From Ianthella basta (lineage: Eukaryota > Porifera > Demospongiae > Verongiida > Ianthellidae), in assembly GCA_964019415.1 (NCBI GenBank), contig OZ025888.1:190001-254000 (forward strand): a DNA stretch of 64,000 nt, read 5' to 3'. Positions 1 to 64,000 of this stretch are shown piece by piece. The notes below the pieces were generated by a model. It saw only the letters and a program-made list of their open reading frames with translations. It was not told the origin of the DNA and ran no database searches. The position numbers and the translations under genes are program-made. The first letter of the stretch is position 1; each line of letters starts with the position of its first letter.

Positions 1-146
1 GGCTAGCTGACTAGACTATGTACCCCTCTCCTGCATGTGGACTGACATCACCAGTGCTCACCATCAGTTACTAGGGAGGGGCTAGCTGACTAGACTACGT
101 ACCCCTCTCCTGCATGTGACATCACCAGTGCTCACCATCAGTTACT
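1..146. repeat. Two-copy tandem repeat, period about 79 bp
   Basis: A unit beginning GGCTAGCTGACTAGACTA is present at position 1 and again at about position 80, with only a few differences (one copy has an extra ACTG before ACATCACC). It lies just upstream of a coding exon, so it is probably intronic sequence of the plus-strand gene that ends at 471. Confidence 0.8.
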
Positions 147-170
147 GCTCTTCTTGTGTGTATACCTCAG

Positions 171-471
171 GTATCACTACAGCTTCAACCTGAAGGGGAG
201 GACCCTAGTTATTTGGGAAGGGTGTATCCACACCTCACCAGAAAACATGCTAGCAAGGTGAATAGTTTATTGTGTGTGTGTACGAGTGTTGCAATTACTA
301 CCCCCTCCCCTCCCCCCACAGTTCTGTACAGAGTATGTTGACCATGCACTGCGGTCACTGTCTCAGCTGCCATCTTGTGAGGCCTCTCTCCTCTTGAGGG
401 ACCTTCTTGTCAGTCTACCAGTGAACCTCCCTCCAGACCTCCTCTCACCGCGGACTGGAGGAGACAGCTAG
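171..471 (+). CDS. Last two exons of an unidentified plus-strand gene
   Basis: Exon 171-257 follows an acceptor ending TACCTCAG and ends at the donor AAG|GTGAAT. Exon 322-471 follows a strong pyrimidine-rich acceptor (CCCTCCCCCCACAG) and ends with TAG. Both are in phase 0, so they join without a stop. The visible C-terminus is about 79 residues and includes EDPSYLGRVYPHLTRKHASK, then a leucine-rich helical stretch with LSQLPSCEASLLLRDLLVSL. I do not recognise the family. A polyadenylation signal follows at 712. The last part of the second exon is copied at about 7850-7975 and 57000-57125 without its acceptor, so those copies are duplicated gene ends rather than working exons. The gene is cut by the left edge of the window. 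Confidence 0.6.
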
Positions 472-711
472 CATACACTCAACATCATTATATAGACCAC
501 CATTTTTATTCACAACTGCATATTTAACTACTGATAGATTATACCCACTTAATCACTGTATTTATTCACAATTTAATTTTGTATTCAATCTATAATAATA
601 CAAATTTGCAACTATATAGAATGATTGCATGGCTATAGTATAAAATTATGCTATGGCTTGGGGAAAATATGTTGGTAAATGCAATCAAATTAACAGCACA
701 TGCATGCATAC

Positions 712-717
712 AATAAA
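712..717 (+). promoter_or_regulatory. Polyadenylation signal AATAAA
   Basis: AATAAA lies 241 bases after the stop codon of the plus-strand gene, in AT-rich sequence expected of a 3' untranslated region. Equivalent copies lie in the duplicated blocks (for example near 8223). Confidence 0.5.
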
Positions 718-1420
718 GCTTTGTCTCCTTCACACGTGCACCTGGGTATATATAATTATAATTAATATAAATGTCATCAATGTTAAGTTACATTCAAGAT
801 ATCTAGAGTAAACAGTAGTTATTAATTACAGGTAAAATTATACTATTACGTATAATTATGCATGTGCTTACAATAACAATAATATGAATTAAGAATTATG
901 AAATGTACAGCTAATTAACTGTCTATGTGCACAAATACAAGAATGTTACAAACATGTTATATATCAGTGAATTAATGTCTTTTAAGGAGTTGACCTGTGC
1001 AAAGCAATGGGAAAGAATCAATTGAACTCAAATTGGAAACAGTGCACATCCGTACACAAACACACTACAGGGGCACGTGGGTGTACAGTGGAATGGTAGG
1101 CATTAGTAGAAAGGCAGTGTTGTTGTAACAAGTGGGCACAAACCTCAACATGTAACATCAATATGGGACGTTAATACACCCTGTAGTGTTAGTCAAAGCA
1201 GCTGCAGTGTGTGTACATGACCGCACCATTTGATAAGGCCCTATGGAAAGTTACTAGAAGGCTGGTCCACTTGTGGACACCATTTTCACAATCAACACAT
1301 GATTGCACAATACGATCCCCCTTGCATGGAGCTGTAACAGGATGAAGCTATCACAACAGAACTGGTCCACGCCCTTGTAACAGTGTGGGCTTCAACGTGG
1401 GCGAAAATTAATTTTCTCAA

Positions 1421-1880
1421 GGTCCGGCCCCTTGATCACTCACAGTGGACCTCCTCCCCTCCCCTTCTTCCTCAAGGCCCGGCCCCTTGATCACTCACAG
1501 TGGACCCCCTCCCCTCCCATTCTTCCTCAAGGCCCCGGCCTCTTGATCACTCACAGTGGACCCCCTCCCCTCCCCTTCTTCCTCAAGACCCGGCCCCTTG
1601 ATCACTCACAGTGGACCCCCCTCCCTTCCCATTCTTCCTCAAGGCCCCGGCCTCTTGATCACTCACAGTGGACCCCCTTCCCCTCCCCTTCTTCCTCAAG
1701 ACCCAGCCCCTTGATCACTCACAGTGGACCCCCCTCCCATTCTTCCTCAAGGCCCCGGCCTCTTGATCACTCACAGTGGACCCCCTTCCTCTCTCCTTCT
1801 TCCTCAAGACCCAGCCCCTTGATCACTCACAGTGGACCCCCTCCCCTCCCATTTTTCCTCAAGACCCCGGCCCCTTGATC
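1421..1880. repeat. Minisatellite, about 8 units of 52-60 bp
   Basis: Units share CCTTGATCACTCACAGTGGA followed by pyrimidine-rich CCCCTCCC(C/A)TTCTTCCTCAAG. Roughly eight copies run head to tail with small length differences and two alternating subtypes (CGGCCCC and CCCGGCCTC). The long reading frame through it, rich in Pro, Ser and His, only reflects the repeat. The array is absent from the other two copies of the surrounding duplication block. Confidence 0.9.
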
Positions 1881-2096
1881 TACTCTAACATTGCTGCACC
1901 TCTCGCTCCTTCTGACCACTGTGCCGGCAGCTAGATAGAGGTGGCTCTAACATTCACACGTTGTCGTGTTCGGTGACACAGTTGATGTGACAGTTTAGTC
2001 CCATTAATTTCTCTGTTCACTCTGGTATATGAAGTGTCCACAAAGTACTCTTCAACACATCTAGTGCTTATTACACACACACACACACACACACCC

Positions 2097-5000
2097 TCAC
2101 TCACTGCCACAATTATCCTGGTTCAACTCCAGTGGTGAGCTGGTTGAGAGAAAGCTTCTCTCAATCTCCCTAGCAACCGTTTCCCCCACTGTCTCCCTGA
2201 CAGCACTCAGGACAGACTGCCACACACGAGGCTGCTCCCCAGTGCCTGGACCTCGGGCAAGCCAGCGAAGGAAAAGGTCCCTGCATGCTCCTTCAACATC
2301 ATGAGGGTGATTTGCATTGATGATGGCCAGAGCTCCTGGCTCCACCCCCAGGGACAGCCCCAGTGGGTTCCACTGGGCAGCAACGTGGCACACCACCAGC
2401 TGGTTCAGTTTGTTAAGTGAGGGGGTGGAGAGAAGGGGATTGATTGGAGCCTCTGTGGGACCTGACAGGAGATTAGAGATCAGCAGAATCAGCAGAAGTA
2501 TGCAGCACCTGAGCATATAAGACACCCCTTTTATGAGGAATGCTAGAGTTTTGCACATGCACTGTAATAAATAATGGGAATAAGAAATGGTTGAAGGTTT
2601 CTATACGTCACTGAATTTCACACTTTTGTGTTAATGGATAAACCTGATGCAAGTGATCCTGGCTAAAACCAGCACCTGTGAACAGCTCTAGGAAGAAGAC
2701 AGCACAAACCCATGTCTAGAGTATAAGATAGCATGACTGTTCCCTTACACCAGCTGTGGGGACCTTACCAATTAATGGAACCTACACCAGTCCCTACTTC
2801 CTTGTCTCCCAACCATCCTACCCCTAGCTAATTATAACAGGGTCAACTCACCATTCTGTGCCACACTTGGATAGCTCAGGACGTGTACAGTGGCCACTGC
2901 AGGTAGCTCTCCTCCAAATAACCAATCAATAGGAATAGAAGCAGTGTTTGGTGACTCCGACAGTGTATGGTCATGACCACGACTGAGGCAGTACTTGATG
3001 GTTGAAATGCGAAAGAGTGAGTTGAGCTGAGCGGCTTTGGGGTCCTTCCACAAATGGGACATATACGGGTAGATGACGTAGGGTGTGGCCTCCAGCTTTG
3101 GGGATAGCTGAGCAATGGTCTTGGTGACATCTTGTACAACGGCTGCTGTGTATTGCTGTAGTCTCTGAGGTCCAGCCTTGCTGCCTACACGTCCAACAAC
3201 CTGCATCACACTGCTGTCGCTAATCTGAACTGCAATGTCCACTCCTTTGGTGGAGCTCCAGGAGATACCGTTCACCCAAACACTACAGCGGCGCTCTCTC
3301 ACACTGTGTGATGTCTCTTGGATGAACACAAAAGTGGCTGCAAGACGGAGGATGATGGTTTGCAGCAGACGGGCTGATATGGATTGCTTCTCAGGGGAAT
3401 CTGTTCTCAGCTGCCAGCACATCCACTGGAAGTGCTGTGAGTATGGATTTTCTGGCAACACATTGCATGGTTGGGCTGATACCAGGGCAGGGAAGTACAA
3501 CCATCCTTCTTCCTCTGTATGAGTGGTCAACTTCAACAGCTCTTCTTTCAGTAGCAAAGGGTCAATCTTGATGCAGAACTCTAAGCTCTTCAAGACCTCT
3601 TGGATCATCTCTGGAACCAACTCGGGAAACAGGTTGGCCAGCTGATTGTGGTGGAGGAGTCCAAACGGGTTGTCCTTGACCTGGTACCCACTGAACAGTG
3701 TGCCATAAACATCGTGGAGAAGAGATTGGAGGTTTAAGATGAGCCAACTTTGGGAGGGGTCTTGTTTGTTAGGGAGGAAAAGTGTATGGCCAGCTGCTGA
3801 GAGGTCCTGACACACCTCCTCTGGTGAGGGGAGGTTCCTGGGAAGGTCTCCAGCATTGTCCTGCAGCCATGTCTGAAACTCATGGAGACGTAGAGCTGGA
3901 ATTGAGAATGCCTTTCGCACTTGCACCAAGACCCAGTGCAAGTTGTAGGAGAGAGCATTAGTGTTCACTGGACGGGCCTCTTGTAGGAAGCTGCAAATCT
4001 GATTGATACCTTTTGACTCAGGTTGGCGGCAGTCAAGGAGACAGGGACCTTGAATGTCCAAAGCTAACTCAGTCTCCATTGACTGAGTGCATCGTAGCAG
4101 CTTTTCAGATGCTTCCTTCTTTGATTTGACTTGGTCCAAGAAACTGCCAACAACAACCACTTGAGGAGTGATTGGAATGGACATCAGAGCAAGAGGTTGC
4201 AGCCAGTGATAAAATTGCTGTGTGATGATGTCTTCTTCTTCAGTGGCCTTCACTAGAAGCAGCAGGGTCACTGATACACCTGGTTTGCTCACCATGGCCT
4301 CCAGGAAGGACTGGTGTGGACCGTGGTACTGAGACTGACCTGCAAAGTCATAAAACAGTGCCTCTCCATATTTCCGATTGGATAGTGGAACTGCTTCAAT
4401 GCCAGCTGTTCGCTGCCTGATGTCATGTACCTTCTTGTAATGATTTACTGTCTTCTTCCAAAGAATGTCACTTGTACATTCCAATGCTGCCACCAGTGTA
4501 CTCTTGCCATTTTCAGTATTTCCAATCACCGCAATGACACGTTTGGTGGTGAAAGATAATCCCCTCTGCACTTCATCTACAAACAATTTGGATCCCAATT
4601 CCAACGGATTGAGACGGTGTCTATTCTTTGCCCTGACATCTGCTCCTGCCTCCACAAGGAAGACTCCACACTTGACATTTAGGTTATATGAAGCAGCATA
4701 GTGCAGGGCTGTATCCTTTGTAGGTTGAAAGGACAGCACCATTACCAATCCCGTTGTTGGATTCACAAATTCTCCCAAGTTGGTCATTTCAGTCCACAGA
4801 TCTGCTCCTTCTTTAGAAATGATAACTGCCAAGTATGCCTCAGCCACTGCTACCAGAATATGCAGAACTGCCACCACTCCTTTCAGCAGCACTGCTCTCT
4901 TAGTGGCTACTGATAGCATGCCAGCTAAAAGTCTGACTGTTACTACCACCATCAACACAAGATGTAGGTTATCCAGTGACACTAAGGCATCCTCCATATT

Positions 5001-6650
5001 TAAGAGTTTTGTGGCCTCAAATACAGTAAACCCTACAATTCCCCTGCAAAGTGCCATCTCAGTCGCTTGAGGTTTCAACACCATCAGAAGAAACCATGTG
5101 CACAATACAACAGCCATCAAAAATTCCATCATCCCTAGTGCTTTCTGACTTTCATGAAGGACAATCGCTTTCTTTACTATCATCATGCATGATGATACTA
5201 CAATAAATATCTCCACAGTTAGAATCACACCTTTTGATACTGCCATTACTAGGTCCTGCCAAATTGGCACAATCCTTTTCCACAGCATACTTGTTAAACC
5301 AAATACTGCCATGATGGTAAGAACTCCAGCCACTACCTGTGACCTTGTCATCACAATATCTCGGGGCGACCATGCTAAAATCACTGGTACCAATATTATC
5401 AATGCCAACACTGAGCACACACTCATTGCTACATTTACAACAGTCCCCACAACTTCTCTGACCACTGCTGCCACCGTTACCTCTGGTCCTCGCCTCACCA
5501 ACGGTACTGCCAAAACTATCATTATAGATAGCACCCAGGGTACTGGCCCTGCCACCATTGCCATATTCATTGCCATAACAATGGTGACAACAATCACCTC
5601 AGACACCAACATCATAATCCATGACCCTGGCATTATCATGAAAGCTACAATGGCCAACACTAACATAGCAATCACATATAGAGAGCCCCACAACAGATCA
5701 TTCCAAAGCCCAGCTACCATATTGATCTGGAATTTCATCCAGTGGCAAGGCAATATTGCGCAAACCACTGCTGCCATCCAATAAGACGCCTTTGCCCAAT
5801 TCACTCTACCTACATTCAGTGTACGTAGCATATCACGAAGTAATACTTTGCTTTCACTGCTTACATTGCAATTTGCCAAGATCAGCTCCTTGACAATGCT
5901 GTCATGGCCTCTAAGTGTTGCCATCATCACTGGGGTCTGACCCTTGTGAATGTGGTCCACATCACAACCTGCTTCAATGACAGACTGCACCATGCTCAGG
6001 TCACCGAAATCACATGCATGCCAGAGAATGCGGCTGCAATCCTCCCTCCACAGGTCACCTACATCCCTAACCAGTTGGCCAACCATGTCATAGTTCCTTG
6101 CCAAGTGAACAGCAGTCATCCCCTTTTTGTCCTTGAGGCTGATGTCTGCTCCTGCCTTCACCAGTTCATCTACAACAGCACTATGCCCTCTCTCCACAGC
6201 TAACATCAGGGCTGTCCTGCCCTCATCATCCTGCTCATTGATGTTGATGTTAGTCTCCAAGAAGAGTTTCACCAGTGACTGGTGACCGTAGTATGCAGCA
6301 ATGTGCAGTGCAGTCCTGCCAGACCTTCCGATCTTCCAGGCGACCACTTCTCCAGCAGCCTGCTCACCCATTCTTAAGATGAACATCACCAACAGGTAAA
6401 ACTTCACCAATGCCTGACAAATGTAGTAGGCAGCAGTGTACAGTGCACTCTTGCCAGACTCCCTGACCTTGAGGTGTATATCAGCATTAGCTCTGATCAG
6501 CTCTCTAGCAACCTCCACATCACCATGATAGGCTGCCCTCAGCAGTGGTGTCCACCCTGAACTGTCGTATGCATTCACATCACGGCCAGTTCGAATGAGA
6601 TGCCTCACTTTCGCTAGCCTATGTCGATTACGGATAATGTGAAGCACCAT
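2097..6650 (-). CDS. Gene A: ankyrin / multi-span membrane / Roc-COR / Death protein
   Basis: There are two exons, 6650-2852 and 2461-2097, joined at donor AATG|GTGAGT and acceptor CCTGTCAG|GT in phase 1, giving about 1387 residues. Residues 30-265 are ankyrin repeats (GWTPLLRAAYHG, GRTALHIAAYYGHQSLVKLF, GRTALMLAVERGH). Residues 290-645 hold about ten hydrophobic segments, and residues 647-690 hold one more ankyrin-like repeat. The Roc GTPase domain has its P-loop GNTENGKST at 711-719 and DFAGQ at 769-773. The usual NKxD motif is not seen; GSFLDQVKSKKEA stands at that place. A COR-like region covers about 895-1215. Exon 2 encodes a Death domain (NQLVVCHVAAQW to VWQSVLSAVRE). The ATG at 6650 is preceded by in-frame TAG and TGA. 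The layout recalls DAPK1 (ankyrin-Roc-COR-Death) without the kinase and with added membrane spans. A membrane-anchored GTPase adaptor or receptor for death-fold signalling is inferred. Confidence 0.85.
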
Positions 6651-7686
6651 CACTCACTACCCGGTCTGTATCCAGCTCATTGGTAAAGTTTGATCTACAC
6701 AAAACAGAACAGATGGTAGAGAGTGTAGTATAATCTTGCTGCTCCTCAAGCAAGCATCAATTACACAACACACACCGTACCATGCATGAACAACCATCAC
6801 AATGCGCAATATATAGGCTGCATGCTCACTGAAAGGTGTATGGACTATTACATTGCAACACTTCACTTCCCACCATCCCAATCACAACCTAGTGCACGCA
6901 GTGTAGCCACTTTCACCTCAAGTCATTCATAATTCACTACGTGTCAACAGTAGAATTGCTTTGGACATGATGATTGTACCATGAATTGTAAAATGTCATG
7001 CATGTAATCTCACACAATGCCTGATCATGCCCTAAAAACAACAGAATCAAACATCTACACAGACAGAACATCAAACAAACAAACAACAAACGAAACAGAC
7101 ACTAGTTCCAATGAAGGGTGCGATGGGTGGGGTGGGAGTTGTTGGCTAGCTACAGCCCAGGGTAAACTCGGATATTCTGACCTTTCCTATAACCTATAGG
7201 CGTCTGGTCACAGCGCGTGCAACATATACGAGCTCTCCGTACATTTGCGGCTAGCAAGTAACTTACCAGCAGTTAACGTGCCCTGTAGGCTGTAGTATGG
7301 AAACACAGGAGTAGCAGCTACGATACGTGGCTACCGGGTAATGGGCTCTGGTTTCAGTATAAAATGAAGCTCCTAGCTCTCCGACCGCGGGTTGAAAGGA
7401 TTCAGTGTGCACTGAGTCTTAGTGTAGCTACGCTGGCTGTATCTACAGGGGCGCGCAGAGTCGCCGGCTCACTCTCGGAGGTCTCTCGATCTCTTGATTC
7501 GAATCCACGGGACGGGTGTGTCCCCAGCTGCAATTCGTCATGTGACTTTATTTCCCACCCATTACGGATCACGCGCTAATTATGCTTTAGTTTACACGCA
7601 TGCGCACCCGAGTACGCATACATGTACAGCTGTATTAAATTGGTAATACACAATAATTGCAAGTAGCGTTAACATCAATGTTCTGA
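6651..7686. other. Upstream region of gene A, duplicated upstream of gene E
   Basis: There is no gene here. The stretch matches 41623-41752 joined to 48254-49290, which is the upstream region of gene E split by the gypsy insertion. Shared landmarks are CAACCATCACAATGC, CACTTCACTTCCCACCATCC and AATGGGCTCTGGTTTC. It probably contains the promoter of gene A, but I cannot point to a specific element. A TATAAAA at about 7357 reads on the plus strand and is not placed to drive A. Confidence 0.5.
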
Positions 7687-7815
7687 CTACACTCCAAACC
7701 ACTCTGCCCTGAGTTGCTCTGCTAACTCTCCCTTCCTGCTCTTCTCCAGAGCTCTCAAGACAGAGCCCCAAATTCTGTCTTCCCTTCCAGTGCTACGAGC
7801 ACCTTTCAGCCATCA
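7687..7815 (-). pseudogene. Orphan Death-domain exon relic (C-type)
   Basis: Read on the minus strand this encodes the C-terminal part of a Death domain (TGREDRIWGSVLRALEKS, then GELAEQLRAEWFGV and a stop). It is very close to the end of the Death exon of gene C. The front half of the domain and an acceptor are missing: sequence upstream switches directly into the duplicated end of the plus-strand gene at about 7845. No big Roc-COR exon is attached. The same fusion occurs at about 56870-57000, so the join predates the duplication. Confidence 0.7.
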
Positions 7816-7849
7816 AAACTGTTCCCTCTCCCATTAATATTGCTTGACC

Positions 7850-9635
7850 GACTGTCACTGTCTCAGCTGCCATCTTGTGAGGCCTCTCTCCTCTCGAGGG
7901 ACCTTCTTGTCAGTCTACCAGTGAACCTCCCTCCAGGCCTCCTCTCACTGCGGACTGGAGGAGACAGCTAGCATACACTCAACATTATTATATATAGACC
8001 ACCATTTATATTCACAACTGCACATTTAACTACTGATAGATAATACCCACTTAATCACTGTATTTATGCACAATTTAATTTTGTATTCAATCTATAATTA
8101 TACAAATTTGAAACTATATAGAATCATTGCATGGCTATAATATAAAATTATGCTATAATAATTGCTTAGGGAAAGTATGTTGGTAAATGCAATCAAATTA
8201 TAACAGCAGATGTACATGCATACAATAAAGCTTTGTCTCCTTCACACCTGGGTATATATAATTATAATTATCGCGCAGTCCAGCGGGGCAACACGGAAGC
8301 GGTGAGGGGTACCTTTCCCCAATCAGACAATGGTTATTTGCAATCATTTAGTAGTGCAGTGGTTTAGGCACCGCCCATTTTCAGTACTAGTAATTAGTAA
8401 TTTTATTACATAATTATATGCAGACTTTAAGTTGACCCTTTATGTTTCCTATTAGCTTAAATTGTAATCATATGTCATGTTAAAAAATTATAATTATAAT
8501 TAATATAAATGTCATCAATGTTAAGTTACATTCAAGATATCTAGAATAAACAGCAGTTATTAATTATAGGTAAAATTATACTATTACGTATAATTATGCA
8601 TGTGCTTACAATAACAATAATATGAATTAAGAATTATGAAATGCACAGTTAACAGTCCATGCACACAAATACAAGAATATTCCTTAATATGTTATATATC
8701 AGGTGGTAGAGTTTGCAGTTGTCAGTGAATTCATGTCCTTTTACGGAGTTGACCTGTGCAATGCAATGGGAAAGAATCAATCAATGGAACTCAAATTGGT
8801 AACAGTACCATGCAGATCAGTACACACACACACTACAGGGGCACGTGGGTGTACAGTAGAATGGTAGGCATTAGTAGAAAGGCAGTGTTGTTGTAACAAG
8901 TGGGCACAAACCACTACAAGTAACATAAATATGGGGCATTAATACACCCTAGCTGTAGTGTTAATCAAAGCAGTGTGTGTACATAACCGTACCATCTGAT
9001 GAGGCAAGTTAATTAAAGGCTGGTCCACTTGTGGACACCATTTTCACAATCAACACATGATTGCACAATATAATTCCCCTTACACGGAGCTGTACGTAAC
9101 AGGGTGAAACCCTACCACTGCAATGCGATTGTACAATAAAGTTCGTAGATTATTGTTCTCTAGCTAGAGAAATGTTGCAGTCAATAGCCCTATAGTAATT
9201 ATAGCACATTTCATTGGAGTATAGTGATGGAGAGGAGAGAGACTGAGAACACAGTGCAATGCAATATCATACACAGTTACTAGCATTCATGGTAATATGC
9301 AAGAATGTGATAAAACAGTACGGTTCACGCAACCTCACTGGCAGTGGACATGTCCAACATGCATGGTAACAGGGCAAGTCATTCAGTGACATTTGACTCA
9401 GCCAGGTGTTGACACTGTGTGCTCAAATGGGGTTAATTGTTCACCCATCACCAAGGGTTTCACAAAAATATGACTGCAAGGGCACATTTCTGAAGAGCCT
9501 GTTTTCACATGCAGATTTTGAACATATACTGTACAAATTTTCTGTGACAGTTTACTCCCATTCATTTCTCTGCTCAAAATGGTTTATGAAGTGTCCACAA
9601 AGTACTCTAGATCTTCATCACATCTAGTGCTCATT

Positions 9636-9710
<75 letters not shown>
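7850..9710. repeat. Segmental duplication block, copy 2
   Basis: This is a direct copy of about 340-2060, ending at the (AC)n tract in front of the Death exon of pseudogene B. It carries a stretch near 8270-8490 that is absent from copy 1, including CGCGCAGTCCAGCGGGGC, which is probably a small insertion. It lacks the minisatellite found in copy 1. No coding sequence is supported beyond the copied last exon at 7850-7975. Confidence 0.8.

Positions 9711-9711
<1 letters not shown>
9637..9711. repeat. (AC)n microsatellite
   Basis: About 37 uninterrupted AC units lie just past the 3' end of the Death exon of pseudogene B. A shorter AC tract occupies the same position beside gene A (about 2070-2093). 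Confidence 0.95.
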
Positions 9712-9715
<4 letters not shown>

Positions 9716-9791
9716 TGTCATAACTATCCTGGTTCACACCCAGCGGTGAGGTGGCTTGAGGAAATGACTCTCTCTCAATCTCTCCAGAAAC

Positions 9792-12700
9792 CTACTCCCC
9801 CACTGCCTCCCTGACAGCCTCCAGGACACATTGCCACACACGAGGCTGCTCCCCAGTGCCTGGACCTCGGGACAGCCACTCACGGAACATGTCACGACAT
9901 GCCTGTCTTACATTGTGGAGGTTGTCTGTGCGAATGGTGTCCAGAACTGCTGCTCCTACCTCAAGGAACACTCCCACTTCATACCACTGGGCAGCAACTT
10001 GCCACACCACTAGCTGGTTGAGTTCGTCAAGTGTGGGGGTTGAGAGGAGCCTCAGATGGCCCTAACAGGAGAAGAGAGGGGCAAATTATGCCTGCATTAG
10101 TACACTGTACTGTGATGCGTCCCGTGTGGTGTGACCTCTTTGACTTCATTCACTAAAAACCATTAATTGGACAAAAATCTCTTTGCCACTTAAATGGCCA
10201 TCTTTGTCAGACCACTAATTTAAAAGTGTCCCTTCGGCTAAACTCCTACAGCCAATACACAGATTTGGGCAATTACTATATATTAGCCAAATTCACGGCC
10301 GTGTCCTATACTCATACCTTCCAGGACAGCCAGTTTAGTCCATGCCTGTTCATACTAACATACAGTAGTCTGGCTAGCTAGACCAGTGTGGAGGGGAAAC
10401 GGACTTTATAGCAAATTATCTTATGCCTTGCACCAATAGCTACCTCAGAGCAGAGGGTTTGAAATACACGATGCACTGGAAGACCTGGTTATAATAAGTG
10501 CACAGAAAACACCAGCCCTCTATCCTCTAACAACATGCACACATAAACTCACCACTTTGTGCTACAACAGGAAACTCCAAGCCTTCTACAGTTGATTTTG
10601 AAGGTATCTCTCCTCCAAATAGCTGACCAATAGGGATGGTGCAGGTGTGCTGGTCCATGGATGGAGTGTGGTCACCATCAGCACTGATGCAGTTAATGAT
10701 AGTTGAAACATTGTACAGTGAGCTAGGCTGAGGGGCTTTGGGGTCCTTCCACAAGGTGGGTGTGTATGGGTGGATGATGTAGGGTGTGGCCTCCAGAGTC
10801 GGTGACAGCTCAGTAATGGTCTTGTGGACATCTTTTACAATGGCTGCTGTGCATTCCTGTAATTTCTGCGGTGACCATCCAACCTTGCTGCGTCCAACAA
10901 CCTGGACCATACTGCTGTTGCTAATCTGAACTGCAATGTCCACTCCTTTGGTAGAGCTCCAGGAGATGCCGTTCACCCAAACACAACAGTGGTGTTGCCT
11001 CACACCAGGAGATGGCTCTTGGATGAACACGTGATTGGCTGCAAGACGGAGGATGATAGTTTGGAAGAGATGAGCAGAAATGAAGTGCTTCTTATGATTT
11101 GTTGTCCTCAGCTGCCAGCACATCCACTTGAACTGTGTGGGGTATGGATCCTCTGGGAAGACCTCTGGAGGTTGGGCTGAAACCAGAGCAGGGAAATACA
11201 GCCATCCTTCTACTCCCATGTCCAAGGTTACTTTCGAGACTTCCTCCTTCAATGGTGTACGATCAATCTGGATGCAGAACTCAAGGCTGATGAGGACCTC
11301 TTGGATCAGTTCTTGATTCAAATTGGTAAATACTTTATTCAGTTGACTGCAGTGGAGGAGACCAAACTTATTGACAGGGGACCCACTGAACAGGGTGCCA
11401 TACACATTGTGGAGAAGGACCAGAAGATCCAAGATCAGCCAACTTTGGGAGGGGTCTTCCTTGTTAGGGAGGAAGAGCATGTGGCCAGCCGCTGAGAGAT
11501 CCTGACACACCTCCTCTGGTGAGGGGAGATTCCTGGGGAGGTTTGTAGCTGTAGAGCAACTGCATTTTGGAACTTCTTCCGCACCTGCACCAAGACCCAA
11601 TGCAGATTGTAGGAGAGAGCTTTATTGCTCACTGGATGGGCCTCTTGCAGGAAGCTGCAAATTTGATTGATGCCTTTTGACTCAGGATGGCGGCAGTCAA
11701 GGAGACAGGGACCTTGAATGTCCAAGGCTAACTCAGTCTTCACTGACTGAGTGCATTGCAGCAGCTTTGCAGATGCTTCTTTCTTTGACTTGACTTGGTC
11801 CAAGAAACTGCCAATGACAATTACTCGAGGAGTGATTGAAATGGACTTCAGAGCAAGAGGTTGCAGCCAGCAATGGAGTTGCTGTGTGATGATGTCTTCT
11901 TCTTCAGTGGCCTTCACTAGAAGTAGCAGAGTCACTGAGACTTCTGGTTTGCTCAGCATGGCCTCTAGGAAGGACTGGTGTGGACCATGGTACTGAGACT
12001 GACCTGCAAAGTCATAAAACAGTGCCTCTCCATATTTCTGATTGGAAACCTGAACTGCTTCAATGCCAGTTGTTCGCTGCCTGATGTCATGTACCTTCTT
12101 GAAGTGATTTACTGCCTTCTTCCAAAGAATGTCACTTGTACATTCCAATGCTGCTACCAGTGTACTCTTGCCACATTCGGTATTCCCAATCACTGCAATG
12201 ACACGTTTGGTGGTGAACGACAATACCTTCTGCACTTCACCTACAAATATATGGCGGCCAATTTCCAATGGATTGCGACGAAATCTATTCTTGGCCCTCA
12301 CATCTGCTCCTGCCTTTGCAAGGAAGACTCCACACCTGATATGGTTGTGTTCAGCAGCATAGTGCAGGGGTGTAACATTAGAAGCTTCAACAGATTCCAG
12401 CAATACCAATACCACTATTAGGTTCACAATATCTCCCATGTTGACCATTCCAATCTGAAGCTCTGGTCCTTCCTTAGAAATGACTACTGCCAAGTACACC
12501 TCACCCACTGCTACCACCAATAGCAAACCCATTACCACTGCTTTCCACCGCAACCATGCTAATATGACAGCTAAACACCGAGCTATTACCAGCAGTACGA
12601 GCATAAGATGTAGCATATCCAGTGACACTAAGGCATCCTCTAACTGCACTAGTTTTGTGCACTCGAATACAATGAACCCTGCAGCTCCCCTGTACAATGC

Positions 12701-13505
12701 CACGCACATCTCATGATCAGTTGCTTGAGTCCTCAAAGCCATAATCAGAAACCAAATGAACAATACAGCAATCATCATTAGTTCCGCCATCCCCTGTGCT
12801 GTTTGGCTTTCCCCAACAACAAAGGCCTTTCTTCCAATCATCATGCATGATGATGCTATAACAAACAGCTCCATATTTACAATCACTCCTTCCAGCACTG
12901 CCAATACTAAGTCCCATTGAGCTAGCACCACATGCACTTTTTTCAACAAGACAATTGTCAAAATAATAGTTGCTGTAAGGATCAAAGGTCCAGCACCTGC
13001 TAAATCCTGAGGTGCCCATACCAAAATCACTGGCATTATAAACACCATTCCAAAGCCTGTACACATTATAAACACTGCAAATAAAAAGGTTGCCCCAACC
13101 TCTTTGGCTACTGCTACCACTGTTGCCTTAGGTCCCCGTATCACTAACAGAATTGCCCCAACCATCACTACAGACAATACCCAGACCAGTGGTCCTGCCA
13201 CCATTGCCACTTTCAGTGCCACATGCATGCCAGAGAATGCGGCTGCGATCCTCCCTCGACAGGTCATTTACATCCCTAACCAGTTGGCCAACCATGTCAT
13301 AGCTTTTTGCCAGCAGAACAGCAGTCATCCCCTTCTTGTCCCTGAGACTAACGTCTGCTCCTGCCTTCACCAGTTCAGCTACAACAGCACTATGTCCTCT
13401 CTCCACAGCCAACATCAGGGCTGTCCTGCCCTTGTCATCTTGTTCATTGATATTATTCAATCTGTAATCCTCTCTCGACAGGTCCTTGCTCCAAAGTGCC
13501 ATCAC
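9792..13505 (-). pseudogene. Gene B: broken ankyrin / membrane / Roc-COR / Death paralogue
   Basis: The order of parts matches gene A: a short ankyrin stretch (13505 to about 13220), membrane segments (13215 to about 12370), Roc with P-loop GNTECGKST and DFAGQ, COR-like sequence, a donor at 10553 (AGTG|GTGAGT), an acceptor before 10061, and a Death domain to 9792. Several defects are visible. The first ankyrin repeats are missing. A deletion near 13220 joins WHAC of an ankyrin repeat directly to the middle of the membrane region in another frame. A second out-of-frame deletion near 11560 removes about a dozen residues at the start of COR. The Death exon is out of frame with the donor phase. 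The Roc part remains open and very close to its paralogues, which suggests recent inactivation or gene conversion. Confidence 0.8.
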
Positions 13506-14276
13506 TCACCACCTCGTTCTAGTTGACAATACAGCTTTCTGATCAACTCTTTGACTATCTATATGTGATCTGCAATGCAATTAAAACAGAAGGAGTGCAG
13601 ACATGTAACCTTGCTGAAAGCAGCTACATTCATGCATCATGGGAAAGGGTCTGGAGACTAACTGATCATGCCAAATGTGCTATTAGAGCGCATGGCTTTG
13701 AATTCTTTGCAGTACATGACACTTTGCAACTGAAGTGCCACAGTGACAGCATTCAAGCTCTTGATTTATCTACCGCACCGATTATAGGGTAGGAGTATGG
13801 AAGTTATACATTCGACGCTATACTGCAAACATAATCCCCTGGACCACTGTTAGTGGTTGGTGGTAAAACTGACACAGTGGGAAAATGAATTGGCATGTAC
13901 AGTGCAATATACTATAGCATACACAAAGCCCTTAGTAATACGTATGTGACATATTTGTAACTTCATAGTTGAAAATAGAATGGAAATGCAAGACTAGTAC
14001 TATGACATGTAATGGTATAGAGCCTTTGTGATGGTAAACTTAATGTATTATGATGAAGGATATCATTGATATGTGAATGCATAGAGGGTCAAATAATGAT
14101 CAAAAAAGATTGAAAGTGAAGTTTAGGAGCAATGGACGCAGCAGACAGTGAATGTAACAAATGAGGAAAGTCTTTTTATTCTAAACATCCTGTCCTGTAT
14201 ACCATATCCTTTCCTCAGAAGTTTCACTCTCTTTCACGTAAATATATACTTGAACAGTGGAAAATGGACAGTAATT
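13506..14276. other. Intergenic, nothing recognised
   Basis: Sequence upstream of pseudogene B. I see no supported reading frame, repeat unit or RNA gene. Confidence 0.5.
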
Positions 14277-14590
14277 TACTAGCGTATAAAAATATTTTTA
14301 GAATTAAAGGGGATTTAGGAATGGCCAGCAGAAAAAGTGTAGAAATGAGCAACAGTAACTTAATGCCATGATGAACCAAATTGCCCTGAAGTTCGCTAGG
14401 CATTCCTAATTACAGCTACATGGGCCCAAATGTCTAGCTAGCTAGTCCCATGTAGGAAATTAGGAATGCATAGCGAACCTCACAGCAATGTGGTTCATCA
14501 CGGTGTTGAGTTACTGTTGCTTGTTTCTATGCTTTTTCGCTGGCCATTCCTAAATCCCCTTTAATTCTAAAGGAATTTTTATACACTAGT
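14277..14590. mobile_element. Fold-back MITE with arms of about 145 bp
   Basis: Almost the whole element is an imperfect inverted repeat. The left end reads ACTAGCGTATAAAAAT and the reverse complement of the right end reads ACTAGTGTATAAAAAT. The arms continue through AATTAAAGGGGATTTAGG and GGAATGGCCAGC to a centre near 14430. No coding capacity is present. The family is not identified, and a target duplication is not clear (perhaps TTT-like). Confidence 0.7.
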
Positions 14591-15364
14591 TTGTACGGTT
14601 TTTGCATATCCAAAGGACTATGGTTACAAGAGATTGAAACCAGCGCTGACTAATACCTTTCCTTAAATTAGCTGAAAATGTGCAGAGCATCGAGCACAGT
14701 TATGCCATTTTAGGTGAAGCGGCTGCCATGTACCTTACAGTATATCAGCGCAACAAAATGGCGGCATTGGGGTATGTTTAATACACGGGGAGGAAAAATT
14801 TCCTGCCCGCTCCAGTGCTGTACTTATCGGATTGCCACCAGCGCTCAGATCCTAGTCTTTGACCTAGGTACGTAAGTCCTTGTACATGACTTTGGTCCAT
14901 AAGTGCCCTGTGTCGTGTGCTAGGAGCATGCAAAAATTCGGTGGGAAGAAGAAGGAGAATATGAAAAGCCAACAAAATGGGGTATGAGCAGCCTGTGACG
15001 CTTTTCTCTTACGTGCACTCCAGGCTGACTTTGGGCATGCTGCCGTCATCAATACATTAAAAGAAGCCTATCCATGGCCTTTAATTGTTCTTTGCCACTG
15101 CTGCTTGTCTAGTTTCGCTGAAGCGCCCTAATACATTAAGATAGGAGACGCCATTCTGAACCTGGCACTTTCCTAATTAGACGTCACAAACATTATGCCT
15201 GATAAGGCTAACACAGCTAGAGGCAGCTATCCCTTTCCACTATAGCATTATGCATGGTCCCAGTAGCTACTGACCACCAAACATCACCACAGCACTTCCC
15301 ACCATGTACATGCTCAAATACAGATTATTAATTATTCATAAACACCACAGCTAGAAGTAGCAAT
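14591..15364. other. Intergenic, nothing recognised
   Basis: No supported gene. Short open frames near 14780-15050 have no recognisable domain. Confidence 0.4.
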
Positions 15365-15665
15365 ATAATTATCCTCCTTTCAGGACACCATCCTCCTTCA
15401 ACTCACTTGCGCAACGAGTCCCAATGCACATGTACACTAACCGTGAACGGGAGTAATGCAGGCTCTTTGGATGAATCAACCAGTACAAATTGTGGCGTTT
15501 CACAACTGAAGGGTCTGTGTGGCAGTGTCGCTATATGGGCAAGGACAGAGTAACCAGGTAAAGAACAACTCGCAAGAGGCAATGCTGCCGTCACATGGTA
15601 GAGCTGTGATTGGACAACCTACCAACTTATATACAGCTTCACAATTTGCCAGAACTACAAATCAG
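15365..15665 (-). repeat. Low-copy duplicate 1, possible first exon
   Basis: This stretch is similar to 16395-16700. Read on the minus strand, both contain ACAAATCG-like and GTTGATTC blocks and end in a possible donor (CAA|GTGAGTTG at 15407-15401). A frame of about 60 residues exists but lacks a good ATG, and nothing similar is known to me. It may be a duplicated promoter or first exon. Confidence 0.4.
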
Positions 15666-16394
15666 TAACAGTTTCACTGTAAATGTGTGCACCACGTGTT
15701 TCCTGCACATTTCCAATAGGAAACACGACTTTTAACTGCTCCTGTCCTTTACACAATTCTGTATAAGCACCACCTCATGAACTTTCTATAATACTTTTCA
15801 ATAACTCAAAAATAATGGATAATACAATGAACACAAGAATACAGAGCAAAAGAAGTTAGCTATGCACACTGCATGGATTGTGGCTACCCTTGAGCTGCGA
15901 ACCAGTTGTAGTATAACATGTGGTGGATCACTGCATGGCTAAAGAGCCAGTCAAATAAGGTTTCTGCCCATTAACTATACATTATCATTGTAGCCTAGTT
16001 GTCAATAATAAGGACTCTGACAAGCTTGAAGTTCATGAAGACTAGTATGACGTTAAGAAGGAAGTGGCCAGAGACACTGAAGCAGCAGTTGCTGAGTTAA
16101 TGGCCCTAAAACACTGGGCAGCTGCTACAGTTGCTCTCACACGTTCCACCAATATAGCTATAATTTATTACAGTCAACCAATGTCCTCCTATCAAATATT
16201 AGGGGACACAGAGCACACATCTCAACATAACAGAAGTTTCCCTTTTCTGTTACACTGGTCCCAGTAGCTACAATGCCCACCACACGTACACCACTCACCG
16301 CCACCCTACTTTCTACCACACACTCAGTGCAACTACAGGTATTTTGTTTGTACACGTATACAGCCATTATGTATAACATACGTATAACTACATT

Positions 16395-16700
16395 TGTAAT
16401 AATACTTTCAGTACATCCCATGCTTCCCTCAACTCACTTGCACCAGGAACTAGCTACGCTTGCACGCCAATGGGAGTGCGGTAGGCTCTATGGCTGAATC
16501 AACCGGTACGAATTGCGACGTTCCACAACTGAAGGGTCGATCTGTGTGGCAGTATCGCGCTACATGGGCAAGGACAGAGTGACCAGATTAGAACAGCGCG
16601 TTAGAAGCAGTGCTGCATGTGGACGCTCAATACTACAGAAGTAGAGATATGGTCGATCGGACAACCTACCAACTTACAGTTTCACAACTCGCCACAACAA
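16395..16700 (-). repeat. Low-copy duplicate 2, possible first exon
   Basis: Second copy of the stretch at 15365-15665. Shared strings include CTGAAGGGTC, GGGCAAGGACAGAGT and GGACAACCTACCAACTTA. The possible donor is also kept (GCAA|GTGAGTTG). The reading frame is not kept as well as the surrounding DNA, so a regulatory or repeat origin is as likely as coding. Confidence 0.4.
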
Positions 16701-16789
16701 CGTATGAATCACTTGTAATGTGCACACCATATAAGCCTCGACCGTCACGCGTGGCTAACCTGCGGTCGGCGTCTTAAATTTCCCTCATA

Positions 16790-17142
16790 GGGTAAAGCGG
16801 GGTAAAACGGAACACTTGCTTTCAGTCGACTCTCACGAAGCGAGGAATTAATCGAATAATCACTTCATATTGCAGGGCATTTAGGTCTGACCTTCAGCGA
16901 ATACATGACATTGTATGGAAAACGTTTTATGTAAACTGCGCAGTTTCACAGAAATACAGCGAAATAATCGACATTACGTAACTTAATAGCGTACGATATA
17001 TCTTCACAAAGACGAGTCACCGCGAAAAGTTACTCACTGATCAAACCACTAATGAAACTGAGAACGCAATCGACCCAAAAGTAATGGGCCGATAACTCGG
17101 TAAAATGCAGCTGTTACTTGGCGTTCCGTTTTACCCCATGCA
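16790..17142. mobile_element. Possible MITE with short inverted ends
   Basis: GGGGTAAAACGGAAC near 16798-16812 is matched in reverse by GTTCCGTTTTACCCC near 17124-17138. The interior is non-coding and unlike its neighbours. No target duplication could be fixed, so the ends are approximate. Confidence 0.45.
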
Positions 17143-17641
17143 CCCGCCATTTTGACCGGAAGTAGCGTCGTGCATGCACGCAGGCGAGACGGATTTCTTG
17201 TACTCGCCAAAGCGAACAAACAGGATTACTTTTATTGTAGATTGATAGAGTAATTTAATACTATAATGTACCTCTACTATTGTACAGAAACGTAAACCTC
17301 TGTGTATCATAGCTTGTATACGGCACGGCACGGTGTCGAAGTTGTAATTATGAAAGGTATAACTATTCTGTTTTCCCCCACTTTATATACCCTATAGATC
17401 AATTCTCCACACAGGCGATTTGCTCCCATGACACAGTATAATAATTCTTACAGAACTCAATACACATTCAACGAGCCTGAAATTATCTACTGTCCTAACA
17501 GTCTGTGTCAATGATCATGCAATTGTAGTATAGGAATAGAGCAGCTTCTTGTAGGCCATGTCCACTCAGCTGTGTAAATTAAGACAGTTCTGCATAATTA
17601 TGCAGGGTCGACCCCCACCCAGAACAACATTCTACAGCTGA
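17143..17641. other. Region downstream of gene C, nothing recognised
   Basis: Probable 3' flank of gene C. I see no coding sequence and no clear polyadenylation signal on the minus strand. Confidence 0.4.
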
Positions 17642-23906
<6,265 letters not shown>

Positions 23907-25865
23907 CACTCACTATTTGTCCTTTAATTTAATCTGCTGGTGTGTCTGATCTGCAATGAAAGCAGATGGAATGGAAATGTGATATGACATGCTTATGTCC
24001 ACTGCAAGAGTTGGCTAGGACAAGGATCTCTACAAAGCCAAAGTACACCATTTGAATGGTACAATCTGGAATACAATGCATGGCACATAGGCAGCGCACT
24101 AGTGTAAATTGCAATACAGCATTTGCATGAATATAGTTCAAGACCGCAGGAGTGTAGTTACCATCAGGCAAGTTAGGGCATAGCTAACTGGCTACTCTAT
24201 TGCCAGCTACTATACTATGGGTTAAAGGTCACCTAAAAGGGGCTTGCTTAGGCTGCCGGTCTCCCTGTTCATCCTAAACGAGACTGATGTGATCCATTCA
24301 TAGCTAGCTAGCTACCCAGAGGACATCAGAAGTATTCACTCTGCCGATGTTTTTAAAAAATCTACAAGCATTAGACAATGACTTAGGGAATAACCATTCT
24401 AATCATTCTGACATTCTCACACTTAGCTAGCATGACAATTTCATTCACTAATCTAGCTAATATGACATTCTATGCATCCATCTCTTCTTATCTATTGTAA
24501 GTGTGTCTGCAGGACCCCCAGGCAGGCCAGCAAATAGCTATCGGGTTGATGGGGCTTTCCTGTTAAAATATCTATCTATCTATCTACACCGCTAACTCTC
24601 AAACTGCTGCACTGACGGAATAACAAACGGTGTCACTGAATGAGAATCTATTGAAAGGTAAAGTACGCAAGGGGTGGCTAGCTGGGGCGGCAAGATCAAG
24701 TTGAGTGCGACAATAATAGGGTCCTGAACTACGCAACGTGTGTCAGGAGCACATTTTATTCACCCCTGCACGAATCTCCATCTATATTTTGAGCAATGAC
24801 GGTTTAACATCATCGGCGTTTCGGGGTTGCTGGCCAATCACGTACAAGTGGTTACTTGGTAACGTCTGGACGCTGTTGGCCCAATGCTGCTGACGAGGAG
24901 TGGCATTCTCCGAAAAGGCCTTCCAGCACTGTGGTAATCCAACACAGTAGTGGAAGCTCAGTACTGAGGTGAGCCGCCCCTTTTTCGACTAAGCACTCAC
25001 CTAGCTAAGCAGTCCAACCAGCCTCTTTGCACACTTCTGAGTAGTCTGAGAAGCCTATTCGCTCTCCGATGCGCAGTGTGAGCAGCCTCTTAGACTTTGC
25101 ACGCTGCTGAGTAGCCTAAGGAGTCTCCGACCGACTGTTATTTAGCTAACAAACAGCCATTTACTCGCTCACGTGATCCTTGAGGCAGCGCGCATTTAAT
25201 ATTGCTACAGTTAGCTATAATGCGTGAGCAAGTCAGAGAGAGAGAGGTGATTCATCTATATATACCCTCTTGGTATCGAGCTCCACATACATGTACGTGG
25301 CTATAGCTCTGGTACACATGTCACACTAAGACAGCTGGCATGTGTTAATTTTCGGTGGTGTGTAGCTAGCTAGCAACACGTGCAATTTAAAGTGCAACCA
25401 AACAAGAATTGCATGAGTAGCTACAGATACTTAAAATACTGAGGAATATCCTTCCCCCACTGGTCATCCAGAAGGACCCAGACATCAACATGTTTGCAAT
25501 TTGCCATGCTATGCTGGTCTAGATAACTACTTGTCAATGATAGCAAATTGCCATTGGTAGAAATGAAACAGCTGCTCGTTGTGTCCATGGGTATGGAAGT
25601 TCTGTGGATCTGAGTCTGTAAGATTCTTCTGAAATACCAATTTGAGATTAAAATTGTAATTACAAAAATGAGTAATTCAGCAACTTTCTTCAAACCAGCA
25701 ATGGAGCACAACTAACCAACATAGTTAGTCACTGTAGAGTGAATAGTTGGCATTTAGAGTAAGCACACCATACAGCAAAGTGCACCATCTGCAGTACAAC
25801 CTGCTGTAGCTATTGTGCACTTGTATCATGCACCTCTCTACAGTTCTCCTTCCAGTGGAATGTAG
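23907..25865. other. Intergenic between D and C
   Basis: Presumed promoter side of gene C. No gene is supported. Near 24510-24590 a stretch ends in CCTGTTAAAATATCTATCTATCTATCTA; the (ATCT)n tail after a short unique body could be the 3' end of an old retroposon, but this is weak. Confidence 0.4.
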
Positions 25866-27370
25866 TCAGCTTGGGAAAAGGCTTCTTTCCACATCCCCAG
25901 CAACTGTCTCCCCCACATCCCCAGCAACAGCCTCCAGGACAGACTGCCACACACGAGGCTGCTCCCCAGTGCCTGGCCCTCGAGACAGCCACTCATTGAA
26001 CATGTCACGACATGCCTGTCTTACACTGTGGAGGTTGTCTGCTTGAATGCAGTCCAGAACTACTGCTTCAAACTCCAGTATCAACCCGACTTCATACCAC
26101 TGGACAGCAACTCGCCACACCACTAGCTGGTTCAGCTTGTTAAGAGTGGGGGCAGAGAAGGGATTGATGCGAGGTTTGCAGGAACCTGAGAAATGAATGC
26201 CAATGATGTGTTTTAAGTTCAGTTAGTTGCTCCTTGTACCATCCATCAAACCCTGAACCCAGTGATCAAGAGATATGAGATTAGAGATGCATGAACAATT
26301 GAAATGGCATACCATACCTGAGGAGAGTGCAAGTGGTGACGAGGCTTCATAGAGCAAGGAGCGTAGATACGATGGAAGACCTGAAACAAGAGGAGAGAGA
26401 AAGTGATCATGAAGCACAGCCAAGAGCAAGGAAGATTTTTGTTGGAACAGATTGATAGAAGACACAAGCTAAAGCAAACTGAAGGATATACACTTTCATA
26501 ATTGTGCATTTTTGGTAATGGCTGCTATAATTATAGCTACATGCCGCCCATCCTACAGAGCTTTGCAATTGAAAATACATGGTCAAATCATACAAATTTA
26601 ACTTCCACTCACCAGCACTATATTGTAATGGTTCTTCTAAGTTCATGACTTGGAGAACTGGCAGCGAAGGAGACCATCCGAACACCTCAGACAGGCTCAA
26701 CTGCTGAGGATGATCACCATCCTCTTTTGGTAGGGATAGAACATGGTCATCACCATTGCTGATGCACCGAGTGATACTTGACACAGGATACAGTGAGTCA
26801 GACTGAACGTCTTTTGGGTACTTCCACAAGGTGGCTGTGTATGGGTGGACGATGTAGGATGTGACCTCCAGCTTTGATGGTTGATGTGTATTGGTGCAGT
26901 CTCTCAGATCCAGCCTTGCTGCGTCCCACAACCTGGACCACACTGCTGTCACTTATCTGGACATCTATGTCCATTCCTTTAGTGGACCTCCATGAAATGC
27001 CATTCACCCAGACACAGCAGCAATGCCTGTGCTGTCTCACACTAGGAGCTAACTCATGGGTGAACACGTGATTAGCTGCAATACGAAGGATGATAGTTTG
27101 GAGGAGATGAGCTGATATGAAATGCTTCTCGGCTGTCCTCAGCTGCCAGCACAGCCACTGGAGGTGCTGTGGGTCTGGATCACCTGGGAATAGCTCACGA
27201 GGCTGAGCTGACACCAGGGCAGGGAAGTACAGCCAACCTTCATCCCTTGTATCAGAGGTCAACTTTGGTAGTTCCCTCTTCAGCAGCGAAGGATTAATCT
27301 GGATGCAGAACTCCAAGCTGATCAGAATTTCTTGGATCATTTTATGATTGAACTTGGGAAACATGTCAGC
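25866..27370 (-). pseudogene. Gene D: 5'-truncated Roc-COR / Death paralogue
   Basis: Only the later part of the family gene is left. The second half of the COR-like region starts at about 27370 (HKMIQEILISLEFCIQI, VWVNGISWRSTKG). A frame break and loss of about 25 residues near 26880 follow, then a donor at 26613 (GCTG|GTGAGT). Next come a 63-nt mini-exon 26380-26318 (GLPSYLRSLLYEAS) and a Death exon 26185-25866 (LVVWRVAVQWYEVG, VRQACRDMFNEWLSRG, VWQSVLEAV). The exon phases are still consistent. No ankyrin, membrane or Roc sequence lies upstream: the gene stops abruptly against repeats at about 27370. The Death domain is of the A/B subtype. Confidence 0.8.
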
Positions 27371-27639
27371 CAGCTGAGTTTCATGAGATGCGGTACCAAA
27401 AGCAGACCGAGGAGATCAATAGAAACCATTCAGCCACTGCCATGCATGCAGTGATCAAGTCAACGCACAATGAGACAAAAGCAGATCAACATTTGCAGTA
27501 AGAAGAAAGTACAAACCCCAGCTGTGAGTCTGAAAAGCAGACCGAGGAGACCAATAGATTGATGTATTTATGTTTTCATTATGTTATGGTGAGGATGAGA
27601 GTGTTGCACCGACCCTCTCCCCTGGCGAATGACAGCAAA

Positions 27640-27815
27640 AAGATTCTTTAACTATGTATAATAGATTAAATAAATACAAGAAAAAATCCTTTCATTTTAT
27701 TAAGGACATTGTTTTTGTGTTCAAATGTCAATAACTTGAATTTTTATTGTATCCTATTTGGATGGCCCTCCCCTGGCTGAAATGGTCCCCCTTTGTCTCC
27801 ACCATTGCATGACAT
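27640..27815 (+). repeat. Dispersed repeat, inverted copy at about 60300-60482
   Basis: The sequence around TATAATAGATTAAATAAATA to CCCCCTTTGTCTCCACCATT occurs in reverse orientation at about 60300-60482 (ATTTAATCTATTATACATAG at its end). The flanks 27380-27540 also repeat the block GAGCAGATCAACATTTGCAG found at about 62780-62830. No coding sequence is supported. Confidence 0.7.
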
Positions 27816-28084
27816 TCCTGCCAATGTACATGTACCACAGTTATGTGTGCAAGCACACAACGCCAGCCCTTCAGATAATCAGTGCACGGTTAAAGGCAGC
27901 CACTGCTGCAGTGATGAGAACCGGGGGTGCATCCTTGGTTTCGACTCCCACCCATGCGTCTGATGTGGAGGAATCACTCGGCAACCTTAACTAGTAGTAG
28001 TCATTTAGCCACTCAGGACTAAATCCCCAAAACCAACTGTATCCATTAGGCATAATCCCCATATCTATCATCATCATATGTACA

Positions 28085-28637
28085 GGACAATTCACTACCT
28101 CCCCGAGAGGCTGGAGAAAGAGATTACCTCTAAGGATGCAGAACTGCAGGATGTGAAAGCCAAACTGCAACGCCTGCAGTGCCACTATGCACAGGTCAGG
28201 CAGGAGGTGTGTGCGTGTGTGTGCAGGAGGCTCAGGAAGCCACCTCACTACCTCCTCCTCCATGAGTATAGGCAAATATCTTGATGTACTTACTGCACAG
28301 GCTTCCAGTGAGCCATACTGCAGTTTTGAAACAAGCAGGAGCCATAGTGCTCAAAATTGCCCATATTTCTCTGAAGGTAAATGTTCCGGGTTATGGTAAG
28401 TCACTCAGGACTAAATCCTCCAAAACCACTGACTCTATCATCTCAGGCAGCTCCTGGCACGTGAAAACAGTCTTGCCTTGTACAATAGACTTTCTAAGAA
28501 AAACTATGAATCAGTTGGAAGCTGCAACCATCATTCCGAGTGTACAGCATTCTTCCAGCTCATTGAGCACATGAATAGGGCACTACAAGACACCCTTGAA
28601 CAGCACAAACCACTACTCGCTGAGCAGACCACCTGAC
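28085..28637 (+). CDS. Coiled-coil gene fragment, exons uncertain
   Basis: A first coding stretch at about 28085-28193 encodes a heptad-like helix (RLEKEITSKDAELQDVKAKL). A last stretch at about 28447-28637, after the acceptor ATCATCTCAG, encodes ARENSLALYNRLSKK, then FFQLIEHMNRALQDTLEQHK and a stop. Between them 28301-28374 looks like an exon (TACTGCACAG acceptor, GAAG|GTAAAT donor), but its phase does not fit both neighbours. I cannot assign a family. It may be a fragment carried by duplication, since repeats lie on both sides. Confidence 0.4.
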
Positions 28638-28659
28638 CCAACCAGACCTCCTTCTCCTT

Positions 28660-31600
28660 CAAGTACACGAGAGCAATGGTGCAACACCCATTATGTCATT
28701 GGACAGCAGCCACTTCATCTGCACTGCCACTTGGACTAGCACATTCAGCAACATCATAGTTTCACTGCGGACACAGCATAGACAAAGGCTTAAAGTGCCA
28801 CTGACATTCAATACTTTTATTCTATTAATGGATGCACTAGTTCTCGTTACCATCTTTCATCCTGCTGTCAAAATCCAACCACAAGAGGTTTTGATTAGTT
28901 ACACACATCATTGCCTTCACACAAAAGTGGGCTTTCAGTCATGTGGTTACCATCATTCACCACTGGATTCTCACAACCAGCACAATTTTCTGTTGAATGT
29001 CAATGATTCTCTCACACCATTGACTATTTGAGCTTTTCTGATGCCCCACCTCACCAGTTCTGTTTAGACAGCATGTAGTCTGACAAGTTAGCACCATTGG
29101 TGATAGTCTAAATTGTTACATTACGTGCAAGTGGCAGAAAATACACAATTATATGCAATTTCCAGTGAACCAGCAAACTTCTGTCAAACCCAACCACACC
29201 TGGTTTGGATATGTCAATTATTCTCACACAACATTGACTAAGCTTTTCTGATGCCCATCTCACCAGTTCAGGTTACCATCTTTCATGAGGGGCAGCAACT
29301 CCCACCAAGGCACTCCTGTGCACTTTCATGTGCAAAATTCTACTATACTTGCACCATACAGCACCAGTACTGCTGTTATCAATTTGGTCAACCAGCCCAT
29401 CATCATGGACCATTGCAGCCAGAAGCAATGGATATCCAGTTGACTTTCAAGGTGCTTATCAATACACACTTTGGGTGTCACATCCAGAATTCCCTGATGT
29501 CAACATGAAATTTGAACTGCACTCAACACCCATCTCAGGAAGTCACATACATGTGGACTTCTGCTTGCTCAGAATGATTCTCTAGCTCGCACCATTGGCT
29601 TTACAGTCGTTTCTGATGCCTTCTAACCTTTTTAGGTCACCATCTTTCAGCAAGCCATCATCTACGTTAAGACCAACAACCATTCAGAGACAGATAGCAG
29701 TGGACCAGCCAATTTCTACAATGCTTCGCGCCATCCACTGCCTCACTCTTGAGACTGCACACACGAACAATGAGACTGCAAGCGAGTTAGGGACAGTAGT
29801 TTCTCTGCTCCACCTTCAGGTGGACAGAGGCTCAGGGAACACTTGCACTTGTCTGCCTGCCTGGCAGTAAGCCGTCAAGTCTGTAATACACCACAACCTG
29901 ACCATGCGGCATCAGATCACCAACAGCCAAACTTTCTGTGAGTGGTATTGTGTTCATCCACAGAACAAGAAAATTCAACTACCCAACCCTTCTCGCACTT
30001 GTTCTCCTTTAGTTCAATCAGCATTTGTGCAACATCCCTTTTAGGAATTTTCTTATCTGTCTCACATTCGACGAGACTGCAAGCAACCTGCCTGTTCTGT
30101 TGGCTTGACCACCTCATTTACCGACAGTCGATTCTCTGCTCCACCTTCAGGAGGAGGGTTACTGCACGATTACATGTCTGCCTGGCAGCAAGCCCTTCGA
30201 GGCCATGACCTGACCATAGGGTGACCAAAGTAAAAGTGACTGGCTATGCGAGACTAATTGCCCTTCGAAGCCCTTCGAAGACACCAAGTGGTCCGTCTGT
30301 TCTGCCAACTTGACCAGCACAGTTAGCGACAGTAGTTTCTCTGCTCCACCTACAGGTGAATAGAGGCTTACTGAACGCTTGTGCGTGTCTGCATGGCAGC
30401 AAGCCGTCAAGTCTGGAATATAATACGACCTGACCATTCGAGACTGCAAGCGAACCGTCTGCTTGCCAGTTTGACCAGCACAGTTAGCGACAGTAGTGTC
30501 TCTGATCCACCTTCAGGTGGATAGAGTCTTGCTGAACGCCACTTGCGCGTGTGTACCTGGCAGCAATCCGTCGTGTATGTAACTGACCGAGCGCCTACCG
30601 AACACCGGGTCAAACTTCATCCGTTATTGTGCTCGTACACTACCATTGCGGACTTCTTACTCTCAAAAGAGAGTAAGAATAGAACTACCAACCCCTTCTT
30701 GAACATGTCCTCCGTTAAGTTGGACAGATTTCTCTCATGTGTCTCACAATGAATGAGACACCAAGTGGTCCGCCTGTTCTGCCAACTTGACCAGCACAGT
30801 TAGCGACAGTAGTGTCTCTGCTCCACCTTCAGGTGGATATGTCTTGCTGAACGCTTGCGCGTGTGTACCTGGCAGCAAGCCGTCATGTATGTAACTGACG
30901 GAGCGCCTATGCAACAACCCCTTTAGGAACTCTCTCATCTGTCTCACATTCAATAAGACTGCAAGCAACCCACCTGTACATGTTCTGCCAGCTTGACCAC
31001 CACATTCACCGACAGTAGATTCTCTGCTCCACCTTCAGGCGGAGGCTTTCTGAACGCTTATGCTTGTCTGCCTGGCAGCAAGCCCTTCAAGGCCATGACC
31101 TGACCATGAGGCGACCGATCACCGCGGTCCCTCCTGCAATTGCAGTGACCATTCACTCCAACCCCCCCATAGTAGCCACTGAATTAAGGTATGCCAAGAG
31201 TGGTATGGTAATTACAGGGACAGGAGCCATATTTTGGTCTCATTGCATGGACCTGACAGAGCATTGGTATGTACCATTTTTTGTTGCTCCTTTCAGGATG
31301 GCAATGGCAACATGGTCCATTTCAGTATATATGTTACTTGGAATGGGGGTTGAATCATCCTCATCCTCAGAGAAGTATTATATTGAATGGCATTTTTGTA
31401 TTCGATAAGCTTGAACCAATTTTCCAAATTTCAAGAGTCCCTGTGTCTGTCATTGGATCAGTCTTCGGACTTAGAGGGAGCCAATCAGGATTCCATGCAG
31501 AAGCATGGCTGCTGTACTCACAACTTCTTGTGACCTCCTGGATGCAACATCCACAGATGGCACTTTGCACCCATTAGTGAGCTTTCATCACACCCCTTGC

Positions 31601-32350
31601 TCACCAGATGTGGCTACCACCTTCCACCACTGGTAGTAAAGCAACCAGCAAATTTCTCTCAAACCAACCACAAGTTGTTTGGATATGTCAATGACTCACA
31701 CACAACTGACTAGCACAACCGACTCGACTTCATATAGCTGCCTTTCACCATGTCACCTGTGGTCTTAACTGAGACAGCAGTGCACTACTGAGTCCAGCTG
31801 GAGCTCTGGATGACACTTGAATTGCAAACTCCTCAGTAGAATATACTTTCAACAGCACATGGGCTGTTACAACCATCGCTGAGCAGACTAGCTGACCCAA
31901 CCCAACATCCTTTCCTTCGACAGGACAGCACTGTACAACACTCCATTATCTGTCATTGCACAGCAGCCGCTTCATCTTCACTGCCATTTGGACAAGCACA
32001 TTCAGTGACAGTAGTTTCTCCATTCCACCTTCAGATGGATAGAGGCTTACTAAACCCCTTATGTGTTGTCTTCATGGCAGTGAGTCGTCGGATCTTCCAA
32101 TAAATGGAAAAGTGGAAAAGTATTATACTGGCTATCCGACACTATCCGCCATTCGCTCGCTTGCCTCGCTCTCGAACCTGCGTACACTATAGCCTCGTGT
32201 AGCCGGGCCTTTCTCAGTAAAAGGAAAATTGGAAAGCAACTGGCTATGCGAGACTCTTCCTTTCTCAGTAAACGGAAAAGTAAAAGTGACTGGCTATGTG
32301 AGACTACTCGCCATTCGCTTGCCTCTCTCTCGAACCTTAAGTCGAACATC
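28660..32350. repeat. Unclassified repeat cluster 1 (hairpin-box family)
   Basis: This is a mosaic of modules shared with 49300-49776 plus 52082-55150 and with 58700-64000. The key unit reads GACAGTAGT, then CTCCACCT(T/A)CAGGTGGATAG, TACTGAACGC, GTCTGCCTGGCAGCAAGCC. It occurs at about 29810, 30140, 30345, 30508, 30820, 31035 and 32030 with spacings of about 160-310 bp. CCACCTTCAGGTGG forms a small hairpin. A second module (31190-31370) begins GGTATGCCAAGAGTGGTATGG. No reading frame is conserved between copies, so the family is probably non-coding or decayed. Confidence 0.75.
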
Positions 32351-32359
32351 GATATCATT

Positions 32360-32797
32360 TATACAACACTTAGTGTGTAGCAAATGGACAGAGAAGTGCT
32401 TATCAAGTGTTCTTAATGTGGGTCTGGAGGTAGCTACTAAGAGTCTGAATATAATTATATGATTCTTACGAAATATTGGGTGAATAAATTGAACAGTCAG
32501 CTAAGGCCTAAGACTAAGAGTCAAGTCTACACATGCATACAGTAGCAATTAGTGTGTATATGAACTGAAGAACATCAAATCTATACAGCAACTATAAATA
32601 AACACATCAAACATGCACACAGCTAGTGGTAAAAGATCGCACATTGTCTCATGCCAAGGGAGTTTGAAATACACAAAAACTGAATGGATTAAATACTTAG
32701 TAGCTAGGAGGAGGAAGATGAGAAATTGCAAGTTTACTTTAAAAGAGTTGCCGTGAAACAGTGTCCCTGTGCTAACTTGAGTGGATGGAAAGTTGAG
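32360..32797. other. 3' flank of gene F, copied at 56160-56540
   Basis: AT-rich non-coding sequence containing GTGTTCTTA(A/G)TGTGGGTCTGGAGG and GTCAAGTCTACACATGC, both repeated in the same order at 56160-56300. No gene is seen. Confidence 0.6.
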
Positions 32798-32906
32798 CTA
32801 GTTATCATCGCCAAGTCCACTACCTTGCAGCTGGGTGGCACAAAGTAGATTAGAATGAGGGAATGAAACAAAGGAATGAGAACACATACATACACATGCA
32901 TGCATG

Positions 32907-32908
<2 letters not shown>

Positions 32909-32980
<72 letters not shown>
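32909..32980. repeat. (AC)n microsatellite
   Basis: About 36 AC units lie between the CARD exon of gene F and its possible last exon. The duplicated copy near 56679-56720 is shorter. Confidence 0.95.
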
Positions 32981-32982
<2 letters not shown>

Positions 32983-33068
32983 CACACACATACACACACA
33001 CGCACACACACAAACACACGCACATTAGTACATACACGATGCCATTCACACAATAGCACACAGCTTCA

Positions 33069-35408
33069 CTAACCTCCTTGTAGCTCCTCCTTCAGCTTCT
33101 CTCCAAATGACTGCATGTTTGGAAGACCGTTTGCCGAAATGGCTACCTCACAATATTCTCTCAAAGTGCCCACACTTGCATTACGTTGCAGGTGATCAAA
33201 CAGTATCTCCTGTGCATCTTCTTCAGTGGTTGCAGCGTTGATACGTGATGCTACATCTGGCGTAATGACTCTTTTGCGCTCTAGCCTCATTAGGCTAAAC
33301 TTGGGGTTCACAACTTTAAAAAACTCTTTCTCGTGTTTGAGTAAAATCTCTGAGACCGTATATGGTGTGCCTGCATTGTAAAGTGGGTACACGGAATTAA
33401 CACAAACTACCAGATCAGTCTAAATGTTTCACACGTGCACTACATTCCTCTCATAATTATGGTTCCTGCATGCAATTCTTTAAGAAACACAAAAGGAACT
33501 TGATAGGTGAAGGCAACATCATAAAGTAGTGAATGCAAAGAAAGCTTCTTGTCATGGTAAGCAATGACACGGCTGTAACAAATGTGACATAATGACTACA
33601 ATTTTTGGGGTTTACTTTCGAGAATTATCTATTTTTGAAGATATTTGTCTTGAATTTGTATTTGCTAACAACGAATATGCATGCCTCCCACGTACCTTCG
33701 TCAGTAGATGATGTCAGCTGAGGGTTGCCGGAATGGGAAGCTTCAGAAGAGGCACGGGACCCAGGGGGTGTTGGTACTGTATACAAAAGAGAGTGCAATA
33801 AATATCAGTGCTGCACTACAAAATTTGCTAGGCTTCGTTTGCACCAGCCAGGGTTCTTAAAAATCCTAAATGTTTTAGATTGCTGAGAGTCCTGGCTAGT
33901 GCGAACGAATCCAAGCATGTGCAAACTTCCTAACAACTCAGACCTCTTCAAAGTTAATAGAAAATTTACGTTGTGGGGGGAGTGAAACACGTTTCAAGTG
34001 AGCAATTAAGCCTCCTGTACAGTGATATCATCATTGAAAATTCACAAGGGTTTCAAGATGAATAAACAAGCCCCCTTAGAATTCCCTACATGCACCCAAG
34101 CATGCATATACATGTACATTAGGGCTATACTGAGACTACACACTACAGCCATGCTTGCACCAAATAGATACAACGAAGACTGAATTTACATATGTATCCT
34201 TCCGCACTCACTCCTCTCCTCTTCGACTCTACAGCAGAAATGAAGAGGCTTATTTGCTCCATCCACATGAACATTCATCAAGGCAGCTTTCACTCGATTC
34301 TCCTTTGCACCAGTGTAGACAATTTTGTAAAGGATGCAGGGGGGATAGCGTCCACTAGTGATCTGTTTCTGCAAGTCTTTACTGGACAGTGCCACAGGTA
34401 ACAAAAACAGTTCAGCTTCGATCTACATGCAGAATAGTAAGAATGAGGGCATGCCTGTAATACACAGTCACATCTGTTCTAGACCTAATGGTAAGCAAAC
34501 TGCAAACTAACTGATTGTTGTCCGTCAATGGCTGCTAACCATCCTGGACCAGATGATTGCTCAGGCCTAGCTGTGATTTGCTGCTGATCATACTGAAACC
34601 GAGTCACAGCAGAGCTGCATTTCTCCCATCTTTCTCTTTCTTCTCTTTGCAGTAATGTGTTTGTGACCATCTGTGGTGGGTAAGTCAATTTCCATATAGT
34701 TATATTATACATGAATAATTGAACCCAAAAGCTAGTACATGTACATCCTAAATTTATACTATAGCTATGTACTAATAATGCTTATGATGCAACAATATAT
34801 TATACGTACCTCATTCCATTCCAGCGAGTCACACATGATCTGAATCCTGAAGAACAGAGTGTCTTGTGTTGGGATGTATCGAGAGAATGTGATGGCGCTG
34901 TACCGAGCAATTGTGTCAATCTTGGTCTCCACACAATGCAGGCACCGAGGCTCTGAAATACTGAGAACACCTCTGTCTGAATGAGAAGCAAAATCACCCT
35001 CATCCTGCTTCTCAAAGACATACTCCCTCTGCCCTGCTTCCAGGGTGTGTGATGCTTGGAGAAAGTGTAGACTGTCATCACCTCCCTTCTCCCTGCTGCT
35101 CCAGTGGGAAAGAGTAAGTTGAACTGGCTTCACCAAAGTGGCTCCATCCATGTTTAAGTAGACTACCACTGAAGTGAGCTTGCAACCAGTGGGAAGCACA
35201 AAAGGGCCATTGAGTATGATGGCATAGCGGACCAGTGTCTTCTTCACCACAGCTTCTGGGGGAAACTTCAGTGATGCATCACCTCTGCCCAGAGTGAAGG
35301 TCCCTCCATCACAGCCAACACGAATGCATTTGATGTCAGTAGCCATGCAGCACAGCTGCTGCAAGAGAGCTTCATCTGGTAATGTATTGTGGAGTACTTG
35401 TCCCTTTG
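33069..35408 (-). CDS. Gene F: ZU5 / UPA-like / CARD-like protein
   Basis: At least five exons are read on the minus strand: 35408-34810 (donor GAG|GTACGT), 34670-34512, 34422-34212, 33776-33696 and 33370-33074. Phases are consistent throughout. The first encodes a ZU5 domain (GGTFTLGRGDASLKFPPEAV, ILNGPFVLPTGCKLTSVVVY). The second and third look like a UPA-type region. The fourth is a Ser/Pro-rich linker. The fifth is a helical death-fold domain most like a CARD (LMRLERKRVITPDVASRINA, EILFDHLQRN, FGEKLKEEL). The protein ends either at the stop at 33069 or, after splicing at GGAG|GTTAGT, in a short exon 32823-32798. ZU5-UPA-death-fold tails are known from UNC5, PIDD and ankyrins. The first exon starts in phase 1 with no ATG nearby, so upstream exons exist; the phase fits the end of gene E. 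Confidence 0.75.
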
Positions 35409-35691
35409 CTACAGAGGAAGGCATTAAAATGCATAATTATAGGGTTCAACTTTGCATCTGTCGTATAGCTATTTTATGGTGATCTCAGAATTCTGAATCT
35501 GTGTTTTTCAGTTAACAATCATCTTGTTTAAGTTATACATGTCAGGACGGCAGCACGTACAGACTAGTCGATATTATGGAAACACAGCATAGTCCACAGA
35601 AGTCTCAAAGAGAATGTTATCCCATTGACCAGTATAGAAATGTGAAGGGTAAGAGAAAGGCAATGAAATATTCACAAAGCTGTGCTCATTA

Positions 35692-36855
35692 CCGTATAAA
35701 TTCTAATATAGGCGCCGCCCCAATTAAAGCACCCCCTAGGGGCATACTGTATTTTTCCTGTTCCAATTGTAAGCATCCTTGGGCGTTGGAAATAATTTTA
35801 GGTGGCGCCTAAACTAATGGAGCCGAAGTATGGTAGTTCGCACTTCCAACTTATACCTTTGCTGCTGCTGCTACATGAAATGGCGCCCTTGACAGACTTT
35901 ATAATACCCCTTTCACACGGACCATTATTCCGGATTTAAGAACCGGATTCGCAACCGGGTTAGATCCGGGTTGTGTTCACACGGACGATTTTCGCTGCTG
36001 GTGAACGGTTAATTTCCGGCGTTCGAAGAGCTGCTTTTAATCCTGGTGTTGTTTTGGCTGCGCGCAAGGAGAGGGAGGAGGCGGCGAGCTAGAGGACGAC
36101 GGACAACTTCAGTACAGAACGCACTCTATGCGGTAGTGGGGTTGCAGCAGCAAATGCTGGTCTGCGCAAGTTTAGCGAGTGCGCGACGCCTCTTTCAAAG
36201 TACGAGAGCGAACAGGTCAATGTGGGTTGAGCACTGGAACGCGGCAATCTTTCAAAATATTGTTCCTGGTTGGAGTGATCACGACTTCAGTCGTGCAACA
36301 TTTCGCTAAACGCTGTTTAACGTGTGTTAACGCAATCAACTCCCGGATTCACCGTATATAATGCGGATTTAAAACCACCTCGCCAGCAGGTTTTTAACCC
36401 GGATTCGGATCCGGTATTTGATCGCCGTGTGAATGCAGAAACCCACATTTATCTGGGTTTCAATGCGGATTAACTGGTCCATGTGAAAGGGGTTTAAGTG
36501 TGTCAGCCCAGACGGCTACATCGCTGCTTCATTCTCAACCAGAGAATGTGGGATCAGTGGGAAGAAGATGGCCAAGCGACCTGTGGGGAGACTGAGGAAG
36601 CGCCCACTGGAACTGAGCAATGGCCAGGCGGAGGCCGACAAGCCGGAGAACATCCAGGCGGCACCTGTAGTTGCTGATGGTGAGGAGCCTAGTGCCAGGT
36701 CCATTCGATGCCAGTACACTGCTAAGCAGAAGCAGCGCGTTGTCCTTTACGCTAGGCGCCATGGAGTTCGTCCCGCTGAAGCCACACATGTACCACAGCT
36801 TACGTGCATACAGATCAAAGAGGAAGACAACACTAACCACACACAAACAGCATAA
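35692..36855 (+). mobile_element. Remnant of a DNA transposon with N-terminal HTH
   Basis: The left edge reads ACCGTATAAATTCTAATATA followed by GGCGCC, a terminal pattern I associate with pogo-like transposons. From 36568 a frame of 95 residues encodes a basic N-terminus with YTAKQKQRVVLYARRHGVRP, resembling the first helix-turn-helix of transposases. It has no catalytic domain and no matching right end. A Harbinger MITE (35905-36494) is inserted in it. The family call is tentative. Confidence 0.5.
35905..36494 (+). mobile_element. Non-autonomous Harbinger element
   Basis: The ends are inverted: ACCCCTTTCACACGGACC at left and, on the other strand, ACCCCTTTCACATGGACC at right. They are flanked by the 3-bp target duplication TAA. 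They resemble the ends of the large Harbinger at 42899-45990. The interior (36046-36309) still encodes a short part of a HARBI1-type transposase (IFQNIVPGWSDHDF, matching FFQDIVPGWNDGDF in the large element), so this is an internally deleted relative. Confidence 0.85.
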
Positions 36856-37480
36856 TCAACTGTGTCTTCCCATTATAGTACATCACAACAATCCCATCCC
36901 ACTCGATATTCAACTCAGTGCCATGGCCATCTCAGTAACTCTGTTAACTTTGCTACATTTGAGGTACGTATACACAGTGACTGACTATTGAAATCACAAT
37001 CGCATGGCTGAGAAAATCATGCGATGTTGATGATAATGAGGCTCATATCTATCTAATTATGCAATTCAACGGACATGGTGACTTTGAGCTGAAACATAGC
37101 AGAAAACAATTCATTAACCAGTGGTCAGGGCATCTATTGCAACGAGGGTTGACCCTTGGGTTTGTATACATTTGACACAGACACTTGTGACCAAAACGTC
37201 CTGTACTGTTGATTGTTTCCCAAAACATTTCAACTCAAAACTGTTTAAGCTCTCCAAGACAAAGACAGTACAAGCACCACACCTACATGTGCTGCATACA
37301 GTAGCATGATTGTTCCTTCTCACAATATAGCTATGGGGACCACACAAACCAACACCAATCCCCCATCCTCCCCCCTCAATCTCCCATGCATCTATGCTCA
37401 ATGAGAGCCAACTCACCATCTGGGATTGACTCTCTCTTGATCTCCTCAGTTACCCTTTCTCCTGTTATTGTTATAGTGGT
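36856..37480. other. Intergenic or intronic, nothing recognised
   Basis: No gene is supported. If genes E and F are one unit, this stretch is intron. Confidence 0.4.
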
Positions 37481-37489
37481 GAGCCAGCT

Positions 37490-37560
37490 TGAGTGACTGT
37501 CCCTAGGAACCACCTCCAGGACAGACTGCCACACACGAGGCTGCTCCCCAGTGCCTGGCC
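37490..37560 (-). pseudogene. Death-exon relic behind gene E
   Basis: On the minus strand the sequence CAGGCACTGGGGAGCAGCC to CTGTCCTGGAGG matches the part of the A/B/D Death exons that encodes GTGEQPRVWQSVLE. The front of the domain and its acceptor are gone. Gene E therefore has no complete Death exon of its own. Confidence 0.75.
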
Positions 37561-37883
37561 TGACAACTATTTGGGTTATGTGTATGGTGATTCAAAGAGG
37601 TAAGGAAACGAATGAAAACTATTTAGTTTACTAAAATTCATACCATTTGGGCAAGTGGTTTAACTAGAAAATCTGAATGCCAGTATAATCTTGGTTATTC
37701 ACAAAACCTGTGAGTAGCTCCAGGAAGGAGAACAGCATACAAACCCACATCTATAGTATAAGACAGCTTGACTGTTCAGATTCCTTACACACTAACTGCA
37801 GGGCTATACTAACCTATATCACTCCCATTTCCCCATCTCCTATGCATTCTTTTAAATTCTTATGTGATCACGAGTCAGCTCAC

Positions 37884-40800
37884 CATTTCGTGCTACACTT
37901 GCATAGTTCAAGTCTTGTACAGTGGTCAGTAAAGGCAGCTCTCCTCCAAATAACCAGGCGATAGGGATAGAAGCGGTGTTTGGTGCCAGTGATGAAGCAT
38001 GGTCATCACCATGACTGAGGTGGGAATTGATAATGGAAACAGGGTACATTGAGATAGGCTGAGCGGCTTTGGGATCCTCCCACAATATGGGCGTGTATGG
38101 ATGGATGATGTAGGGCGTGGCCTCCAGCTTTGGTGATAGCTGGGAAATGGTCTTGATGACATCTTGTACCACAGCTGCAGTGTATTTCTGTAAGGTCAGA
38201 GCTCCTGCCATGCTGCATACGTGTCCAACGACCAGGACCACACTACTGTCACTAATCTGAACCGCAATGTCCACTCCCTTGGTGGAGCTCCAGGAGATGC
38301 CATTCACCCAAACACTGCAGCAATACCACTTTTTACTAGGAGATATTTGTTCAATGAACACATGCCTGACTGCAAGGCGGAGGATGATGGCTTGCAGCAG
38401 ATGAGCTGAAATAAAATGCTTCTCAGGGTAATCTGTTCTCAGCTGCCAGCACATCCACTTCAAGCAATGCGGGGGTGGATCATCTGGCAAGACATTGATA
38501 GGCCGGGATGCTGATACTAGGGCAGGAAAGTACAGCCATCCCCTGTCCTCTGGACCAATCAACCTTGATACTTCCTCCTTCAATAGCAAAGGATCAATCT
38601 CAATGCAGAACTCCAAGGCCTTCAAGACCTCTCGGATCATCTCTGGAGCAACTCTGGGAAACAGCTTAGTCAGCTTGCTACAGTGAAGGAGACCAAACTG
38701 GTTGTGTTCTACTGGGGACCCACTGAACAAGGTGCCATACACATTGTAGAGAAGGGCTGGGAGGTCCAAGATGAGCCAACTTTGGGAGGGGTCTTGCTTG
38801 TTGGGGAGGAAGAGCGTGTGGCCAGCTGTTGAGAGGTCCTGACACACCTCCTCTGGTGAGGGGAGGTTCCTGGGGAGATTTCGAGCATTGTCTTGCAGCC
38901 ATGTCTGAAACTCAAGGAGATGTAGAGCTGGAACTGAGAATGCCTTTTGCAGTTGTACTAAGACCCAGTGCAGGTTGTAGGAGAGAGCTTTAGTGTTCAC
39001 CGGATGGGCCTCTTGCAGGAACCTGCAAATTTGATTGATGCCTTTTGACTCAGGTTGGCGGCAGTCAAGGAGACAGGGACCTTGAATGTCCAAGGGTAAC
39101 TCAATCTTCACTGACTGAGTGCATCGGAGCAGCTTTTCAGATGCTTCCTTCTTTGATTTGACTTGGTCCAAGAAACTGCAGACAACAAGCACTTTAGCAG
39201 TGACTGGAGTGGATATCAGAGCTAGAGGTTGCAGCCAGCGATGGAGTTGCTGTGTGATGATGTCTTCTTCATCAGTGGCCTTCACTAGAAGCAGCAGGGT
39301 CACTGAGACTTCTGGTTTGCTCAGCATGGCCTCCAGGAAGGACTGGTGTGGACCGTGGTACTGAGACTGACCTGCAAAGTCATAAAACAGTGCCTCTCCA
39401 TATTTTGGATTGGAAACCTGGACTGCTTCAATGCCAGCTGTTCGCTGCCTGATGTCATGTACCTTCTTGAAGTGATTTATTGCCTTCTTCCAAAGAATGT
39501 CACTCGTACATTCCAATGCTGCCACCAGTGTACTCTTGCCATGTTCAGTATTTCCAATCACTGCAATGACACGTTTGGTGGTAAAAGATAATGCCTTCTG
39601 CACTTCACCTACAAATGTCTTAGAGCCAATTTCCATTGGAGTGCAACGGTGTCTATTCTTTGCCCTCACGTCTGCTCCTGCCTCCACAAGGAGGACTCCA
39701 CACTTGATACGGTTGTAACTAGCAGCATAGTGTAGTGCTGCATCATTAGCTCCTTCAACAGATAGCACCATTACCAATACTGTGGTTAGATTCACGAAGT
39801 CTCTCATGTTGACTGTTGCAATCAGCAGCTTTTCTCCTTTCTTAGAAATGACCAGTGCCAGATATGCCTCAGCCACTGCTACCATCAAGTGCAGAACCAC
39901 CACCACTCCTTTCAACAGCACTGTTCTCTTAGTGACTATTGATAGCATGCCAGCTAAAAGTCTGACTGTTACTACCACCATCAACGCAAGATGTAGCTTA
40001 TCCAGTGACACTAATAAATCCTCCATCTTCAGTAGCTTTGTGGACTCAAATACAACAAACCCTGCAGCTCCCCTGTACACAGCCATCTCAGCTGCATGGG
40101 TTCTCAAAACCATGAGCAGAAACCATATGAATATCATTACAGTCATCAGCAAATCGGCTATCCCCTGTGCTGTGTGACTTTCAGTAAATACAAAGCTCTT
40201 CCTTCCAATCATCATGCATGATGAAGCTATGACAAACAGCTCCACATTTACAATCACTCCTTCCAGCACTGCCAATGCTAAGTCCCATTGAGCTAGCAAC
40301 ATCTTTTTCATCAACATAACAATTGTTAAAATTACTGCCACAAAGATCAGAAACACAGCACCCGCCTCTCGTGTTGTCACCAAACCTTGAGGTGACCATA
40401 CCAAAATCACTGGCACCAGAAGCAACATTCCAAGTATTGCAAACACCATCAACGTTGCTAATAAAATGCTTCCCACAACCTCTCTGATCACTGCTACCAC
40501 AGTTGCCTTAGGTCCCCTTATTCCCAAGGGTATCACTACAGACAATACCGCGACCACTGGTCCTGCCACCATTGTCACTGTCAGTGCCACAATCAGTGCT
40601 ATGGCAACCGTCCAAGACCCAAGCAACATCATAGTCCTTGACCCTGGCATTAGCAGTATCCCTACAACAGCCAAAACTGACATCACAAGTAGTACCAGAG
40701 AACCCCACACCGGATCAACCCAAAGTGTAGCCTTCATCCAAGGCAACAAAACACAAACCACTGTCGCTATCCAATAGAATCTTTTTGCACGAATCAGTCT

Positions 40801-41622
40801 TGCCAAATTCAGAGTGTTTGCCATATCCCGATACAGTACACTCCCTCTGATCTGGACATCACAATTGGCCAAGATCAGTTCCTTGACAATGCTGTCATGG
40901 CCTCTCAGTGTTGCCATCATCACTGGGGTCTGACCCTTGTGAATGTGGTCCACATCACAACCTGCTTCAATGACAGACCGCACCATGCTCAGGTCACCGA
41001 AATCACATGCATGCCAGAGAATGCGGCTGCGATCCTCCCTTGACAGGTCACCTACCTCCCTAACCAGTTGCTCAACCATGTCATAGCCCTTTGCCAGTTG
41101 AACAGCAGTCATCCCTTTCTTGTCCTTGAGGCTAACGTCTGCTCCTGCCTTCACCAGTTCAGCTACAACCCTAACCCTATGCCCTCTCTCCACAGCCAAC
41201 ATCAGGGCTGTCCTGCCCTCATCATCCTGCTCATTGATGTTGACCTCGGTCTCCAAGAAGAGTTTCACCAGTGACTGGTGCCCGTAGTAGGCAGCAATGT
41301 GCAGTGCAGTCCTGCCAGACCCCTTGACCTTCCCATAATAGTCAGCTTTAGCTCTGACCACCTCTCCAGCAGCCTGCTCATCCACTCTCAAGATGAACAT
41401 CACCAACAGGTAAAACTTCACCCATGCCTGGCAAACATAGTAGACAGCAGTGTACAGTACACTCCTGCCAGACCCCCTGACCTTGAGGTGTACATCAGCA
41501 TTAGCTCTGATCAGCTGTCTAGCAACCTCCACATCGCCAAGATAAGCTGCCCTCAGCAGTGGTGTCCACCCTGACTTATCGTATGCATTCACATCGCAGC
41601 TACGGATAATGTGAAGCACCAT
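37884..41622 (-). CDS. Gene E: ankyrin / multi-span membrane / Roc-COR protein, 3' exons uncertain
   Basis: The big exon is fully open for about 1246 residues from the ATG at 41622 (in-frame TGA two codons before it) to the donor AATG|GTGAGC at 37884, phase 1. It encodes ankyrin repeats (GWTPLLRAAYLGDVEVARQL, GRTALHIAAYYGHQ), about ten hydrophobic segments, and an ankyrin-like repeat (AALHYAASYNRIKCGVLLVE). Roc follows with P-loop GNTEHGKST and DFAGQ, then a COR-like region. The N-terminus is about 15 residues shorter than in A. Without splicing it would end DHIRI. The Death exon behind it is a relic, so the transcript either stops here or splices into the ZU5-CARD exons of gene F, whose first exon begins in the right phase. 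The 5' flank is interrupted by the gypsy element 131 bases upstream. Confidence 0.8.
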
Positions 41623-43067
41623 CACTCACCACCCGGTCTCTATCCAGCTCACTGGTAAAGTTTGATCTACACACAACAGAACAGACAGTAGGAGTGTAGT
41701 AATCTTGCTGCACCTCAAGCAAGCATCAAATACACAACACACATTGTACCATTGTGAGGGACTGGACCCTTCGTTTGTGGACGCGCTGCCAAGCTGCGCG
41801 AGGAGCGGGAGTGACGGGAGAGGGAAATGGCCGAGGAGCGGCGGAGGCACGATGACGAGTTGAAGTTGCTGCGTGGCTTAATAGAGAAGGATGAGCGTCC
41901 CACAACTGGTAAGCTGGGCCTAGAAGGGATTAAACTTACTAAGCTAAGGACTGTGAGACAGTGGAGGCTGTCGTGGATTCAATTGTTCTGGAGCAGCTAA
42001 TCACGACATTGCCGGACGAGATAAGGATCTGGGTAAGCGAGAGAAAGCCTACCTCGAGTGCCCAGGCAGTACGGCTTGCAGAGGACTACCTGCAGGCTAG
42101 GAAGTCAACTGCCACGGGGAAGCCAGAGCTGCCAAAGCGGGCGGAGAAGCGAGCTATGGGTGGGCAGCGGTGCCATGCATGTGGCGAGTTGGGACACTTC
42201 CAGCAGGACTGTAAGAAGGGAGCAAAGGCGGGGAGCATCACCCCAGCCATGGAGGCTCCAGACAGATCCAACAAGGAAGGGGTACGCTTTTCAACTGTGG
42301 GCGACGTGAACACATGGCGATGAGCTGCCCGGGCAAAGCTGCCATGTATTGTGGAGAAGGCATGGGAAGACCTGAGGTGGTTCGGAGTGGACTGGTGGAG
42401 AGACGCCAGGTCAAGGGGATCCTGCTTGGCACGGGGTGCTCCCGGACGCTGGTGCGGCAGGACCTTGTCCCCATGGAGAAGAGGACCGGTGGCCGAGTGT
42501 CCATCAGGTGTGCCCACGGAGATGTAGTATCGTATGCACTGGCCAATGTCAACATGGAGATTGGGGGCCAGAATATCCAGTTGCAGGTTGGGGTAGCACC
42601 GAACCTCCCGGTTCCTGTGCTGCTGGGGACGGATGCACCCGAGTTGTCGATGCTGTTACGGTCCCAGCTGCTGGTGGAGGTGTACAACCTCCTTCACATA
42701 AACCAATCCGCACTAGCCCCTATCACCCACAAACTGATGGGTTAGTGGAAAGATTTAACCAAACCCTCAAGGCCATGCTCAAGAAGGCTGCCTCGGAGGA
42801 TGGAAAGGACTGGGATCATCTGATTCCCTACTTGCTGTTTGCATATAGGGAGGTGCCCCAGTCTTCCACGGGCTTCTTCCCCCTTTGAACTACTCTATCA
42901 CCCTTTTCACACGGAACGCTTAACCCGGATTAGCGCGTTCACATTTGGGGTCAAATCCGGGTCGAATCCAGGTCGAACCCGGATAAATCCGGGTTATCAT
43001 CCGGGTTCTAACCCTGCTTGCGAGGTGGGTTCGACCCAGATGTATCCGGGTTACAAACGTGTCAAAA

Positions 43068-44138
43068 ATGGCGACGCGCGGTCAGAATTGGACCGACGAG
43101 GAAGTACTAGCTCTTCTCGACATTTGGTCGGACGAAACTATTCAGGCGGAGCTAGAGGGGGCTTACAGGAACGAGCACATCTACAAACAGATCGTGAGCG
43201 AGCTGGCGGACCGCGGCTTCCAGCGCGATGTACAGCAGTGCCGCGACAAGCTGAAAGCACTGAAGAAAAATTATAAGGAAGTCGTCGACAAGCAGAGGCG
43301 AAGTGGAGCAGGCGTGGAGTCAGATGAAGAAATCACACAATCGAGTTTTCGTTTCTTCACCCAGATACACCGGGTACTGGGAAGCAGGGCAATTGTCAAC
43401 CCTCCACAACTTGTGGAAATTGGATCCTCACAAAGCCCGGCCAGCTGCAGTGGTGAGTCATCCGCTTCAGTTGCTCCGCCATCTCGCTCGAGGGTACGGA
43501 GCAGCAGCAGACCAAGCACCCCTGAGGCAACCACTCCACTTGCCCAGGCAGCTCGATCAAGGGTACAGAGCAGTAGCAGACCAAGCACCCCTGAGGCAAC
43601 CACTCCACTTGCCCAGGCACCTCGTTCGAGGCTACTCAGCAGCAGCAGCAGACCAAGCACCCCTGAGGCAACCACTCCACTTGCCCAGGCTCGATCAAGG
43701 GTACAGAGCTGTAGCAGGCCAAGCACCCCTGAGGTACTCACACTGCCACCTCCTGTAACGGAGGAAGTGGAGGAAGAAGACACCCACGAACCATCAACCG
43801 GTCAGCCTGCTACTGAGCTGCCAGTGACAGAGCCAGAGCAGCCAACACCAGTGACAGAGCCAGAGCAGTCGACACCAGTGACAGAGCCAGAGCAGTCGAC
43901 ACCAGTGACAGAGCCAGCTACTCAGCAGTCAGCTCCTGGACCATCACGTGCCAAGAAAAGAAAGCTAACTAAAGCTGATAAGGCAGAGAAGGAGGTGTCA
44001 ACTACTTTGAGCAAATTGGCTGAGCAAGGGGAAGATTTGAAGAAAACGCTCATCCTCCTGGATGAGCAAAGGGCCAAACGGGAAGCTGAAGCAGCTGAAA
44101 GGGAGAACAGAGGGAAAACAGGATGTTTGCTCTGTTGA
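43068..44138 (+). CDS. Harbinger Myb/SANT-like DNA-binding protein
   Basis: 356 residues from the ATG at 43068 (the frame opens nine bases earlier at a GTG). Residues 1-90 form a trihelix/Myb-like domain (NWTDEEVLALLDIWSDE, IYKQIVSELADRGFQRD, CRDKLKALKKNYKEV). In this superfamily such a protein helps the transposase enter the nucleus and bind the ends. The middle is low complexity: about four SRPSTPEATTPLAQA units and four VTEPEQSTP units. The C-terminus is a basic coiled coil (AKKRKLTKADKAEKEV, LLDEQRAKREAEAAERE) ending GCLLC. A second frame, 44123-44530, overlaps its end and continues Pro/Met/Thr-rich; it may be the original C-terminus in another frame. Confidence 0.85.
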   Translation: MATRGQNWTDEEVLALLDIWSDETIQAELEGAYRNEHIYKQIVSELADRGFQRDVQQCRDKLKALKKNYKEVVDKQRRSGAGVESDEEITQSSFRFFTQIHRVLGSRAIVNPPQLVEIGSSQSPASCSGESSASVAPPSRSRVRSSSRPSTPEATTPLAQAARSRVQSSSRPSTPEATTPLAQAPRSRLLSSSSRPSTPEATTPLAQARSRVQSCSRPSTPEVLTLPPPVTEEVEEEDTHEPSTGQPATELPVTEPEQPTPVTEPEQSTPVTEPEQSTPVTEPATQQSAPGPSRAKKRKLTKADKAEKEVSTTLSKLAEQGEDLKKTLILLDEQRAKREAEAAERENRGKTGCLLC

Positions 44139-44219
44139 GCAGCATTTTAGGTGGCAGTGCCACTCCCCAGCATCCCATCGTCCAACCTGTACCATCCATG
44201 TACCCTGGCTTTCCTTCCA

Positions 44220-44400
44220 CCATGCCACCAGGCTATCCCTACTACATGCCACCAGGCACTCCCTCCACCATGCCACCAGTTACTCCCTCCACCATGCCAC
44301 CAGTTACTCCCTCCACCATGCCACCAGTTACTCCCTCCACCATGCCACCAGGTACTCCCTCCACCATGCCACAAGGCACTCCCTCCGCCATGCCACCTGG
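44220..44400. repeat. Minisatellite, 24-bp type unit
   Basis: About eight units of CTCCCTCCACCATGCCACCA with small changes, inside the Harbinger just after its Myb-like gene. Translated in the 44123-44530 frame it gives a repeated PSTMPPGT motif. Confidence 0.9.
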
Positions 44401-44598
44401 CATGTACAGCTTCCCTCATTTTACACCTGGAGGTGATGATGAAGACAATGATGACATCATATTATCTGGCACTGTTAATTGTACCTATAGATTTCAATAT
44501 AGTACACATGATCACGATCAAGCTCTGTAAAATTAATGAATAATTGTAGTTCAAGTTCGCCAAAGCTAAAAGCATGATTAACTGTTTTAAGTGCAAGT

Positions 44599-45739
44599 TC
44601 AGTGCGAGTCAAAGTAAGCAACAAGTGCTTCACGAATAGCAGCAGCACGGACACTTGACTGGGATGGAACTTGCGTAGAGGTACTGCCTGAGACAGCAGT
44701 CTGACCAGCACTTGTGACTTGCCAGTTGTCGTCAAAACCATCATGGTGGACTTCACAAACATTATGTAAAATGCAGCAGGCGGCCACTATCTGTACGAGA
44801 TACCGCTGGCTTGTGTCATTTCTCTTTAGCAGGCAACGCCACCTACCCTTGAGCCGTCCAAAAGCAATTTCGGTCACAATCCTTGCTCTGCTCAGTTGGT
44901 AATTGAACTTTCTCTGCTGTCGTGTCAGTCTTCCACAGTCGGAAAATGGCTTCATCAGCCAGGGAAGCAGTGGATATGCTGGGTCACCAAGCATTAGCAA
45001 GGGGGACATCTTGTCCACATATGCGATGTCTGGTGTCTGGAAAAAGAGTTCCCGCCTCTGCTTTGGCAAACACATTTGAGTTGGCCAAAACACGAGCATC
45101 ATGCACACTGCCGGGCCAACCAATGTACACGTCCATGAACTTGCACTGATGATCCACAACTCCTTGGAGTACAATAGAATGAAAGCCCTTTCTATTGTAG
45201 TAGTCCTTGGCATGCACCGGTGGTGCAATAATTGGGATATGGCTGCCATCAATTGCTCCAGCACATTGTGGAAACTGCCATCTCTGCCGAAACCCATCCA
45301 CTACTGCCTGCCAGCCTTCTCCTTGTGGTAGTTTTATATACTGTGGTCCTAGGATGTCAACAATTGCCTTGCACACCTGGTGGACTATCACACAGGCACT
45401 GGATAGGCCAACTCCAAACAGGTGGCTGATCGACCTGTACTCAATGTTCGTCCCGAGTCTCCAGAGGGCAATGGCAACTCGCTGATCCACAGGAATGGAA
45501 CTGCGCAAGAAGTCCTGTCTCTCCAGAGCCGGTTGCAACTCATTCACCAAATATGCGAACGTAGCACGACTTACTCGAAAATTCACCTTAAAGTCACCAT
45601 CATTCCAGCCTGGGACAATGTCCTGAAAGAAGGATGCGCTCCTAGGCTTCACCCAGAGTCTTCTTTCCAGCCGATTTCCTTGCAGGAGACGTAGTGCCGA
45701 CGCAATAGCAACGCGCGAGATCAAGCGCCACTGTGACAT
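44599..45739 (-). pseudogene. HARBI1-type Harbinger transposase, one frame break
   Basis: The ATG is at 45739. The first frame carries FFQDIVPGWNDGDFKVNFR, an HTH region (QRVAIALWRLGTNIEYRSI), the first catalytic Asp in AGAIDGSHIPI and GWPGSVHDARVLA. The second part continues in another frame from about 45010, with LGDPAYPLLPWLMKPF (second catalytic Asp) and RARIVTEIAFGRLKGRW (catalytic Glu), then CCILHNVCE, to the stop at 44599. All three DDE_Tnp_4 residues are therefore present, but one frameshift near 45000 separates them. Otherwise the gene looks well kept, so the element has lost activity fairly recently. Transcription runs towards the Myb-like gene. Confidence 0.85.
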
Positions 45740-47833
45740 CACGATTACAAGTCCAACGCTTTGCGCTGCTGCTCTCCGACGTAGTCTAGCTCGATCCAGG
45801 CGTAGCCGTCTCGAGCGCAGCCAGAAAAAGAAGCATTTCCCTCAACGACGCCATTTTCCAAAACTGGATTTTCGCACTAAGCGACGTCACACATTTATCG
45901 CCTTGTACGCTGTGTGAAAGCAAATCCGGGTCGAACCCGAATATAACCCGGATTACGATTCCGGGTTAAGCGATCCGTGTGAAAGGGTTGTATGGGAGAC
46001 AGGTACGAGGGCCGTTGGACATCTTGTGGGAGACATGGGAGGCTAAGGGGAGGAGCACAGAGAGTGTTGTGTCGTATGTGCTTGCCATGAGGGAGAAGTT
46101 AACAAGGATGCAGGAGTTGGTACAGCAGAAACCAGGCTGAGCAGAAGGTTTGGTATGACCGAAGTGCCAGATCCAGGGATTTCCAGTCCGGGGAGGAGGT
46201 TCTGGTCCTGCTCCCAACCTCTGCTAGTAAGCTGCTTGCTCGATGGCAAGGGCCCTACAAGATCGAGAAGAAGGTTGGGCGGGCGAATTACGAAGTTGAC
46301 ATGAGTGATGAGAAGAAGAGAAAACGAGTATTCCATGTCAATCTCCTCCAGAAGTGGCACACCCCCATGGGGGCATTTGTAGCCCTGGAGGACAACAGCG
46401 CTGACTGGGACAGTGAAGTACCAGCCTCTGACACTGGACCAGAAGACTAAGTTGGGTAAGGTACTGGAGTGTTTTCCAGAGGTGTTGTGCAATGAACCCA
46501 GCAAGACAACCCTGATCGAACATTGCATTGAGACTGGGTTGGCTAGCCCTCTGCGCCAACCACCATACCGGGTGCCATACGCACAGAGAGATGCAGTATT
46601 GAAGGAGTTGCAGGAGATGGAGGCGCGTGGAATAATTGAGCCTTCATTAAGTGAGTGGCCTGCCCCAATTGTTGCTGTGGGTAAGAAGGATGGAACATTG
46701 CGGCTGTGTGTCGACTACAGACAGTTGAACAGCGTCACATGGGCCGACCCTTATCCGATGCCAAGAATCGATGAGCTCTTAGATGGGATCGGACAGGCAC
46801 AGTATATTACCACCCTGGATTTAACCCGGGGTTATTGGCAGGTGCCTGTTGCAGAAGAGTCACGGCCTAAGACAGCGTTCACAACACCCATGGGGCTGTA
46901 TCAGTTCACAGTGATGCCCTTTGGGCTGTGTGGGGCTCCCGCTACGCTTCAATGCTTAATGGATTGGCTTTTGCGTGGGCTGGAAAGCAACGTGGCTGCA
47001 TACTTGGATGACATTGTCATTTTCAGCAACTCATGGGAGGAGCACCGTGACCATATCCGAACAGTACTGAACCGGCTGAAGGAGGCTGGCTTGACCCTGA
47101 AGCTGCACAAATGCCACTTGTGTTTACCTGAATGTGTTTACCTTGGGCATGTTGTTGGTAACGGGGTAGTACGCCCTGAAGTGACCAAGGTGGAGGCAAT
47201 AGAGCACTTCCCGGCACCTTCAACGAAGAAGGAAGGATACTAGCGCCGGTTTATTCCTGAGTTTGCCTCCATAGCTGCCCCAATCACCGATCTCACTCAG
47301 AAGAAACCAAAGCAGGTGAAGTGGACGGAGGAGTGCCAGGCCGCTTTCGTGAGGCTGAAGGAGATGTTGGTATCGAATCAGGTGTTGAGGAGTCCTGACG
47401 CCAATCTCCCATTTGTCTTGGAAACAGATGCCTCTGATCGGGGAGTTGGAGCTGTCCTAACTCAGGTGAACCAGGTGGGGGAGGAACACCCAGTAGCTTT
47501 CTTTAGCAGAAAACTCTTGCCCCGGGAAGAGAAGTACGCTAACTGTAGAAAAGGAATGCTTGGCAATCAGACTGGCGGTTGAAGCATTCCGTGTGTACCT
47601 CCTGGGAAGAGAATTCACTGTCAGGATTGACCAGCGTTCATTGGAGTGGCTAAACCGAATGAGGGATAGCAATTCCCGACTCACGCGATGGAGTCTAGCC
47701 CTCCAACCATACAAGTTTCAAGTCTGCCACCGGACTGGCAAGTCAAACAGCCATGCGAATGCCTTATCGCGCTGCTTCCGCGACGACACGCCAAACTAGT
47801 TTGTTGCCAAACAAGGGGGGGGGGGGGGTGGAA

Positions 47834-48253
47834 TGTGAGGGACTGGACCCTTTGTTTGTGTGTGTGTGGGCATGTTGTGTTTGTGTTCTTCTTATTTGTT
47901 GTTTGTACCTGTCATCCTGATTGCTGTGTGTATCATGTCACCTGATTAGCTGTTTGTACCCCTATATTATTGGATATGTGTTGCGTCATTTTGGTTGGTA
48001 GTGGTTGCCTGTATCTGGTCACGTCTTGTTTGTTGGTAGTGGTTGTCTGTATCTGGTCATGTCTTGCTTGAACCGGTTTTGTAGTTCCCTCCCTATTTAA
48101 GTGCATAATTCGTTTTGTACTGGCAGTTTCCCTGTGTTTGATGGTGATAATTATTGGCTCCCTAAATGTTATTTGAGTTCCTGACATTGTGTGCTTTGCT
48201 GTTGTTCGGTGTGTGCGTAAGTGGGTTGCTCCCGGTCGACAGGGTCTACAACA
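47834..48253 (+). repeat. 3' LTR of the gypsy fossil
   Basis: 420 bp starting TGTGAGGGACTGG right after a polypurine tract (G-run at about 47815-47829) and ending CTACAACA. The start matches the left end of the element at 41753. The 5' terminal copy is much shorter. Confidence 0.8.
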
Positions 48254-48442
48254 ACCATGCATGGACAACCATCACAATGCACAATATTTAGGCTGCATGC
48301 TCGTTGAAAGGTGTATGGACTATTATATTGTAACACTTCACTTCCCACCATCCCAAACACAACCTAGTGCATGCAGTGTAGACACTTTCATCTCAAGTCA
48401 TTCATAATTCGCTACATGTCAACAGTAGGCGTGGGGTCACAG

Positions 48443-48755
48443 TAGTCTCGTTCCCAGACCCACCTCCGCCGTTCTGCCAATTTTATTTAGATAGGGGGGC
48501 GGAGGAAGGGTCCGGTAACATTGCCATACCGTTTCTGTACCTGCGCATGAGTCCTGGCGCGACCAATCAGATCACAGAACGTTATTGTATTTTGCAATTT
48601 CATATGCATTTATGCACGTGATTAACTACGTTTATTCATCGGTGACTCCGCCTCCTCGGTACAGAAACGGTATGGCAATGTTACCAGACCCTTCCTCCGC
48701 CCCCTATCTGAATAAAAACGGCGGAACGGCGGAGGTGGGTCTGGGAACGAGACTA
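48443..48755. mobile_element. MITE with about 100-bp inverted ends and 9-bp target duplication
   Basis: The left end TAGTCTCGTTCCCAGACCCA is matched in reverse at the right, and the inverted arms continue about 100 bp through CATTGCCATACCGTTTCTGT. GGGTCACAG flanks it exactly on both sides (48434-48442, 48756-48764). Long inverted ends with 9-bp duplications suggest a Mutator-like family. It is non-coding. Confidence 0.9.
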
Positions 48756-49122
48756 GGGTCACAGCGGGTGAAACATATTCGAGCTCTCTACATCTCTCTA
48801 GCTAACAAGCTAAGTAACTCACCAGCAGTTAGTTATAGCCAACGCGCCCCGACTGTAGGCTGTAGTATGGAAACACGGGAGTAGCAGCTACGATACGTAC
48901 TCGGTAATGGGCTCTGGTTTCGGTACAAAATGAAGCTCCTAGCTCTCCGACTGTGGGCTGAAAGGATTCAGAGTGTGCAGTAAGTCTTGTACTCTGGATG
49001 TATCTACAGGGGTGCGCAGACTGCTCACTCTCGGAGCTCTGTCAATCTCTTGATGCAAGGGAAGGGTGAGTCCACAACTGCAATATTATGTCATGTGACT
49101 ACTATAATATCATTCCCATATT

Positions 49123-49231
49123 TAGTCTCGTACCCAGACCACTTCCGGCCGCCATTTTGAAATGGGCCATTTCAAAATGGCGGCCGGAAGTGGTCTGAAT
49201 GGCGGCCGGAAGTGGTCTGGGTACGAGACTA
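49123..49231. mobile_element. Short fold-back relative of the 48443 MITE
   Basis: 109 bp, starting TAGTCTCGTACCCAGACCAC and ending with its inverse. The interior is an inverted repeat of CGGCCGCCATTTTGAAAT plus a partial extra copy of one arm. The flanks TCCCATATT and TCCCATAAT agree in 8 of 9 positions, consistent with a 9-bp target duplication. The terminal 18 bases agree with those of 48443-48755 in 16 positions, so both belong to one family. Confidence 0.85.
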
Positions 49232-49299
49232 TCCCATAATTATTAGGATAACGGATCACACGCTATAATAGCTACATACGCAATATATATATACAGCTG

Positions 49300-49776
49300 A
49301 TATTTCACCGACAGTAGATTCTCGGCTCCACCTTCAGGCGGAGGCTTACTCAACGCTTACGCATGTCTGCCTGGCAGCAAGCCCTTCAAGGCCATGACCT
49401 GACCATAAGGTAACCGATCACCGCGGTCCCACCTGCAATTGCAGTCACTATTCACTCCAACCCCCCCATAGTAGCCACTGAAGGTATGCCAAGAGTGGTA
49501 TGGTAATTACAGGGACAAGAGCCATATTTTGGTCTCATTACATGGACCTGACAGAGCATTGGTATGTACCATTCTTTGTTGCTCCTTTCAGGATGGCAAT
49601 GGCAACATGGTCCATTTCAGTATATATGTTGCTTGGAATGAGGGCTGAATCATCATCATCCTCAGAGAAGCGTTTTCTCTCACTGCTATGTCAACTGCTT
49701 GCAGTGTGTCAGGGTCTGACACATCACCACCAAAGCACTCATGTGCACTTTCATGTGCAAAATACTACTATAGTAG
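49300..49776. repeat. Hairpin-box repeat, cluster 2 left part
   Basis: This contains one key unit (CTCCACCTTCAGGCGGAGGC, TGTCTGCCTGGCAGCAAGCC) followed by the GGTATGCCAAGAGTGGTATGG module. It continues on the far side of the pogo-like element at 52082. Confidence 0.75.
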
Positions 49777-49778
49777 TA

Positions 49779-52079
49779 GGGTGTGGCATCAATAATCGGA
49801 AGTAATCAATAATCGGTAACCAGATCTCGACCGTTACAGCTTCTTTCGCCGCGATTCTTGGTGCACATGTAGAGGAGAAGTATTCAAGAGGATGCAGAAC
49901 GTTTGGCGTGGATCCGCTTTTCCGAACACAAGATATTGCTTCAAATACGCTATTTCCGAAATAACATAAATTCGGTCGGCGACTTGTACATCGCGAAGCT
50001 AGAAGATTTGGGCACTCTTACCATCTAAGCAGGTGAGTACACTCAAGTCCTGGCCGCAGCAGAAGATTAGGACGAATTGGTTTACCGGCGACGACGCACC
50101 ACTGCCTTGAACAGGAAGCGCTGGGGTCATCAAAAATCGGAACAGAGTGAGACTACAAAATGGCGACAGGCAGAAAAGCTGGCATGTGTGGTCACTACAG
50201 CACATTGTGGAGATATGGTCAAGACTGCAGGGTGCAAGCAGGACAGTTGTACGTCTTCTCCTTGGCGCATTTGTGGGCTATCCCTGCGCACAGACAGTGA
50301 TACCACCGCGGACAGTGGTCGTACCGAACCCATTTCCTTGCCTTCAGATGCCCGCACTGCTCAGTTTGACAGTCTGACTGTTCTGGAGATGAAGGCGAGT
50401 CGTTGTTTGCTGCTGGTTGGCTGCTAGAGGCAGCCACGGAAGTTGATCCTGCTGTGTCAGTGCCACTTGCCAACCACTGCCTGTATCGTGGATCGGGTAG
50501 GTCGTAGCCTTCCTCCTTCCTCCTTGTGTACAAGCGTATCTCCTCAGTGCTGAATTGTTGTGTAGTTGGTGATGGATCTGCGGCTTGCTTATTTGCAGAA
50601 GAGGATGATTTCCTCTTCTGCAGCCATAGATATGGTATTTAGGTTGTAATGAGATGAGTGGCCATCTAAGAGAAGGAGAAGTGGCCGACTCGATGGTGCA
50701 TGCACCAGGAAGTGGTTACTGAACCACTCATGAAACAAGTCAGCATTCATCCATCCGCTGTCAGATAAACCATAGAAGGTTCCCGGAACTTCTCCCATGG
50801 TCATTTCGATCTGAAGGTGTTTCCGGTCGAAAATGACCATAGGTGGTATGCTGTACCCGCTCACGCTGGCACAGGCCATCACAGTGATCTGCGATTTGTC
50901 ACCTGATGTTAAGGTGTATGGATGCTTCTGGCCTACACTTGTAACCACTCTAGGTGGCTTTTGTGTTAGGGGCATCCCTGTTTCGTCACAATTAAAGATT
51001 TGCCCCGAACAATGGGCCAAGCCATATTCTGCAATGGTCTTTTCAAGCAAATTGAAGTAAGCTTCAATGATTTGCGGATTATTGGCGATCCCTCAGGCAT
51101 AAGAGAGGGGCTCAGCATGTCTGAGTGAGATCTCTGGATGCCGTTGGCGGAATCTGTCCCACCACCCTTTTGTCAGTTCAACATCACAATCAGGATTGCG
51201 GGCATTGACCATCTGCAGGGCAATTGCGAGCACATCTCGTCGGGATTTGGCATACCCTACTGAAGCACAACCAACCAAAAACTGTACAAGTTTGGCTTCA
51301 TCTTCATCCGTAAGATATGCTCTCCTGCCACTCTTGGCCTTGACAGGGACCTTCCCAGTTACCTTGTCATACAAGGTAGATTTGGGGACTCCGTATTCTT
51401 CAGCAGCTGCTCCTTCAGTTAGCTTGCCTGTCAGCACAGCTTCGCATGCCTTGTCCATACTAAGGATACTGTATCCTCGGTAGGTCTGAGGGCGTGTAGT
51501 AGTGAAGGGTACAGCTACTTTGTCATGGGATCTTGCAATCCTTGATTGCAAGGAAGACTGACCAGCAACACGAAGTGGAGCACAGCCAGCCATGTCTACA
51601 AGGGAACAGTCACATTTACACTCAGTAGACATTATTGTGTTTGGTCATGGCCAGCTGTTTAATGAATGTTTATTTTGGAAGCCTTATTAATGTATACTTT
51701 GTGAAGCTTTGTTATGGAGTGTGACTTAACCACAAAAAGGCATACCTTGAGGCTCGTTTGAAACGTTTCGGCACACAGTTCGCTCCCAGGCACTCAGAGA
51801 GGAAAGGGAAAGACAATTGATATAAACTGCAGTCACGGACAAGTCGCAAATTAAAAAAACCTGCAATGGGATAGTTTAGGAAGTTGCCGATTTTTGATGA
51901 CCCCAGCGCTTCCTGTTCAAGGCAGTGGTGCGTCGTCGCCGGTAAACCTATTCGCCCTAATCTTCTGCTGCGGCCAGGACTTGAGTGTACTCACCTGCTT
52001 AGATCGCGGCGAAAGAAGCTGTAACGGTCGAGATCTGGTTGCCGATTATTGATGACTTCCGAATATTGATGCCACACCC
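49779..52079 (-). mobile_element. Pogo-like DNA transposon
   Basis: 2301 bp between TA dinucleotides. The ends are inverted (GGGTGTGGCATCAATAATCG, and GGGTGTGGCATCAATATTCG on the other strand). The inverted ends are long, about 200 bp at the right (51900-52079). At the left the same sequence is interrupted by about 175 bp (49855-50028) and resumes at CTAAGCAGGTGAGTACACTC. The element carries a broken pogo-type transposase on the minus strand. It interrupts the hairpin-box repeat cluster. Confidence 0.88.
50219..51632 (-). pseudogene. Broken pogo-like transposase with PHD-like finger
   Basis: From 51632 come a pipsqueak-type HTH (KLTEGAAAEEYGVPKSTLYD) and a CENP-B type HTH (LTKGWWDRFRQRHPEISLRH). 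An in-frame TGA (about 51092) interrupts the frame, which continues in the same frame with a DDE_1 domain: first Asp in IFNCDETGMPL, second in LLLLDGHSSHYN. The third acidic residue is not present: the frame stops at about 50592 and a deletion joins it to a C-terminal tail (50533-50219) with a Cys/His finger of PHD type (CQTEQCGH, WVRYDHCPRWYHCLC, NCPAC). At least one stop and one deletion make it inactive. Confidence 0.82.
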
Positions 52080-52081
52080 TA

Positions 52082-55000
52082 TACAGCACCAGTACTGCTG
52101 TTACCAATTTGGTCAACTAGCCCATCATCATGAACCATTGCACCCAAAAGCAATGGATATCAAATTGACTTTCCAGGTTATGCCAAATTCACAGATCTTT
52201 GGTTCCCAGAAAGTTCAGAACATGGTGTGTATGCAGTAGCATGCAAAGAGGCTCCTCAGACTACTCAGTAGCATGCAATGAGTCTGCACACAAACAGGCT
52301 GATCAGTATCAATTGGTTAAATGATCTCCACCCAATCATGTCTTCACCTCTGAACTACACTCAACACCACACATGGTCACCACAGTGTATTGAAAAGGGC
52401 ACAAATGAAGGATACTTCTCTATCTCTGCACTGCACTCACTCCAAACAGCTCCTCCACGTTCAGGTAGGCACAGGCTTAGTGAACACTTGCACTTGTCTG
52501 CCTGCCTGGCAGTAAGCCGTCAAGTCTGTAATACACCACAACCTGACGATGCGGCATCACATCACCAAGAGCCAAACTTTCTGTGCATGGTATTGTGTTC
52601 ATCCACAGAACAAGAAAATTCAACTACCCAACCCTTCTCACACATGTTCTCCTTTAGTTCGGTCAGCATTTGTGCAACATCCCTTTTAGGAATTCTCTCA
52701 TCTGTCTCACATTCGACGAGACTGCAAGCAACCTGCCTGTTCTGCCGGCTTGACCACCACATTCACCGACAGTAGATTCTCTGCTCCACCTTCAAGTGGA
52801 GGCTTACTGAACGTTTACGCATGTCTGCCTGGCAGCAAGCCCTTCAAGGCCATGAGGCAACCATAGTAAAAGTGACAGGCTATGCGAGACTAATTGCCAT
52901 TCAAAGCCCTTCGAAGACACCAAGTGGTCCTCCTGCTCTGCCAACTTGACCAGCACAGTTAGTGACAGTAGTTTCTCTGCTCCACCTACAGGTGGATAGA
53001 GGCTTACTGAACGCTTGTGCGTGTCTGCCTGGCAGCAAGCCGTCGAGTCTGGAATATAATACGACCTGACCATTCGAGACTGCAAGCGAACCGTCTGCTT
53101 GCCAGTTTGACCAGCACAGTTAGCGACAGTAGAGTCTCTGATCCACCTTCAGGTGGATAGAGTCTTGCTGAACGCCACTTGCGCATGTGTACCTGGCAGC
53201 AAGCCGTCGTGTATGTAACTGACCGAGCGGCTACCGAACACCGAGGTCAAACTTCAACCGTTATTGTGCTCGTACACCACCATTGTGGCTTTCTTACTCT
53301 CAAAAGAGAGTAAGAATAGAATTACCAACCCCTTCTTGAACATGTCCTCCGTTAAGTTGGACAGATTTCTCTCATGTGTCTCACAATGAATGGGACACCA
53401 TGTGGTCCACCTGTTCTGCCGACTTGACCAGCACAGTTAGCGACAGTAGTGTCTCTGATCCACCTTCAGGTGGATAGAGTCTTGCTGAACGCCACTTGCG
53501 CGTGTGTACCTGGCAGCAAGCCGTCGTGTATGTAGCTGACGGAGCGCCTATGCAACAACCCTTTTAGGAACTCTCTCATCTGTCTCACATTCAATGAGAC
53601 TGCAAGCAACCCACCTGTTCTGCCGGCTTGACCACCACATTCACCGACAATAGATTCTCTGCTCCACCTTCAGGCGGAGGCTTTCTGAACGATTATGCAT
53701 GTCTGCCTGGCAGCAAGCCCTTCGAGGCCATGACCTGACCATGAGGCGACCGATCACCGCGGTCCCACCTGCAATTGCAGTGACCATTCACTCCAACCCC
53801 CCCATAGTAGCCACTGAAGGTATGCCAAGAGTGGTATGGTAATTACTGGGACAGGAGCCATATTTTGGTCTCATTGCGTGGACCTGGCAGAGCATTGGTA
53901 TGTACCGTTCATTGTTGCTCCTTTCATGATGGCAATGGCAACATGGTCCATTTCAGTATATATGTTACTTGGAATGAGGGTTGAATCATCATCATCCTCA
54001 GAGCAGTGTTTTTCTCACTGCTACCTCAACTGCTTGCAGTGTGTCAGGGTCTGACACATCCCGCAAACACGCAGCATGGACATTCCAAAGGAGCCAGGGA
54101 CTGTAGCACACAGAGGAATGTTCTCTGATAATGTATGCATGTCAGCGACACTTGTTCGTGTACAAGTAGACAGTCATTATATCACAGGTCTGGTGTGTAG
54201 CAAATGGGCAGAAAAGTGCAAATGGATGGGTGGATGGATGGCATGGATGTCCGGATGGTTGGTCATGTGTGTGTGGGGTAGCTTCCTGCGACCTCATGAA
54301 TGTAAGTAACCAGTTTATCACAGGAACAAAAGCACTACTTTGTGTACATTCTACTTGATCGTTTAAGTTTCTGTAATTTACACTGCTATTATATTGAATG
54401 GCGTTTTTGTATTCGATAAGCTTGAACCAATTTTCCAAATTTCAAGTGTCCCTGTGTCTGTGATTGGATCGGTCTTCGGACTTAGAGGGAGCCAGTCAGG
54501 ATTCCATGCAGAAGCATGGCCCCTGTACTCACAAGTTCTTGTGACCTTCTGGATGCAACATCCACAGACGGCACTTCGCACCCATTAGTGAGCTTTCATC
54601 ACACCCCTTGCTCACAAGATGTGGCTACCACCTTCCACCACTGGTAGTAAAGCAACCAGCAAATTTCTCTCAAACCAACCACAAGTTGTTTGGATATATC
54701 AATGACTCACACACAATTGACTAGCACAACCGACTCGACTTCATAGCGCTGCATTTCACCATGTCACCTGTGGTCTTAACTGAGACAGCGGTGCACTACT
54801 GAGTCCAGCTGGAGCTCTGGATGACACATGAATTGCAAACTCCTCAGTAGAATATACTTTCAACAGCACATGGGCAACATCCTTTCCTTCGATTACAGGA
54901 CAGCACTGTACAACACTCCATTATCTGTCATTGGACAGCAGCCGCTTCATCTTCACTGCCATTTGGACGAGCACATTCAGCGACAGTAGTTTCTCCATTC

Positions 55001-55150
55001 CACCTTCAGATGGATAGAGGCTTACTAAACCGCTTATGTGTTGTCTTCATGGCAGCGAGTCGTCGGGTCTTCCAATAATAAAAGTGGAAAGGTATACTGG
55101 CTATCCGACACTATCCGCCATTCGCTCGCTTGCCTCGCTCTCGAACCCGT
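52082..55150. repeat. Hairpin-box repeat cluster 2, copy of cluster 1
   Basis: 52082 onward resumes CAGCACCAGTACTGCTGTTA, also found at about 29360. Key units stand at about 52455, 52788, 52980, 53143, 53458, 53665 and 55010 in the same order as 29810-32030, so whole clusters were duplicated, not single units. The GGTATGCCAAGAGTGGTATGG module lies at 53820. No conserved coding frame. Confidence 0.75.
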
Positions 55151-55524
55151 CGAGGCTTGAATGTACCACGACCTGACCATGCGTTAACCGATCATCCCCT
55201 TTAGTAGTCACTGAAGGTATGCCAAGAGTGGTATGGTAATTACAGGGACAGGAGCCATATTTTGGTCGCATTGCGTGGACCTGACAGCATCGGTAGACGT
55301 AGGTGAATCGCTGGTCTTTCGGTGGCCACAGCCATTCCGTTCTACTTTATACCGGCAGTTGATCTCTGTGGCTCGGGATAGTGGTCTCATCTGATTTAGC
55401 TGCATGCCTCTGAATCGGGTACTGGCGTGCCGTCTCGGGCTTCTTGATCTGATTCGGCCGCACTTCTTTCTCCACAGCATGCAGTGTGGGGAAGGGGCAG
55501 GAGATGCCGTAGCTAATTCATCCA

Positions 55525-56125
55525 GTGGAAGGCCCTGTCACTTCCTGGATGGCCGGACACGGGTGGTCCGCATAAGGGCTTGTCGTGAGCATTGGCGAAA
55601 TACCCCTGTAGCCAACGCCCTTGATTGGGGAAGCCAGTACAATATTAAGTAGCTATTCCCCGCAGACATTTCTATTTTACCTGTTCGTGTCCTAGGTAAC
55701 GTGCCTTCCACTATTAGGTTGTGAGTCAATGATATGAAGACAGGAAGGAACACTTCAAAATTCAGTTCTTTTCATTTGCAACACCTTGCAATGGGTGTAT
55801 GAGAGAGGCTAGCTTGCAAGACTGCACACTGTGAGTGCATGGGGGCAGGAGCTTGGTGTATGAGGAGGAGTATAGCTAATGGAAAGACCCTGTCACTTCC
55901 TGCTTGCATGAGTGGACGGATATATACATTAGTGTTTCCTATAAGGACTTGCCATGATGGTTGGAAGCTATATGAAATACCCCTGTAACCAACGCCTTTG
56001 ATTAGGGAAGCCAGTACAATATTAAGTAATTCCCCACACTCAGTCATTTCTATTCTATATACCTGCCTGTATCCTAGGAAATGTGACTAGCTTCCACTGT
56101 TGGGCTGTGATTCAATGATGATGTA
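55525..56125. repeat. Direct duplicate pair, about 210-250 bp each
   Basis: About 55525-55735 and 55870-56125 share CCTGTCACTTCCTG, GAAATACCCCTGTA(G/A)CCAACGCC, GGGAAGCCAGTACAATATTAAGTA and TCCTAGG in the same order. A G-run of about 19 bases follows at 56141-56160. Non-coding. Confidence 0.7.
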
Positions 56126-56149
56126 GTAATGCATTGGGTAAGGGGGGGG

Positions 56150-56672
56150 GGGGGGGGGGAGGTGCTTATCAAGTGTTCTTAGTGTGGGTCTGGAGGTAGC
56201 TACCAAGAGTCTGAATATGTATGATTCTTACAAAATAATGGTTGAATAAATTGAACAGTCAGCTAAGGCCTATATAAGACTAGGAGTCAAGTCTACACAT
56301 GCATACAGTAGCAATTAGTGTGTATACAACTGAAGAACATCAAATCTACATAGCAACTATTAATGAACACATCAAACATGCACACAGCTAGTGGTAAAAG
56401 ATCACATATTTACACATGGCAAGGGAGTTTGAAATACACAAAAACTGAATGGAATAAATACTTAGTAGCTAGGAAGAGGAAGATGGGAAAACGCAAGTTT
56501 TACTTTAAAAGAGTTGCCACAAAACAGTATCTCTGTGCTAACTTGAGTGGATTAAACGTTTGAGGTAGTTATCATCGCCAAGTGCACTACCTTGCAGCTG
56601 GGTGGCACAAAGTAGATTAGAATGAGGGAATGAAACAAAGAAATGAGAGCACACACATGCACAGCATGCATG

Positions 56673-56725
<53 letters not shown>

Positions 56726-56845
56726 GCACACACACAAATACATATAGGTACATATCTGACACTATACACACAATAGCACACAGTGTAACTAACCTCCTTG
56801 TAGCTCCTCCTTCAGCTTCTCTCCAAATGACTGCATGTTTGAATG
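56150..56845 (-). pseudogene. Duplicated 3' end of gene F
   Basis: This matches about 32380-33117: flank, possible last exon (ACTTGGCGATGATAACTA), an (AC)n tract (56679-56720) and the end of the CARD exon with its donor (GAGCTACAAGGAG|GTTAGT at about 56793). The copy ends inside the CARD exon after GCATGTTT. No other exon of F is present, so it is an inert fragment. Confidence 0.75.
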
Positions 56846-56869
56846 ACCTTTTGCTTTTTTAATTTGCTA

Positions 56870-56999
56870 GTTCTCCCTTCCTGCTCTTTTCCAAAGCTCT
56901 CAAGACAGAGCCCCAAGTTCTGTCTTCCCTTCCAGTGCTACGAACACCTTGCGGGCACCCGTCAGTCATCAAAGTTGTTCCCTCTCCCATTAATATTGC

Positions 57000-57000
<1 letters not shown>
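56870..57000 (-). pseudogene. Second orphan Death-exon relic (C-type)
   Basis: On the minus strand this matches the relic at 7687-7815 (blocks encoding WGSVLRALEKSRK and GRED-like residues). It lacks the very end of the domain, because it abuts the duplicated fragment of gene F at about 56860. It continues directly into the third copy of the duplication block. Confidence 0.65.
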
Positions 57001-58590
<1,590 letters not shown>

Positions 58591-58739
58591 GTACACTGTG
58601 CATATGGGCAGCGTTAGGCTTGCTGAAGTGAGGAGCATAGTGCTTTTGACAGAATAGCCTTAATTTGCTCACTCATTGTTTGCTTATTATAATGAGTGCA
58701 TCTTTAGAAAGTATAACAGTAGCAAAGCTAATAGTAACC

Positions 58740-60245
58740 CAATAACCTTCTGGATGTTACCTCGTATGCACACCCCACAGAGTAGTGCTTACAAAGTAAC
58801 CCAATAACCTCCTGGCTGTTACCTCATATGCACACCCCCCTGGATGTTCTAGGGGGACCTGAAAGGAATAGAAGATGAATGCAAGCAAAGTCAGTCCTAA
58901 GCATCCTCACTTGCAAATCTTGCATGAACAATAAACATATTTTCGGTAGTCAAGTTTGAATTCCCTTCCTGGCTGTCATTGCCCTTCCTGCTTGAAACAC
59001 TATATAATCTTCCTAACAGCTCATCTCTGGAGAGGTAAGATGAGATAACATGAGTCCCTAGCCAAGTTGAGACAAGATGAGTACAAAGCAAGATTAGCCA
59101 AGAAGGCAACATGAGCCAAGACAAGCTTTCCTCACTGGGATGTTTGTCTTTCCCTGATTGCAGCAGGCAATTATCACTTTTGTTCCATCACTTGCCAGCG
59201 TGAGTGCATACACATGGAACAGGAGCTTCTTATTAACAGAACGCTGCACGCTATGTTGGAATTGTAACACACATGCATTCAGCCAAGGACAGCACTTATG
59301 AACTGCCTACAGGTGGATAGAGACTTGCTGAACTGCCTATACACTGCCTGCCTGCAACAAGCTATTGAGTCTGCACTAGACCACCACGACTTTGAGATAA
59401 AAAACACTGCCTGCCTGGCAGCAAACCATTGAGTCTGCCAACAACTTTGAGATAACTGCACGGTCTGATCCCACATACTATTCAGACACCTCACAATCAC
59501 CATTGTCCCACTGGTCTTTACACTGCTTACACAATTCGCTTGTCTCAAAACATGCTCACCTATATTAGCAACTAAAGGTATGCGAGGAGTTGTATGGTAA
59601 CAAAAGGGACAAGAGCCAGCCATACTTCGCTCTCATAGAGTGGATAATTAAAGGCAGAGCACCAACGTATGACACAGTCGTCATTGAGGGCACAAAGCTC
59701 AGGTGGACCAGAGCCAATCTAACAAAGAAGGGACCTGTTGCAAACGGATTTGTACGCTGGGCTAGGAGCATGAAAGTCTTTGCCCATCACATTGATTAAT
59801 CACCACTTGCGCCATACGTTACCTATCCTGGGAGCCTACACTTCAACAGATGCGGGAGATACAGGACTTTCTTCTGCCTCCCTCACAGAAACAACTACCT
59901 CACCTGGGATCTCTGGCTGGGTAGCCTGTTGGATGTATTATGTGCGACAGTCTGTGAAGTACAACAGTAACCTGGTGGATGTAACAGCACAATGGCACGT
60001 ATTCATAATTACAAGTAGAGCCCACCTAAAAGTTTCCAAGCACTGGTAGACTATGTTGTAAGTAGTGAAATTTCCGAGTTCGAAGCTAAAAGCATGTTGG
60101 GCTCTATTTGGAATTTTGAATACGTGCCGTTGGCCTCCTCCACCGCACACGAGAGGAGGCCAATGAACGAGACAACAACAGAAAAAGACAGTTTATTCCT
60201 CAACGTTCATGGCAGAAATTGCATTATCAAGCACAGCATTTGCTC
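58740..60245. repeat. Large direct duplicate, copy 1
   Basis: This matches 61600-62770 over most of its length: CTAGGGGGACC, CCTCACTTGCAAATCTTGCA, GGCACAAAGCTCAGGTGG and AAAAGACAGTTTATTCCTCA in the same order. An open frame of 69 residues at 59590-59799 is not kept in the other copy. Near 60130-60165 TTGGCCTCCTC and GAGGAGGCCAA form a perfect 11-bp stem. Confidence 0.8.
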
Positions 60246-61190
60246 ACTGTGACCATTGGCATCTGACTCAAAGGCTCCTCGCGACCCACTACACTGGCGT
60301 AGTTGGCAGGAATGTCATTCAATGGTGGAGACAAAGGGGGACCATTTCACCCAGGGGAGGGCCATCCAAATAAAATACAATAAAAATTCAAGTTATTGAC
60401 ATTTGAACACAAAAACAATGTGTCCTTAATAAAATAAAAGGATTTGTTCTTCTTTTTATTTAATCTATTATACATAGTTATAATCATAATCATAGTATGT
60501 AATAGTTATACATTCATAATAGTAGTAATAGTAGTAATAGTTATAATCATTCACAGCAAGCTGCATGAGGGAGGTGGGCAGGGGAGGAAGAGTAGGGTAA
60601 TGAATGGTACTGCAGGTGTATGCATATATGTGCAGATGGTAGATACAATGTACATTTACCTCCCTCTTGTGTGCTTGTGCTTGTCTCTCCACATTCACTG
60701 GATTAGGAGGTAGAAGAATACATGTATGTATGTACGTGCTAAGAGAACACACACACACACACAATACGCAGTTGGAAAGGGTAGAACACGTACTGTAACT
60801 GAAGTACTCATAGAGTACATACCTCATACTATCTTCTAGCGTTATAGAAGTAAAAGTGTGAACTCATTGTTACAATTTGTAACAGGTGACACTATTGTAC
60901 ATTGTTTTGCCTGCAGGTAGCGGCAGATGTATGTAAGTATAGCATGTGATGACCATTTACACGCGCACACACACACACAACTCCTGCACGCTCAAGATCA
61001 CCTCATGGGTGGGAGTCGAAAGCAATGACTCATCCCCGGTTACGCTCTCACCATCCCCGGGGGAGAGGGTCAGCCCAACCTGCAGTGAGAGAGAAGAGGA
61101 CAGTGAAACAGCTTATAACCATAGGTGGCCTCCTGGGTCTCCTGCACACTCAAGATCACTTCATGGACTAAAGTGGACTTCATTTGCAAT
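60246..61190. other. Non-coding, inverted dispersed repeat and simple sequence
   Basis: About 60300-60482 is the inverted copy of 27640-27815. A run of TAATAGTTATAATCAT-type simple sequence lies at 60478-60550. Near 60985-61150 TCCTGCACRCTCAAGATCAC occurs twice. No gene is seen. Confidence 0.5.
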
Positions 61191-61194
61191 ACTT

Positions 61195-61540
61195 ACACTG
61201 CGACAGCTGTTTCTTTGCTCCACCTTCAGGCTGATGGAGGCTTACTGCGCATATATGCCTGGCAGCAATCCCTTCGAGGCCATGACCTGACCATGAGGCA
61301 ACCAATCACTTCCTGCAATTGCAGTGACCATTCACTCCTCCCCCCCCCCCATAGTAGCCACTGAAGGTATGCCAAGAGTGGTATGGTAATTACTGGGACA
61401 GGAGCCATATTTTGGTCTCATTGCATGGACCTGACAGAGCATTGGTATGTACCATTCTTTGTTGCTACTTTCAGGATGGCAATGGCAACATGGTCCATTT
61501 CAGTATATATGTTACTTGGAATGAGGGCTGAATCAGTAAT
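61195..61540. repeat. Hairpin-box repeat unit with GGTATGCC module
   Basis: One key unit (TGCTCCACCTTCAGGCTGAT) followed at 61366 by GGTATGCCAAGAGTGGTATGG, the same pairing as at 31035-31370, 49330-49680 and 53665-54000. This constant order suggests the two modules belong to one element of roughly 350-400 bp. Confidence 0.7.
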
Positions 61541-61599
61541 ATATAGTCGTCTGTCAGAGGCCTTTTCAACCATGGTACCAGAGATTAGCACAGATTGCT

Positions 61600-62770
61600 A
61601 CTGCTACCTCGTATGCACACCCACAGAGTAGTGCTTACCAAGTAACCCAATAACCTCATGGATGTTCTAGGGGGACCAGAAAGGAAGAGAAGATGAATGC
61701 AAGCAAAAGTCACTCCTAAGATTCCTCACTTGCAAATCTTGCATGGACAATATTTCAGGAGTCGACTTTGAATTCCCTTCCTGGCTGTCATTGCTCTTCC
61801 TGCTTGAAACACTATATAATCTTCCTAACAGATCTTCTCTGGAGAGGCAAGATGAGACAACATGAGTCCCTAGCCAAGTTGAGGCAAGATGAGGACAAAG
61901 CCATATTAGCCAAGAAGGCGAGATGAGCCAAGACAAGCTTCCTTCACTGGAATGTTTGTCTTTCCCTGATTGCAGCTGGCAATTATCACTTTTGTTCCAT
62001 CACTTGCCAGCATGAGTGCATACACATGGAACAGGAGCTTCTTATTAACAGAACACTTCACGCTATGTTGGGATTGTAACACGCATGCATTCAGCCAAGG
62101 ACAGCACTTATGAACTGCCTACAGGTGGATAGAGGCTTGCTGAACTGCCTGCACACTGCCTGCCTGGTAACAAGCTAGAGTCTACACTAGACCACCACAA
62201 ATTTGAGATAACCGCATGGTCTGATTCTACATACTATGCAGACACCTTGCAATCACCATCATCCCACTGGTATTTACATGCGTACACTGCTTTACACAAT
62301 TCACTTGCCTCAAAACAGCAACTAAAGGTATGCGAGGAGTTGTATGGTAACAGAAGGGACAAGAGCCATACTTTGCTCTCATAGAGTGGATAATTAAAGG
62401 CAGAACGTATGACACAGTTGTCATTGAGGGCACAAAGCTCAGGTGGGCCAGAGCCAATCCAACAAAGAAGGGACCCGTTGTAAACGAAAGTACAACAGTA
62501 ACCTGGTGGATGTAACAGCACAATGGCACGTATTCATAATTCCAAGTAGAGCCCACCTAAAATATTCCAAGCACTGGTAGACTATGTGGTAAGTAGTGAA
62601 ATTTCCAAGTTCAAAAGCCAAAAGCATGTGGGCTCTATTTAGAAATATGAATACGTGCCATTGGCCTCCTCCACCGCACACGGGAGGAGGCCAATGAATG
62701 AGAAGACAACAGAAAAAGACAGTTTATTCCTCAATGCTCATGGCAGAAATTGCATTATCAAGCACAGATG
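61600..62770. repeat. Large direct duplicate, copy 2
   Basis: Copy of 58740-60245, shorter by internal losses (most of 59730-59960 is missing). The TTGGCCTCCTC hairpin is kept at about 62661-62694. Confidence 0.8.
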
Positions 62771-63024
62771 GCAACACACAATGAGACAAGAGCAGATCAA
62801 CATTTGCAGTAAGAAGAAAGTACAGCCCCCAGCTGTGAATCTGAGTGTGTATTGCGAATGCTGAGTCCACTGTTTCACCCCACACATTCATTCTATATAT
62901 TTCTTTTTGACTCTTGTGAGAAGCCTTGGGCTATAGCACATTGAGCAACAGCATAGTTTCTCGGTGGACACAGCATAGGCATCAAAGGCACAAGCATTAA
63001 AGTGCCACTGACATTCTAAATATA

Positions 63025-63385
63025 GTTGAGAGGTCAGTTCATTGCAGTGGCTTACTGCAATGAACTGACCTCTCAACAATCCCGCGCAAGTCACGCTCAT
63101 GACTTAGCCTTCCCCCATTAATATTCACTCTTGTTGAAACCACAAGTGTTTCACTGGTGGGGGATACAAGAGTGACCAGTCATCCTGCATTCCATCAGTA
63201 CGCCACACTGATGAGCCCCAATCAGGGCGAAACAGCTGTCTGTGGCTCTTCCATCCTTGTAGGATGACTAGTAATGGGGGAGGGCGATCACTGGTTGCCA
63301 TCAATAGGGCTCCGGCCCCCCAGCCTCCTGAAACACTTCGGTGTAGAAGGCTGGTAGGCGTAATATCCAGTGATTAACCCTTGTT
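63025..63385 (+). mobile_element. Retroposed 361-bp insert carrying a hammerhead ribozyme
   Basis: The insert is flanked by exact 13-bp target duplications CATTCTAAATATA (63012-63024 and 63386-63398). The uninterrupted repeat at about 28804 shows the empty arrangement (ACATTCAATACTTTTATTCT). Its left end is a perfect snap-back of 24-bp arms with a 5-base loop (63025-63077, arm start GTTGAGAGGTCAGTTC). A hammerhead ribozyme follows. The interior has no coding frame. Target duplications of variable length with inverted 5' ends and hammerheads are typical of Penelope-like elements and of small non-autonomous retrozymes, so one of these is the likely source. Confidence 0.75.
63178..63269 (+). ncRNA. 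Type I hammerhead self-cleaving ribozyme
   Basis: All conserved core parts are present in order. Stem I strand CCACA (63203-63207) is followed by core CTGATGA (63208-63214). Stem II is GCCC/GGGC with loop CAATCA (63215-63228), then core GAAA (63229-63232). A very short stem III with loop CAGCTG-type follows, then the cleavage triplet GTC (63238-63240) and stem I return strand TGTGG (63241-63245). An outer helix, AGTCATCCT (63178-63186) with AGGATGACT (63261-63269), extends stem I beyond an internal loop. Predicted cleavage is after C63240. The weak stem III is a feature of hammerheads in Penelope-like elements and retrozymes, which are thought to work best as dimers. Confidence 0.88.
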
Positions 63386-64000
63386 CATTCTAAATATATT
63401 TTAATGGATGCACAAGTTATGGTTACCATCTTTCATCTTGCTGTCAAATCCAACCACAAGAGGGGGGAGTGCTTATCAATACACACTTTGGGTGTCACAT
63501 CCAGAATTCCCTGTTGTCAACATGGAATTCAAACTGCACTCAACACTTCTGCTTGCTCAGCATTCAGCACACTTCAGGTTTTGTTATGTCAATGATTCTC
63601 TCACATCATTGGCTTTACAGGCTTTTCTGATGCCCACCTTACCAGTTCTGGTCACCATCTTTCAGAGATCAACAGCAGTGGACCCGCCAAATTCTACAAT
63701 ACTTCGTGCCATCCACTGCCTCACTCTCGAGCCTGCGCGCACCATCAATGAGACTGCAAGCGAGTTAGGCACAGTAGTTTCTCAGCTCCACGTTCAGGTG
63801 GACAGAGGCTTAGTGAACACTTGCACTTGTCTGCCTGCCTGGCAGTAAGCCGTCAAGTCTGTAATACACCACAACCTGACGATGCAGCATCAGATCACCA
63901 AGAGCCAAACTTTCTGTGGGTGGTATTCTGTTCATCCACAGAACAAGAAAATTCAACAACTACCCAACCCCTCTCGCACTTGTTCTCCTTTAGTTCTGTC

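What the first reader, a model, noticed from the sequence alone, without database searches (positions are those of the whole stretch)
2097..41622. Array of ankyrin / multi-span membrane / Roc-COR / death-fold genes
Five paralogues on one strand (A to E) combine ankyrin repeats, about ten hydrophobic segments, a Roc GTPase domain, a COR-like region and a Death domain. Ankyrin-Roc-COR-Death is known from DAPK1, but a polytopic membrane block between two ankyrin parts is not an architecture I know from any described Roco family. Tandem birth and death of members, with two broken copies and three relics, resembles innate immune receptor arrays. The receptor role is inference.
Basis: partly seen in the sequence, partly recalled or inferred. 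Interest (0 to 1): 0.8.

Follow-up and report, generated by a model that had tools for sequence, protein, structure and literature searches.

The report
Membrane-spanning Roc-type GTPase death-domain genes
This animal genome carries an array of related genes, each predicted to encode a protein that spans a membrane many times and joins ankyrin repeats to a Roc-type GTPase switch and a cell-death signalling domain, a combination I did not find described in the papers searched; it could be a new kind of cell-alarm receptor.

Summary
The observation largely holds. Three minus-strand exons (A, C, E) are open for 1257-1318 codons and encode ankyrin repeats, a hydrophobic block, one ankyrin repeat, a Roc-like GTPase and a COR-like region. 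A phase-compatible Death-domain exon follows A and C. B and D are broken; E's Death exon is a partial remnant; the "three relics" were not found. The window lies in a larger array: 20 family loci (6 plus, 14 minus, broken ones included) at C21:0.10-0.46 Mb.

Added here: the block shows 12 consensus hydrophobic peaks (8 in four shorter forms), both even. It matches only this family in the genome (19 of 21 places; 2 unread fragments). Relatives on C4 share the Roc-COR part but have ankyrin repeats where the block would be. The genes are mosaics: block and COR-like region are about twice as diverged at fourfold sites as ankyrin and Roc modules. Roc is supported by profile-profile comparison; COR by no tool.

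Most likely these are membrane-anchored Roco-type switches that recruit Death-fold adaptors. The immune-receptor role is inference. No transcript, topology predictor or other animal genome was available.

The parts
2852..6650 (-). Copy A, big coding exon (ATG to donor, phase 1): ankyrin, block, ankyrin, Roc-like, COR-like
   Evidence: open frame; start and donor; Pfam
4734..5831 (-). Copy A, hydrophobic block (limits approximate)
3966..4553 (-). Copy A, Roc-like GTPase region
   Evidence: limits
2853..3965 (-). Copy A, COR-like region (not proven)
   Evidence: limits
2145..2429 (-). Copy A, Death-domain match in the downstream exon; acceptor 32 nt upstream, phase fits
10545..13502 (-). Copy B, broken: ATG at 13502, pieces 13221-13454, 11570-13222, 10545-11549; residues about 220-360 missing and frame changes
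9771..10043 (-). Copy B, Death exon with one TAG, acceptor distance out of phase
20090..23906 (-). Copy C, big coding exon (ATG to donor, phase 1)
   Evidence: open frame; Pfam
21972..23042 (-). Copy C, hydrophobic block, residues 290-646 (12 consensus peaks)
   Evidence: weak model
21213..21800 (-). Copy C, Roc-like GTPase region
   Evidence: limits
20091..21212 (-). Copy C, COR-like region (not proven)
   Evidence: limits
17666..17932 (-). Copy C, divergent Death exon; possible acceptor 20 nt upstream, phase fits
26431..27406 (-). Copy D, broken: two pieces of the COR-like part only
25875..26156 (-). Copy D, Death exon
37884..41622 (-). Copy E, big coding exon (ATG to donor, phase 1)
   Evidence: open frame; Pfam
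39766..40827 (-). Copy E, hydrophobic block (limits approximate)
38998..39585 (-). Copy E, Roc-like GTPase region
   Evidence: limits
37885..38997 (-). Copy E, COR-like region (not proven)
   Evidence: limits
37424..37558 (-). Copy E, partial Death remnant

Best explanation
A family of membrane-anchored Roco-type signalling proteins, expanded in this genome. Shown at sequence level: one exon encodes N-terminal ankyrin repeats, a hydrophobic block with 12 consensus peaks, one more ankyrin repeat, a Roc-like GTPase and a COR-like region; a following exon, in phase in A and C, adds a Death domain. Inferred: the peaks are membrane helices, and their even number leaves both ankyrin parts, the GTPase and Death in the cytosol; the ankyrin repeats or the block sense a partner or a membrane change; GTP cycling or pairing of the Roc-COR-like part brings Death domains together, which recruit a RAIDD/PIDD-like adaptor and caspases. 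Array duplication, loss and exchange of modules give a repertoire, which suggests immune or self/non-self use.
For: Thirteen open copies (12 of more than 1250 codons plus L021) and median dN/dS of 0.29 in Roc over 78 pairs argue for working genes. Mean hydropathy of the block is 1.16-1.40 in 11 copies against about -0.2 to 0.1 in the ankyrin, Roc and COR-like modules; 12 and 8 peaks in long and short forms. Loops predicted inside carry more K+R than those outside, 1.60 against 1.22 on average (weak). Roc: hhalign probability 97, E 9.5e-11. Death: profile hits to RAIDD 2.6e-4 and PIDD 4.9e-4, Pfam Death in 11 of 13 members. Donor and acceptor phases fit in A and C. Array of 20 loci and mosaic divergence.
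Against: No transcript, topology predictor or localisation. COR fails both tests. The Roc score is below Pfam's cut-off and MMR_HSR1 scores higher. Four non-block peaks pass the same hydropathy threshold, one of them inside Roc at 1.78. Both AlphaFold2 models are poor. The block is the least constrained module (median dN/dS 0.72), which also fits plain relaxation. E has lost most of its Death exon.
Confidence: 0.5

Rival explanations
1. Membrane-anchored scaffold or housekeeping signalling protein of the Kidins220 type, expanded by neutral duplication, with no role in recognition.
For: Kidins220/ARMS already combines ankyrin repeats, four transmembrane parts and Walker motifs (PMC10707181, passages). 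dN/dS is below 1 in the median of every module, so no positive selection is shown. Predicted loops are short, leaving no extracellular domain.
Against: Array with many broken copies, a Death exon, and different nearest relatives by module in 11 of 11 copies look more like a repertoire.
Confidence: 0.25
2. Cytosolic protein: the hydrophobic block is spliced out or folds as a non-membrane helical domain.
For: No topology predictor or transcript here; relatives on C4 have ankyrin repeats where the block would be; the block is the most variable module.
Against: Open frame kept through the block in 13 copies; high mean hydropathy in 11 of 11 copies; the same peaks across paralogues; polar/non-polar swaps 0.114 against 0.216 expected (Roc shows a similar halving, so this is not specific).
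Confidence: 0.12
3. Ion channel or transporter with a Roc-Death tail (a channel-enzyme of the TRP kind).
For: Ankyrin repeats before a multi-helix block is the layout of TRPA and TRPN channels, whose ankyrin parts are among the PDB matches.
Against: No Ion_trans or transporter family in 5 long and 4 short blocks at E<=10; helices vary more than a pore would be expected to.
Confidence: 0.06
4. The GTPase is not Roc but another P-loop GTPase, so the family is not Roco at all.
For: MMR_HSR1 outscores Roc and passes its cut-off in C; COR is not detected; a Roc-COR profile finds no Roco structure in the PDB.
Against: hhalign to the Roc of an LRR-Roc-COR array of the same genome: probability 97, E 9.5e-11 over 119 columns including the G1, G3 and G4 places.
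Confidence: 0.07

Closest known systems
DAPK1 group of Roco proteins
   Same: Roc-COR with a C-terminal Death domain and no LRR (PMC6337361, passages); ankyrin repeats in DAPK1 are recalled
   Different: DAPK1 has an N-terminal kinase and no multi-span block is mentioned (word 'transmembrane' 0 times in that paper); no kinase here
Kidins220/ARMS
   Same: N-terminal ankyrin repeats, several transmembrane parts, Walker motifs (PMC10707181, passages)
   Different: Four transmembrane parts with Walker motifs on either side, SAM domain, no Roc or Death; no KAP hit here
Multi-span NLRs and Roc/COR genes of sea anemones
   Same: Innate-immune genes with 3-5 transmembrane parts, and a gene with kinase, Death, TIR and Roc/COR domains (PMC5094078, passages)
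   Different: The membrane parts are N-terminal on NLRs, not on the Roc/COR genes
Aplysia putative TLRs with ROC and COR domains
   Same: Roco domains reported in two genes classed as putative membrane receptors (PMC9334734, passages); the nearest claim of a membrane Roco that I saw
   Different: LRR/TIR genes; no ankyrin-multispan-Roc-Death order in the passages seen
Brown-algal LRR-ROCO candidate immune receptors
   Same: Roco family with module exchange proposed as an immune repertoire (PMC11378527, abstract and passages)
   Different: Variable part is exon-shuffled LRRs; here no LRR was found and the fastest-changing part is the hydrophobic block

Membership tests
Roco | Roc G-domain | tested here: met
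   hhalign probability 97, E 9.5e-11; Pfam Roc in 13 of 13 members at E<=1, best 3.7e-5; member scored in full (C) 24.4 bits against the 27-bit cut-off
Roco | COR domain directly after Roc | tested here: inconclusive
   Pfam COR-A 1 of 13 members at E 0.18; hhalign to a real COR alignment none; own-genome COR-A search lists no window place
DAPK1 group | N-terminal protein kinase | tested here: not met
   no kinase family at E<=1 in A, C, E; ATG stands just after an in-frame TGA
DAPK1 group | Death domain at the C-terminus | tested here: met
   as a separate exon; splicing itself not tested
NLR | NACHT/NB-ARC domain and LRRs | tested here: not met
   neither at E<=1 in A, C, E
TRP channel | Ion_trans domain | tested here: not met
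   no hit at E<=10 in 5 long and 4 short blocks
Kidins220/ARMS | KAP P-loop domain | tested here: not met
   no KAP hit at E<=1
Polytopic membrane protein | helices inserted in a membrane | not testable with these tools
   hydropathy only; AlphaFold2 pLDDT 43.7

The most novel reading that the evidence does not exclude
A class of membrane-embedded Roco death receptors: a diversified multi-helix membrane cassette, exchanged between paralogues, is the sensing part and couples straight to a Roc-type switch and Death-fold output in one chain, giving an expanded innate or self/non-self recognition repertoire in an early-branching animal.
Probability: 0.3. Interest if true: 0.82.

Novelty: new variant of a known kind. 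Interest (0 to 1): 0.62.

Why it matters
From general knowledge, Roco proteins are mostly studied as soluble switches brought to membranes by partners. A family that puts a Roc-type switch, ankyrin repeats and a Death domain on a built-in multi-helix anchor would let one ask how membrane events drive Roc-COR switching and Death assembly, and would add a repertoire-like family to the NLR expansions reported for sponges (PMC12909245, abstract). Relatives in the same genome with ankyrin repeats in place of the block offer a natural comparison.

Tried and rejected
AlphaFold2 models of C residues 2-705 and of its Roc-COR-like part reached pLDDT 43.7 and 32.4, so I ran no fold search; I use only the helix limits of the first, as weak support. 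A whole-protein shuffle control for hydrophobic segments did not separate real from shuffled by number (means 6.7-8.8, maxima 13-14, against 11-12 found). A PDB profile that kept the ankyrin repeat found ankyrins; without it, nothing significant (best E 0.2). COR profile comparison failed. Roc-COR scans of genome contigs and viral contigs found no relative (593 and 160 pattern matches, none confirmed). NCBIfam hits to bacterial ankyrin proteins lie far below their cut-offs and in the ankyrin part, and were dismissed. I considered that the high dS of the block is misalignment; the fourfold-site test on identical residues keeps the contrast, but single pairs have few sites and the 55 pairs are not independent. 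Other animal genomes could not be searched here. PMC10810608 and PMC6321704 (passages) gave nothing of use; PMC8195603 passages gave only general context. That I found no such architecture in print rests on the searches in an open-licence library; apart from the papers named with passages or abstract, I saw listings only.
Full report
What is there. The window is G000:C21:190001-254000 of a 209 Mb, 96-contig genome. On the minus strand three frames run without a stop for 1273 (A), 1318 (C) and 1257 (E) codons. In A, B, C and E the first ATG stands directly after TGA-GTG, and in A, C and E an acceptor-like AG (before ATC) lies 44 bases upstream, so the exon probably starts with a short leader and carries the start codon. 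A, C and E end at a GTGAGT or GTGAGC donor in phase 1. A Death-like exon follows A (2145-2429) and C (17666-17932). The distance from acceptor to Death frame is 32 and 20 nt, both 2 modulo 3, which fits the donor phase; one search printed 33 for A because my slice took one base too many, and one search shows 32. D's distance (29) also fits, but D's big exon is broken. B's Death exon has a stop and a distance of 18, out of phase. Of E's Death exon only query residues 61-94 of 95 are found, at 48.9% identity.

Domains. Ankyrin repeats are certain (Ank_2 E 1.5e-45, 1.8e-39, 2.6e-39). Roc is below Pfam's cut-off (16.5, 23.9, 17.9 bits against 27), and MMR_HSR1 passes its own cut-off in C (25.2 against 21.9) and in the piece of B (24.6), not in A or E. 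A family profile (13 members, 11 kept by the program) compared with the Roc of four copies from an LRR-Roc-COR array on C20 of the same genome aligns over 119 columns, residues 5-146, with probability 97 and E 9.5e-11. The region after Roc has the place of COR, but Pfam COR-A touches 1 of 13 members at E 0.18 and profile-profile comparison finds nothing; I call it COR-like. Death is supported by a 13-member profile that hits RAIDD (2.6e-4) and PIDD (4.9e-4) Death domains, and by Pfam Death in 11 of 13 members, best 8e-5, with E up to 10 allowed.

The hydrophobic block. The mean hydropathy of residues 281-650 is 1.16 to 1.40 in 11 copies, against about -0.2 to 0.1 in the ankyrin, Roc and COR-like modules. 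Single copies show 9-10 strong segments there. The consensus of 13 paralogues shows 12 peaks between residues 290 and 646, and four short forms show 8. The threshold of 1.2 is mine, and 4 peaks in the long and 3 in the short forms lie outside the block, one of them within Roc at 1.78, higher than three of the block's peaks; so hydropathy alone does not fix the number of helices. AlphaFold2 placed 12 long helices and a short one there, at low confidence. Both counts are even, which would put both ankyrin parts on one side; the K+R bias is in the right direction but small (1.60 against 1.22). The first 119 columns of the short and long blocks are related (hhalign 98.5, E 3.6e-15). C's block matches 21 places in the genome: 19 lie in copies of this family, and C21:345193 and C13:4541795 are fragments that I did not read, the second with a Death match about 3 kb downstream. 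No ion-channel or transporter family was found in 5 long and 4 short blocks.

The family. together place 20 family loci, broken ones and the unread C21:345193 included, at C21:0.10-0.46 Mb, 6 on plus and 14 on minus. Others are on C21 (2.9 and 3.9 Mb), C11, C12, C17, C16 (3 copies) and C4 (10 copies); the search scored 35 of 1016 candidates, so these are lower bounds. Twelve long copies have one open frame of more than 1250 codons, and L021 is open with a short N-terminus like that of B. C has a copy 97.8% identical about 220 kb away. Nine C4 loci were compared: their Roc-COR-like part is 62.5-63.6% identical to C's, and ankyrin repeats fill the 500 or so residues before it. Two of the nine were scanned for hydropathy and show 0 and 1 segment, and no C4 place matches the block; their frames run further upstream than I could read.

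Selection and mosaicism. Over 78 pairs of 13 copies, median dN/dS is 0.48 (ankyrin), 0.72 (block), 0.29 (Roc) and 0.31 (COR-like). For C-L012 dS is 0.10, 0.80, 0.26 and 0.18 in these modules, the interval of the block apart from the others; for A-L019 the COR-like part is close (0.20) while the block is far (1.12). In 11 of 11 copies the nearest relative by dS is not the same in all four modules, though small differences count there as well. Using only fourfold sites in identical, well-aligned residues, divergence is 0.149 (ankyrin), 0.283 (block), 0.157 (Roc) and 0.300 (COR-like) over 55 pairs, which are not independent. This fits exchange or homogenisation of the ankyrin and Roc modules with an older or faster block and COR-like part. 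The block's ratio may mean relaxed constraint with hydrophobicity kept, or diversifying selection; I cannot tell. Polar/non-polar swaps in the block are about half of expectation (0.114 against 0.216); Roc is similar (0.153 against 0.292), so this is not special to the block.

Mechanism. I infer a membrane-anchored switch: ankyrin repeats and membrane helices sense, the Roc part switches by GTP and pairing as in other Roco proteins (PMC6337361, passages), and clustered Death domains recruit adaptors. The predicted loops are short, so sensing would be in the membrane or in the cytosol. Each functional step is inference.

Known context. The DAPK1 group has Roc-COR and Death with a kinase in front. 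Kidins220/ARMS has ankyrin repeats, four transmembrane parts and Walker motifs. Sea anemones have multi-span NLRs and a kinase-Roc/COR-Death-TIR gene. Aplysia has two putative TLRs with ROC and COR domains. Brown algae have ROCO candidate immune receptors with shuffled LRR exons. NLR expansion in a sponge genome is reported (PMC12909245, abstract). None of the passages that I saw describes ankyrin-multispan-Roc-Death; the searches are listed in Tried and rejected.

Noticed in passing
33072-35436, minus: Between D and E lie a frame with a ZU5 domain (21.9 bits, cut-off 21) and one with a weak CARD match (15.9 bits, cut-off 23.9), perhaps one ZU5-CARD gene of the PIDD circle.
   Followed up: partly
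17950-18300: A long CA/TG dinucleotide repeat lies directly upstream of C's Death exon and runs into its ORF, which could affect splicing there.
   Followed up: no
42215-47800: Mobile-element frames: reverse transcriptase (E 5.3e-37), weak gag-protease match, a DDE_Tnp_4 transposase in two frames and a Myb-type DNA-binding frame; scanned singly.
   Followed up: partly
50592-51644, minus: DDE_1 transposase and HTH_psq frames.
   Followed up: partly
G000:C20, about 3.93-4.36 Mb: A separate array of LRR-Roc-COR genes with strong Roc and COR-A matches.
   Followed up: partly
   Followed up: no
L032 and L033 (C4): The two C4 copies give the same scores and alignment limits: a very recent duplicate or an assembly artefact.
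   Followed up: no
5158-5784 and 22435-23079, plus: Open frames of 208 and 214 codons run antisense to the hydrophobic blocks of A and C, probably a by-product of their codons.
   Followed up: no
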